Under the pieces are notes generated by a model. The model worked only from the letters and a program-made list of their open reading frames with translations. It searched no databases and was not told where the DNA came from. Shown here in pieces: positions 1-64,000 of a stretch of 64,000 nucleotides of DNA. The stretch is from Camarhynchus parvulus (lineage: Eukaryota; Chordata; Aves; Passeriformes; Thraupidae), in assembly GCF_901933205.1 (NCBI RefSeq), contig NW_022148710.1, positions 1 through 64,000 of the forward strand. Direction: 5' to 3'. How positions within the stretch are numbered: position 1 is the first letter of the stretch; every line of letters begins with the position of its first letter. The position numbers were made by a program, and so were the translations under genes.

Positions 1-600
1 CCAATCCCTTTAGGATCCCCAATCCCTGTAGGCTCCCCCAATCCCGTTTAGGCTCCCCAATCCCTTTAGGCTCCCCAACCCTTTAGGATCCCCAATCCCA
101 TTGGGCCCCCGGTGCCCCCGAGGCTCCCCAATCCCTTTGGCACCCCCAGCTCCCCCTTAGGTCCCCCAATCCCCAGCTAGATCCCCAATCCCCTTTGGCC
201 ACCCCTAGATCCCATTAGGACCCCAAATCCCCTTTTAGGCTCCCCAAATCCCGCCCCCAATCCCAACCCCCAATCCGTACCCCCAATCCCCTTCCCTTCC
301 ATAGTCCCCAATCCCTTTACCCCAATCCCTTAACCCCACTACCCCAACCAGGGCCCCCCAATCCCTTCCCCCACCCCCTTAGCTCCCCCAATCCTTTAGG
401 CCCCCAACCTTAGATCCCCAATCCTTTACCCCCACCCCCGGCCCCTAGACCCATAGGGCCCCCAATCCCTTAGGCTCCCCAATCCTTTTAGGCCCCAATC
501 CCTTAGGATCCTAGCCCCCCTTTGGCCCCCTAGATCCCCATTAGATCCCCAATCCTTTAGGCTCCCCAATCCCTTTAGGATCCCCAATCCCCCCCCCCCC
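1..600. repeat. tandem array, CCCCAATCCCTTTAGG-type
   Basis: Degenerate units of about 15-25 bp built from CCCCAATCCC and TTTAGG/TAGATC variants. No coding potential is seen. Confidence 0.85.
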
Positions 601-720
601 GGTGCCCCGAGGCTCCCCAATCCCTTTGGCAGCCCCGTGGCCCCACACAAGCCACCGCTCAGAACAAGGGGAAATCATACTACTTTGCACTGGCCCCCCT
701 GAGGGAAACACGGGAATGGG
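601..720. other. short non-repetitive island
   Basis: About 110 bp of unique sequence inside the arrays. The minus strand offers a TTTCCCTCAG acceptor-like site near 697-706, but no protein match was recognised. It could be a 3' exon or UTR of CLASRP, or simply unexpanded sequence. Confidence 0.3.
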
Positions 721-2240
721 GATCAGAAATTTGGGGAGAAAAATGGGGAATTGGGGAAAATTGGGGAAAAGGGAAAACTGGGGAAAAAAGGGGGGAAATT
801 GGGGAGAAAATGGGGAAAATTGGGGGGGAAAATTGGGGGAAAATCCAGGAAAATTGGGGGGAAATTGGGGAAAAATGGGAAAATTGGGGAGAAAATTGGG
901 GGGGGAAATTGGGGGAAAATCCAAGAAAATTGGGGGAAAATTGGGGGGAAAATTGGGGGAGAAAATGGGGAGAAAATTGGGGAGAAAACTGGGGAAAATT
1001 GGGGGGAAATTCAGAAATTGGGGGAGAAAAATTGGGGAAATGGGAAAATTGGGAAGAAAATTGGGGAGAAATTGGGGAGAAAATGGGAAAATTGGGGGGG
1101 AAATTGAGAAAATTGGGGAGAAAATTGGGGAGAAAATTGGGGAGAAAATTGGGAAAAAATGGGAAAATTGGGGAGAAAATTGGGGAGAAAAATGGGGAAA
1201 ATTGGGGGAAAAATTGGGGAAAAATTGGGGACAATTGGGGGGAATTGAGAAAATTGGGGGGAAAAATTGGGGAGAAAATTGGGGGAGAAAATGGGGAAAA
1301 TTTGGGGAGAAAATTGGGGGAAATTGAGAAAATTGGGGAAAATTGGGAAAAATGGGGAGAGAAAAATTATGGGGAAAATTGGGGGAAATTGAGAAAATTG
1401 GGGGGTAAAATTGGGGGGAAAATTGGGGGGAAAAATGGGAAAAATTGGGGGGAGAAAATGGGAAAATTTGGGGGGAAAATTGGGGGGAATTGGGGGAAAT
1501 TGAGAAATTTGGGGGGGAAATTGGGGAGAAAACTGGGAAAATTGGGGGAAAATGGGAAAATTGGGGGAGAAAATGGGGAAAATTTGGGGAGAAAATTGGG
1601 GAAAATGGGAAAATTGGGGAGAAAATTGGGGGGAAATTGGGGAAAAATTGGGGAGAAAAATGGGGGGGAAATTGGGGGAAATTGAGAAATTTGGGGGGGA
1701 AATTGGGGAGAAAATTGGGGGAAAATTGGGGAGAAAATCCAGGAAACTGGGGGAAAATTGGGAAAATTGGCGGAGAAAATGGGGAAAATTTGGGGAGAAA
1801 ATTGGGAAAATTGGGGGAGAAAAGTGGGGAGAAAATTGGGGGGGAAAATTGGGGGAAAATGGGAAAATTGTGGAGAAAATTGGGGGAAATTGGGAAAATT
1901 GGGGGAGAAAATGGGGAAAATTTGGGGAGAAAATTGGGGGAAAATGGGAAAATTGTGGAGAAAATTGGGGGAAATTGGGAAAATTGGGGGAGAAAATGGG
2001 GAAAATTTGGGGAGAAAATTGGGAAAATTGGGGGAAAATGGGAAAATTGGGGAGAAAATTGGGGGAAATTGGGGTGAAAATCAGGAGGAAATATTGGGAA
2101 ATTGGAGAAAATATTGGGGAAATTTGGGAGGAAAATTAAGGGGAGAATTGGGAAATTTGGGGGGAAAATTGGGAGAAATATTGGGAAAATTGAGGGAGAA
2201 TTGAAGAGAAAATTGGGGAGAAAATTGGGGAATTTGGGGA
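721..2240. repeat. tandem array, GGGGAGAAAATTG-type
   Basis: Purine-rich unit of 12-14 bp with longer higher-order variants. Long open frames on both strands are low-complexity artefacts of the repeat. Confidence 0.9.
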
Positions 2241-3100
2241 AATTGAGAGGAGTGAGGGGGTTTTTTTGAGGATTTGGGGGGAATTTTAGGGATTTTTGAG
2301 GGGATTTGGGGGAAATTTGAGGGATTTGGAAGTGATTTGGGTGGAATTTTAGGAATTTTTGAGGTGATTTGGGGTGAATTTGAGGGATTTGGAGGTGATT
2401 TGGGGTGAATTTGAGGGATTTTTGAGCGGATTTGGGGGCAACTTTAGGGATTTTTGACGGGATTTGGGGCAAATTTTAGGGATTTGGAAGTGATTTGGGG
2501 GCAATTTTAAGGATTTTTGAGGGCATTTGGGTGGAATTTTAGGAATTTTTGGGGGGATTTGGGTGGAATTTGAGGAATTTTTGAGGGGATTTGGGTGGAA
2601 TTTGAGGGATTTGGAGGTGATTTGGTGTGAATTTTAGGGATTTGTGGGGGGATTTGGGGTGAATTTGAGGGATTTTTGAGGGGATTTGGAGGCAATTTTA
2701 GGGATTTTTGACGGGATTTGGGGCAAATTTTAGGGATTTTTGAGGGCATTTGGGTGGAATTTAGGAATTTTTGAGGTGATTTGGGGTGAATTTGAGGGAT
2801 TTTTGAGGGGATTTACAGGACAAAATTTTGAGGGATTTGGGGGGAAATTTGAGGGATTTAGAAGTGATTTGGGTGGAATTTTAGGAATTTTTGAGGTGAT
2901 TTGGGGTGAATTTTAGGGATTTGTGGGGGGATTTGGGGTGAATTTGAGGGATTTTTGAGGGGATCTGGGTGGAATTTTAGGGATTTGTGGGGGGATTTGT
3001 GGTGAATTTGAGGGATTTGGAAGTGATTTGGGGTGAATTTGAGGGATTTGGAGGTGATTTGGTGGATCCCAGAGGGATTTGTGAGGGATTTGGGGCAGAT
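2241..3100. repeat. tandem array, GGGATTTGGGGTGAATTTGA-type
   Basis: Units of about 20-35 bp with alternating GATTTTTGAGGG and TTTGGAGGTGA blocks. A fragment continues at 3200-3350. Confidence 0.88.
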
Positions 3101-3144
3101 TCCGGGATTTTCCGTGCTTGGAATCCCCCCTGCTCCCCACTCAC

Positions 3145-3182
3145 TTTTCACCTTCCCCACACGGCCCGAAGAGAGGCCGGGG
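3145..3182 (-). CDS. possible short CLASRP C-terminal exon
   Basis: This 38-nt island has a CTCCCCAG acceptor and an AAAA|GTGAGT donor on the minus strand. One frame reads RPLFGPCGEGEK, which loosely resembles the RPAASPAVGEKLKK stretch of human CLASRP. The match is weak, and no further C-terminal exon was found to its left. Confidence 0.25.
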
Positions 3183-3489
3183 CTGGGGAGGGGCCCGGGG
3201 ATTTGGGGGGAAATTTGAGGGGATTTTTGAGGGATTTGGGGGAATTGGAATTTTGAGGGATCTTTTGAGGGGAGGGGGGAATTTAGGAATTTTAAGGATT
3301 TGGGGTGAATTTGAGGATGGAGGTGGGGAATTGAGAGGGGTGGAGGGGGGGGAATGAGGGTGGGGGATGGGAGAGGGAAAAGAGTGCCTTGGTGTCGTCA
3401 CACTTTCCCATCAGTGAGGAAGGGGGGGTGGGGGGGGGGGGGCGGGGGCGGGAGGGGGGGGCCGGGGGGGCCCCGCCGGGCAACGCGGG

Positions 3490-5750
3490 GGCTGAGGGGG
3501 GGAGAAATGGGGAAAAGGGGAAAATGGAAAATGGGGAAAACGGGGAAAAATGGGGAAAAATGGGAAAATCGGGGGGAAATGGGGAAAAGAAAAAGGGGAA
3601 AATGGGAAAATGGGAAAATGGGGAAAAAGGGGAAAACTGGGGAAAATGGGAAAAAAATTGGGGAAGGGGGAGAAAATGGGGAAAATGGGAAAATGGGAAA
3701 ATCGGGGGAAAAATCGGGAAAATGGGGAAAATCGGGGAATGAAATGGGAAAATGGGGAAAAAATGGGGAAAAAAGGGGGAAAATGGGGGGAAAATGGGAA
3801 AAATGGGGGGGGAAAATGGGGAAAATGGGGAAAGGGGGAAAAATGGGAAAATGGGGAAAATGGGGGAGAAATGGGGAAAATGGGAAAATCGGGAAAATGG
3901 GAAAAATGGCAAAAAAATGGGGAAAATGGGGGGGAGAAATGGGGAAAATGGGGGAAAATGGGAAAAATGGGGAAAATGGGAAAATGGGAAAAACGGGGAA
4001 AATATGGGAAAAATGGGGAAAAATGGGGGGGAAATGGGGAAAACGGGAAAATGGGAAAAATGGGGAAAAAATGGGGGAAAAAAATGGGAGAAAATGGGGA
4101 AATCGGGGGGAAAACGGTGTGAAAATGGGAAAATGGGGAAAATGGGGAAAATGGGGGGAAATGGGGAAAATGGGAAAATCGGGAAAAAATGGGGAAAACG
4201 GGGAAAAATGGGAAAAAATGGGGAAAATGGGGGAAAATGGGGGAAAATGGGGAAAAGGGGAAAATGGGGAAAACGGAGTGAAAATGGGAAAATCGGGGGG
4301 GGAAAAATGGGGAAAATGGGAAAATCGGGGAGAAATGGGAAAATGGGGAAAATGGGAAAATGGGAAAATCGGGGGGGAAAATGGGAAAAATGGGGAAAAT
4401 GGGGAAAACGCATGAAAAATGGGAAAATGGGGAAAATGGGGAAAACAAAGGGGAAAATGGCGTGAAAATGGGAAAATCGGGGAGAAATCAGGGGAAAATG
4501 GGGGAAAACGGTGTGAAAATGGGAAAATCGGGGGAGAAATGGGGGAAAATGGGAAAATCGGGGGAAAATGGGGAAAATGGGGAAAAAAATGGGGAAAATC
4601 GGGGGAAAAATGGGTGAAAATGGGAAAATGGGGGGGGGAAATCAGGGGAAAATGGGAAAATCGGGGGGAAAAGGGGGAAAATGGGAAAAATCGGGAAAAT
4701 GGGAAAATGGGAAAATGGGGGAGAAATGGGAAAAATGGGAAAATGGGGGGGGAAAAATGGGGAAAATGGGAAAATCGGGGAAAAATGGGGAAAAAATGGG
4801 AAAATGGGGGAAAAATGGGGAAATGGGGAAAATGGGAAAATCGGGGAAAATGGGGAAAATGGGAAAATGGGAAAAACGGGGGGGGGGAAATGGGGAAAAC
4901 GGGGGAAAATGGGAAAATGGGGGAGAAATGGGGAAAAACGGGGGAAAACGGGGGAAAATCGGGGAAAATCGAGGGGAAAATGGGGAAAAATGGGGAAAAT
5001 GGGAAAATCGGGGAAAAAAGCAGGGAAAAAAATGGGGAAAATCGGGGAAATGGGGAAAACGGCGTGAAAATGGGAAAATCGGGGAAAAATGGGGAAAATG
5101 GGAAAATGGGGAAAAATGGGGAAAAAACGGGGGGAAAATGGGAAAATCGGGGGGAAAAATGGGGGAAAATGGGAAAATCGGGGGGAGAAATGGGGGAAAA
5201 CGGGAAAATGGGAAAATCGGGGGAGAAATAGGGGAAAATGGGGGAAAACGGTGGGAAAATGGGAAAATCGGGGAGAAATGGGGAAAATAGTGGGAAAAAA
5301 AAATGGGGAAAAAATGGGGAAAATCGGGGAAAAATGGGGAAAAATGGGAAAATGGGGAAATGGGGAAAATGGGGAAAAAAAATGGGAAAATCGGGGGAAA
5401 TGGGGAAAATGGGAAAATCGGGGAGAAATGGGGAAAATGGGAAAATGGGAAAATCGGGGAAAAAGGGGAAAATGGGGAAAATGGGGAAAACGTGGGAAAA
5501 TGGGAAAATGGGGAAATGGGGAAAATGGAAAAATCGGGAAAATGGGGAAAAAGGGGGAAAATGGGAAAATCGGGGGGGGAAATGGGGGGAAACGGGGAAA
5601 ATGGGAAAATCGGGGGGAAATGGGGGAAAATGGGAAAATCGGGGGGGAAATGGGGAAATGGGAAAATCGGGGGGAAAATGGTGGGAAAATGGGAAAATCG
5701 GGGGAAATAAGGAAAATGGGGAAAATGGGGAAAAATGGAAAATGGGAAAA
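3490..5750. repeat. 2.2-kb (GGGGAAAAT)n-type array
   Basis: Simple alternation of GGGG/GGG runs with AAAA/AAAT spacers, broken by occasional AATCGGG and GTGTGAAAAT units. The G-run spacing suits G-quadruplex formation on the plus strand. A polyG/GC segment at 3420-3480 precedes it. Confidence 0.92.
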
Positions 5751-5814
5751 GGGAACCCATTGTCGCCTCTGAAAAAGGCGCAAAGGCCAAAGGGAAGGAA
5801 AACTGACCCAAACT

Positions 5815-6660
5815 GCCCAAACTGTCCCAACTGAACCCAAACTGGATCCCCAAACTGTCCCCAAACGTGACCCAAACTGCCCCAAACTGCCCTTAAACTG
5901 ACCGGAACCTGACCCAAACTGTCCCAAACTGTCCCAAACGACCCCAAACTATGCCCAAACTGCCAAACTGTCCCAAACTTCCAACCGACTAAACGGTCCC
6001 AAACTGTCCCAAACTGTCCCAAACTGACCCAAACTGTCCCAAACTGACCCAAACTGCCCCAAACTGCCCCAAACTGCCCCAAACTGTCCCAAACTGTCCC
6101 AAACTGCCCCAAACTGACCCAAACTGACCCAACCTGACCCAAACTGTCCCAAACTGACCCAAACTGTCCCAAACTGCCCCAAACTGTCCCAAACTGTCCC
6201 AAACTGACCCAACCTGACCCAAACTGTCCCAAACTGACCCAAACTGACCCAAACTGACCCAACCTGACCCAAACTGTCCCAAACTGACCCAAACTGACCC
6301 AAACTGCCCCAAACTGACCCAAACTGACCCAACCTGACCCAAACTGCCCCAAACTGCCCCAAACTGACCCAACCTGACCCAAACTGTCCCAAACTGCCCC
6401 AAACTGACCCAAACTGACCCAACCTGACCCAAACTGACCCAAACTGCCCCAAACTGACCCAAACTGACCCAACCTGACCCAAACTGTCCCAAACTGCCCC
6501 AAACTGACCCAAACTGCCCCAACCTGACCCAAACTGTCCCAAACTGTCCCAAACTGCCCCAAACTGACCCAAACTGCCCCAAACTGACCCAAACTGACCC
6601 AACCTGACCCAAACTGTCCCAAACTGACCCAAACTGTCCCAAAGTGTCCCAAACTGCCCC
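5815..6660. repeat. 10-bp tandem array, CCCAAACTG(A/T/C)C
   Basis: About 80 near-exact 10-bp units. Only the base or two after AAACTG varies (AC, TC, CC). It ends at the possible RS-domain exon fragment. Confidence 0.95.
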
Positions 6661-6797
6661 AAGACACTGACCTGGAGCGGGCGGGGCGTGGGGGTGGCCC
6701 CAGAAATGTAAGTTGCTGCTGCTGCCCGGGAGTGGAGCAAGCGCCCAAACTGACCCAAACCTTCCCAAGTGCCCAAACCGCCCCAGCCCGCACTGAC

Positions 6798-6957
6798 CTG
6801 GAGCGGGGGGGTGGGGTGTCCCGAGTGACAGTGTGAGGTGGGGGAAGCGCCCGGGAGTAGCGGGGTGGGTTCGCAAACGGTGAGCGGCTGCGGAGTGGCG
6901 AGTGGAGGGCCGAGTGTGGAGCGGTCCTGAAGAGGTCCCCGAGCGGGGCGGCCCGGC
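6798..6957 (-). CDS. CLASRP: candidate RS-domain exon of CLASRP
   Basis: This is an island of non-repetitive GC-rich sequence with a C-run + CAG acceptor and a CCAG|GTCAGTG donor. One frame reads SPLRSRSPFANPPRYSR and DTPPPRSR, which looks RS-like. No residue-level match to the human RS domain can be claimed, and the frame is not fixed by its neighbours. A partial copy of its donor end occurs at 6665-6745. Confidence 0.4.
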
Positions 6958-9900
6958 CTGGGGGGGGGGGGAGGGCTGGGTGGGGGAGGCCCTGGACTGA
7001 ACGATGAGGATGAGGAGGATGAGGAGGAGGAGATGAGTTGGAGGTGAAGGAATATGTGTGAAAGGAGAAGAGGGAGAAAGTGGGGAAATGGGGGGAAATG
7101 GGGAAAATAGGGGGAAAATGGGGAAAATGGGGAAAAAGGGGGGAAAAGGAAAAAAGGAAATGGGGAAACTGGGGAAATGGGAAATGGGGAAATGGGGAAA
7201 TGGGAAAAAAAGTAGGGGAAATGGGGGGAAATGGGGAAATAGGGGAAATGGGGAAATGGGGAAAATGGGGGGAAAAGGAAAATGGGGAAAGATGGGGAAA
7301 TGGGGAAAATGGGGAAATGGGGAAATTGGGGAAAATGGGGAAAATGGGAAAAATGGGGAAAGAAGAGGAAAAGGGAAATGGGGGGAAATGGGGGAAAAGG
7401 GGGGAAAAGGGGGGGGAAAATGGGAAAAATGGTAGAAATGGGGAAAGTGGGGGGAAAAGTGGGGAAAATGGGGAAAGGGAAAAAATGGGAAAAATGGGGA
7501 AAATGGGGAAATGGGGAAATGGGGGGAAAAGTGGGAAAGAAGGAAATGGGGAAAGGAAGGGGGGAAAAGGAAAATGGGGAAAATGGGGAAAATGGGAAAA
7601 ATGGGGAAAATGGGGAAAATGGGAAAATGGGGAAATGGGGGAAATGGGGGGAAATGGGGAAATGGGGGGGAAGGGAAAAATCAGGGAAAAAAGGGGGAAA
7701 ATCAGGGGAAAAAGCAGAAATAAGGGAAAAAGGGGAAAATCAGGCAAAAAAAGAGGGAAAATGGGGAAAAGAGGGGAACAAAACGTGGAAAATCGGGTGA
7801 AAAAAATGGGAAAAATCAGGGAAAAGAAGGGGTAAAAGAGAAAAAAGGGGGGAAGGTCAACCGGGAAAGAAAAAGGGGAAAAATCGGGGGAAAAAAGAGA
7901 AAAGGGGGGGAAGAGGGGAAAAAGGAGAAATCAGGGGGAAAAAGGGGAAAATCAGGGAAAGAAAAGGGGAAAAAGAGGGGAAAATCAAGGGAAGGAAAGG
8001 GCAAAAAGGGGAAAATCAGGGAAAGAAAAGGGGGAAAAGAGGGGAAAATCAGGGGAAGGAAAGGGGGAAAAGAGGGGGGAAAATCAGGGGAAGGAAAGGG
8101 GAAAAGAGGGGAAAATCAGGAGGGAGGAGGTGGGTGAAACTGGGGGGGAAAAAGGGGTAAGAAGGGGAAGTGATGGTGCTCACCGGAGCGGTCCCGGCGC
8201 CGAGGTTCCGGCGGGTGGGGCCGCTGGAGCGGCTGCGGGGTGGTGCCCTGCTGCGCGTCCGGGCCGGGGGCTCCTCGTCGCTGCCGCCGAAGCTGGTGAT
8301 GAAGGGTGATCTCGTGGCCTGGGAGGCGTCGAGGGAGCGGGACTGGAGCTGAGGAGGAGGGGGGAGTTGTGGGAGAGCACCGGGGGTTGGGAACCGGAGC
8401 AGTACTGGGGGTTGGGAACTGGAGCGCACTGGGGTTGGGAAACGGAGTGTACTGGAGGAGTACTGTTGGGAATTGAGGTACGGGAGCAGCACTGGGGGGG
8501 GAACGAGCAGCACCAGTGAGAAGGAAGGAGTGCACTGGGAGGGGCGCCGGTGGGGAATGAGTGTGCCCGGAGCACGGGGCACGGTTGGGGACTGAGCGTC
8601 ACTGGAGGAGTGGGCTGGAGAAATGGAGCTTGTCCTCGAGCAGGTACGGGGTGGGGAACTGGAGCAGTACTGGAGCATGGGTTCAACCGGAGCTGGCACG
8701 AGCGCACCGGGGTTGGGAACCGAAGTACTGCGGGAGCACCGGGAGGAGCACCGGGGGTTGGGAACCGGAGCGGCACCGGGAGGAGCACCGGGGTTGGGAA
8801 CTGGAGCGGCACCGGGAGCGGCACCGGGGGTTGGGAACCGAGCAGCCCAGCAGCACCGGGGAGGAAACGAGGCAGGGGGGGCCCGGGGGTTGGGAACGGA
8901 GCGCGGAACGGAGGAGCACCGGGTTGGGACCGAGCGCACGGAGCAGCACCGGGGTTGGGAACGGAGCGCACCGGGAGTTGGGAAGCGGCCCGGAGCGCAC
9001 CGGGATGAACCGAGCAGCACCGGGGTTGGGAACGAGCGGCACGAGCACCAGGAGCACGGGGTGGGACGGAGGCAGGAGCAGCGGGGGTTGGGGACCGGAG
9101 CGGCCCGGGGTTAGGAACCGAGCGGCCGGGAGCACGAGGAGCACCGGGGGTTGGGAACCGGAGCGGCACCGGGAGCACCGGGAGGGGCACCGGGGGTTAG
9201 GGACCGGAGTGGCCCCGGGAGCACCGGGAGCAGCACCGGGGGCGTTCCCGGGGGCAGTACCGTTTGTACGGGTCGTAGGTGGGGCTGTCCCGGCGAGCGT
9301 AGCTGGGGGAGAGAGAAAATAAATAAAGTAAAATAAAAGTAAAAATTAAAATAAAGTAAAATAAAATAAAAACAAAACAAAAATAAAGATAAAAATAAAA
9401 ATGAAAATAAAATAAAATAAAATAAAATAAAATACAATACAATAAAATAAAATAGAAAAAATACAATAAAATAAAATAAAATACAATAAAATAAAAAAAT
9501 AAAATACAATAAAATAAAATACAATACAAAAAAATAAAATACAATAAAATACAACAAAATACAATACAATACAATAAAATACAATAAAATAAAATACAAT
9601 ACAATACAATAAAAATAAAATAAAATAAATGTTGGGGGTTTGTGGTCAGAAATGGGGGTTTGGGGATGGAAATGTTGGGGTTTGGGGAGAATTTTGGGGT
9701 GAGAAAGTTGGGATTTGGGGGGAATTGGGGATGGAAAGTTGGGATTTGGGGGGGAAATGGGATTTTTGTGAGGGAATGGTGGGATTTGGGGGAAAAACAG
9801 GGTTTTGAGGGCAAAAAGGTGGGATTTGGGAATGAAAATTTGGGATTTGAGGAGAAAAATGGATTTTGGGGGTGAAAAGAGATTTGGGGGGAAAGAATGG

Positions 9901-12900
9901 GGTTTTGGGGCTGAAAATTGGTGGGATTTGGGGGGGTTGGGGAGATTTGGGGGAAATTGGAGGGATTGGGGGATTTGGGAATGGAAATTTTGGGGGGAAT
10001 TGGGATTCAGGCTAAAAACAGGATTTGGAAATGAAAAATTGGCATTTGAGGGTAGAATAGTGGGATTTTGGGGGAGGAAATGGGATTCAGAATAAAAAAT
10101 GTTAACTCGGTGGCAGGGGGGGGAATGTTGAGATTTGGGATAGAAAATTGCGGGATTTGGGTGAGAACGTTGGGGTTTGGGATGAAAACATTTGGATTTG
10201 AGGGAAAACGTTGGGGAAAATGTTGGGATTGGGGGTGGAAATGCTGGGATTCGAGACGAGAAAATCGGGATTGGGGGTGGAAATGCTGGGAATCTCACCT
10301 GGGGGGGCTGATTTTCCGGCCTTTCAGCCGCTTCTCCCGGAATTCCCGGCGCTGCCGGCGCGAGCGGCGGCCCTGGGGAAGCGGTTGGAGTCAGGAAAGG
10401 ATTTTTTTGGGGCGTTTTCCAAGGGGAAATTCCCGGTTTTTTTTCCCGGTTTTTCCCTCACCGAGTACATGGACTTCTCCTCCTCCAGGGCCTTGGCGTT
10501 TTTGATGGCTTCGGCCTCCTCCTTGTCCTTCCTCAGCATCCTTTTTCCAGGGGGGAAAAAAATTGGGATTAGGGCGGGGTGTTGGGGAGATGCCGAGTTC
10601 TGAGGAAAAGGGGGAGCCCTGAGATGGAATTGCAGGGGAAAATGGATTTTGGGGCGGAATTTCAGGGGAAAATGGGATTTTTAAGGTGAAATGTCAGGGA
10701 AATATGGGATTTTCAAGGCAGAATCTCACGGAAAAATGGGATTTTTCAAGGCAGAATGTCAGGGAAAATTGGGATTTCCAGAAGAAAATGCTAAGGGAAA
10801 ATTGAATTCCTGAGCCAAAATCCCAAGGAAAAATGGGATTTCCAGGAGAGAGAATCCCAAGGGAAAATACGATTTGCAGGAAAGAATCCTAAGGAAAAAT
10901 GGGAATCCCAAGCCAAAATCCCAAGGAAAAATGAGATTCCTGAGCCAAAATCCCAAGGAAAATGAGATTTCCAAGCCAAAATCCCATGGAAAAACAGGAT
11001 TCCCAAGCCAAAATCCCAAGGAGAAATGAGATTTCCAAGCCAAAATGCCGTGGAAAAATGGGATTCCTGAGCCAAAATTCCAAGAAAAAATGGGATTTTC
11101 AGGAGAAAATCCTAAGGAAAAAGAGGATTCCTGAGCCAAAATCCCAAGGAAAAACATGAGCCCTCCACGGGGTGGTTTTGGGGTAGGATCCCAACTTTTC
11201 CCGAGTTTTTTCCGGGCCGTACCTGACGAAATCCCCCTCGGCCATGCCGTAGGTGGTGGCCTGCTTGTTCAGGTCGGCCACTTGCTCCTGGTTCAGCTCG
11301 TCCACGTCCACCTCCACGTCTGGAAAAACGCCAGGAAAATCCTGGAATTCCGCCCAGGAAGGAGCCCCGAATCCCGGCCGGAGGCCTCGGATCCGTTACC
11401 GATGTCCGGGATCACTTCGTCCTCGTCAGTGTTGGAATCTTCCTCGGAGTCCTCATCGTCCCCGGCTCGTTTTTCCAGGGAATTCTCCAGCTCCTCCACC
11501 GTGCTGTCCTCGTAGGTGTAGCCTATGGAAGCCTTTTTTTCCGCCAGCCTGGGGAGGGTCGGGACACAAATCCCTCCAGGCCGCGGCCTCTCCCCTCAGG
11601 GAGGGAGGGAGGGAAGGCCGCGGGGCTGAGGGGGGCCGGCCTGCGGGGCCCCGCCGAGGGAAAAGGGGAATTGTGAGGGGAAATTGTGAGGGAAAGTGGG
11701 AATTGTGAGGGGAATTGTGAGGGAAAGTGGGAATTGTGAGGAAAAATGGGAATTGTGAGGGGGAATTGTGAGGGAAAGTGGGAATTGTGAGGGGAATTGT
11801 GAGGGAAAGTGGGAATTGTGAGGGGAATTGTGAGGGAAAGTGAGAATTGTGAGGGGAATTGTGAGGGAAAGTGGGAATTGTGAGGGGAAATTGTGAGGGA
11901 AAGTGAGAATTGTGAGGAAAAATGGGAATTGTGAGGGGGAATTGTGAGGGAAAGTGGGAATTGTGAGGGGGAATCATGAGGGAAAGGGGGAGCCCTGAGG
12001 GGGAATTGTGAGGGGAATTGTGAGGGAAATTGTGAGGGAAAGTGGGAATTGTGAGGGAAAATGGGAATTGTGAGGGGAATTGTGAGGGAAAGTGGGAATT
12101 GTGAGGGGGAATTGTGAGGGGGAATTGTGAGGGAAAGTGGGAATTCTGAGGAGAATTGTAAAGGAAAGTGGGAATTGTGAAGGGAATTGTAAAGGAAAGT
12201 GAGAATTGTGAGGAAAAATGGGAATTGTGAGGGAAAGTGGGAATTGTGAGGGGAAATTGTGAGGGAAAGTGGGAATTCTGAGGGGAATTGTAAAGGAAAG
12301 TGGGAATTGTGAAGGGAATTGTAAAGCAAAGTGAGAATTGTGAGGAAAAATGGGAATTGTGAGGGAAAGTGGGAATTGTGAGGGGAAATTGTGAGGGAAA
12401 AGAGGAATTGTGAGGGAAATTGTGAGGGAAAAGGGGAATTGTGAGGGGAAATTGTAAAGGAAAGTGGGAATTGTGAAGGGAATTGTAAAGGAAAGTGAGA
12501 ATTGTGAGGAAAAATGGGAATTGTGAGGGGGAATCGTGAGGGAAAGTGGGGGCCCTGAGGGGGAATCGTGAGGGGAAATTGTGAAGGAAAATGGGAATTC
12601 TGAGGGGAATTGTGAGGGAAAGTGGGAATTGTGAGGGGGAATCATGAGGGAAAGGGGGAGCCCTGAGGGGGAATTGTGAGGGAAAATCGTGAGGGAAAGT
12701 AGGAGCCCTGAGGGGGAATTGTGAGGGAAAATGGGAATTCTGAGGGGAATTATGAGAGAAAATGGGAATTCTGAGGGAAAATGGGAATTCTGAGGGGAAT
12801 TGTGAGGGAAAATGGGTGCCCTAAGGGGGAATTGTGAGGGGAAATTGCGAAGGAAAATGGGAATTCTGAGGGGAATTGTGACGGAAAATGGGAATTGTGA

Positions 12901-15900
12901 GGGAAAATGGGAATTGTGAGGGGGATTGTGAGAGAAAATGGGAATTGTGAGGGAAAATAGGCGCCCTGAGGGGGAATCGTGAGGGAAATCACGAGGGAAA
13001 ATGGGAATCGTGAGGGGGAATTGTGAGGGGAATTGTGAAGGAAAAGGAAAATTGTGAGGGAAATCGTGAGGGGAAAAGAGAATTGTGAGGGAAAATGGGA
13101 ATTCTGAGGGAAAATGGGAATTCTGAGGGGGAATTTGGTGGGAAAATGTGAATTCTGATGGAAAATGCAAATTGTGAGGGAAAATGAGAATTCTGACAGG
13201 GAATTGTGAGGGAAAATGAGAAATCTGAAGGAAAATGGGAAATCTGAGGGGGAATTCTGAGGGAAAACGGGAATCCCAAGGCAGAACCCCCCAGGGAAAA
13301 CCAGGAGCCCTTCCCAGGATAGTTTTGGGGGAGATTCCAGCAAAGCAGTGAGGGTAAAACTGGGACTGGGGGAATTATCCCAGAATTAGGATCATTCCCG
13401 AGGGTGTGGGGGTGCATTCCCAGCCAGAATTCCCAGGAACTCTGACTTTTTTTTCCCCTCACTTTTTCTTCTCATCCTCGTTGGGTTTCTGCAGGCCCCC
13501 GTAGAGCTCGTCGATGTAGATCTGGTACAGGCACTGCTCCTCTGAGACTGGGATTGGGAATTTTGGGATCAAATCATTCCCTGAATCCGTCGGGAACCAC
13601 CCCCAGGGGATCCAGAGGGGTCAGAATTCCCAAAAAAACAGGAGAAAAGAGACTCACTGCCGGCAAAGTCGTTCTGCACCAGGCCCCGGTACCGCTCGTA
13701 GTTGCATTTGCGCTCGTCCGACTCCTGCTCCGGTGAGCTGCAAAAACGGGAATTCTGAGGGGATTTTGGGATCAAAATGGGGATTTTGGGGGGTTCAAGG
13801 TGGATTTTGGGGTCCCAAGGTGGATTTTGGGGGGAAAAATAGGATTTGGGGGAAAAAAAGATGGATTATGAGGGCCTCCCCCCTCACAGTTGTGTTTGCG
13901 CTCCTCCGATTCCTGCTCCGGTGAGCTGGAAAAAGGGGAATTCTGAGGGGATTTTGGGATCAAAATGGGGATTTTGGGGGGTTCAAGGTGGATTTTGGGC
14001 TCCCAAGTTGGATTTGGCGGGGAAAAAATAGGATTTTGGGGGAAAAAAGATGGATTATGAGAGCCTCCCCCCTCACAGCTGTGTTTGCGCTCCTCCGATT
14101 CCTGCTCCGGTGAGCTGGAAAAACGGGAATTCTGAGGGGATTTTGGGATCAAAATGGGCGTTTTGGGGATTAAAGATGGATTTTAGGGATCAAATAAACA
14201 TTTTGTGCTAAAAAAAGCTGGATTTGGGGGGAAAAAGGTCGATTTTTAGGGATCTTCCCACTCACAGTTACATTTGTATTCTTCTGATTCTTCCTCTGGT
14301 GAGTTGGAAAAATGGGAATTCTGAGGGGATTTTAGGATCAAAATGGGCGTTTTGGGGCTCAAAGTGAGATTTTGATGATCCAATGTGGATTTTATGGGTT
14401 CAAAGTAGGATTTGGAGGGTCCAAAAAGGGATTTTGTGCTAAAAAATGAGGGATTTTATGGCTCCAAAGGGGGATTTTGGCAGACCCAACGTGGATTTTT
14501 GGGATCGAAACAGGGAACATTGGGCTCAAAGATGAATTTTGGGGATCCAAAGATGAATTTCATGGCTCCCAAGTGGAATTTCAGGGGATTTTCCAAGATC
14601 AAATGCAGATTTTGGGCTCAAAACATGGATTCAGTACTCTCCCACCCAGCCCTGGTGGGATCCCAGCCCCGAAACCGTGGGGAATTCCTCAGGAAGTTTT
14701 TGGGGAATTTTTTGGGCATCTTACAGGAATTTTGGGGGTAATTTTATGGGAATTTTTTGGGAATCTTACAGGAATTTTGGGGGTAATTTTATGGGAATTT
14801 TTTGGGGAATCTTGGGGAATTTTTTTGGGAATCTTACGGGATTTTTTGGGGGAATCTTATGGGAATTTTTGGGGGAATCTTATGGGAAATTTTTTGGGAA
14901 ATCTTATGGGAATTTTTTGGGACTCTTCCAGGTATTTCTTGGGGAATCTTACAGGAATTATTTTGGGAATCTTACAGGAGTTTTTTGGGGAATCTTGCAG
15001 GAATTTTTTTGGGACTCTTGCACAAGTTTTTTGAGAATCTTATGGGAAATTTTTTGCAAATCTTATGGGAATTTTTTGGGGGAATCTTATAGGAATTATT
15101 TAGGAATCTTATGGGAATGTTTTGGGAATCTTACGTGGGGCTGAGCAGGCTCGGGGTGTACATGGGGATGAAATCCAGGTGAGCACGGACGTCGAACCTG
15201 TCGATCATGTTGTTGGTGTCCCCCTGCCAGGGCATCCTGCCGGGAAAAACGGAGCTTTGGGAACGGGAAAAATCCTGGAATTCTCACCCAAAACGGTCAG
15301 AATTCCCCCCTGTCCTTCAGCAAAAAAAAACGGGAAAAGTGGTTCCCCCAAAAAGCTGAATTTTCTTTGGGTTGATGAAGTACAAACAAGTTAAATTTCA
15401 TTTTAGGGATTTATCAAACCCTGGGGATGATTCCAGAGTCGCAATTTTCTCCCTGGAAGGAGCAGAATTTCCCTCTTTCCACCAGAAAAAAAATAAGGGG
15501 AGTGGTGATTCCAATAAAAATCTGAATTCTGCCCAGATTTGTCTAAAACCACTCAAATTCCACCCCCTGGGAAATCCCGAATTTCTCCATCCCTGGGGGG
15601 TGATCCCAGGAATATTCCAGAAATAATTTCATGGAATTTAACCCTGAAATGAGCAAAATGCCTTCAGAAAAAGGCCACCAATGCGCCCCCCGCCCAAAAC
15701 CGCCCAAATTCCACCCCCTGGGAAATCCCGGATTTCTCCATCCCTGGGGGGTGATCCGAGGAATATTCCAGAAATAATTCCATGGAATTTAACCCTGAAA
15801 TGAGCAAAATTCCTGCAGCAAACGTGGGAATGGCAGCTCCAAATCCTCCCGGATTTGCCCAAAACCGCCCAAATTCCACCCCCTGGGAAATGCCGAATTT

Positions 15901-18900
15901 CTCCATCCCTGGTGGGCGATTCCAGGAACATTCCAGAATCAATCCCAGGGAATTCCGGGTGGGAATTCCCGAGGCTCACATGTTGACGGGGCTCTCGGCC
16001 GCCAGGGCCACGGCGGAGTCCAGGTGCACCTTGCAGGCCCGGCCGTGCACCTGCAGGAACTGCGCCGGGTCCTTTTTCTGGGAAAAACGGGAAAAATCCC
16101 CAATTAGGGACGGGGGAATTCCCAGGAAAATCCTGGAATTAGGGATGGGAGAAAGGTGGGAATTATGGGGAGAATTCCCGGGAAAAATCTGGAATTAGGG
16201 ATGGGGGAAAGGTGGGAATTAGGGGGAGAATTATTGGGAAAAATCTGGAATTAGGGATGGGGGAAAGTTGGGGAGAATTCCCAGGAAAATCCTGGAATTA
16301 GGGATGGGAGAAAGGCGGGAATTAGGGGGAGAATTATTGGGAAAAATCTGGAATTAGGGATGGGAGAAAGGTGGGAATTAAGGGGAGAATTATTGGGAAA
16401 AATCCAGAATTAGGGATGGGGGAAAGTTGGGGAGAATTCCCAGGAAAATCCTGGAATTAGGGATGGGGGAAAGGCGGGGAATTAGGGGGAGAATTATTGG
16501 GAAAAATCTGGAATTAGGGATGGGAGAAAGGTGGGAATTAAGGGGAGAATTATTGGGAAAAATCCAGAATTAGGGATGGGGGAAATAGGGGGACAATTCC
16601 CAGGAAAATCCTGGAATTAGGGATGGGAGAAAGGTGGGAATTACGGAGAGAATTCCTGGGAAAAATGGGGAAAATCTGGAATTAGGGATGGGAATGGGGG
16701 AAAAACTGGAATTAGGGATGGGGGAAAGTGGGGGGGAGAATTCCCAGGAAAATCCTGGAATTAGGGATGGGAGAAAGGTGGGAATTAGGGGGAGAATTCC
16801 TGGGAAAAATCTGGAATTAGGGATGGGAGAAAGGTGGGAATTAAGGGGAGAATTATTGGGAAAAATCTGGAATTAGGGATGGGGGAAAGTGGGGGAGAAT
16901 TCCCAGGAAAAATGGGAATATTGGCCTCCAAACTGGTTCTGGGCGTCCCAAACTGGTTCTGGGCGTCCCGAACTGGTTCAGGACACCCCAAACTGGTTCA
17001 GGACCCCCCAAACTGGTTCTGGGTGCCCCAAACTGGTTCTGGGTGCCCCCAAACTGGTTCAGAACCCCCAAACCGGTTCAGGACCCCCAAACTGGTTCTG
17101 GGTGCCCCCAAACTGGTTCAGAACCCCCCAAACTGGTTCTGATTCCCCCAAACCGGTTCGGGACCCCCCAAACTGGTTCAGAACCCCCAAACTGGTTCTG
17201 GGTGCCCCAAACTGGTTCTGGGTGCCCCAAACTGGTTCTGGCACCCCCCAAACTGGTTCTGGGTCCCCCCAAACTGGTTCAGAACCCCCCAAACTGGTTC
17301 TGATTCCCCCCAAACCGGTTCGGGACCCCCAACTGTTCAGGCCCCCAAGGTTCCCCCAAACTAACCCAAAGGTGACCCCCACATCCCACCCCCCCCCCCC
17401 CCCCCCACCCGCCCCAAGCCCACCACGCCAACCCCCAAACGTGCCAACGAGCCCCAATGGCCGGACCGGGTTCTGTAACCAAACTTCGGGACCACCACCC
17501 CCCCCGCTGCGCCAAGCTTCGTAGCTCAGGCGCCGGGCATTGTAATCCACCATCATGCCGAACCTCCGAGCCACATGCCGGAACCTTCCGGAGCCTTCCG
17601 GGGCCTTCTGGAACCTTCCGGAACCTTCCTGGGGCTGTGGGGAAAGGGGGGACGGAGAGGGGAGGAGGAGGAGGAGGAGGAGGAGGAGGAGGAGGAGGAA
17701 GGGCCTGGGGGAGAAAAATGGAGATTCATTAATTAAAGGGAATTTGGAGTTAATTAAGGGGGGAATTGGGGATTGATTAATGGGGGAAATTGGGGATTAA
17801 TTAAGGGGGAAAACATAGTTAATTAAGGGAGGAATTGGGGAATGATTAAGGGCAGATTGGGGATTAATTAAGGGGGAAAACATAGTTAATTAACGAGGGA
17901 ATTGGGGATTAATTAAGGGGAGATTGGGGATTAATTAAGGGGGAAATATAGTTAATTAAGGGGGGAATTGGGGATTAATTAAAGGGAGATTGGAGATTAA
18001 TTAAGGGGGGAATTGGGGATTGATTAAGGGGGAAATTGGGGATTAATTAAGGGGGAAAACATAGTTAATTAACGAGGGAATTGGGGATTAATTAAGCGGA
18101 ATTTGGGGATTGATTAAGGGGGGAATTGGGGATTAATTAAGGGGGAAATTTGGGTTAATTAAGGGGGGAATTGGGGATTGATTAAGGGAAATTTGGGGAT
18201 TAATTAAGGGGGAAAATATAGTTAATTAAGGGGGGAATTGGGGATTGATTAACGGGGAAATTTGGGTTAATTAAGGGGGAAATTTGGGTTAATTAAGGGG
18301 GGAAATGGGGATTGATTAATGGGGGAAATTGGGGATTAATTAAGGGGAGATTGGGGATTAATTAAGGGGGAAATATAGTTAATTAAGGGGGGAACTGGGG
18401 ATTAATTAAAGGGAGATTGGGGATTAATTAAGGGGGAAAATATAGTTAATTAACAGGGGAATTGGGGATTGATTAAGGGGGAAATTGGGGATTAATTAAG
18501 GGGGAAAACATAGTTAATTAACAAGGGAATTGGGGATTAATTAAGGGAAATTTGGGGATTGATTAAGGGGGGAATTGGGGATTGATTAAAGGGGAAATTT
18601 GGGTTAATTAAGGGGGAAATTTGGGTTAATTAAGGGGGGAAATGGGGATTGATTAATGGGGGAAATTGGGGATTAATTAAGGGGAGATTGGGGATTAATT
18701 AAGGGGGAAATATAGTTAATTAAGGGGGGAATTGGGGATTAATTAAAGGGAGATTGGAGATTAATTAAGGGGGAAATTGGGGATTAATTAAGGGGGAAAT
18801 TGGGGATTAATTAAGGGGGAAAACATAGTTAATTAAGGGGGGAATTGGGGATTAATGGGGAATTTGGGATGATTAAGGGGGAAATTACGGGGGATTAATT

Positions 18901-20105
18901 AAGGGGGAAGTGGGATAGTGAATTAACTGGGGAATTGGGGATTAATTAAGGGGGAATTGGGAATTAATTAAGGGGAATTTGGGGATTAATTAAGGGGGAA
19001 AACATAGTTAATTAAGGGGGGAATTGGGGATTGATTAAGGGGGAAATTGGGGATTAATTAAGGGGGAAAACATAGTTAATTAAGGGGGGAATTGGGGAAT
19101 GATTAAGGGCAGATTGGGGATTAATTAAGGGGGAAAACATAGTTAATTAACGAGGGAATTGGGGATTAATTAAGGGGAATTTGGGGATTGATTAAGGGGG
19201 AAATTTGGGTTAATTAAGGGGGGAATTGTGGATTGATTAAGGGAAATTTGGGGATTAATTAAGGGGGAAAATATAGTTAATTAAGGGGGGAATTGGGGAT
19301 TGATTAATGGGGGAAATTAGGGATTAATAAAGGGGGAAATTGGGGATTAATTAAAGGGGGAATTGGGGATTGATTAAAGGGGGAATTGAGAATTAATTAA
19401 GGGGGGATTGGGGATTAATGAAGGGGGAAAATATAGTTAATTAAGGGGGAAATGGGGATTAATTAAAGGGGAAATTTGGGTTAATTAAGGGGAAATTTGG
19501 GTTAATTAAGCGGGAAATTGGGGATTAATTAACGGGGAATTTGGGGATAAAAATTGAGAATTAAGAGGGAATTGGGGATTGGTAAAGAAGGAAATTAGGG
19601 CTTAATTAAAGAGGAATTGGGGATTAATGATTGGGGAATTGGGGTTAATTAAAAGGGGGATTGGGGATTAATTAAGGTGGAAGTTGGGGATTAATTAAGG
19701 GGGAAATTGGGGATTAATTAAGGGGGAAATTGGGGATTAATTAAGGGGGAATTGGAAGGGGTTGGGAGAGAATTATGGAGGATTGGGGGGAAATTAAGGG
19801 GATTGGGGATTGATTAAAGGCGAAATTGGGGATTAATTAAGGGGGGAATTGGGATTAATTAAAGGGGGATATTGGGGATTAATTAAAGGGGGAATTGGGA
19901 ATAAACAAAGGCAAGCGGGAATACGGGCGGGAAGGGGAGAAGGGCAATGCGGGGGGCAGGGAAGGCCCGGGGGCAGCCCTGAGGGGCAGGGGGGTCATTG
20001 GGGCGGTAATTAGCGCGCTAATGAGGGGCAGGGCCGAGGGGGGTTCATTAGGGCGCTAATGAAGCGTTAATTGGGGCAGCGGCCCCGCCGCCATCGCCGC
20101 TCACC
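6798..20105 (-). CDS. CLASRP: CLASRP gene (SWAP-domain, RS-rich splicing regulator), overall locus
   Basis: CLASRP (SFRS16/SWAP2) is a nuclear SR-like protein that binds the kinase CLK4 and influences alternative splicing. Exons on the minus strand spell, in order, KKDPAQFLQVHGRACKVHL, MPWQGDTNNMIDRFDVRAHL, SPEQESDERKCNYERYRGLV, SEEQCLYQIYIDELYGG, an acidic block ending DEDEVIPDI, DVEVDVDELNQEQVADLNKQ, the KDKEEAEAIKNAKALEEEK helix, RRSRRQRREFREK and SYARRDSPTYDPYKR. This is the conserved N-terminal SWAP-type domain followed by the start of the Arg/Ser region. Splice phases agree across nine consecutive exons. The RS domain and C-terminus are not clearly recovered, and the first coding exon looks damaged. 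The gene lies tail-to-head with RELB, as in human, about 1.1 kb from the candidate RELB poly(A) site. Confidence 0.93.
7060..8150. repeat. purine array, GGGGAAATGGGGAAAA then GGGGAAAATCAGGGAAAG
   Basis: Two adjoining purine-rich sub-arrays, the second with a longer unit containing AATCAGGG. Both lie in the presumed CLASRP intron before the 8.2-kb exon's neighbour. Confidence 0.88.
8184..8348 (-). CDS. CLASRP: CLASRP exon with FITSFGGSDEE, frame disturbed
   Basis: This exon runs from a CTCCTCAG acceptor to a CTCCG|GTGAGC donor. It contains PGHEIT in one frame and FITSFGGSDEEPPARTRSR in another. Human reads PGREEKITFITSFGGSDEE without a break, so an extra base is implied in the run near 8303-8307. 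The downstream part is Arg/Ser/Pro-rich, as expected for the RS region. Confidence 0.75.
8360..9250. repeat. GC-rich array, CCGGGGGTTGGGAACCGGAG-type
   Basis: Units of about 25-40 bp combining GGTTGGGAAC with CGGAGCGGCACCGGGAGCAC. It fills the CLASRP intron between the 8.2- and 9.3-kb exons. Confidence 0.88.
9261..9302 (-). CDS. CLASRP: CLASRP exon, SYARRDSPTYDPYKR
   Basis: This 42-nt exon has a TCCCCCAG acceptor, and the CG|GTACTG donor is inferred. The residues equal the human segment. An A/T-rich simple repeat sits just upstream in transcription order. Confidence 0.9.
9313..9635. repeat. A-rich microsatellite, (AAAATAAAAT/ACAAT)n
   Basis: Pure AAAAT/AAATAC pentamer-type repeat of about 320 bp. 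In the CLASRP transcript it is T-rich (TTTTATTTTA) and immediately precedes the acceptor of the 9302 exon after a short GT-rich spacer. It is the only strongly AT-rich stretch in the left half besides the TTAATTAA array. Confidence 0.95.
9640..10290. repeat. degenerate array, TTTGGGGGGAAAATGGGAT-type
   Basis: Loose 25-35-bp units with GGGATTTGGG and GAAAAT blocks in a CLASRP intron. Confidence 0.75.
10299..10372 (-). CDS. CLASRP: CLASRP exon, GRRSRRQRREFREKRLKGRK
   Basis: This 74-nt exon has a TTCCCCAG acceptor and a CCCCAG|GTGAGA donor. It encodes a strongly basic, NLS-like stretch ending KISPP, which starts the RS region. Confidence 0.94.
10462..10540 (-). CDS. CLASRP: CLASRP exon, MLRKDKEEAEAIKNAKALEE
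   Basis: This 79-nt exon encodes a charged helix that ends EKSMYS at a TCG|GTGAGG donor. The acceptor (GGAAAAAG) has a poor pyrimidine tract, but phase and homology fix it. Confidence 0.93.
10610..11160. repeat. degenerate array, CCAAAATCCCAAGGAAAAATG-type
   Basis: Units of about 30-36 bp (GATTCCTGAGCCAAAATCCC and related) in a CLASRP intron. Confidence 0.85.
11223..11319 (-). CDS. CLASRP: CLASRP exon, DVEVDVDELNQEQVADLNKQ
   Basis: This 97-nt exon has a TTTCCAG acceptor and a TCAG|GTACGG donor. It ends ATTYGMAEGDFVR, with the Arg codon shared with the next exon. Human has GMADGDFVR. Confidence 0.95.
11400..11548 (-). CDS. CLASRP: CLASRP exon, acidic block LAEKKASIGYTYEDST...DEDEVIPDI
   Basis: This 149-nt exon runs from a CCCCAG acceptor to an ATCG|GTAACG donor. 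It encodes LAEKKASIGYTYEDSTVEEL, then an Asp/Glu/Ser-rich stretch ending SNTDEDEVIPDI. The acidic middle differs from human in detail, but both ends match closely. Confidence 0.94.
11665..13260. repeat. 1.6-kb array, GGGAATTGTGAGGGAAAGT-type
   Basis: Units of 15-35 bp that alternate GGGAATTGTGAG, GGGAAAGTG and GAATTCTGAG. Higher-order blocks recur. It fills one CLASRP intron. Confidence 0.93.
13463..13547 (-). CDS. CLASRP: CLASRP exon, SEEQCLYQIYIDELYGGLQK
   Basis: This 85-nt exon has a CCCAG acceptor and an AAAAA|GTGAGG donor. It reads on through PNEDEKK with a split Lys codon completed by the next exon. Human has QRPSEDEKKK at the same place. Confidence 0.95.
13658..13737 (-). CDS. CLASRP: CLASRP exon, SPEQESDERKCNYERYRGLV
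   Basis: This 80-nt exon has a TTTTTGCAG acceptor and a GCA|GTGAGT donor. It ends QNDFAG with a split Ile codon. Three decayed copies of its first half lie upstream in transcription order, at a spacing of about 189 bp. Confidence 0.95.
13738..14340. repeat. 189-bp tandem repeat carrying CLASRP exon starts
   Basis: Three further copies of a 189-bp unit contain the acceptor and first ~45 nt of the SPEQESDER exon. Acceptor-equivalent positions are 13925, 14114 and 14303, against the true one at 13737. The translated copies read SPEQESEERKHNC and then decay. In the farthest copy AG has become AA. Confidence 0.9.
14400..15130. repeat. array, GGGAATTTTTTGGGGAATCTTA-type
   Basis: Units of 25-35 bp built on AATCTTA(C/T)(A/G)GGAATTTTTTGGG, ending at the CLASRP donor at 15135. 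TTACAGG within units mirrors the intron start TAAGATTCCC, so the array may derive from the exon's own donor edge. Confidence 0.85.
15135..15236 (-). CDS. CLASRP: CLASRP exon, MPWQGDTNNMIDRFDVRAHL
   Basis: This 102-nt exon has a GGCAG acceptor and a CAC|GTAAGA donor. It continues with DFIPMYTPSLLSP; human has DHIPDYTPPLL. Phases join exactly to the exons on both sides. Confidence 0.95.
15390..15960. repeat. three ~150-160-bp repeats in a CLASRP intron
   Basis: Copies around 15555, 15706 and 15868 share CCACCCCCTGGGAAAT, ATTTCTCCATCCCTGG and a following CCAGAAATAATT(C/T)CATGG segment. Confidence 0.8.
15980..16077 (-). CDS. CLASRP: CLASRP exon, KKDPAQFLQVHGRACKVHLD
   Basis: This 98-nt exon lies between a TTTCCCAG acceptor and a GTGAGC donor. 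It starts in phase 0 with AAA AAG GAC and ends AAC AT, so the next exon's leading G completes Met (VNM|MPW). The sequence is nearly identical to the vertebrate N-terminal domain, including VHLDSAVALAAESPVNM. Confidence 0.95.
16080..16915. repeat. ~55-60-bp array, GGAATTAGGGATGGGAGAAA-type
   Basis: About 14 units alternate AAATC(T/C)GGAATTAGGGATGG with GGGAGAATT(A/C)(T/C)(T/C)GGG, directly next to the CLASRP exon acceptor at 16077. Confidence 0.9.
16920..17340. repeat. ~18-21-bp array, CCCCAAACTGGTTCTGG-type
   Basis: About 20 units, each with CCAAACTGGTTC or CCAAACCGGTTC. A C-run of about 15 bp follows at 17391-17406. The stretch between 17340 and 17520 otherwise shows no feature. Confidence 0.92.
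17516..17576 (-). CDS. CLASRP: candidate damaged first coding exon of CLASRP
   Basis: The minus strand has ATGTGG followed shortly by GMMVDYNARRLSYE in an open frame. Vertebrate CLASRP starts MWHEAR and continues with RGMMVDYKKRAERRREYYEK. The window copy would need two short internal deletions, the first between GGC direct repeats, and the ATG is not in frame with MMVDY. It may be a decayed copy, a collapsed assembly or a chance match. No convincing donor was found. Confidence 0.35.
17577..17640. promoter_or_regulatory. 10-bp repeat matching the heat-shock element pattern
   Basis: Five or six 10-bp units alternate TTC and GAA cores at exact 5-bp spacing, including the perfect run TTCTGGAACCTTCCGGAACC. 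Heat-shock factor trimers bind inverted nGAAn pentamers. Function is inferred only, since the unit is also a simple repeat. A GAG/GGA microsatellite follows at 17655-17702. Confidence 0.4.
17715..19910. repeat. 2.2-kb TTAATTAA-rich array
   Basis: Units of 22-25 bp (GGGGATTAATTAAGGGGGAA, GTTAATTAAGGGGGGAATTG) with higher-order blocks that include AAACATAGTTAATTAA. Close to a hundred TTAATTAA or TGATTAA cores. It lies between the CLASRP promoter and the candidate first coding exon, so it is probably first-intron sequence. Confidence 0.95.
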
Positions 20106-20160
20106 GCGCTCGGCGCACCCGGAAGCGGAAGTGACGGAAGGAAGCGGAAGTGGATGGGAA
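20090..20160 (-). promoter_or_regulatory. CLASRP: CLASRP promoter / non-coding exon 1 end with ETS sites
   Basis: This is a CpG-rich, non-repetitive island. It carries three CGGAAG ETS-type cores between about 20119 and 20152 on the plus strand, one extended to GGAAGTGACGG. On the minus strand a GCG|GTGAGC donor at 20105 would end a non-coding first exon. ETS-rich, TATA-less CpG promoters are usual for housekeeping splicing genes. The exact transcription start cannot be seen. Confidence 0.5.
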
Positions 20161-20193
20161 GGAAAGGGGCGGGGCGAATGTGATTTGGGTTGT

Positions 20194-20600
20194 GGGCGTG
20201 GTTTGTATCAGAACGAGGCTAGGGCGGGGCCTAATGAAGAAATTCATTTGGGCGTGGTTTGTGTCAGAACGAGGCTGGGGCGGGGCCTAATGAGGAACTT
20301 CTTTGGGGCGTGGTTTGTGTCAGAACGAGGCTGGGGCGGGGCCTAATGAGGAAATTCATTTGGGCGTGGTTTGTGTCGGAACGAGGCTGGGGCGGGGCCT
20401 AATGAGGAACTTCATTGGGGCGTGGTTTGTGTCAGAACGAGGCTGGGGCGGGGCCTAACTATGAAATTCATTGGGGCGTGGCTTATGTCAGAACGAGGCT
20501 GGGGCGGGGCCTAATGAGGCAATTCATGGGGGCGCGGTTTGTATCAGAACGAGGCTGGGGCGGAGCTTTCTGAGCAGCGCCGGGGGCGTGGTTTGATGTG
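20194..20600. repeat. 56-bp tandem array of GC boxes upstream of CLASRP
   Basis: Eight starts of GGGCGTGG or a close variant fall at 20194, 20250, 20306, 20362, 20418, 20474, 20530 and about 20584, a fixed 56-bp period. Each unit carries GGGCGTGG (KLF-type), TCAGAACGAGGCT, GGGGCGGGGCC (Sp1-type) and TAATGAGG. It lies between the RELB poly(A) candidate and the CLASRP start. Confidence 0.93.
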
Positions 20601-20689
20601 TGGGCGGGGCTTGAGCGCTTCCTCTTCCGGGTTCTATTCCCAGTTCGATACTGGGACGGACTGGTCCCGATTCCGGGCAGATACTGGGC

Positions 20690-21150
20690 CGGACTGGTGC
20701 CGGTCCCAGCCCCAAACTGGTGCCAGTCCCATCCCCAAACTGGTGCCAGTCCCAGCCCCAAACTGGTGCCAGTCCCAGCCCCAAACTGGTGCCGGTCGCA
20801 GCCCCAAACTGGGCTAAACTGGTGCCAGTCCCATCCCCAAACTGGTGCAAACTGGTGCCAGTTCCATCCCCAAACTGGTGCCAGTCCCAGCCCCAAACTG
20901 GCCCAAACTGGTGCCAGTCCCAGCCCCAAACTGGTGCCAGTTCCATCCCCAAACTGGTGCAAACTGGTGCCAGTTCCATCCCCAAACTGGTGCCAGTCCC
21001 ATCCCCAAACTGGTGCCAGTTCCAGCCCCAAACTGGTGCAAACTGGTGCCAGTTCCATCCCCAAACTGGTGCAAACTGGTGCCAGTTCCCGCCCCAAACT
21101 GGTGCCGGTCCCAGCCCCAAACTGGGCCAAACTGGTCCCAACTGGTGCCA
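20690..21150. repeat. ~22-30-bp array, CCCCAAACTGGTGCCAGTCC
   Basis: About 18 units, with occasional insertion of an extra CAAACTGGTG. It lies in the RELB-CLASRP intergenic gap. A short GTCCCAGTTTG array follows to 21205. Confidence 0.92.
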
Positions 21151-21251
21151 ATTGACTCCGCCCAGTTTGCCCCAGTTTGCCCCAGTTTGTCCCAGTTTGT
21201 CCCAGTTCCCTCCCAGTCCCCAAAAGCGACTCCGGCCTGTCCATCCGCGGC

Positions 21252-21257
21252 TTTATT
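21252..21257 (-). terminator. RELB: candidate RELB poly(A) signal AATAAA
   Basis: The minus strand reads GGAATAAAGCCGCGGATGG, a canonical AATAAA followed by unique GC-rich sequence, immediately after about 1.8 kb of repeats. It is the only AATAAA noticed on the minus strand between the RELB last exon and CLASRP. If used, the RELB 3' UTR would be about 4 kb of tandem repeat. Confidence 0.5.
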
Positions 21258-21259
21258 CC

Positions 21260-23060
21260 ACACAAAATCCCGGAATTCCGCCCAAAATTCCCCAAAATCT
21301 CAGGAATTCTGCCCAAAATCCCGGAATTCTGCCCCAATTTCCGGAATTCTACCAAAAATTCCCAAAATTCCACCCCAAATCCCGGGAATTCTGCCCCAAA
21401 TCCCAGGAATTTCCCCCAAAATCTCAGGAATTCTGCCCAAATTTCATGGAATTTTGTCCCCAAAATTCCCAAATTTCCCCCCAAAAATTCCCAAAATTCC
21501 ACCCAAAATCCTGGAATTCTGCCCAAAATCCTGACACTTTCCCCCAAAATCCCCAAATTCTGCTCAAAATTAATGGAATTTTGCCCCAAAATCCCCGAAT
21601 TTTCCACCAAAATTTCCAAAGTTCCACACAAAATCTCAGGAATTCTGCCCAAAATCTCAGGAATTTTCCCCAAAATCCCAGAATTCTGCCCAAATTTCCG
21701 GAATTCTACCAAATATTCCCAAAATTCCTCACAAAATCCCGGGAATTCTGCCCCAAATCCCAGGAATTTTCCCCCAAAATCTCAGAATTCTGCTCAAATT
21801 TCATGGAATTTTGTCCCCAAAATTCCCAAATTTCCCCAAAAATCCCAAAATTCCACCCAAAATCCCAGAATTCCGCCCAAATCCTGACAATTTCCCCCAA
21901 AATCCCAAAATTCTGCTCAAAATTAAAGAAATTTTGCCCCAAAATCCCCAAATTTTCCACCAAAATTTCCAAAGTTATACACAAACAATTCTGCCCAAAA
22001 TCTCAGGAATTTTCCCCAAAATCCCAGGAATTCTACCAAATATTCCCAAAATTCCTCACAAAATCCCGGGAATTCTGCCCCAAATCCCAGGAATTTTCCC
22101 CCAAAATCTCAGAATTCTGCTCAAATTTCATGGAATTTTGTCCCCAAAATTCTCAAATTTCCCCAAAATCCCAGAATTTCCCCCCAAAAATCCCCAAATT
22201 TCCCCCAAAATTCCCAAAATTCCACCCAAAATCCCAGAATTCTGCCCAAAATCCTGACAATTTCCCCCAAAATCCCAAAATTCTGCTCAAAATTAAAGAA
22301 ATTTTGCCCCAAAATCCCCAAATTTTCCACCAAAATTTCCAAAGTTCCACACAAAATCTCAGGAATTCTGCCCAAAATCTCAGGAATTTTCCCCAAAATC
22401 CCAGGAATTCTGCCCCAATTTCCGGAATTCTACCAAATATTCCCAAAATTCCACACAAAATCCCGGGAATTCTGCCCCAAATCCCAGGAATTTTCCCCCA
22501 AAATCTCAGAATTCTGCTCAAATTTCATGGAATTTTGTCCCCAAAATTCCCCAAATTTCCCCCCAAAAAATTTCCCCCAAAAATTCTCCCCCAAAAATCC
22601 CAGAATTCCACCCAAATCCTGACAATTTCCCCCAAAATCCCAAAATTCTGCTCAAAATTAAAGAAATTTTGCCCCAAAATCCCCAAATTTTCCACCAAAA
22701 TTTCCAAAGTTCCACACAAAATCTCAGGAATTTTCCCCAAAATCCCAGGAATTCTACCAAAAATTCCCAAAATTCCTCACAAAATCCCGGGAATTCTGCC
22801 CCAAATCCCAGGAATTTTCCCCCAAAATCTCAGAATTCTGCTCAAATTTCATGGAATTTTGTCCCCAAAATTCCCAAATTTCCCCCAAATCCCAGAATTT
22901 CCCCCCAAAAATCCCAGAATTCCACCCCAAATCCCGGGAATTCTGCCCCAAAATCCCACAATTCCACCCAAAATTCCACCCAAATCCCGAGAATTTTCCC
23001 AAAATCCCAGAAATTTTTCCCCAAAAATCCCAGAAATCCCCCAAATCCAGGATTGGGGCT
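21260..23060. repeat. 1.8-kb array, CCCAAAATCCCAGGAATTCTG-type
   Basis: Units of 20-30 bp grouped into higher-order blocks of about 350-400 bp. For example the block containing AAATTTCATGGAATTTTGTC recurs at about 21437, 21798, 22123, 22521 and 22843. It probably lies in the RELB 3' untranslated region. Confidence 0.93.
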
Positions 23061-23099
23061 CCCCCCTATAAATATAGTGCAAAAAAAAAACCCCAAAAA

Positions 23100-25320
23100 T
23101 GGGAAAAAATTGGGAATTTCCCCAATTCCGGGCGGGTCCGGGAATTTTGGGGAATTTTGGAAAATGTGGGAATTTGGAGAGGATTTCCAGGGAGATTTTG
23201 GGGAATTTTTGGGGAATTTGGAAGGAATTTTATGGGGGATTTTTAGGGATTTTTGATGGGAATTTGGAGGTGGAAGTTTTGGGAATTTGGAAAGGGATTT
23301 GGGGAATTTTGGAGGGGAATTTTTGGGGATTTTTGGGAATTTTGGGGAGAATTTCCAAGGGGAATTTGGGGAATTTTGAGAGAATTTTGAGGGGGATTTT
23401 TAGGAATTTTGAGGGGGATTTTTTGGGGAATTTTGGGGGAATTTTGGGGGAATTTTGAGGGCGATTTTGAGGGAATTTTTGGGAATTTTGAGGGAGATTT
23501 TTGGGAATTTTTGGGAGAATTTCGAGGAGATTTCGGGGAATTTTGAGGGGGATTTTTTTGGAGATTTTGAAGGAATTTTTGGGGAGGATTTTGGGAGAAT
23601 TTTGGGGAATTTTGAGGGAATTTTTAGGGGTTTTTTTTTGGAGGATTTTGAGGGGAATTTGGGGAATTTGGGGGAATTTTTAGGGAATTTTTAGGGGATT
23701 TTTGGGACGATTTCGAAGGGAATTTGGGGAATTTTTGAACGGATTTTGAGGGCATTTTTGGGGGATTTTGGAGAGGATTTCCAGAGGGATTTTGGGGATT
23801 TTTGGGGAGAATTTCCAAGGGGAATTTTGGGAATTTTGAGAGAATTTTGAGGGAGATTTTTAGGAATTTTGAGGGGGATTTTTTGGAGAGTTTTAGGGGG
23901 ATTTTTGGGAATTTTTGGGAGAATTTTGAGGAGATTTCGGGGAATTTTGAGGGGGATTTTTTGAGATTTTGAAGGAATTTTTGGGGAGGATTTTGGGAGA
24001 ATTTTGGGGAATTTTGAGGGAATTTTTAGGGGTTTTTTTTTGGAGGATTTTGAGGGGAATTTGGGGGGAATTTGGGGGAATTTTTAGGGAATTTTTAGGG
24101 GATTTTTGGGACGATTTCGAGGGGAATTTGGGGAATTTTTGAACGGATTTTGAGGGCATTTTTGGGGGATTTTGGAGAGGATTTCCAGAGGGATTTTGGG
24201 GATTTTTGGGGAGAATTTCCAAGGGGAATTTTGGGAATTTTGAGAGAATTTTGAGGGAGATTTTTAGGAATTTTGAGGGGGATTTTTTGGAGAGTTTTAG
24301 GGGGATTTTTGGGAATTTTTGGGAGAATTTTGAGGAGATTTCGGGGAATTTTGAGGGAGATTTTTTTGAGATTTTGAAGGAATTTTTGGGGAGGATTTTG
24401 GGAGAATTTTGGGGAATTTTGAGGGAATTTTTAGGGGTTTTTTTTTTGGAGGATTTCGAGGGGAATTTTGAGGGGGATTTTGGGGGGAATTTTGGGGAAT
24501 TTTTGGGAGAATTTTGAGGGGGATTTGGGGAATTTTTAGGGGATTTTTGGGAGGATTTGGATGAGATTTTTGGGAATTTTGGGGAGGATTTCCAGGGGGA
24601 TTTTTGGGAGGATTTCGAGGGGAATTTGGGGAATTTTAAGGGGATTTTTGGGAGGATTTTGAGGAGATTTTTGGGGAATTTTGGGGAGGATTTCGGGGGG
24701 ATTTTGGGGAGCATTTGGATGAGATTTTTGGGAATTTCTGGGAGGATTTCGGGGGGATTTTTGGGAGGATTTTTTAGGGGATTTTTGGGAGGATTTGGAT
24801 GAGATTTTGGGGAATTTTGGGGAGGATTTGGATGAGGTTTTGGGGAATTTCTGGGAGGATTTCGGGGGATTTTGGGAATTTTTAGGGGATTTTTGGGAGC
24901 ATTTGGATGAGATTTTTGGGAGCATTTGGATGAGATTTTGGGGAATTTTGGGGAGCATTTGCATGAGATTTTTGGGAATTTTGGGGAGGATTTGGATGAG
25001 GTTTTGGGGAATTTCTGGGAGGATTTCGGGGGGATTTTGGGGAATTTCTGGGAGGATTTCGGGGGATTTTGGGAATTTTTAGGGGATTTTTGGGAGCATT
25101 TGGATGAGATTTTTGGGAGCATTTGGATGAGATTTTGGGGAATTTTGGGGAGCATTTGCATGAGATTTTTGGGAATTTTGGGGAGGATTTGGATGAGGTT
25201 TTGGGGAATTTCTGGGAGGATTTCGGGGGGATTTTTGGGAGGATTTCGAGGACATTTTCAGGAGGATTTGGATGAGGTTTTGGGGAATTTCTGGGAGGAT
25301 TTCGGGGGGATTTTGGGGAA
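23100..25320. repeat. 2.2-kb array, GGGGAATTTTGAGGGGATTT-type
   Basis: Units of 20-30 bp, with a ~430-bp higher-order duplication (about 23745-24180 against 24180-24620) and repeated GGATTTGGATGAG units at 24550-25290. It abuts the end of the RELB C-terminal exon and may be read into the protein, because no stop follows directly in one frame. Confidence 0.93.
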
Positions 25321-28300
25321 TTCCGGGCCCCGCTCAGCCCCCGCCCCGGGAACAAGTGCGAGCCCAGCAGGCTGGAAATGGGGGGGGGGTCCCCGGCCGA
25401 GAGGGGCGGGGGCGGCTCCGCCAGCAGCTCCGGGGCCCGGGGCGCCGCGGGGGTCCCGGAATTCCGCCAGTTCCGCCCACGGGCCCAGCGGCGGCGCCGC
25501 CAGCGGGGCCAGCAGCGCCGGGAGCGGCTCCGGGCGGGCGGCCCGCTGGCGGCCACGGGGCTGCGGGGAGAACGGGGAAATGGGGATGGGGATGTGGGAC
25601 GAAAACTCGGGGGTTTTACAGGGAAAATTGGGGGATTTTACAGGGAAAAATCGGGGGTTTTACAGGGAAAAATCGGGGGTTTTACAGGGAAAAATCGGGG
25701 TTTTACAGGGAAAATTGGGGGTTTTACAGGGGAAAATTGGAGTTTTGAGGGGGAAAATCGGGGGTTTTACAGGGAAAAATCGGGGGTTTTACAGGGAAAA
25801 ATCGGGGGGTTTTACAGGGAAAATCGGGGGTTTTACAGGGGAAAATCGGGGGTTTTACAGGAAAATTGGAGTTGGGGAAAAATCGGGGGTTTTACAGGGG
25901 AAAAATCGGGGGTTTTACAGGGAAAAATCGGGGGTTTTACAGGGAAAATCGGGGGTTTTACAGGGGAAAATCGGGGGTTTTACAGGGGAAAATTGGAGTT
26001 TTGAGGGGGAAAATCGGGGGTTTTACAGGGAAAACTCGGGGGTTTTACAGGAAAAATCGGGGGATTTTACAGGGAAAATTGGGGATTTTACAGGGAAAAC
26101 TCGGGGGTTTTACAGGGAAAACTCGGGGGTTTTGGGGGGGAAATTTGGGGATTTTACAGGGGAAAATCGGGGGATTTTACAGGGGAAAATCGGGGGATTT
26201 TACAGGGAAAAATCGGGGGTTTTACAGGGAAAAATCGGGGGTTTTACAGGGAAAAATCAGGGATTTGGGACAAAAACTCAGGGATTTTACAGGGAAAAAT
26301 TGGGGGTTTTACAGGAAAAATCGGGGGATTTTACAGGGAAAATTGGGGATTTTACAGGGAAAAATCGGGGGTTTTACTCGGGGAAAAATTTGGGGGTTTT
26401 ACAGGGGAAAATCGGGGGATTTTACAGGGGAAAATCGGGGTTTTACAGGGACAAAAACTCGGGGGTTTTACAGGGAAAAATCAGGATTTGGGACAAAACC
26501 CGGGTTTTACAGGGAAAAATGGGGGTTTTACAGGGAAAAATTGGGGATTTGGGATTGGGGATTTTACAGGGAAAAATCGGGGGTTTTACAGGGAAAAATC
26601 GGGGGTTTTGGGGGGGAAAATTGGGGATTTTACAGGGAAAATTGGGGGTTTTACAGGGAAAAATCAGGGATTTGGGACAAAAACTCAGGGATTTTACAGG
26701 GAAAAATTGGGGGTTTTACAGGGAAAATTGGGGATTTTACAGGGAAAAATCGGGGGTTTTACAGGGAAAAATCGGGGGTTTTGGGGGGAAAATTGGGGAT
26801 TTTACAGGGAAAATTGGGGATTTTATAGGGAAAAATCGGGGATTTTGAGGGGAAAAGAAATGGGAATTTTGGACAAAAAATTGGGGATTTTACAGGGAAA
26901 AAATGGGGCTTTTACAGGGAAAAATTGGGGGTTTTACAGGGAAAAATTGGGGGTTTTACAGGGAAAAATTGGGGGTTTTACAGGGAAAAGAAATGGGAAT
27001 TTTGGACAAAAAATTGAGGATTTTACAGGGAAAAATTGGGGGATTTTACAGGGAAAATTGGGGGATTTTACAGGGAAAATGGGAATTTGGGGGGGGAATG
27101 GGAGTTTTGGGGGAAAATGGGGATTTTTGGGGGGAATGGGGATTTTGGGCAAAAAATTGTGGGATTTTATAGGGAAAAACGGGAATTTGGGGGGGGAAAT
27201 TGAGAATTTTTGGGAAGGAAAATGGGTTGGGGGGAAATGGGATTTTTGGGGGGGGGATTGGTGATTTTGAGTGGGGGGGAATTGGGGGTTTTGGGGGGAA
27301 AAAAGGGAATTTTGGGGGGAAAAAGGGAATTTTGGGGGAAAATCCAGGATTTGGGGGGGGGGGGGAATGGGAATTTGGGGAGGAATTGGGGATTTTGGGG
27401 GGGAGAATTTGGGATTTGGAGTAGAGACTGGGGAATTTTGAGGGGGAAAATGGGAATTTTGAGGGGGAAAATTTGGGATTTTTGGGGGGAAATGGGATTT
27501 TTGGGGGGGAAATGGTGGGTTTGTGGGAAATTTGGGATTTTGGGGGTTCGGGGGTGGCACCTGTGGGGCCCAGGGGGATGAAGTGCTCCAGGTACCCCGG
27601 GGGCTTCTTCCTCCTCTTGGCCTCGATCCCGAACGGGTCTGGGGGCAACGGGGGGGTCAATGGCCCAAAATGCCCCAAATTCCCCCCAAAAAGCCCCAAA
27701 TTCCCCCCAAATCCCCCCAAATTCCTTCCAAATTTATCACAAATTCCACCAAATTCTCCCCAAATCCCCCCCAAATTCCTTTCAAATTTATCACAAATTC
27801 CATCAAATTCTCCCCAAATCCCCCAAAATTCCCCGCAAATTCTTCCCAAATTTATCACAAATTCCACCAAATTCTCCCCAAATCCCCCCCAAATTCCTTT
27901 CAAATTTATCGTAGAATTCCCCCAAATTCTCCCCAAATTGATCACCATTTCCCCCAGCCCTCCCCAAATCCCCCCAAAATTCCCCCAAATCATCCAAATT
28001 TGCTCCCAATTCTCCCGACTCCACAAAATTCCCCCCAAATTCCCCCAAAACTTTCCCCAAATTCATCCCGAATTTTCCCCAAACACTCCCAGTCCCCCCA
28101 GTCCCTCCCAGTCCCTCCCAGTTTATCCCAGTCCCTCCCAGTCCCTCCCAGTCCCTCCCAGTTCCCTCCCAGTCCCTCCCAGTCCCCTCTCAGTCCCCCC
28201 CAGTCCCTCCCAGTTCCCTCCCAGTCCCTCCCAATTCACTCCCAGTCCCTCCCAATTCACTCCCAGTCCATCCCAATTCACTCCCAGTCCATCCCAATTC

Positions 28301-31300
28301 ACTCCCAGTCCATCCCAGTCCATCCCAGTCCCTCCCAGTCCCTCCCAGTCCCTCCCAGTCCCCCCCAGTTCCCTCCCAGTCCCTCCCAGTCCCTCCCAGT
28401 CCCACCTGTCCCCGAGAGCTCCTCCAGCAGGTCGGGCATTCCCCGCTTGCGCTTCACCTGCACCCGGTACGCGTCTGCGGGGGGAACAACGGGAGTTACA
28501 GCGGGAGTTACACCGGGAAATACACCGGGAATCACACCAGGAAATACACCGGGAGTTACACTGGGAAATACACCGGGAGTTACAGCGGGAAATACACCGG
28601 GAAATACACCGGGAGTTACACCGGGAATTACACCGGGAATTACACCGGGAAATACACCGGGAATTACACGGGAGTTACACGGGAAATACAGGGAGTTACA
28701 CCGGGAGTTACACCGAGTTACACCGGGAGTTACACCGGGAGTTACACCGGGAGTTACACCGGGAATTACACCGGGAGTTACACCGGAAATACACCGGGAA
28801 ATACACCGGGAATTACACCGGGAATTACACCGGGAAATACACCGGGAGTTACACCGGGAGTTACACCGAGTTACACCGGAATTACAGGGAGTTACACCGG
28901 AGTTACACCGGAGATACACGGAGTTACACCGGAGTTACACGGAAATACACGGGAGTTACACCGGAGTTACACCGAAGTTACACCGGGAATTACACCGGGA
29001 ATTACACCGGGAGTTACACCGGGAATTACACTGGGAGTTACACGGGAATTACACCGGGAGTTACACCGGGAATTACACGGGAATTACACGGGAATTACAC
29101 CGGAGTTACACCGGAATTGCACCGAGAGTTACACTGGCAAATACCGGGAGTTACACCAGGAAATACACCAGAAAACGACACCGCAAACGTTACCGGGAGT
29201 TACACCGGGAAACGTTACCGGGAAGTGTCACCGGGAAACACCGGGGAACAGCAGGAAATGTCACCGGGAAACATTACAGGGAACAGCAGGAAATGTCACC
29301 GGGAAACACCGGGAACAGCAGGAAACGTCACCGGGAAACACCGGGGAACAGCAGGAAACGTCACCGGGAAACACCGGGACTGACGGCTGTTCTCGCAGTT
29401 CCCGGGGTTCCTGGGTGTTCCTGGTGTCCATTCCCGGTGTCCATTCCTGGTGTCCATTCCCGGTGTCCATTCCCGGTGTACATTCCCGGTGTCCATTCCC
29501 GGTGTCCATTCCCGGTGTACATTCCCGGTGTCCATTCCCGTGTCCATTCCCGGTGTCCATTCCCGGTGTCCATTCCCCGTGTCCATTCCCAGTGTCCATT
29601 CCCGGTGTACATTCCCGGTGTCCATTCCCGGTGTCCATTCCCAGTGTCCATTCCCCGTGTCCATTCCCGTGTCCATTCCCGGTGTACATTCCCGGTGTCC
29701 ATTCCCGGTGTCCATTCCCCGTGTCCATTCCCGGTGTACATTCCCGGTGTCCATTCCCGGTGTCCATTCCCGGTGTTCCCAGTTATTCCGGTGTCCATTC
29801 CCGGTGTCCATTCCCGGTGTTCCCAGTTATTCCCGGTGGTTATCCCCAGGTGTTCTGTATGTGTCACGGTGTTTCGGCGGTGCCACCGGTTCCACCTGTG
29901 AACACCTGCACCCTGTCCTTGTACCTGTCACCTCTGTCCCTGTACCTGTCACCTGTACCTGCTGCCACCTGTACCTCTGTTATTCCCTGTCCCAGTTACC
30001 TGGTTACCCCCAGTTGTCCTGTCCCGTGCTGTACCGTGTACGCAGGAGGTGCCGAACCCTGCTGAACACCTGCACCTGCTGTACCTGTACCTGTACCTGC
30101 TGTACCTGTACCTGTACCTGTACCTGTACCTGTACCTGCTGCACCTGTACCTGTACCTGTACCTGTACCTGTACCTGTACCTGCTGTACCTGTACCTGTA
30201 CCTGCTGCACCTGTACCTGTACCTGTACCTGTACCTGCTGTACCTGTACCTGTACCTGTACCTGTACCTGTACCTGTACCTGTCCTGTACCTGTACCTGT
30301 ACCTGCACCTGTACCTGTACCTGTACCTGTACCTGTACCTGTACCTGTACCTGTACCTGCTGTACCTGTACCTGTTGTACCTGTACCTGCTGTACCTGTA
30401 CCTGTACCTGCACCTGTACCTGTACCTGTCACCTGTACCTGCTGCACCTGTACCTGTACCTGTACCTGCTGTACCTGTACCTGTACCTGCTGTGCACCTG
30501 TACCTGTACCTGCTGTACCTGTACCTGTACCTGTACCTGTACCTGCTGCACCTGTACCTGCTGCACCTGTACCTGTACCTGTACCTGCTGTACCTGTACC
30601 TGTACCTGCTGTACCTGTACCTGTACCTGCTGCACCTGTACCTGTACCTGCTGTACCTGTACCTGTACCTGTACCTGCACCTGCTGTACCTGTACCTGTA
30701 CCTGCTGTACCTGTACCTGTACCTGTACCTGTACCTGTACCTGTACCTGTACCTGCACCTGTACCTGTACCTGTACCTGTACCTGTACCTGTACCTGTAC
30801 CTGCTGCACCTGTACCTGTACCTGTACCTGCACCTGCTGCACCTGTACCTGTACCTGCTGTACCTGTACCTGTACCTGTACCTGTACCTGCACCTGCACC
30901 TGTACCTGCACCTGTACCTGTACCTGTACCTGTACCTGCACCTGCTGCACCTGTACCTGTACCTGCTGTACCTGTACCTGTACCTGTACCTGCTGTACCT
31001 GTACCTGTACCTGCTGTACCTGTATCTGTACCTGCTGCACCTGTACCTGTACCTGTACCCCACCCCCGTTATCCCCGGTGGGTACCGGTGTCCCGGGGCA
31101 GGTAGGTGAACCGGAACCCCTCACTCCTCACGCTGTCGGTGAGGCGCTGCAGGAACACCTCCACCTGCACGGGCTCCCGCAGCTCCAGGTGCGCGTAGGG
31201 CGGCGTGCGCAGCACGATCGCCACCTGCCGGTGAACGTCGGCCTGGGAGAAATCGGCCCGAGCCTCCCAGGGCTCCTTGCGGAAAATCACCGCGATGTCC

Positions 31301-34300
31301 TCTGGAAAACAGAGGCGGGGATTCCTTGGGAATCGGGGATTTGGGAATTCGGGATTGGGAATGTGGGATTTGGAGTATTGGATCGGGATTGGTTTATGGG
31401 ACAAATCCGCGAATCCTCCCAGGGCTCCTTGTGGAAAATCACCGCGATGTCCTCTGGAAAACAGCGGGAATTCCGTGGGATTCGGGAATTCGGGAATTCG
31501 GGATTTGGGATTGGGATTGGGAATGTGGGATTTGGGGTGTGGGATATGGGAGAAATCCGCGCACTCCTCCCAGGGCTCCTTGCAGAAAATCACCGCGATG
31601 TCCTCTGGAAAACAGCGGGAATTCCTTGGGAATCGGGGATTTGGGAATTCGGGATTTGGGATTGGAATCGCATGTGGGATATGGGAGAGATCGGCCCGAG
31701 CCTCCCAGGGCTCCTTGTGGAAAATCACCGCAATGTCCTCTGGAAAACAGCGGGAATTCCTTGGGAATCGGGGATTTGGGAATTCGGGAATTCGGGATTT
31801 GGGAATGGGATTCGGGGTGTGGGATATGGGAGAGATCGGCCCGAGCCTCCCAGGGCTCCTTGTGGAAAATCACCGCGATGTCCTCTGGAAAACAGCGGGG
31901 ATTCCGTGGGAATTGGGAATTCAGGGATTCGGGAATTCGGGATATGGGTTGGGAATGGGGGCAGCGCCCCAGCTGTGCCCAGGTGTGATCCCAGGTGTGA
32001 TCCCAGGTGTGATCCCAGCTGTGCCCGTTTTTACCTTTCTGGACCTTGTCGCAGAGCAGGTAGAGCTCCTCCCTGCCCAGCTGTGCCCAGGTGTGCCCAG
32101 GTGCCCCCAGCTGTGCCCAGGTGCCCCCAGGTGTGCCCAGGTGTGCCCAGGTGTATCTCAGGTGCCCCCAGCTGTGCCCAGCTGTGCCCCCAGCTGTGCC
32201 CAGGTGTGCCCAGGTGTGCCCAGGTGTGATCCCAGCTGTGCCCAGGTGCCCCCAGGTGTGATCCCAGGTGTGATCCCAGCTGTGCCCAGGTGTGATCCCA
32301 GGTGTGCCCAGGTGTATCTCAGGTGCCCAGCTGTGCCCAGCTGTGCCCGTTTTTACCTTTCTGGACCTTGTCGCAGAGCAGGTAGAGCTCCTCCCCGCCC
32401 AGCTGTGCCCAGCTGTGCCCAGGTGTGATCCCAGGTGTGCCCAGCTGTGCCCAGGTGTATCTCAGGTGCCCCCAGCTGTGCCCAGCTGTGCCCAGCTGTG
32501 CCCAGGTGTGCCCAGGTGTGATCCCAGCTGTGCCCAGGTGCCCCCAGGTGTGATCCCAGGTGTGATCCCAGCTGTGCCCAGGTGTGATCCCAGGTGTGCC
32601 CAGGTGTATCTCAGGTGCCCAGCTGTGCCCAGCTGTGCCCGTTTTTACCTTTCTGGACCTTGTCGCAGAGCAGGTAGAGCTCCTCCCCGCCCAGCTGTGC
32701 CCAGCTGTGCCCAGGTGTGATCCCAGGTGTGCCCAGCTGTGCCCAGGTGTATCTCAGGTGCCCCCAGCTGTGCCCAGGTGCCCCCAGGTGTGATCCCAGC
32801 TGTGCCCAGCTGTGCCCAGCTGTGCCCAGGTGTGATCCCAGGTGTGCCCAGGTGTATCTCAGGTGTGCCCGTTTTTACCTTTCTGGACCTTGTCGCAGAG
32901 CAGGTAGAGCTCCTCCCCGCCCAGCTGTGCCCAGCTGTGCCCAGGTGTGATCCCAGCTGTGCCCAGGTGTGATCCCAGCTGTGCCCGTTTTTACCTTTCT
33001 GGACCTTGTCGCAGAGCAGGTAGAGCTCCTCCCCGCCCGTGCAGGGGCCGCTCTCTTTGTTCATGCGGCAGAGGGCATCTCCGGCGTTTTTGGTGGATTC
33101 TGGAACTTTTTCAGAGCGAATTTTTTGGAACCTTCGGGAACCGTGGGGGATGGGAGGGATTTTGGGGGGATTTTTGGGGAATTTTTGGGGGATGATTTCG
33201 GAATTTCGGGGGAATTTTTTGGGAATTTTTTGGAAATTTTTGGGGGGTGATTTTGGAATTTTATGGGATTTTTTGGGGAATTTTTGGGGGACGATTTTGG
33301 AATTTTGAGGGAATTTTTGGGGAATTTTTGGGAATTTTTGGGAGACAATTTTGGGGGAATTTTTGTGGGATTTTTAGGGATTTTTTGGGAATTTTGGGGG
33401 ACAATTTTGGAATTTTTGGGGAATTTGGGGGGAATTTTGGGGAATTTTTGGGGATGATTTTGGAATTTTGTGGGAATTTTTGGGGCTGATTTGGGATTTT
33501 TTTGGAGATAATTCTGAGATAATTTTGGGACATCTCTGAGATATTTTCAGGAAATTTCAGGGATATTTTTGGGGATGTTTTTGGGATTCTTTGGGGCTGT
33601 TTTTGGGGATAATTCTGAGATATTTTCGGGACATTTCGGGGACATTTTTGGGGGGATTTTGGGGGATTTTGGGACTCACTCTTGTCGAAGATGGGCTGGG
33701 ACAGCACCGGGCTGAGGCTGCGCGGGATTTTTGGGGATATTTTTGGGATTTTTGGGGGGATAATTCTGAGATATTTTCAGGATATTTTCAGGATATTTCT
33801 GCGATATTTTCAGGATATTTTTGGGGCGATTTCGGGATATTTCAGGGACATTTTTGGGGTGAATCTGGGGGTTTTTGGGACTCACTCTTGTCGAAGATGG
33901 GCTGGGACAGCACCGGGCTGAGGCTGCGGGGGATTTTTGGGGCTGTTTTTGGGGATAATTCTGAGATATTTTCGGGACATTTCGGGGACATTTTTGGGGG
34001 GATTTTGGGGGATTTTGGGACTCACTCTTGTCGAAGATGGGCTGGGACAGCACCGGGCTGAGGCTGCGGGGATTTTTGGGGATATTTTTGGGGATAATTC
34101 TGAGATATTTTCGGGACATTTCAGGGACATTTTTGGGGTGAATTTGGGGGTTTTTGGGACTCACTCTTGTCGAAGATGGGCTGGGACAGCACCGGGCTGA
34201 GGCTGCGCGGGATCCCGGCGCGGTCCCGGAACGAGGCCTGGAAGCAAATCCGCACCACGTTGAGATCGACCTCCTGGTGGTTCCGCAGGGAGCCCGCTGG

Positions 34301-37300
34301 GGAAAAACGGGGCAGAAACGGCGAAAATGGCGAAAAACGGGGCGGAAATGGGGGGAAATGGGGGAAAACGGGGCGGAAATGGGGGAAATGGGGAAAAACG
34401 GGACAGAAATGGCGAAAATGGCGAAAAACGGGGTGGAAACGGTGAAAATGGCGAAAAACCGGGCCGAAACGGCAAAAATGGCAAAAAATGGGGCGGAAAC
34501 GGCAAAAATGGGGAAAAACGGGGCAGAAACTACGAAAATGGCGAAAAACGGGGCAGAAATGGGGGGAAATGGGGGAAAATGGGGCAGAAACGGGGGAAAA
34601 TGGGGAAACGCGGGGCGGAAACGGCGAAAAAGGGGAAAATTGGGGCAGAAACGGTGGAAATGGGGAAAAACCGGGCAGAAACGCCAAAAATGGGGAAAAA
34701 CGGGGCAGAAACGGCAGAAATGGCGAAAAACGGGGCGGAAATGGCAAAAATGGGGAAAAACGGGGCAGAAACAGCAGAAAATGGGGAAAAAGGGGCAGAA
34801 ACGGCAAAAATGGGGAAAAACGGGGCAGAAATGGGCGAAAATGGGGAAAATTGGGGCAGAAACGGTGAAAATGGGGAAAAACCGGGCGGAAATGGGGGAA
34901 AATGGGGGAAAATGGGGCAGAAATGGCAAAAATGGGAAATGAGGGGCAGAAACGGCAAAAATGGGGAAAATGGGGAAAACGGGGCAGAAACGGCAGAAAT
35001 GGTAAAAACGGGGCAGAAACGGCAAAATGGGAAATGCAGAGCAGAAACAGGGCAGAAATGGCAAAAATGGGGAAAAACGGGGCAGAAACGGGGAAATGGG
35101 GAAAACGGGGCAGAAACAGCAGAAATGGCGATAAACGCGGAAACGGGGGGAAAATGGGGAAAATGGGGCAGAAATGGCAAAAATGGGAAACGCGGGGCAG
35201 AAACGGCGAAAAAGGGGAAAATTGGGGCAGAAACTGTGGAAATGGGGAAAAACGGGGCAGAAACGCCAAAAATGGGGAAAAACGGGGCAGAAACGGCAGA
35301 AATGGCGAAAAACGGGGCGGAAATGGCAAAAATGGGGAAAAACCGGGCAGAAACAGCAGAAATGGGGAAAAACGGGGCAGAAACGGCAAAAATGGGGAAA
35401 AACGGGGCAGAAACGGCGAAAATGGGGAAAATTGGGGCAGAAACGGTGAAAATGGGGAAAAATGGGGCGGAAACGGCAGAAATGGCGAAAAACGGGGCAG
35501 AAATTGGGGGAAATGGGGCAGGAATGGGAGAAAAAGGGGAAGAAATGGGGAAAGATGGTGGGAAATGGGGGAAAATGGGCAAAACCGGGGGAAAAGGGGG
35601 AAGAAATGGAGGAAATGGGGCAGGAATAGGGAAAAATGGGAAAAATGGGGCAGAAATGGGGAGGAAATGGGGGAAAATGGGGAGAAATGGGGGCAGAAAT
35701 GGGTGTAACATGGAGAAAATGGGGGAAAATGGCAAAAATGAGGGAAAATTGGGCAGAAATGGGGAAAAAGGGGACAGAAATGAGGGAAAATGGAAGAAAA
35801 ATGGAGAAAAATTGGGCAGGAATGGGGGAAGATGGGGAAAAATGAGGAAAAGGGGGGAAAACGGGGAAAACGGAGCAGAAATGGCGAAAAACCTGGGGGA
35901 AAATGGGGAAAATGGGAAGAAAGGGTGAGAAATGGGGGGAAATTGGGAGAAATGGGGAAAAACCTGGGGGAAATGGGGCAGAAATGGGGAAAATGGGGGA
36001 GAAATGGGAAAAATGGGGCAGAAATGGGAAAAATGGGGCAGAAATGGGAAAAATGGGGGTAAAAGGGTGAGAAATGGGGAAGAATGGAGGGAAATTGGGA
36101 GAAATGAAGATAAAATGGGGGGGAAATGGGGAAAAATCAGGGAAGAATAACAGAAAAGAGGGAAAATGGGTTCTGCAGGGATCCCATGGGAAAAAATGGG
36201 AAAAATGAGGAAAAACAGGGAAAAAATGGGGGAAAAGGGGGGAAACCAAGAGATATCATGGAAAAACCAGGGGAATGGGAGAATACAGGAAAAATAAGGG
36301 AAAAAAAGGAAAAACGGGGGAAAAAACACAGGAAAATGGGAAAAAACACAAAAAAAGAAAAAAAAAACCAACAGGAAAAACAGGGAAAAGAAAAGAAAAT
36401 TTGGGAAAACGTGGAAATCTGGAAAATCCAGGGGGAAAATAGGGGGGACTGGGGAAGAGAAAAAACAGGAAAAAACAGGAAAATTGGGGAACAAAATTAG
36501 GAAAAAGTGGGGAAAAAAAACACCAAAAAAAAGGAAAAAAGCTCCAGAAAATCAGGGAAATGTGGGGAAAAGTGGAAATGCAGGGAAATGCCAGGAAAAT
36601 GCGGGGAAAAGGGGAAATTCTGACCTTTGAAGGGGTCGATGCCGAGCTGCAGCTTCTTCTCGATGGCGGCCTCGATTTCCTTCTTCTTCACACACTGAAT
36701 GCCCAGGTTGCTGAAACTGCCAGAAATGCCCAAAATTCCCAAATTTTCCAGCTCCCTTCCTGAATTCCCCGCCCCAGAAATGCCCAGAAGCCTCAAAAAT
36801 GGCAAAAAAAAGGCAAAAATGCCCCAAAATGCCCCAAAAATGCCCCCAAAATGCCCCAAAAATGCCTCAAAAATAATTGGGAAATGACAGAAAATTCAAT
36901 GGGAATTTGGGTTTTTTGGGATATTCCAGGTTCGGGGCTTGAGGAGCCCCTGGAAGAGCCCAAAAAATGCCTCAAAATCACAGGAAAAAAAGCACAAAAA
37001 TGCCCCCAAAATGCCGGGAAAATGGGAAAAAATCTGGGAAAATCCCAAAAATTCCAACCCAAGGGAAATTCCCAGATTTTCCTGGTGCTTGGGATGGGTT
37101 TGGGGCTTGAGGAGCACCGGGCAGAACCCAAAAAATGCCCAAAAACCGCCCAAAAAATGCTGGAAAAATGCACAAAAATGCCTGAAAATGCCCCAAAACT
37201 CCAGGAAAAAAGGAAAATTCGTGAAAATTCCCATAAAATTCCATTTTTTTTGGGGATTTGGGGTTTACCTGTGCCGGGGGTTGCTGTGGGGCCGCAGCAC

Positions 37301-40300
37301 GCACGCCCGGCCAAAACCACCCAAAAGCCCAAAAATGCCCCAAGCCCCAACACAAAAAAGGGTGCTTGGGGCCCCCAAAGCCGCACAGGGAAGAGAAAAA
37401 TCTGGAAAAATCCCAAAAATTCCAAAAGGACCAAAAACCCAATGGATATTCCCAGAAATTTTTTTGGGAAAAGAAAGCTTTGAGGATGAGTTTGAGGAGC
37501 ACCGGCAGAACCCAAAAAGTGCCCAAAAATGCCCCAAAAACACCCAAAACCCCAAAAACCCCAAATGCCAAACCTCAAAATGCGAAAAAAATGGAAAAAT
37601 CCCTAAAAATTCCAACAAAATTCCATTTTTTGGGATTTCCCGGATTTTTCTGTGCCGGAAAAGCTTGGGATGAGTTTGAGGAGCACCGGCAGAGCCCAAA
37701 AGTGCCCAAAATGCCAAAAAACCACCCCAAAAATGCCCAAAAAATGCCCAAAAATGCACCTAAAAACACCAGGAAAAAGGGAAAATTCCCAGAAATCCGA
37801 AAACATTTTTTGGGGATTTGGGGTTTACCTGTGCCGGGGTGCGTGGGCTGTCGGGCCCCACAACCGCAACCAAAACACCCCAAAGAAAAAACCCAAAAAT
37901 GGTGCGCGCACAATGCCAAAACCACCCCCAAAAATGCCCCAAAAACGCCCCAAAAATGCCCCAAAATCTCCAGGAAAAGGGAAAAAAATCTGGAAAAATC
38001 CCTAAAATTCCAACAGGATCCAACCCTATGGATATTCCCAGATTTTTTTTCGGGAAAAGAAAAGCTTGGGATGAGTTTGAGGAGCACCGGGCAGAACCCA
38101 AAAAAGTGCCCAAAAAATGCCCAAAAACCACCCAAAAACCACCCAAAAACCACCCAAAAATGGCCCTAAAAACGCCAGGAAAAAGGGAAAATTCCCAGAA
38201 AATTCCTTTTTTTGGGATTTGGGGTTTACCTGTGCCGGGGGTTGCTGTGGGGCCGCAGCAGCACCCGGCACAGCCCCTGGGCGCAGCCAAAATCCACCCC
38301 AAAAATGCCAAAAAAATGCCCCAAAAATGCCCCAAAATGGCCCTAAAAACGCCAGGAAAAAGGGAAAATTCCCAGAAAATTCCCAGAAAATTCCATTTTT
38401 TTGGGGATTTGGGGTTTACCTGTGCCGGGGGTTGCTGTGGGGCCGCAGCAGCACCCGGCACAGCCCCAAAATCCACCCCAAAAATGCCCAAAAATGGCCC
38501 TAAAAACGCCAGGAAAAAGGGAAAATTCCCAGAAAATTCCCCGAAAATTCCTATTTTTTTGGGATTTGGGGTTTACCTGTGCCGGGGGTTGCTGTGGGGC
38601 CGCAGCAGCACCCGGCACAGCCCCTGGGCGCAGTCCTTGCCCACGAGGCCGTGCGGGTGCACCCGGTGCGGCCAATCCTTCCACACCAGCACGGCCGTGA
38701 CCGCCACCTCCGGGATGCCCTGGCAGTTCAGCAGCTGCGGCGGAAACACCGGGAAAATCGGGGGGAAAATCGGGGGGGAAATCGGGGAAAATTAGGGGGA
38801 AAATCGGGGGAAAATCGGGGGAGAAATTGGGGAAAAATTGGGGAAAAATCAGGGGGGAAATTGGGGAAAAATTGGGGAAATGGCAGGGGGGAAATTGGGG
38901 AAAATCAGGGGGAAATCATGGGAAAAATTGGGGGAGAGTTGGGGAAAAGTCAGGGGGGAAATTGGGGAAAATTGGGGGGAAAATTGGGGGAAAGTCAGGG
39001 GGAAAATTGGGGGGAAAAATTGGGGGGAAATTGGGGAAAAATTGGGGGGGAAATTGGGGAAAATTAGGGGGAAAATCGGGGGAAAATCGGGGGAAAATCG
39101 GGGGAAATCGGGGGGAAATCAGGGGGGAATCGGGGGGGAATCGGGGGGGAATCGGGGGGGGAAAATTGGGGAAAAATCGGGGGAAATTGGGGAAAAATCG
39201 GGGGGGAAATTGGGGAAAAATTAGGGGGAAATCATGGGAAAAATTGGGGGGGAAATGGGGAAAAGTCAGGGGGGAAATGGGGGAAAATCAGGGGAAAGTC
39301 AGGGGGAAATCATGGGGGAAATTGGGGGGAAAATTGGGGGAAAGTCAGGGGGAAAATTGGGGAAAAATTGGGGGGGAAATTGGGGGAAAGTCAGGGGGAA
39401 AATTGGGGAAAATCAAAGGAAGAATTGGGGGAAAATGGGGGAAAAATCAGGGGGAAATTGGGAAAAAGTCACGGGGAAAACTTGGGAAAATCAGGGGAAA
39501 ATGGGGAAAATTCAGGGGGAAAATTGGGGAAAAATCGGGGGGAAATAATGGGAAACATTGAGGAGAAATTGGGAAAAAGTTGGGAAAAGTCAGGGAGAAA
39601 GTTGGGAAATGCCGGGAGGAAAATCAGCGGAAAATCGAGGGAAAATTGGGGAAATCCTGGGGAAATCTGGAGGAAATTCTGGGGAAATGCGGGAAAAATC
39701 CCAGGGAAATCCCAGAAAAAGCGAATCCGGGAAAAATCCCGTGGATAACCCGGGAAATCCCCCCCAGAGGCCATTCCTGCTTCTCCCGAGCTTTGCCCGG
39801 CTTTTTCCCGATTTTTTTCCCATTTTTCCCCCAATTTTTTTCCCGGTGTCTCACCTCGATGCTGGGCAGGGTGCGGATGCTCTCGGTGCTGTTTTCCCCG
39901 ATTTTTTCCCCCAATTTTTCCCCGATTTTCCCCCGATTTCCCCCAATTTTTCCCATTTTTTCTCCCATATTTTTTCCCGGTTTCTCACCTCGATGCTGGG
40001 CAGAGTCCGGTTGCTCTGGCTGCTGTTTTCCCCAATTTTTCCCCGATTTTTCCCCGATTTTTCCTCCGATTTCCCCCAATTTTTCCCATTTTTCCCGGTG
40101 TCCCACCTCGATGCTGGGCAGGGTCCGGTTGCTCTCGGTGCTGTTTTCCCCGAGTTTTCCCCGATTTTCCCCCAATTTTTCCCCCGATTTCCCCCAATTT
40201 TTCCCATTTTTCCCCATTTTTTTCCCGGTGTCTCACCTCGATGCTGGGCAGGCTGCGGTTGCTCTCAGTGCTGTTTTCCCCGAGTTTTCCCCGAGTTTTC

Positions 40301-43300
40301 CCCAATTTTTTCCCCCAATTTTTTCCCCGATTTCCCCCCCGATTTTCCCCAATTTCCCCCAATTTTTCCCCGATTTTCCCCAATTTTTTTTTATGCTGCA
40401 TGTGCTCGGTGTGTTTTCCCCGATTTTCCCAATTTTTCCCATTTTTCCCCACTTTTTCCCGGTGTCTCACCTCGATGCTGGGCAGGGTCCGGTTGCTCTC
40501 GGTGCTGTTTTCCCCGAGTTTTCCCCGATTTTCCCCCAACTTTTTCCCCCAATTTTTCCCCGATTTTTCCTCCGATTTTTCCCCATTTTTCCCCAATTTT
40601 TTCCCGGTGTCCCACCTCGATGCTGGGCAGGGTGCGGTTGCTCTCGGTGCTGTTTTCCCCGATTTTCCCCAATTTTTCCCATTTTTTCCCCACTTTTTCC
40701 CGGTGTCTCACCTCGATGCTGGGCAGGCTGCGGTTGCTCTCGGTGCTGTTTTCCCCGAGTTTTCTCCCATTTTCCCCCAATTTTTTCCCCCAATTTTTCC
40801 CCGATTTTTCCTCCCGATTTTCCCCAATTTCTCCCATTTTTCCCCACTTTTTCCCGGTGTCTCACCTCGATGCTGGGCAGGCTGCGGTTGCTCTCGGTGC
40901 TGTTTTCCCCGAGTTTTCCCGATTTTCCCCCAATTTTTCCCCGATTTCCCCCAATTTTTCCCCCGATTTCCCCCAATTTTTCCCATTTTTCCCCATTTTT
41001 CCCGGTGTCTCACCTCGATGCTGGGCAGGGTCCGGTTGCTCTCGGTGCTGTTTTCCCCGAGGATGCTCCCGGCCGATCTCCCCTCGCACTCGTACCGGAA
41101 TCTCATCCCGCGCTGCTTCGGCTGCTCCGTGATCACCAAGCGCGGCTTCCCCGCCTTCCCCAGCCTCTCCAAGCTCTCCAGCTTTTCCAGCTTTTCCAGC
41201 TTTTCCATCTTTTCCAGCTTTTCCAGCTTCTCCCGGGGCCCCAGCGAGAGCCCGCGGAGGCTCCGGGCCAGCCGCGGCTCCCGGGCGGAACCGGGGGCGG
41301 AACCGGGGACGGAACCGGGGGCGGAACCGGGGACGGAACCGCGCGGGACCAAGCGGGGCAGGGCCCGGGGAGCCTCGGCAGCGGCGTCGGGCTGGAAGCC
41401 GTCCTCCTTCATCACCTCCTCCAGGATCTCTGCGAGCGGGGAAATCGCGAATTTCGGGGGAAAACGGGAATTTCGAGGGAAAAACCGGGAATTTCCAGGG
41501 AAAAACCGGGAATTTCGGGGCGGCTTTGGGGGGGAAATCGGGAATTTCGGGGCTTTTTTGGGGGGAAAAAAATTTCAGGGAAAATCGGGAATTTTGGGGC
41601 GGTTTTGGGGGGGAAATCGGGAATTTCGAGGGGAAAATGGGAATTTCGGGGGAAAAATCAGGAATTTCGGGGTGGTTTTGGGGGGAAAAAATGGGAATTT
41701 CGGGGGAAAAATCCGGAATTTCGGGGGAAAACCGGGAATTTCGGGGCGGTTTTGGGGGGAAAATCGGGAATTTCGGGGCTTTTTTGGGGGGAAAAAAGGG
41801 AATTTCAGGGGGAAAATCGGGAATTTCAGGGCGGTTTTGGGGAGGAATTCGGGAATTTCGGGGGGTTGGAGGGAAAAAAGGGAATTTCGGGGGGTTGGGA
41901 AAGATTTTGTGGGGGAAAATTGGGAATTTCGGGGAGTTTTGGGGGGAAATCAGAAAATCCGGGGGTTCAGGAGGATTTCTAGGGGAAAAACCGGGAATTT
42001 CGGGGGGTTCTGGGGGGAAAATGGGGATTTTAAGGCGGTTCGGGAAGATTTCTAGAGACAAATCGGGAATTTTGGAGGGTTTGGGTGGAAAAAATCCGGA
42101 ATTTCGGGGAGGTTTGGGGGAAAACCCGGGAATTTGGGGGGATTCTGTAGGATGACTGGAGAAAAATCAGATTTTTGAGGGGAAAAATCCGGAATTTCGG
42201 GGGGTTCGGGAGGGATTTCTGGGATTCCAATCCCAAATTTGGGATCGATCCCGGCGCTCCCCGCCCCCTCCCCGAATTCCCAAAATCCCCAATTCCCAAA
42301 ATCCCCAATTCCCAGAATCCCCAATTCCCAGAATCCCCAATTCCCCAAATCTCCAAATCCCGAATTCCCAAAAATCCCAAATTCCCCAAATCCCCCAATC
42401 CCAAATTTCCGAGTTGCTAAATTCCCCAAATCCCCAAAAATCCCAAATTCCCCAAATCCCAAATTCCCAAAAAACCGTGAATTCCCAAATCCCCGAATTT
42501 CCCAAAATCCCCCAAAAATCTCAAATTCCCGAAATCCCCAAATTCCAAAAATCTCGAATTTCCTCAAAATCCCGAATTCCCAAAATCCCCAATCCCCAAA
42601 ATCCCCAAAATCCCCAATTCCCGAAAATCCCGAATTCCCCAAAATACCGAAATCCCAAATTCCCCAAAATCCCAAAATCCCAAATTCCCCAAATCCCCGA
42701 AAATCCCGAATTCCCCAAAAATCCCAAATTCCCCAAATCCCAAATTCCCAAAAAATCGTGAATTCCCAAATCCCCGAATTTCCCAAAATCCCCCCAAAAT
42801 CCCAAATTCCAAAAATCTTGAATTTCCTCAAAATCCCGAATTCCCAAAAATCCCCAAAATCCCGAATTCCCGAATTCCTCCGTGCGGCTCCGGGATCCCG
42901 AAATTCCCGGGAGGCGGCGCAGATCCCAAATCCCCGCGGTTCCACTCACCCAAATCATCTGGAAAAACGGGAAAAATCGGGAAAATCGGTGGGAAAAACC
43001 GGGAAAAACGGGGGGAAAACGGGGGGAAAAACCGGGAAAACGGGGGAAGCGGGGGAAATCGGGGGAAAAACGGGGAAAAAACCGGGAGAAACGGGAAAAA
43101 TCAGAAAAAACGGGAAAAATGGGGAAAATCGGGGGGAAAAACGGGAAAACCGGGAGAAACGGGGGGAAACGGGGAAAATCGGGAAATCGGGAAAAATCGG
43201 GAGAAAAACCGGAAAAATTCGGGGGAAATGGGGAAAAAAACCGGGGGGAAACGGTGCGGGGGGGCACCGGGAGAAACGGGGGGAAAGCGGGGAAAAAACC

Positions 43301-44047
43301 CGGGAAAAATCGGGAGAAACGGGGAAAACCGGGGAAATGGGGCAAAAATCGGGAGAAACGGGGGGAAAACGGGAAAATCGGGGGGAAAAAAACGGGAAAA
43401 ACGATCCCGTGAGGAGCCCCCGACCGGGAGGGGACACCGGGACCGGACACCGGGAGGGGACACCGGGAAAGGGGAGGGGACACCGGGACCGGGAGGGGAC
43501 ACCGGGAGCAGGACCGGACACCGGGAGCAGGACCGGACACCGGGACCGGACCCCGGGATCGGGGCTTTACCTGTGCCCGGTGCTCCGTGAGCCATCGCCA
43601 GCCCGGGATCCTGCACGGCGGCTCCTACCGGGACACGGCACCGGGACGGCGCCATCAGCACCGGGAGCGTCACCGGGACACCCCGAAAGGAGCGGCCCCG
43701 GTAAAACCGCGGCACCCCCGGCACCGGCAACGGCGCCCAACGGGGACCCGAGCGTGACACCCCCCGAGCACCGCGACCGCCCCGTTATTCCCCCGGTTCA
43801 CCCCCCGGACCGGTCCCGGTTCTGCCACCGGGGGGATCCCCGGTCCAGCTACCCCCGGGCCGGTTCCGCTCCCCCCGGGCCGGTCCCGGTTCTGCCACCG
43901 GGGGGATCCCCGGTCCTGCTCCCCCCGGGCCGGTTCCGGTTCCCTTGGGCCGGTCCCGGTTCTGCCACCGGGGGGATCCCCGGTCCCGCTCTCCCCGGGG
44001 CGGCTCCCGGAGGCGGTGGGGCCGCGCTCACCGAGCGGCAGCGCCAT
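25000..44047 (-). CDS. RELB: RELB gene (NF-kB subunit RelB), overall locus
   Basis: RelB is the NF-kB family transcription factor of the non-canonical pathway. It pairs with p52 or p50, needs the Rel homology domain (RHD) for DNA binding and dimerisation, and activates through its C-terminus. Twelve minus-strand exons with agreeing phases encode an N-terminal segment ([15 protein letters not shown]), the DNA-contact loop ([17 protein letters not shown]), [19 protein letters not shown], the [16 protein letters not shown] helix, the dimerisation domain ([20 protein letters not shown]) and the basic NLS EAKRRKK. This matches vertebrate RelB almost residue for residue. The C-terminal activation exon is poorly resolved. 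An unusual Lys-Leu-Glu repeat precedes the RHD. The promoter, shared with CLPTM1, has kB sites consistent with the known NF-kB control of RELB. Confidence 0.97.
25300..25560 (-). CDS. RELB: RELB exon 12: C-terminal activation region, frame uncertain
   Basis: After a strong CCCGCAG acceptor the sequence is unique and GC-rich. One frame gives [20 protein letters not shown], and another gives [20 protein letters not shown], which resembles the human TASLVGSNMFP near the C-terminus. The phase expected from exon 11 reads neither and stops at about 25337. At least one indel relative to a working gene is implied. In the SLLGSHLFP frame no stop occurs until about 24882, adding about 125 repeat-encoded residues. 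Confidence 0.6.
25600..27180. repeat. 1.6-kb array, GGGGGTTTTACAGGGAAAAATC (22 bp)
   Basis: About 65 units, with variants GGGGATTTTACAGGG and ATTTGGGACAAAAACTC. It fills RELB intron 11 together with a looser GGAATTTTGGGGGG array at 27190-27540. Confidence 0.95.
27561..27638 (-). CDS. RELB: RELB exon 11: [20 protein letters not shown]
   Basis: This 78-nt exon has a CCCCCAG acceptor and an ACAG|GTGCCA donor. It holds the KRRKK nuclear localisation signal and ends IPLGPT with a split codon. Human has [20 protein letters not shown]. Confidence 0.95.
27655..28080. repeat. array, CCCCAAATTCC(C/T)CCCAAAT-type
   Basis: Units of 14-20 bp with a ~60-bp higher-order block containing TTTATCACAAATTCCA, repeated four times (about 27736, 27788, 27849, 27902). 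Confidence 0.88.
28085..28405. repeat. 10-bp array, CCCAGTCCCT
   Basis: About 30 units (CCCAGTCCCTC, CCCAGTTCCCT, CCAATTCACT). It abuts the RELB exon 10 donor (sense GACAGGTGGGACTGGGAGGG), so its unit may have started from that intron's first bases. Confidence 0.93.
28406..28474 (-). CDS. RELB: RELB exon 10: [17 protein letters not shown]
   Basis: This 69-nt exon has a CCCGCAG acceptor and a GACAG|GTGGGA donor. It starts with a split Asp and AYRVQ. Human has [19 protein letters not shown]. The basic patch starts the nuclear localisation region. Confidence 0.95.
28490..29380. repeat. 13-15-bp array, GTTACACCGGGAATTACACC
   Basis: About 65 units in the RELB intron before exon 10. It shifts into an AACACCGGGAACAGCAGGAA variant after 29220. 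Confidence 0.95.
29405..29850. repeat. 13-bp array, GTGTCCATTCCCG
   Basis: About 33 units of GGTGTCCATTCCC or GGTGTACATTCCC. Immediate neighbour of the preceding array in the same RELB intron. Confidence 0.95.
30056..31062. repeat. 1-kb hexanucleotide array (TACCTG)n, CAGGTA in RELB sense
   Basis: About 160 hexamers, with scattered TGC and CAC interruptions. Read in the RELB direction the unit is CAGGTA, so every repeat presents CAG|GTACAG, a near-consensus 5' splice site. It starts within 25 bp downstream of the true exon 9 donor. Confidence 0.97.
31086..31301 (-). CDS. RELB: RELB exon 9: dimerisation domain core
   Basis: This 216-nt exon has a TGTTTTCCAG acceptor and an ACCG|GTACCC donor. 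It encodes [40 protein letters not shown], then [20 protein letters not shown] and FTYLPRDT. Four copies of its 5' end and acceptor precede it in the transcript. Confidence 0.97.
31310..31930. repeat. copies of RELB exon 9 start
   Basis: Four extra copies of the acceptor plus first ~50-60 nt of exon 9. Exon-start equivalents are 31453, 31604, 31739 and 31884, spaced 135-152 bp, separated by GGGAATTCGGGATTTGGG filler. Acceptor AG and coding frame are intact in each copy. Confidence 0.95.
31970..32990. repeat. CCCAGGTGTGATCCCAGCTG array with copies of RELB exon 8 end
   Basis: A 10-11-bp unit (CCCAGGTGTG/CCCAGCTGTG/CCCAGGTGCCC) encloses four copies of the last ~45 nt of exon 8 with its GTAAAA donor, at about 32035-32079, 32355-32400, 32647-32692 and 32880-32922. 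Confidence 0.95.
32995..33099 (-). CDS. RELB: RELB exon 8: start of dimerisation domain
   Basis: This 105-nt exon has a GTTCCAG acceptor and a GAAAG|GTAAAA donor. It reads [17 protein letters not shown], then [17 protein letters not shown]. Human has [20 protein letters not shown]. Four copies of its 3' half with the donor lie downstream in the transcript. Confidence 0.97.
33110..34160. repeat. GGGGAATTTTTGGGG array with copies of RELB exon 7 end
   Basis: The 33110-33660 part is a loose TTTTGGGGGAATTTT repeat. From 33670 come three copies of the last ~40 nt of exon 7 with its GTGAGT donor. Donor-equivalent positions are 33680, 33886 and 34026, against the true 34165. Confidence 0.95.
34165..34296 (-). 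CDS. RELB: RELB exon 7: [20 protein letters not shown]
   Basis: This 132-nt exon has a TCCCCAG acceptor and an AAGA|GTGAGT donor. It continues [20 protein letters not shown] and ends IFDK with a split Lys. This is the end of the DNA-binding half of the RHD. Three copies of its 3' end follow in the intron. Confidence 0.97.
34310..36160. repeat. 1.85-kb array, GGGGCAGAAACGGCAAAAATGG
   Basis: Units of 21-33 bp (AAAAACGGGGCAGAAACGGC) with higher-order duplication; the block at 34600-34790 recurs at 35185-35350. It loses CG after 35500 and becomes GGGGAAAATGGG. A-rich degenerate sequence with GGGAAAAA continues to 36560. Confidence 0.93.
36625..36716 (-). CDS. RELB: RELB exon 6: [20 protein letters not shown]
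   Basis: This 92-nt exon has a TCTGGCAG acceptor and an AAAG|GTCAGA donor. It ends [10 protein letters not shown]. Human has [20 protein letters not shown] and IQLGIDPYN. Confidence 0.97.
36720..38570. repeat. CCCAAAAATGCCCC array with copies of RELB exon 5 end
   Basis: Background unit CCAAAAATGCCC. It embeds four copies of the exon 5 end with its GTAAAC donor (donor equivalents 37269, 37830, 38230, 38420; true 38577), plus several copies of GATGAGTTTGAGGAGCACCG (about 37486, 37670, 38070). Confidence 0.94.
38577..38734 (-). CDS. RELB: RELB exon 5: [20 protein letters not shown]
   Basis: This 158-nt exon lies between CCGCAG and CACAG|GTAAAC. It begins [14 protein letters not shown] and ends [21 protein letters not shown] with a split Ser. 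Human has [22 protein letters not shown]. Four copies of its 3' end with the donor lie downstream in the intron. Confidence 0.97.
38750..39760. repeat. array, GGGGGGAAATTGGGGAAAATC-type
   Basis: Units of 14-30 bp, including AAAGTCAGGGGG and AATCATGGG variants, in the RELB intron upstream of exon 5. Confidence 0.92.
39842..41005. repeat. eight copies of RELB exon 4 end plus donor
   Basis: The last ~45 nt of exon 4 ([12 protein letters not shown] in sense) and its GAG|GTGAGACACC donor recur with donor-equivalent positions 39855, 39989, 40107, 40237, 40471, 40616, 40712 and 40866; true 41014. Spacers are TTTTTCCCCGATTT. Most copies keep the frame and GTGAGA; two read GTGGGA. Confidence 0.96.
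41014..41429 (-). CDS. RELB: RELB exon 4: N-terminal region and start of the Rel homology domain
   Basis: This 416-nt exon has a GCTCGCAG acceptor and a GAG|GTGAGA donor. It reads [28 protein letters not shown], a five-fold (V/A)PGS repeat, a run of Lys-Leu-Glu triplets ([19 protein letters not shown]), then [17 protein letters not shown] and [12 protein letters not shown], ending [12 protein letters not shown]. The DNA-recognition loop is intact. The KLE block replaces a Pro/Gly-rich linker in human and looks like a coiled-coil-prone insertion. Confidence 0.96.
41432..42200. repeat. array, CGGGAATTTCGGGGGAAAAA-type
   Basis: Units of 24-35 bp with GGCGGTTTTGGGGGG blocks in the RELB intron between the microexon and exon 4. 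Confidence 0.92.
42240..42880. repeat. array, CCCCAAATCCCGAATTCCCAAA-type
   Basis: Units of 13-16 bp, with a ~290-bp block (AACCGTGAATTCCC... at about 42474, AATCGTGAATTCCC at about 42762) repeated. Same RELB intron. Confidence 0.9.
42950..42958 (-). CDS. RELB: RELB 9-nt microexon (D-D-L-E)
   Basis: The nine bases ATGATTTGG are flanked by TTTTTCCAG and GTGAGT. Joined to the exons on each side they give [17 protein letters not shown], which aligns with human STDELEIIDEYIKENGF. Neither neighbour alone supplies these residues. The phase (2 + 3 + 3 + 1) fits both partners exactly. Confidence 0.8.
42965..43560. repeat. arrays GGGAAAAACCGGGAAAAACG and GACACCGGGAGG
   Basis: A purine array to about 43405 is followed by GGGGACACCGGGACCGG units to 43560, in the RELB intron between exon 2 and the microexon. 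Confidence 0.9.
43571..43624 (-). CDS. RELB: RELB exon 2
   Basis: This 54-nt exon lies between a weak CGGTAG acceptor and a strong CACAG|GTAAAG donor. It reads [17 protein letters not shown] and ends with a split Asp. The end is certain from phase and from the following microexon; the beginning is inferred. Confidence 0.6.
43795..44000. repeat. three ~60-70-bp repeats in RELB intron 1
   Basis: CCGGTCCCGGTTCTGCCACC followed by GGGGGGATCCCCGGTCC recurs at about 43810, 43880 and 43952. Confidence 0.88.
44032..44047 (-). CDS. RELB: RELB exon 1 coding part (start codon)
   Basis: ATG GCG CTG CCG CTC G lies directly before a GTGAGC donor, giving MALPLG with a split Gly. The start is inferred from position in the CpG promoter and from phase agreement with the next exon. 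Human RelB has a different and longer N-terminus, so this start is tentative. Confidence 0.55.
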
Positions 44048-44537
44048 GTCCCGCTCCCGGTGCGAGTCCCGGTGCCGGTGCCGCTGGTCCCGGAGCGGGT
44101 CCCGGGGGTCCCGGGGGTCCCGGAGCCGCCGCTGCCGCTCCCGCCGCCCCCCGAGGCCGCGCCGCCGCCGGACCTGGAAATCCCCGCGCGGGCCGCGCCG
44201 CCATTGGCTGAGCCCGCCGTGACGTCACCGCCGGGGGCGCGGTCGGGGAAACCCCCGCCGGGAGCGCACCGCGCCGCCATTGGCTGAGCGCGCCGGTGAC
44301 GTCACAGCAGGGAACACCCCCTGGAGAGCTCTAGGGGCGGGGCGCGCTCCCATTGGCTGAGAGCGGCTGAGAGGGCGGGGCGGGGAAACCCCCACCCGCC
44401 GGGGGCGGGCCGCGCGGCTATTGGTGGAGACTGCTATGACGTCACAAAAGGGGCGCGGTTTGCGGCCTTTCCCGCCCCTCATTGGGGTCACGTGGGCGCT
44501 GCCCCCCGGAAGTCTCGCGAGAGGCGGCGCAGCAAAG
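44048..44537. promoter_or_regulatory. bidirectional RELB / CLPTM1 promoter
   Basis: About 490 bp of unique CpG-rich DNA separates the two start codons. Visible sites are: CRE palindromes TGACGTCA at 44220-44227, 44297-44304 and 44437-44444; CCATTGG boxes (NF-Y type) near 44201, 44277 and 44350, with further ATTGG at 44420 and 44481; kB consensus GGAAATCCCC 44176-44185 and GGGAAACCCC 44246-44255 and 44383-44392; E-box CACGTG 44489-44494; ETS CCGGAAGT 44506-44513; palindrome TCTCGCGAGA 44513-44522. No TATA box is seen. The ETS and TCTCGCGAGA motifs lie within 35 bp of the CLPTM1 ATG. Confidence 0.85.
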
Positions 44538-44591
44538 ATGGCGGCGCCGGGGACGGAGGCGGCGGCGGGGCCGGGCCCGGGCCCGGGGCAG
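44538..44591 (+). CDS. CLPTM1: CLPTM1 exon 1
   Basis: This is 18 codons, MAAPGTEAAAGPGPGPGQ, with a good context (AAAGATGG) and a GGCAG|GTCCGG donor in phase 0. Human starts MAAAQEADGARSAVVAAGG and breaks at the same GQ|V position. Confidence 0.88.
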
Positions 44592-47500
44592 GTCCGGGAG
44601 CGAGCGGGGCCCGCGGGGCCCGGGGGCGGCACCGGGAACGGGCACGGGCGCGGGGGGACAGCGGGAAACCGGCCCCGTGAGGGGAGAGGGGGAACGGGGA
44701 ACGGGAGCGGCACCGGGAACAGGAGCGGAGACCGGGAACTGCAACCGAGGACAGGGAACGGGAGCGGCGACCGGGAACCGCGACTGGAGACAGGGAATGG
44801 GAGCGGCACCGGAGAGTGGGAAAGGGACAGAGACAGGGACGGGGATCGGGACCGGGCACCGGGAACCGGGACCGGGCACCGGGAACCGGGACCGGGAGCG
44901 GGGACCGGGACAAGGAGCGGGGACCGGGACAGGGGAGGGGACAGAGGCACGCACGGGCACCGGGAATGGGGCAAGGTCCGCGGTCAAAGTCGGGGACCGG
45001 GAGCGGGGGAGGGACCGAGACCGAGAACGGGACCGAGAGCGGAACCGGGACCGAGAACGGGACCGGGATCAAGGACAGAGAAACGGAACTGGCTCCGGGA
45101 ACGGCTCCGGGACCGGGACAGGACCGGACGGGCCGGGGCCGTGAAACGGAACCGGGAGTGGGATCGGGGCGGTACCGGGCCGGTGTTGGGATGGAATCGG
45201 GACGGGGCCGGTACCGGGCCGGTGTCGGTGACCGGGAATGGATCGGAACACGGCCGGTACCGGGCCGGTGTCACTGCCCAAGCTGGGATCGGTCCGGAAC
45301 CGGTACCGGGCCGGTGGCGGTGATCAGGATGGGGCCGGTACCGGGCCGGTGCCGGTGACCGGGAAGGGATCAGGATGGGGCCGGTACCGGGGCAGAACCG
45401 GTGTCAGTGACCGGTCCCGGTCCCGCAGGTGTCCAGCAGGAACGGCACCGGTACCGGGATGGAATTGGGATGGGATGGGGTCAGTACTGGTACCGGTACC
45501 GGTGTCAGTGACCGGTTCAGGTCCCGCAGGTGACCGCAGGTGCTGGCAGCACCGGTACCGGGGTGGGATGGGGCGGTTACCGGGGCAGTACCGGTACCGG
45601 TGTCAGTGACCGGTCCCGGTCCCAGGAGTGTCCGGCAGGAACGGTACCGGTACCAGGGTCAGGGTTAGGATGGGATCAGTACCGGGTCAGTACCGATACC
45701 GGTACCGGTGTCAGTGACCGGTTCCGGTTCCGTTCCCGCAGGTGTCCAGCAGTAACGGCGCTGCCGGTACCGGTACCGGGATGGGGTCAGTACCGGTGTC
45801 AGTGACCGGTTCCGGTTCCGTTCCCGCAGGTGTCCAGCAGTAACAGTGGTGCAGTACCGGGGTGGGATGGGGTTGTTACCGGGTCAGTACCGGTTCCGGT
45901 TCTGTTCCCAGGTTTCCAGCAGTAATGGCGCTGCCAGTACCGGTACCGGTACCGGGTTGGGATCAGTACTGGGGCGGTACGTGCAGTGACGTAGTTGCCA
46001 AGACGGGAGACAACATAGACCTTTGCGCCACAGTAACGGTGCTGCCGGTACCGTACCGGGATGGGGTTGGGATCAGTACTGGGGCGGTACCGGTGTCAGT
46101 GACCGGTTCTGGTTCCGGTTTCAGGTTTCCAGCAGTAACGGTGCTGCCGGTACCGGTACCGGGGGTGTTACGAGACCGGTTCGTTCTGCAGGTTCCAGCA
46201 GTAACGGCGCTGCCGGTACCGGGGTGGGGTTGGGATCAGTACCGATACCGGTACCGGTGTCAGTGACCGGTTCCGGTTGCATTCCCGCAGGTGTCCGGCA
46301 GTAACGGTGCTGCCGGTACCGGTACCGGGATGGGGTTGGGATGGTTACCGGGTCAGTACCGGGTCAGTACCGGTTCTGGTTCTGTTCCCGCAGGTGTCCA
46401 GCAGTAACGGCGCTGCCGGTACCGGTACCGGGATGGGGTCAGGGTTAGGATGGGGTTGTTACCGGGTCAGTGACCGGTTCCGGTTCTGTTCCCAGGTTTC
46501 CAGCAGTAACGGCGCTGCCGGTACCGGTACCGGGATGGGGTTGGGGTCAGTACTGGGGCGGTACCGGTGTCAGTGACTGGTTCTGGTTCCGGTTTCAGGT
46601 TTCCAGCAGTAACGGCGCTGCCGGTACCGGTACCAGTACCGGGTTGGGATCAGTACTGGGGCGGTACCGGTGTCAGTGACCAGTTCTGGTTCCGGTTTCA
46701 GGTTTCCAGCAGTAATGGCGCTGCCGGGCCGGTACCGGGGTGGGATGGGCTTGTTACCGGGTCAGTACCGGTTCCGGTTCTGTTTTCAGGTGTCCAGCAG
46801 TAACGGCGCTGCCGGTACCGGGGTGGGGTTGGGATCAGTACCGATACGGTACCGGTGTCAGTGACCGGTTCCGGTTGCATTCCCGCAGGTGTCCGGCAGT
46901 AACGGCGCTGCCGGTACCGGTACCGGGATGGGGTTGGGATGGTTACCGGGTCAGTACCGGGTCAGTACCGGTTCCGGTTCTGTTCCCAGGTTTCCAGCAG
47001 TAACAGTGCTGCAGCACCGGTACCGGGATGGGGTTGGGATCAGTACAGGTACTGGTACCGGTGTCAATGACCGGTATTGGTTCCGTTCCCGCAGGTGTCC
47101 GGCAGTAACGGTGCTGCCGGTACCGGTACCGGGATGGGGTTGGGATCAGTACCGGGGTGGTTACCGGGTCAGTTCCGGTTCTGTTCCCAGGTTTCCAGCA
47201 GTAACGGTGCTGCCGGTACCGGTACCGGGATGGGGTTGGGATCAGTACCGGGGTGGTTACCGGGTCAGTGACCGGTTCCGGTTTCAGGTGTCCAGTATAT
47301 TGCGCTGCCGGTCGGTTAGCCGGCAGGGGCAGCAGCAGCCGCAGCAGCCGCAGCCGGCACCGAACGCCTGGCAGGTGGTGAAAGGCGTCCTGTTCAGGTG
47401 AGAGCGGCGCCGAAGGGGTTAAAGGGGCTGGGACTGAAGGGGTTAAAGGGGCTGGCACTGAAGGGGTTAAAGGGGCTGGGACTGAAGGGGTTAAAGGGGC

Positions 47501-50500
47501 TGGCACTGGCACTGAAGGGGTTAAAGGGACTGGGACTGAAGGGGTTAAAGGGGCTGGCACTGGCACTGAAGGGGTTAAAGGGGTTGGGATTGGCACTGAA
47601 GGGGTTAAAGGGGCTGGGGCCGGTACTGAAGGGGTTAAAGGGGCTGGGATTGGCACTGAAGGGGTTAAAGGGACTGGCACTGAAGGGGTTAAAGGGGTTG
47701 GTATTGGCACTGAAGGGGTTAAAGGGGCTGGGACTGAAGGGGTTAAAGGGGCTGGGACTGAAGGGGTTAAAGGGGCTGGGACTGGCACTGAAGGGGTTAA
47801 AGGGGCTGGGACTGAAGGGGTTAAAGGGACCGGCACTGAAGGGGTTAAAGGGGCTGGGACTGAAGGGGTTAAAGGGGCTGGCACAGAAGGGGTTAAAGGG
47901 GCTGGGACCGGGATTGAAGGGGTTAAAGGGGTTGGGACTGAAGGGGTTAAAGGGGTTGGGACTGAAGGGGTTAAAGGGGCTGGGACTGGCACTGAAGGGG
48001 TTAAAGGGGCTGGGACCGGCACTGAAGGGGTTAAAGGGCCCCTGTTCAGGTGGGATTCGGGGCTGAAAGGGTTAAAGGGGCTGGGACTGGCACTGAAGGG
48101 GTTAAAGGGGCTGGGACTGGGACTGAAGGGGTTAAAGGGACTGGCACTGAAGGTTTAAAGGGGCTGGGAATGGCAGAGAAGGGGTTAAAGGGGCTGGGAC
48201 CGGGATTGAAAGGGTTAAAGGGGTTGGGACTGAACGGGTTAAAGGGACCGGCACTGAGGGGGTTAAAGGGGCTGGGACTGAAGGGGTTAAAGGGGCTGGG
48301 ACCGGCACTGAAGGGGTTAAAGGGGCTGGGACCGGCACTGAAGGGGTTAAAGGGCCCCTGTTCAGGTGGGATTCGGGGCTGAAAGGGTTAAAGGGGCTGG
48401 CACTGGCACTGAAGGGGTTAAAGGGGCTGGGACCGGCACTGAAGGGGTTAAAGGGGCTGGGACTGAAGGGGTTAAAGGGGCTGGGACCGGCACTGAAGGG
48501 GTTAAAGGGCCCCTGTTCAGGTGGGATTCGGGGCTGAAAGGGTTAAAGGGGTGGGATTTGGGACCGAAGGGGTTAAAGGGGCCCTGGGCATGGGGATTTT
48601 GGGGGAAAAATGGGAATTTTGGGAGGGAGGATCCGTGGAAATTGGGGATTTTTCGGGAAAGGGGAAAATCCCTGGGAAAGGAAATCCGTGGGAATTGGGA
48701 TTTTTGGGAAATGGAATCCGTAGAAATGGGGATTTTTGGGAAGGGGGATCCACGGGGAATGGGGATTTTGGGGGCGAACCCATGGAAAAAGGGGATTTTT
48801 TGGGGAATGGAGTCCATGGAAATGGGGATTTTTGGGAAATAGAATCGATGGGAAAAGGGAATTTTTGGGGAATAGAATCGATGGAAATGGGCATTTTTGG
48901 GAAGGGGAAAATCCCTGGGAAGGAAAATCTATGGAAAAAAGAAAAATTTTTGGGAGGGAATCCACGGAAAAGGGAATTTTTGGGAAATAAAATTCACATA
49001 AAAAAGGAATTTTTGGGAAATAGAATTGATGGAAACGGGGATTTTTGGGAAGGGGAAAACGCCTGGGAAAGAAAATTTGTGGAAAAAAGAAAAATTTTTG
49101 GGAGGGGATCCATGGAAAAGGGGATTTTTGGGAAATAGAATCGATGGGAAAAGGGAATTTTTGGGAAGGGGAAAATTCCTGGGAAGGAAAATTTGTGGAA
49201 AAAAGAAAAATTTTTGGGAGGGGAATCCATGGAAAAGGGGATTTTTGGGAAATAGAATCGATGGGAAAAGGGAATTTTTGGGAAGGGGAAAATTCCTGGG
49301 AAGGAAAAATTTGTGGAAAAAAGAAAAATTTTTGGGAGGGGAATCCACGGAAAAGGGGATTTTTGGGAAATAGAATCCACATAAAGAAGAAATTTTTGGG
49401 AAATAGAATCGATGGGAAAAGGGAATTTTTGGGAAGAGATAATCCACAGGAAAAGGGGATTTTTGGGAAGGGAATCCACAGAAAAGGGAATTTTTGGAAA
49501 ACAGATTTTATGGAAAAGGAGATTTTTGGGAAGGACGAATGCCCGGGAACGCAAATCCACGGAAATCAAATTTTTTTTAGGGAAGATCCACAGGAAGCAA
49601 AAAGGATCGATGGGAATCAAAACCCCAACCAAAAAAAATTCCCAAAAATTGGGAAAACGCCGATTTTCCGGGAAGGGCGGGGGCCGAGCCCGGCAGAATT
49701 CCCGAGGATTTTTCCCGAGGATTTTTGCCGAGGATTTTTGCCGATTTTTGCCGATGCTTTTTCCCGCAGGATTTTCATCATCTGGGCCATCTCCAGCTGG
49801 TTCCGCAGAGCGCCGGCGGCGCCGGAGAGCAACGGGAGCGGCGGCAGCGGCCGCAGCCCCAGCAGGAACCTGTTCCCCAAGGACACCCTCATGGTGGGAT
49901 TTGGGATTTGGGATTTGGGATTGTGGGATTTGGGATTGGGGATTTGGGATTTGGGATTAAATCTAGGATTGGGATTAAATCTGGGACTGCAATTAAATCT
50001 GGGTTTGGGATTGGGGATTTGGGATCAGATCTGGGAGCAGCGGCAGCGGCCGCAGCCCCAGCAGGAACCTGTTCCCCAAGGACACCCTCGTAGTGGGATT
50101 TGGCATTATGGGATTAAATCTGGGATATGGGATTATGGGATTTGGGAATTTGGGATTATGGGATTGGGGATTTGGGATTTGGGAATTTGGGATCTGGGAG
50201 CGGCGGCAGCGGCCGCAGCCCCAGCAGGAACCCCAAGGACACCCTCATGGTGGGATTTGGGATTTGGGATTGTGGGATTTGGGATTTGGGATTAAATCTG
50301 GGATTTGGGATTGTGGGATTTGGGAATTTGGGATTATGGGGATTTGGGATTTGGGATTAAATCTGGGATTTGGGATTGTGGGATTTGGGATTGTGGGATT
50401 TGGGATTGGGATTGTGATTTGGGATCAGATCTGGGAGCAGCGGCAGCGGCCGCAGCCCCAGCAGGAACCTGTTCCCCAAGGACACCCTCATGGTGGGGCT

Positions 50501-53500
50501 ATGGGATTTGGGATTTGGGATTTGGGATTGTGGGATTGTGGGATTTGGGATTAAATCTGGGATTGCGATTAAATCTGGGATTGGGATTACGGGATTTGGA
50601 ATTTGGGATTTGGGAGCGGCGGGAGCGGCCGCAGCCCCAGCAGGAACCTGTTCCCCAAGGACACCCTCATGGTGGGGCTGGGATTATGGCATTATGGGAT
50701 TAAATCTGGGATTGGGATTATGGGATTTGGGATTTGGGATTTGGGATTATGGGATTTGGGAATTTGGGATGTGGGAGCGGCGGCAGCGGCCGCAGCCCCA
50801 GCAGGAACCTGTTCCCCAAGGACACCCTCATGGTGGGGCTATGGGATTTGGGATTTGGGATTGTGGGATTTGGGATTTGGGATTAAATCTGGGATTGCGA
50901 TTAAATCTGGGATTGGGATTGGGGATTTGGGATTTGGAATTGGGGATTTGGGAGCGGCGGCAGCGGCCGCAGCCCCAGCAGGAACCTGTTCCCCAAGGAC
51001 ACCCTCGTGGTGGGATTTGGATTATGGGATTGGGATTTGGGATTGGGATTGTGGGATTTGGGATCAGATCGGGGAGCGGGGGCTGAATTCCTGGGATTTT
51101 GGGGCTCATTCTCAGGAATTTGTGATTGAATTTGGGATTTTGGGATTAAATGGGATTTGGGATTTTGATTGGGAATTTGGGATTTTGGGGATTCTGGGAT
51201 TTTTGGGATTAGCTCCTGGGATTTTTGAGCTGAATTTGGGATTTTGGGACTCTTCCGATGGGATTTTTTCGGGTTGAATTGCAGGATTTGGGCTGAATTC
51301 CCAGGATTTTCCCAAGGCCTCATGGTGCTAGGGATTTGTTTGGGGAATTCGGGGATTTTGGGATTCATTGTAGGAATTTTGAGCTGAATTTCAGGGATTT
51401 TTGAGCTGAATTCTGGGGGATTTTGGGCAAATTCAGGTAATTTTTGGGCAGCATTCCCGACTTTTTCGCAGAATTGGCTGGGATTTTTTGGGATAATCTG
51501 GGATTTTGGGGTGATTGGGATTTGGGATTGGATTATGGATTTTGGGTGAATTTGGGATGTGGGGCTGAACCAATTCCAAGCATATTGGGCGAGGATTGGG
51601 ATTGTTTTGGGATAATTCTGGGGCGTAAATTTGGGGGGATTGGGGATTTGGGATTTTTTTGGATGAGGCGGCGGGATTTTTGAGCTGAATTCCCAGAGGA
51701 CACTTTTGGGTGGAATTTGGATTTTGGGACTTGCCATTGGGATTTTATTGGGATGAATTGGGGGGATTGGGGCTGAATTCCTGGGATTTTGGGGCTCATT
51801 CTCAGGAATTTTTGAGCTGAATTTCAGGGATTTTTGAGCTGAATTCCGGGGAATTTCTGAGCTGAATTCCCAGGATTTTTGGGCTGAATTCCCATGGAAT
51901 TTTTGGGCTGAGCTCCTGGGATTTTTTGAGCTGAATTCCCAGGATTTTGGGACTCCTTCCCAAGGATTTTTTCAGGTTGAATTCCCAGGATTTTTGGGCT
52001 GAATTCCCAGGATTTTGGGGGCTCATTCCCAGGATTTTTTGGGCTGAATTCCGGCGATTTTGGGATTCATTCCCAGGAATTTTTGAGCTGAATTTCAGGG
52101 ATTTTTGAGCTGAATTCTGGGGAATTTTTGGGCCAAATTCCAGGTAATTTTTGGGCAGAATTCCCGGGATTTTCGGGCAGAATTCCTGGGATTTTTTTTG
52201 GGCTGAATTCTCAGGATTTTCGGGCTGAATTCCTGGGATTTCAGGGCTGAATTCCCGGGATTTTCGGGCTGAATTCCTGGGATTTTTTGGGCTGAATTCC
52301 CAGGATTTTGGGACTCCTTACCGAGGATTTTATTGGGCTGAATTCCCGGGATTTTTGGGCTGAATTCCGAGGAATTTGGGGCAGAATTCCTGGGATTTTT
52401 TTGGGGGGCTGAATTCCCGGGATTTTTGAGCTGAATTCCCAGGATTTTTTGGGCTGAATTCCCAGGATTTTGGGACTCCTTCCCAAGGATTTTATTGGGC
52501 TGAATTCCCGGGATTTTTGGGCTGAATTCCTGGGATTTTTTGAGCTGAATTCCCAGGGATTTTCGGGCTGACTTCCTGGGATTTTTTCGGGCTGAATTCC
52601 CGGGATTTTTGACCTGAATTCGCAGGATTTTTGGGCAGAATTCCTGGGATTTTTTGAGCTGAATTCCCGGGATTTTTTGGGCTGAATTCCCAGGATTTTG
52701 GGACTCCTTCCCAAAGATTTTTTCGGGCTGAATTCCCGGGATTTTTGAGATGAATTCCGGGGAATTTTTGAGATGAGTTCTCGGGATTTTCGGGCTGACT
52801 TCCTGGGATTTCAGGGCTGAATTCCGGGGAATTTTTGGGCAGAATTCCTGGGATTTTTTTGGGCTGAATTCCCGGGATTTTTGAGCTGAATTCCCGGGAT
52901 TTTTGAGCTGAATTCGATTTTTGAGCTGAATTCCCGGGATTTTGGGCCTCTCTCTCCCGCAGGATCTCTACGTTTACATCTCGGAGCACGAGCACTTTAC
53001 GGATTTCAACGTCAGCTCCGCCCTTTTCTGGGAAAAACGGGATTTGGTCTACGGGGACTGGACCAGCGGCGAGAACTCGGACGGCTGCTACGAGCACTCC
53101 GGGGAGGTGGACATCTCCCAGGTGGGAATTCCCAAAATTCCAGGAATTCTTGGAATTCTGGGGTCTGGGAATGGGAATTTGGGACAGTTGTGGGGAGATT
53201 TGGGGTCTGGGAATGGAGATTTGGGGTGGGGAAAAGGGAATTTGGGGTCGGGAAAAGGGAATTCCAGGTGGGACTTCAGGAATTCTGGGGTCTTCTTCTG
53301 GTGGACATCTCCCAGGTGGGAATTCCCAAAATTCCAGGAATTCTTGGAATTCTGGGCTCTTCCCAAGGGATTTTTGGGGCGGTTCTGAGGGGATTTGGGG
53401 TCTGGGAATGGAGATTTGGGGTCGGGAAAAGGGAATTTGGGGTGGGGAAAAAGGGAATTCCGACGGCTGCTACGAGCACTTTGGGGAGGTGGGCATCTCC

Positions 53501-56500
53501 CAGGTGGGAATTCCCAAAATTCCAGGAATTCTTGGAATTCTGGGCTCTTCCCAAGGGATTTTTGGGGCGGTTCTGAGGGGATTTGGGGTCTGGGAATGGA
53601 GATTTGGGGTCGGGAAAAGGGAATTTGGGGTGGGGAAAAGGGAATTCCGACGGCTGCTACGAGCACTTTGGGGAGGTGGACATCTCCCAGGTGGGAATTC
53701 CGGGAATTTTGGGAATTCTGGGATCTGGGAATGGGAATTTGGGGCGGTTCTGAGGGGATTTGGGGTCAGGAAAAGGGGATTTGGGGTTGGGAAAAGGGAA
53801 TTTGGGGTTGGGAAAAGGGGATTCCAGATGGGAGTGGGAATTTTGGGGTTTTCCTGAGGGATTTGGGGTCTGGGACAAGGGAATTCCAGGTGGGATTTCA
53901 GGAATTCTGGGGTTTTCCCAAGGGATTTTGGGGCGGTTCTGAGGGGATTTGGGGTCTGGGAATGGAGATTTGGGATCAGGAAAAGGGAATTTGGGGTTGG
54001 GAAAAAGGGAATTCCAGGTGGGACTTCAGGAATTCTGGGGTCTTCTTCTGGTGGACATCTCCCAGGTGGGAATTCCCAAAATTCCAGGAATTCTTGGAAT
54101 TCTGGGCTCTTCCCAAGGGATTTTTGGGGCGGTTCTGAGGGGATTTGGGGTCTGGGAAAAGGGAATTTGGGATGGGGAAAAGGGAATTCCAGGTGGGAGT
54201 GGGAATTTTGGGATTTTCCCAAGGGATTTGGGATTGGGGTTTTTCCTGAGGTTTTTCCAGGTTTTTTCCCAGGGTTCTCCTGGGTTTTTAGGAAGTTTTT
54301 CCTGGGGTTTTTGGAGGCTTGTTCCCAAGATTTTTCAGTGTTTTTCTCAGGATTTTCCCAAGTATTTTTCCCGAGGTTTTTCCGGGGTTCTTCAGGGTTT
54401 TCCCGAGGTTTTTCCCGGATTTTTTTCCTGATTTTTCCCAGGGTTTTTGGGGGCTTTCCCCCGAGGTTTCTCCAGGATTTTCCACGGGTTTTTTCCCAGG
54501 TTTTTCCAGGTTTTTTGGGAAGTTTTTTCCGGGATTTTTCAATGTTTTTGGAGGGTTGTTCCCAGGATTTTTTAATGCTTTTCTCAGGATTTTCCCAAGT
54601 ATTTTTCCCGAGGTTTTTCCGGGGTTTTTCAGGGTTTTCCCGAGGTTTTTCCCGGATTTTTTTCCTGATTTTTTCCAGGCTTTTTGGGGACTTTCCCCCG
54701 AGGTTTCTCCAGGATTTTCCACGGGTTTTTCCCAGAATTTCCCAGGGTTTTTTCCCGGTTTTTTAAGAGATTTTCCCCAGTTTTTTCCCAGGGTTTTTCC
54801 GGGTTTTTTAAGAGATTTTTTTCCAGGGTTTTTCTGGGTTTAGGAGATTTTCCCCCAGGGTTTTTAAAGAGATTTTCCCCAGGATTTTTCCAGGGCTTTT
54901 CTTGCTCTTTTCCCCAATTTTTTTTCCCCGTGATTTTTCCCAACCTTTTCCCTGTTTTTTATGGGTTTTTTTCCCCCGGAATTTCGCGCAGAGCGTGCAG
55001 AGGAACGGCTCCATCTACGTGCACGTCTACTTCACCAAGAGCGGCTTCCACCCCGACCCGCGGCAGAAAAGCCTCTACCGGCGCCTGGCCACCGTGCACA
55101 CCTCCAGGAGTACGGAATGCCGGGAATTCCGGGATATTTCTGGGAATTTCTGGGAATTTCTGGGAAATTTCTGGGAATTCCTGAGCTTTGGGATCCAAAT
55201 TCCCCCAGGAACAGCCCCAAATCCCTTGGGAATTGGGCAATTCCCAGGAATTCCCGATTTTTGGGATCCAAATCCCCTGGGAGCGGCCCCAAATCCCTTG
55301 GGAATGAGGCAATTCCCAGGAATTCCCGATTTTTGGATTCCAAATCCCTTGGGAATGGGGAAAATCCCAGGAATTCCCGATTTTTGGATTCCAAATCCCT
55401 TGGGAATGGCCCCAAATCCCCCAGGAACGGCCCCAAATCCCTTGGGAATGGGGCAATTCCCAGGAATTCCCAATTTTCAAGATCCAAATCCCCCTAGGAT
55501 GTCCCTAAATCCCTTGGGAACAGGGAAATTCCCAGGAATTCCCGATTTTTGGGATCCAAATTTCCCCAGGAACGGCCCCAAATCCCCCAGGAATGGGGCA
55601 ATTCCCAGGAATTCCCAATTTTTGGGTTCCAAATCCCTTGGGAATGGGGTTGGGATCAGCCCTGGCCACTGTGCACAGCTCCAGGAGTACGGAATTCCGG
55701 AAATTCCGGGAATTTCTGGGAATTTCTGGAATTTCTGGGAAATTTCTGGGAATTCCTGAGCTTTGGGATCCAAATTCCCCCAGGAACGGCCCCAAATCCC
55801 TTGGGAATTGGGCAATTCCCAGGAATTCCCGATTTTTGCGTCAAATCAACCCCCAAATCCTTGGGAGAGAATCCCAGGAATTCCCAATTTTTGGGATCCA
55901 AATCCCCAAGGAACGGCCCCAAATCCCTTGGGAATTGGGCAATTCCCAGGAATTCCCAATTTTTGGGTTCCAAATCCCTTGGGAATGGGGAAAATCCCAG
56001 GAATTCCCGATTTTTGGATTCCAAATCCCTTGGGAACGGCCCCAAATCCCCCAGGAACGGCCCCAAATCCCTTGGGAATGGGGCAATTCCCAGGAATTCC
56101 CGATTTTCAAGATCCAAATCCCCCTAGGATGTCCCTAAATCCCCCAGGAACGGGCAAATTCCCAGGAATTCCCAATTTTTGGGTTCCAAATCCCTTGGGA
56201 ATGGGGCAATTCCCAGGAATTCCCAATTTTCAAGATCCAAATCCCCCTAGGATGTCCCTAAATCCCTCGGGAACACGAAAATTCCCAGGAATTCCCAATT
56301 TTTGGGATCCAAATCCCTTGGGAATGGGGTTGGGATCAACCCTGGGTACCGTGCACAGCTCCAGGAGTACGGAATGCCGGGAATTCCGGGAGTTCTGGGA
56401 ATTTCTGGGAATTCCTGAGCTTTGGGCCCCAAATCCCCCAGGAACAGGGAAAATCCCAGGAATTCCCGATTTTTGGGATCCAAATTTCCCCCAGGAACGG

Positions 56501-59500
56501 CCCCAAATCCCTTGGGAATGGGGCAATTCCCAGGAATTCCCAATTTTCAAGATCCAAATCCCCCTAGGATGGCCCTAAATCCCTCGGGAACAGGGAAATT
56601 CCCAGGAATTCCCAATTTTTGGGTTCCAAATCCCTTGGGATTCCAGGAATTCCCAATTTTTGAGATCCAAATCCCCCTAGAATGTCCCTAAATCCCTTGG
56701 GAACAGGGAAATTCCCAGGAATTCCCAATTTTTGGGTTCCAAATTCCTACGGGAATGGGAGGGATCCAATTTTTCCTAATCCCATTTTTTCCTTTTTTTC
56801 CCATTTTTCCCCCATTTTCCCCATTTTCCCCCATTTTTCCATTTTCCCATTTTTTCCTGCCCTTTTTTCTCTTTTTCCCCATTTCCCCCAATTTTTCCAT
56901 TTTGTTTTCCCCATTTACTCCCCATTTTTCCCGTTTTTCCCCATTTTTCCCCCATTTTTCCTATTTTCCCCCATTTTCTCCTCCATTTTCCCCCATTTTT
57001 CCCTTTTATTTTCCACCATTTTTCCCTATTATTTTCGCTATTTTTCCGTTTTATTTTCCCCATTTTTCCCCCCATTTTTCCTTTTTATTTTCCCCCATTT
57101 TTCCCCCAATTTCCCCCATTTTTCCCCCATTTTTTCCCATTTTCCCCTCTTATTTTTCCCTTTGTTCCCCATTTTTTCCTGCCCTTTTTGTTCCCATTTT
57201 CCCATTTTTTCCCAATTTTTTCCCAATTTTTTCCCCCATTTTTCCTTTTTATTTTCCCCCATTTTTGCCTTATAATTTCCCCATTCCTCCCCCATTTTTC
57301 CTCCATTTTTCCCTCATATTTTCCCCATTTTTCCCCCTTTTTTCCCTTTTATTTTCCACCATTTTTCCCTATTATTTTCGCTATTTTTTTTCCTTTTATT
57401 TTCCCCATCTTTCCCCCCATTTTTCCCTTTTATTTTCCCCATTTTTCCCCATTTCCCCCCCATTTTCCTTTTTATTTTCCCCCATTTTCCTTTTTATTTT
57501 CCCCCATTTTTCCCCCATTTTTTCCCATTTTCCCCTCTTATTTTTCCCTTTGTTCCCCATTTTTTCCTGCCCTTTTTGTTCCCATTTTCCCATTTTTTCC
57601 CAATTTTTCCCCAATTTTTTCCCCCATTTTTCCCTTTTATTTTCCCCCATTTTTGCCTTATAATTTCCCCATTTTCCCCCATTTTTCCCTTTTATTTTCC
57701 ACCCCTTTTTCCCTATTATTTTCGCTATTTTTTTTCCTTTTATTTTCCCCATCTTTCCCCCCATTTTTCCCTTTTATTTTCCCTGTTTTTCCCCATTTTT
57801 CCCCCATTTTTCCCTTTTTATTTTCCCCCATTTTTCCCCCTTTTTTTTTTCCCTAATTTTTCCCCTTTTTTTCCCATTTTCCCTCTTTTTTTCCTTTTTC
57901 CCCATTTTTTTCCTGCCCTTTTTGTTTCCCATTTTCCCATTTTTTCCCAATTTTTTCCCAATTTTTTCCCCCATTTTTCCCTTTTATTTTCCCCCATTTT
58001 TGCCTTATAATTTCCCCATTTTCCCCCATTTTTCCCTTTTATTTTCCACCCTTTTTCCCTATTATTTTCGCTATTTTTCCCTTTTATTTTCCCCATTTTC
58101 CCCCATTTTTCCCTTTTATTTTCCCTGTTTTTCCCCATTTTTCCCCCCATTTTTCCCTTTTATTTTCCCCCATTTTTCCTTTTTATTTTCCCCCATTTTT
58201 TCCCCCAATTTCCCCTTTTTTTCCCCTTTTTCCTCCCATTTTCCCCTCTTATTTTTCCCCATTTTTTCCTGCCCTTTTTGTTCCCATTTTCCCATTTTTT
58301 CCCAATTTTTTCCCAATTTTTTCCCCCATTTTTCTCTTGTATTTTCCCCCATTTTTGCCTTATAATTTCCCCATTTTTCCCCCATTTTTTCCCTTTTATT
58401 TTTCCCATTTTTCCCTCATATTTTCCCCATTTTCCCCATTTTCCCTCATATTTTCCCCATTTTTCCCCATTTTTTTTCCCATTTTTTCCCATTTTTCCCT
58501 CAGTGATCAACAAATACAAACGGAGGCGATTCCAGAAAACCAAAAATCTCCTGACGGGAGAGACCGAGGCCGACCCCGAGATGATCAAGGTGGGAATTGC
58601 CCCAGTTGGGAAATTCTGGGGATTTTTTTGGGGAATTTTGGGTTTTTTTAGGGATTTTTGGGGGGAATTTTTGGGGTTTTTGGAGCATTTTTGGTGGGGA
58701 TTTTTCCTGAGATTTTGGGGTTTTTTGGAGCATTTTTTGGGTCTTTTTGGGATTTTTTTTTTTTAATATTTTTGGGGTTCTTTGGGGGGATTTTTTGGGT
58801 CTTTTTGGGGATTTTTTGGGTTTTTTTAAAATATTTTTGGGGTTCTTTGGGGGGAATTTTTGGGTCTTTTTGGGGATTTTTGGGGGTTTTTATTTATATT
58901 TTTGAGGGTTTTTGGGGGGATTTTTTGGGTCTTTTTGGGGATTTTTTTGGTTTTTTTTTATATTTTTGAGGGTTTTTTGGGGGGATTTTTTGGGTCTTTT
59001 TGGGGGATTTTTTGTTTTTTATATTTTTGAGGGTTTTGGGGGATTTTTTGGGTCTTTTGGGATTTTTTGGGGTTTTTGTAATATTTTTGGGGTTTTTGGG
59101 GATTTTTGGGACTTCTTGGGGATTTTTTTTTGATTTTGATTTTTAAAAAAATATTTTTTAAAATATTTTTAGGGTTTTTTGGGGGGATTTTTTGGGTCTT
59201 TTTGGGGATTTTTTTGGGTTTTTTAAAATATTTTTGAGGGGTTTTTGGGGGATTTTTTGGGATTTTTGGGATTTTTTTGGTTTTTTTTTAATATTTTTGG
59301 TGTTTTTTGGGGGGATTTTTTGGAACTTTTTTGGGATTTTTTGGGTTTTTTTTAAATAATTTTGGGGTTTTTTGGGGGGGATTTTTTGGGGATTTTTTTG
59401 ATTTTTTTTTGCAGGTTTTTTGGGCGATTGTTTTATTTTTGGAATTTTTTCTTTTGGGGGATTTTTTTTGTTTTTCTGGGGATTTTTTTGGCATTTGGGG

Positions 59501-62500
59501 GAAGTTTTGGAGCGAATTTTTTTTAATTTTTGGGGGGGTTTTAGGGGATATTTTGGGGGGGAATTTTTGGGATTTTTGGGGTAATATTTTTAGTGTTTTT
59601 GGGGATTTTTTGGCATTTGGTGGGGGTTGGGATTATTGGGGCATTTTCGGGGTTTTTTAAGCGGTTTTGGGTTTTTTGAGGGGATTTTTTGGGCTTTTTT
59701 TGGGAGATTTTGGGGCTTTTGGGGGATTTTTGGGGGAATTTTTTGGTGTTTTTTAAATAATTCTGAGGTTTTTTAGGAGTTCTAGGGTCTTTTTGGGGGA
59801 CTTTTTTTGTTTGTTTTGTTTTGTTTTGCTTCTGTTTTTGGTTTTTGGGGCAGGTTTGGTTGGGGTTTTTTTGGGTTTTTTGGTTTTCTGGGGATTTTTT
59901 TGGGGGTTTTTTTTTTTTTTTTTGTTTTGGTTTTTTTTGTTTTTTTTTTATTTTATTTTTTTTTTTTAAATTTTTTTGGGGTTATTTTTTTTGTGTTTTC
60001 CTGCCAACCCTGCGCTTTTCCCCTGCAGAGAGCCGAGGATTTCGGGCCGGTCGAGGTCATTTCCCACTGGCACCCCAACCTGACCATCAACATGGTGGAT
60101 GACCACACGCCCTGGGTCAAGGGCAGCGTGCCCCCGCCCCTGGACCAGTGTGAGCAGCCAGAATTCCCAGTTTTCCAAAAAATTCCCAAAAATTGGAAAA
60201 TTCCCAGAAAAACCAAAAAATCCCATTAAAAACGGGGCTGGGTTGGGATTGTGGGGTCCCAGTTCATCCCAGTTCATCCCAGTTCATCTCTGGGTCAGGG
60301 GCAGTGTTTCCCACCCTGGACCAGTGTGAGCAGCCAGAATTTTGTGTTTTCCTGAAAAAATTCCCCAAAAATGGAAAATTCCCATAAAAAACCAAAAAAT
60401 TCCCATTAAAAATGGGGCGGTTGTTGTGCCACCCCTCTCCCCTCCCACATTATTGGCAGTTTTCCCCCCTAGTTACCATTACCAGAATTGTGGGGCCCTA
60501 GTTTCCTGTTCATAAAAATTCCCCAAAAAATGGAAAATTTCCTATAAAAACAAATAATTCCCATTAAAAACGGGGCTGGGTTGGGATTGTGGGGTCCCAG
60601 TTCATCCCAGTTCATCCCAGTTCATCCCAGTTCCTCCCATTCCCAATCCCTAATTAATTTATTCCCGTTATTAATGAAGCTATTCCATTATTAATGATTT
60701 TTCCTATTGCCAACCCCATTTCCCCCAATTTTCCTGGGGTTTTTTCCCATTTTCCCCCTTTTTTCCATTTTTTCCTGGTCCTAATCTCATTTTCCCCCGT
60801 TTTCCCCATTCCCAATCCCATTTTTCCCATTCCCAACCCCATTTTTCCCCATTTCTCCCCCATTTCCCCCCATTTTTCCCATTCCCAACCCCATTTTCCC
60901 CATTTATTCCCCATTTTTTCTGTTCCAAATCCCATTTTTTCCCCACTTTCCCCCATTTTTTTTCCATTCCAAACCCCATTTATTCCCCATTTTCCCCCCA
61001 TTTCCCCCCATTTCCTCCATTTTCCCCCATTTATTCCCATTTTCCCCATTTTCCCCCCATTTTCCCAATTTCTCCCTCATTCTCCCCCATTTTTTCTCTT
61101 CCAAATCCCATTTTTCCCCATTTCCCCCCATTTTCCCCCATTTATTCCCCATTTTCCCCATTCCCAACCCCATTTATTCCCCATTTTCCTCTTTCCCAAC
61201 CCCATTTATTCCCATTTTTCCCCAATTATTCCCATTTTTCCCCATTTTCCCCCCATTTATTCCAATTTTCCCCCATTTCCCCCCATTTATTCCCATTCCC
61301 AACCCCATTTATTCCCCATTTATTCCCCATTTCCCCCCATTTCCCCCATTTATTCCCATTTTTCCCCCATTTATTCCCCATTTCCCCCCATTTATTCCCC
61401 ATTTATTCCCCATTTCCCCCCTATTTCCCCATTCCCAACCCCATTTATTCCCCATTTCCCCCCATTTATTCCCATTTTCCCCATTTTTTCCCTATTTCCC
61501 CCATTTTACCCCCATTTATTCCCATTTTCCCCCCATTTCCCCCATTCCCAACCCCATTGATCCCCATTTTACCCCCATTTATTCCCATTTTTCCCCATTT
61601 TCCCCCCATTTTCCCATTTTTTTCCCTATTTCCCCATTCCCAACCCCATTTATCCCCATTTTACCCCATTTATTCCCATTCCCAACCCCATTCATTCCCC
61701 ATTCATTCCCCATTTCCCCCCATTCATTCCCCATTCATTCCCCATTTCCCCATTCATTCCCCATTCATTCCCCATTCATTCCCCATTTCCCCCCATTCAT
61801 TCCCCATTCATTCCCCATTCATTCCCCATTCATTCCCCATTCATTCCCCATTTCCCCCCATTCATTCCCCATTCATTCCCCATTCATTCCCCATTCATTC
61901 CCCATTCATTCCCCATTCATTCATTTCCCATTCATTCCCCATTCATTCCCCATTTCCCCCATTCATTTCCCCATTCATTCCCCATTCATTCCCCATTCAT
62001 TCCCCATTCATTTCCCCATTTCCCCATTCATTCCCCATTCATTCCCCATTCATTTCCCCATTCATTTCCCCATTCATTCCCCATTTCCCCATTCATTCCC
62101 CATTCATTCCCCATTCATTCCCCATTTCCCCATTCATTCCCCATTCATTCCCCATTCATTCCCCATTTCCCCCCATTCATTCCCCATTCATTCCCCATTC
62201 ATTCCCCATTTCCCCATTCATTCCCCATTCATTTCCCCATTTCCCCATTCATTCCCCATTTCCCCATTCATTCCCCATTTCCCCATTCATTCCCCATTCA
62301 TTCCCCATTTCCCCCCATTCATTCCCCATTCATTCCCCATTCATTCCCCATTTTCCCCCGATTTCTCCCGCCAGACGTGAAGTTCGACGCGCTGAGCGGG
62401 GATTACTTCCCCATCCTGTACTTCAACGATTACTGGAACCTGCAGCGCGATTACTTCCCCATCAACGAGAGCGTGCGGCGCCTGCCCTTCCGTCTGTCCT

Positions 62501-63244
62501 TCTGCCCGCTGTCGCTGTGGCGCTGGCAGCTCTACGCGCGCAGAGCTCGCGCAGCCCCTGGAACTTCCTGGGCGAGGAGCTCTACGAGCAGAGCGACGAG
62601 GAGCAGGACTCCGTCAAGGTACAAATTCCACACTTTCCCTGAGTTTTCCATTTTTTTCCTGATTTTTTGGGGTTTTCCTGGGGCTTTGTGGGGATTTTTC
62701 CCGATTTTTCTATGATTTTTCCTGATTTTTCTGCAATTTTTCCCACTTTTTGTACATTTTTCCCCAGTATTTTTCTACAATTTTCCCAATTTTTCTATGA
62801 TTTTTCCTGAGTTTTCTACAATTTTTCTACAAATTTTCCCAATATTTTTCCCAATTTTTCTACAATTCTTCCCAATATTTTTCCCAATTTTTGTACATTT
62901 TGTCTACAATTTTTCCTGATTTTTCTACAATTTTTCTACGAATTTTCCCAGTATTTTTCCCAATTTTTCTACAATTTTTCCCTGATTTTTCTACCATTTT
63001 CCCAATATTTTTCCCAATTTCTGTACAATTTTTCCCAATATTTTTCCCGATTTTTCTACAATTTTTCCCGATTTTTCTACAATTTTTCCCAATATTTTTC
63101 CCAATTTTTCCCGATTTTTGGGGGGTTTTTGCTGGGGATTTTTCGGGGTTTTTACGCGTTTTGGCGCAGAGCTCGCGCAGCCCCTGGAACTTCCTGGGCG
63201 AGGAGCTCTACGAGCAGAGCGACGAGGAGCAGGACTCCGTCAAG
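44538..63244 (+). CDS. CLPTM1: CLPTM1 gene (cleft lip and palate transmembrane protein 1), overall locus, 3' end outside window
   Basis: CLPTM1 is a multi-pass ER membrane protein, paralogous to CLPTM1L; in mammals it has been reported to retain GABA-A receptors in the ER. Nine plus-strand exons with agreeing phases encode MAAPGTEAAAG, NAWQVVKGVLF, the first membrane helix IFIIWAISSWF, SRNLFPKDTLM, the large luminal domain (VYISEHEHFTDFN, LVYGDWTSGENSDGCYEH, NGSIYVHVYFTKSGFHPDPR, INKYKRRRFQKTKNLLTGE, ISHWHPNLTINMVDDHTPWV), VKFDALSGDYFPILYFNDYW and CPLSLWRWQLY, then SPWNFLGEELYEQSDEEQDS. The match to vertebrate CLPTM1 is very close. The multi-membrane C-terminal half lies beyond the window. 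Exons 8/9 show a junction anomaly. Confidence 0.97.
44600..45330. repeat. array, ACCGGGAACGGGAGCGG-type
   Basis: Degenerate 12-24-bp GC-rich units in CLPTM1 intron 1 (GACCGGGA, GGGAACCGGGACCGG). Confidence 0.88.
45330..47287. repeat. ~85-105-bp repeats carrying the CLPTM1 exon 2 acceptor
   Basis: About 20 units, each with GTTCCGGTTC(T/C), a CCCGCAG or TTTCAG acceptor, the exon-2-like start GTGTCCAGCAGTAACGGCGC, then CCGGTACCGG, GGGATGGGGTTGGGATCAGT and GTGTCAGTGACC. Acceptor-like sites occur for example near 45428, 45733, 45829, 46282, 46394, 46795, 46887, 47094 and 47194. The last unit is exon 2 itself. Confidence 0.96.
47288..47397 (+). CDS. CLPTM1: CLPTM1 exon 2: PAPNAWQVVKGVLF
   Basis: This 110-nt exon lies after TTTCAG and before TTCAG|GTGAGA. 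It reads VSSILRCRSVSRQGQQQPQQ, then PQPAPNAWQVVKGVLF with a split Arg. The second half equals human. The first ten codons differ from the ~20 upstream partial copies, which read VSSSNGAAG and resemble human VTSNGS more closely. Confidence 0.9.
47400..48570. repeat. 24-bp array, ACTGAAGGGGTTAAAGGGGC, with exon 2 donor copies
   Basis: About 45 units in CLPTM1 intron 2. Three embedded copies of CCTGTTCAG|GTGGGATTCGG (AG at 48049, 48365, 48520) mirror the exon 2 end and donor (CCTGTTCAG|GTGAGAGCGG). Confidence 0.95.
48580..49640. repeat. ~38-110-bp array, GGGAATCCATGGAAAAGGGG-type
   Basis: Units combine GGATTTTTGGGAA, ATAGAATCGATGG and GGGGAAAATTCCTGGGAAGG with AAAAAAGAAAAATTTTTGGG. The ~110-bp block recurs at about 48905, 49050, 49165 and 49280. 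Confidence 0.92.
49770..49893 (+). CDS. CLPTM1: CLPTM1 exon 3: IFIIWAISSWF and DTLM
   Basis: This 124-nt exon has a TTCCCGCAG acceptor and an ATG|GTGGGA donor. It holds the first membrane helix IFIIWAISSWF, a Ser/Gly-rich linker (SNGSGGSGRSPS) and RNLFPKDTLM. Six further copies of its 3' half follow in the intron. Confidence 0.96.
49894..51080. repeat. six copies of CLPTM1 exon 3 end plus (GGGATTT)n
   Basis: Copies of the Ser/Gly-linker-to-DTLM segment with its donor end at 50092, 50249, 50492, 50671, 50832 and 51009 (true 49893), separated by GGGATTTGGGATTGTGGGAT filler. The copy ending 50249 lacks six bases. Confidence 0.96.
51085..52955. repeat. 1.9-kb array, GCTGAATTCCCGGGATTTTTGG
   Basis: Units of 25-35 bp built on GGGCTGAATTCC and GGGATTTT, with higher-order blocks containing TTTTGGGACTCCTTCC at about 51942, 52305, 52464 and 52696. 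It fills CLPTM1 intron 3 up to the exon 4 acceptor. Confidence 0.94.
52963..53121 (+). CDS. CLPTM1: CLPTM1 exon 4: DLYVYISEHEHFTDFNVSSA
   Basis: This 53-codon exon has a CTCCCGCAG acceptor and a CCCAG|GTGGGA donor. It continues LFWEKRDLVYGDWTSGENS and ends DGCYEHSGEVDISQ. Human has NLHVYISEHEHFTDFNATSA. Confidence 0.97.
53122..54235. repeat. ~188-bp repeat carrying the CLPTM1 exon 4 end
   Basis: Exon 4 donor-equivalent positions 53315, 53503, 53690 and 54065 follow the true 53121 at multiples of about 188 bp. The 53503 and 53690 copies retain GACGGCTGCTACGAGCACT. The others keep only the last ~15 coding bases. Filler is GGATTTGGGGTCTGGGAATG. Confidence 0.95.
54236..54985. repeat. array, GGTTTTTCCCAGGATTTTTC-type
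   Basis: Pyrimidine-rich 15-25-bp units (TTTTTCCCGAGGTTTTTCC) with a ~240-bp block at about 54340-54500 repeated at 54580-54740. Immediately upstream of the exon 5 acceptor. Confidence 0.9.
54992..55109 (+). CDS. CLPTM1: CLPTM1 exon 5: SVQRNGSIYVHVYFTKSGFH
   Basis: This 118-nt exon has a CGCGCAG acceptor and an AGGA|GTACGG donor. It continues PDPRQKSLYRRLATVHTSR with a split Met completed by exon 6. Confidence 0.97.
55110..56755. repeat. 1.6-kb array with two copies of CLPTM1 exon 5 end
   Basis: Units of ~60 bp (CCCAGGAATTCCCGATTTTT, CCAAATCCCTTGGGAA). Exon-5-end copies CCAGGA|GTACGGAAT end at 55686 and 56366 (true 55109), each preceded by ACTGTGCACAGCT or ACCGTGCACAGCT. Confidence 0.94.
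56760..58500. repeat. CCCATTTTTCCC array with ~350-390-bp higher-order unit
   Basis: The block TTTTTCCTGCCCTTTTTGTT + CCCATTTTCCC...GCCTTATAATTTCCCC recurs from about 57174, 57562, 57910 and 58266. Each recurrence keeps ATTATTTTCGCTATTTTT. It fills CLPTM1 intron 5. Confidence 0.95.
58504..58589 (+). CDS. CLPTM1: CLPTM1 exon 6: INKYKRRRFQKTKNLLTGET
   Basis: This 86-nt exon has a TTTCCCTCAG acceptor and an ATCAAG|GTGGGA donor. It ends EADPEMIK. Residue-for-residue vertebrate match. Confidence 0.97.
58600..60000. repeat. T/G-rich array, GGGGATTTTTTGGGTCTTTTT
   Basis: Units of 35-60 bp in CLPTM1 intron 6, degrading to poly-T near 59900-59980 before the exon 7 acceptor. Confidence 0.88.
60029..60149 (+). 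CDS. CLPTM1: CLPTM1 exon 7: RAEDFGPVEVISHWHPNLTI
   Basis: This 121-nt exon has a CCCCTGCAG acceptor and a CAGT|GTGAGC donor. It continues NMVDDHTPWVKGSVPPPLDQ with a split Tyr. One copy of its 3' end follows 176 bp downstream. Confidence 0.97.
60150..60640. repeat. ~170-bp repeat with a copy of CLPTM1 exon 7 end
   Basis: AAAAATTCCC...CCCATTAAAAACGGGGC, then GTCCCAGTTCATCCCAG, occurs about three times. The second unit (60293-60335) starts with the exon 7 end and donor (CTGGACCAGT|GTGAGC, T at 60325). A short unique stretch lies at 60420-60510. Confidence 0.85.
60690..62365. repeat. 1.7-kb array, CCCCATTTATTCCCC then CCCCATTCATT
   Basis: CCCATTTTCCCC/ATTTATTCCC units give way after 61680 to a very regular 11-bp CCCCATTCATT array (about 55 units) that ends at the exon 8 acceptor. 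Confidence 0.95.
62375..62618 (+). CDS. CLPTM1: CLPTM1 exon 8 fused to an exon 9 copy, with frame break
   Basis: After a CCGCCAG acceptor the frame reads VKFDALSGDYFPILYFNDYW, NLQRDYFPINESVRRLPFR and CPLSLWRWQLYA up to 62538. With no intron, a second segment then follows: QSSRSPWNFLGEELYEQSD in the -1 frame, ending at the VK|GTACAA donor at 62618. One base appears missing at the junction (TACGCGCGCAGAG). The same segment recurs at 63170-63244 behind its own acceptor. Confidence 0.8.
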
Positions 63245-64000
63245 GTACAAATTCACTTTTCTGCACTTTTCCCAATTTTTCCCGATTTTTCCCATTTTTT
63301 TCGGACGTTTTTTGGGGACTTAGTGTGGATTTTTCCATGATTTTTCCTCATTTTTCTACAATTTTTCCCAATATTTTTAGAATTTTTCCTGGGATTTTGC
63401 CTGGGTTTTTTTAGGAGTTTAGTGCAGATTTTTTCAGGGTTTTTTGGAGGTTTTGTGCAGATTTTTTCCTCTTTTTTCTCCATTTCCCTCCCCCGTTTTA
63501 TTAGGAATTTAGTGCAGATTTTTCCCAATATTTTTCCTGATTTTTCTGGGGTTTTTGGGGAGCTTTGTAGGGATTTTTCCTGATTTTTCTACAATTTTTC
63601 CCAATAATTTTCCCAATTTTTGTACAATTTTTCCACAAATTTCCCCAATATTTTTCCCACTTTTTCTACAATTTTTCCCAGTATTTTTCCCAATTTTTCT
63701 ACAATTTTTCCCTGATTTTTCTACAAATTTTTCCCAATAAATTTCCCAATTTTTCTACAATTTTTTCCAGTAATTTCCCTGATTTTTATATAATTTTTCC
63801 CAATTTTTGTACAATTTTTCCCAGTATTTTTCCCAATTTTTGTACCTTTTTTCCCATTTTTTAAACATTTTTTCTATGATTTTTCTACAGTTTTTCTACA
63901 AATTTTCCCAATATTTTTACAATTTTTTCCTGATTTCTCGATATTTTTTCCTTTCCGATTTTTCCCAGTTTTCCCCTGCTTTTTTCCCAATTTTTCATCG
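62625..64000. repeat. array, TTTTTCTACAATTTTTCCCAAT
   Basis: Units of 22-28 bp (ATTTTTCCCAATTTTTCTAC) surround exon 9 on both sides up to the window end. Confidence 0.93.
63170..63244 (+). CDS. CLPTM1: CLPTM1 exon 9: SSRSPWNFLGEELYEQSDEE
   Basis: This 25-codon exon has a TTTTGGCGCAG acceptor and an AAG|GTACAA donor, phase 0 at both ends, and ends QDSVK. Human has STKSPWNFLGDELYEQSDEE. It is an almost exact copy of 62544-62618. It is the only one of the two with a splice acceptor and a clean frame. Confidence 0.88.

Follow-up and report, generated by a model that had tools for sequence, protein, structure and literature searches.

Gene organization at the locus

The DNA analyzed here, a stretch of 64,000 nucleotides referred to below as the window, contains three adjoining bird-like genes. 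CLPTM1 lies on the plus strand, and both RELB and CLASRP lie on the minus strand. The genes were located by tblastn with human protein queries, and exon borders were set by hand and then checked. All 23 exons rebuilt in this way have AG and GT borders, and every count of exon edges given below covers these 23 exons, which are labeled E for CLPTM1, R for RELB and L for CLASRP. The rebuilt exons of each gene share one open frame, with the exception of a frame break in CLPTM1 E7. The identity of the genes is supported by Pfam, in which the CLPTM1 translation matches CLPTM1 (PF05602; 2e-61), the RELB translation matches the Rel homology domains and RelB_transactiv, and the CLASRP-like protein matches DRY_EERY. 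The top PDB match for the RELB translation is a RelB chain; a comparison of the CLPTM1 translation with PDB gave no match.

Two local features of the genes deserve mention. First, the frame shift in CLPTM1 E7 lies near 62535 (62530-62540) and could be an allele or a sequencing error; an intronic copy of the E7 edge differs from the exon at this same site. Second, RELB and CLPTM1 are divergent, and the region between them (44001-47300) is very GC-rich (0.72) and probably contains the start codon of CLPTM1 (44538). In mammals, RELB and CLPTM1 have the same orientation.

Copies of exon edges in the adjoining introns

Introns of all three genes contain copies of the edges of the exons beside them. 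A border-anchored, ungapped scan with a minimum score of 15 found 37 direct copies at 10 of the 46 exon edges, in each case in the adjoining intron. The copies score 16-80, and the 230 maxima from shuffled introns (5 per edge) are all 8 or lower. Eight of the ten edges are donors. In RELB (minus strand), the donor edge of R3 (41429-41014) has 8 copies with 45-48 coding bases at 39855-40913, that of R4 (38734-38577) has 3 copies at 37269-38467 with three exon breakpoints (31, 48 and 57 coding bases), that of R6 (34296-34165) has 3 copies with 43-49 coding bases at 33680-34068, and that of R7 (33099-32995) has 4 copies with 44 coding bases at 32035-32922. In CLPTM1 (plus strand), the donor edge of E2 (49770-49893) has 6 copies with up to 60 coding bases at 50033-51009; E3 (52963-53121) has 4, two with 42 and two with 16 coding bases, at 53300-54065; E4 (54992-55109) has 2 with about 26 coding bases at 55661-56366; and E7 (62375-62618) has 1 with at least 80 coding bases at 63165-63244. 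The two acceptor edges are those of RELB R8 (31301-31086, minus strand), with 4 copies carrying 39-58 coding bases at 31415-31884, and CLASRP L3 (13737-13658, minus strand), with 2 copies 188-189 bp apart at 13895-14114. The acceptors of RELB R6 and R7 score 9 at most and were left out of the counts.

Three further CLPTM1 edges, all on the plus strand and all scoring below 15, are weaker cases. The donor of E1 (end 47397) has 3 copies with 9 coding bases at 48041-48520, and the donor of E6 (60029-60149) has 1 copy with 12 coding bases at 60314-60325. The acceptor side of E1 has 11 acceptor-like copies at 46125-47191 (feature 46125-47216), mostly ~100 bp apart and upstream of 47288, which were found with a hand-made pattern without a shuffle control and beside an exon whose true acceptor is uncertain. 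The edge of E1 itself (47288-47330) differs from these upstream copies, which read VSSSNG. We take human CLPTM1 to read VTSNGS at this position, to which the upstream copies look closer than does the exon. Use of an alternative E1 acceptor ~40 bases further on would also preserve the frame.

With the weaker cases, 13 edges have copies, which bears out the original prediction of edge copies in at least 12 places. The two sets of 13 edges would coincide if the exon numbers used in that prediction are the E and R numbers plus one (E7 being its exon 9 and R3-R8 its RELB exons 4-9). It also held that the copies are direct, on the intron side, and still attached to a splice dinucleotide; these properties are confirmed here, since GT or AG is retained in all 37 copies, and orientation and location were the same throughout a BLAST screen. 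In this screen, the 23 exons were compared by blastn-short with the 20 introns between them, using the cut-off of 42.1 bits applied by Hron et al. There were 32 matches of at least 42.1 bits from 8 edges (E4 falls below the cut-off and the intron after E7 is outside the set), and each of the 32 has the same orientation as the exon and falls within its adjoining intron. Shuffled introns gave no match above 32.2 bits (20 dinucleotide shuffles per intron). Searches of the other strand and the other genes gave 4 matches of at least 20 bases, none above 24.3 bits, and no distal copy was found at 42.1 bits among the 23 exons and 20 introns.

The copies are anchored at the splice junction. Thirty of the 32 BLAST matches begin or end at the exon border; the other 2, both from E2, end 3 bases short because of substitutions. 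In the alignments, the similarity extends without interruption from exon sequence across the splice site and into the intron. Two details of the original prediction need correction. First, the number of coding bases per copy, predicted to be 15-60, ranges from 9 to at least 80. Second, regular periods are a feature of the R8 (135-152) and L3 (188-189) families, the latter in a CLASRP intron in which TRF reports a 189-bp array, but spacing is irregular for R7 (116-322), E2 (157-243) and E4 (577 and 680).

Could the copies be an artifact of assembly? There are sequence differences among the copies and among their flanks, the spacings vary, and there is no N in the window. Moreover, nanopore reads confirmed copies of this kind in chicken PHF8, according to the available text of Hron et al. 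(PMC12954441). An artifact is suggested by the difficulty of sequencing such regions, by the frame break in CLPTM1 E7, and by the use of one assembly, but we consider it highly improbable.

Do exon-intron junctions seed the arrays?

The relationship between the arrays and the exon borders was assessed from repeat coverage, defined as the bases in 30-base windows that recur at offsets of at least 60 with 26/30 matching in a direct diagonal scan. Because repeats of short period are also counted at their multiples, the measure gives elevated values for introns. Of the 17 introns of at least 300 bp, 13 are covered to at least 75% by local repeats (range 0.49-0.99). On the donor side, coverage is 0.84-0.89 beyond 200 bases into the intron and 0.59 in the first 15 intron bases; within the exon it is 0.50 in the last 15 bases, 0.23 at 45-60, 0.02 at 60-90, and zero farther in. 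On the acceptor side, it falls from 0.85-0.88 in the intron interior through 0.34, 0.13 and 0.06 to zero as the exon is entered. Thus, in these 17 introns there is no peak of coverage at the borders, on either the donor or the acceptor side, and coverage there is lower than in the intron interior.

This profile separates two parts of the original prediction, which described intron growth in which exon-intron junctions seed minisatellites. Intron growth by local tandem duplications that include exon edges is upheld, whereas a preference of repeat units for starting at junctions is not, as border coverage within the window is below that of the interior on both sides. For the window, this matches the outcome that the original prediction itself had named as counting against it. 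Exon edges are included because the arrays run up to and over the borders, and the window favors arrays that spill across exon borders over arrays that start there. Junctions could nonetheless seed arrays, for example via breaks or structures that depend on transcription or on the sequence of the splice site. Under such a model, one might point to arrays that touch a donor border and cross it in 8 of 10 cases, and to the excess of donors over acceptors, but the lack of a border peak on either side makes seeding improbable.

Origin and multiplication of the copies

How did single exon edges give rise to families of copies? Most copy families have a single exon breakpoint. RELB R4, with three, reflects either several events or later deletions. 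There are 26 distinct differences between copies and exons, of which 6 occur in only part of a family and 5 in every member of one; the 6 that are common to part of a family indicate that copies were copied from copies, and the five family-wide differences may be changes in the exon itself. An example of a difference between copies and exon is found at E3, where both long copies (53462-53503 and 53649-53690) read TTT (Phe) and the exon (53084-53121) reads TCC (Ser). Human CLPTM1 presumably has Phe at this site, so the E3 copies may preserve an older state of the exon.

The copies are less diverged in their exon parts than in the first 60 intron bases beside them (2.8% vs 5.3%, p = 0.0004). The divergence tests used 33 of the 37 copies, omitting 50249 (6-base deletion), 53315 and 54065 (16 bases only), and 37268. 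Slip-prone sequence, alignment, or occasional correction by the exon may explain the greater divergence of the intron parts. Alternatively, each copy might be a new product of the exon, generated via RNA or through recurrent gene conversion, for instance. The lower divergence of the exon parts and the three exon breakpoints of R4 would be compatible with fresh copying. Nevertheless, the copies continue into intron sequence, which is absent from spliced RNA; most families have one breakpoint; 6 of the 26 differences are common to some but not all copies; and there are no distal copies at 42.1 bits. Fresh copying of every copy is thus barely credible.

The exon pieces carried by the copies are short. 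The exon share of the repeat unit is at most 0.38 in 9 of 9 units, which is shorter than uniform breakpoints predict (p = 0.0008), using hand-chosen typical spacings, with E1, E4 and E7 excluded and R4 represented by one of its three breakpoints. Plain random duplication is therefore insufficient. Either breakpoints lie within tens of bases of the array, or longer pieces were removed, or the intron part was stretched later. The junctions themselves give a mixed picture of microhomology. At 15 junctions there is an excess of microhomology with the partner site (p = 0.011), although 7 junctions have weak partner matches (5-9 of 12 bases) and junctions of one exon are non-independent; there is none at 6 of the 15, and elsewhere it reaches four bases at R7, five at R6 and up to eleven at R3. 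A looser test of 14 breakpoints found no excess (p = 0.41).

Copies as splice sites and the excess of donors

Judged from their sequence, the copies look neutral but competent-looking as splice sites. In 33/37 copies, the identity between exon part and exon is 97.2%, and the changes, of which 16 are nonsynonymous and 10 synonymous, show no coding constraint (p = 0.39, with a share of 0.705 expected to be nonsynonymous). The nonamer of the authentic donor is present in 24 of the 31 donor copies. Splicing at a copy would preserve an open frame for 2 of the 37, both of them copies of the R8 acceptor. Does selection keep the copies as decoy or regulatory splice sites? Such a role would account for a GT or AG in every one of the 37 copies and for the retention of the authentic nonamer in most donor copies. 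However, at an overall identity of 97.2%, hardly any splice dinucleotides would be expected to have been lost in any case. In addition, the changes in the coding parts fit no constraint, and the frame would rarely stay open, although this would also fit a damping role. We regard selection of this kind as very unlikely.

Copies are more frequent at donors than at acceptors, a difference that was noticed post hoc. Including the weaker cases, 10/24 donors and 3/24 acceptors have copies (p = 0.049); excluding them, the numbers are 8/24 and 2/23 (p = 0.07). Similarly, arrays that touch an edge cross it at 8/10 donors and 2/7 acceptors (p = 0.058). The donor cases are in RELB on the minus strand and in CLPTM1 on the plus strand, so the bias tracks gene orientation; the sole case in CLASRP is an acceptor. 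A likely reason for the donor excess is that an extra upstream acceptor would disturb splicing more than an extra downstream donor.

Two other features of RELB involve repeats and splice-site-like sequence. First, exon R3 (minus strand) contains coding tandem repeats at 41177-41233 and 41283-41341, with periods of 9 (6.3 copies) and 12 (4.9 copies). Among the 23 exons scanned, R3 is the only one with in-exon tandem repeats, and both periods are multiples of three. To our knowledge, the human RELB protein lacks the R3 repeats. Second, the intron between R8 and R9 (28475-31085, minus strand; 2611 bp) is largely a CAGGTA array, i.e., a series of donor-like cores, with 129 CAGGTA and 156 CAGGT, as compared with 6 CAGGT in the other RELB introns. 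The donor excess, the junction microhomology and the in-frame repeats inside R3 should be considered leads only.

A model for the copies and its implications

What process best explains the copies? They are direct, local, contiguous with the exon border and intron, different from one another, and share variants, and array coverage falls smoothly across the border. It is very probable that they are products of exon stuttering, meaning local tandem duplication in repeat-filled introns that spills over exon borders, is tolerated, and yields copies that then multiply. Introns that are nearly all tandem repeat would grow through repeated local tandem duplication. Where a duplicated segment started a few tens of bases inside the exon and ended in the intron array, the intron would acquire an additional exon edge together with a splice site. 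Such a duplication would be tolerated because the copy is on the intron side and the original exon and junction stay put. Further duplications inside the array would then multiply the copy. Presumably, splicing ignores the copies, and selection removes duplications that alter the spliced exon. At the molecular level, the slip-prone repeats may duplicate by slippage, template switching or microhomology joining. Some observations sit less easily with exon stuttering. The lower divergence of the exon parts is not predicted by simple co-duplication, unless intron repeats mutate or misalign more. The microhomology results are mixed (p = 0.011 vs p = 0.41), and the five family-wide differences are perhaps exon changes.

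A broader and more tentative possibility is that splicing acts as a filter on exon stuttering, which can also enter coding sequence. Upstream acceptors that are used would be purged, leaving an excess of donors; stuttering inside an exon would survive only in multiples of three; and intronic copies would be fossils of older exon edges. The two long E3 copies and the copies on the acceptor side of E1 are closer than the exon to what we take to be the human sequence.

What are the implications of these findings? First, they provide a densely mapped case, comprising 13 edges of three adjoining genes, of a phenomenon that was described in 2026 and for which the authors leave the mechanism open (PMC12954441). 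Second, if the donor excess holds genome-wide, exon stuttering would amount to a natural experiment that reveals which duplicated splice sites cells are able to disregard and how genes stay functional on chromosomes rich in repeats.

Comparison with known systems

Ordinary intronic minisatellites are direct tandem arrays with variant units. The arrays described here share these properties but differ in that splice sites and coding sequence form part of their units. In intron gain by tandem genomic duplication, reportedly exemplified by a potato gene (PMC4974935), the duplicated segment likewise includes splice-site sequence. In the window, by contrast, the copies are inside existing introns between intact exons, and no new intron is apparent.

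The closest match is exon stuttering on chicken dot chromosomes, described by Hron et al. 2026 (PMC12954441); a system of this kind, of which the original prediction was not aware, has therefore already been described. The available text reports copies of adjoining-exon edges in 115 chicken genes and 236 introns, 190 of these introns being on dot chromosomes, with strong length variation among individuals and support from nanopore reads (PMC12954441). The authors use the names sequence stuttering and exon stuttering, and leave the mechanism to speculation (PMC12954441). No second report of exon stuttering was found among the literature matches listed. In chicken and here alike, repeat-filled introns contain several direct, intron-side edge copies with a donor or acceptor, contiguous with the border, and the exon itself is left in place (PMC12954441). 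The window has the same hallmarks: 13 of 17 introns are at least 75% repeat, all 32 BLAST matches are in the adjoining intron and exceed the shuffle maximum of 32.2 bits, and 30 of the 32 reach the exon border. In chicken, the source sequence is within 1 base of the border in more than 90% (PMC12954441). By analogy with the published pattern, the window probably derives from a bird dot chromosome.

There are also differences in what the two studies cover. The main text of Hron et al. names neither RELB nor CLPTM1, makes no use of the terms "microhomology" and "neutral", and has a single instance each of "donor" and "acceptor"; an analysis of donor excess or of junctions is not seen in the available text, and the present case maps 13 edges in three adjoining genes (PMC12954441). 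Repeats crossing into exons are stated there as not seen in chicken, and the in-frame repeats inside RELB R3 go beyond that statement (PMC12954441). Taken together, the copies in RELB, CLPTM1 and CLASRP are a clear new example of a described phenomenon rather than a new kind of system.
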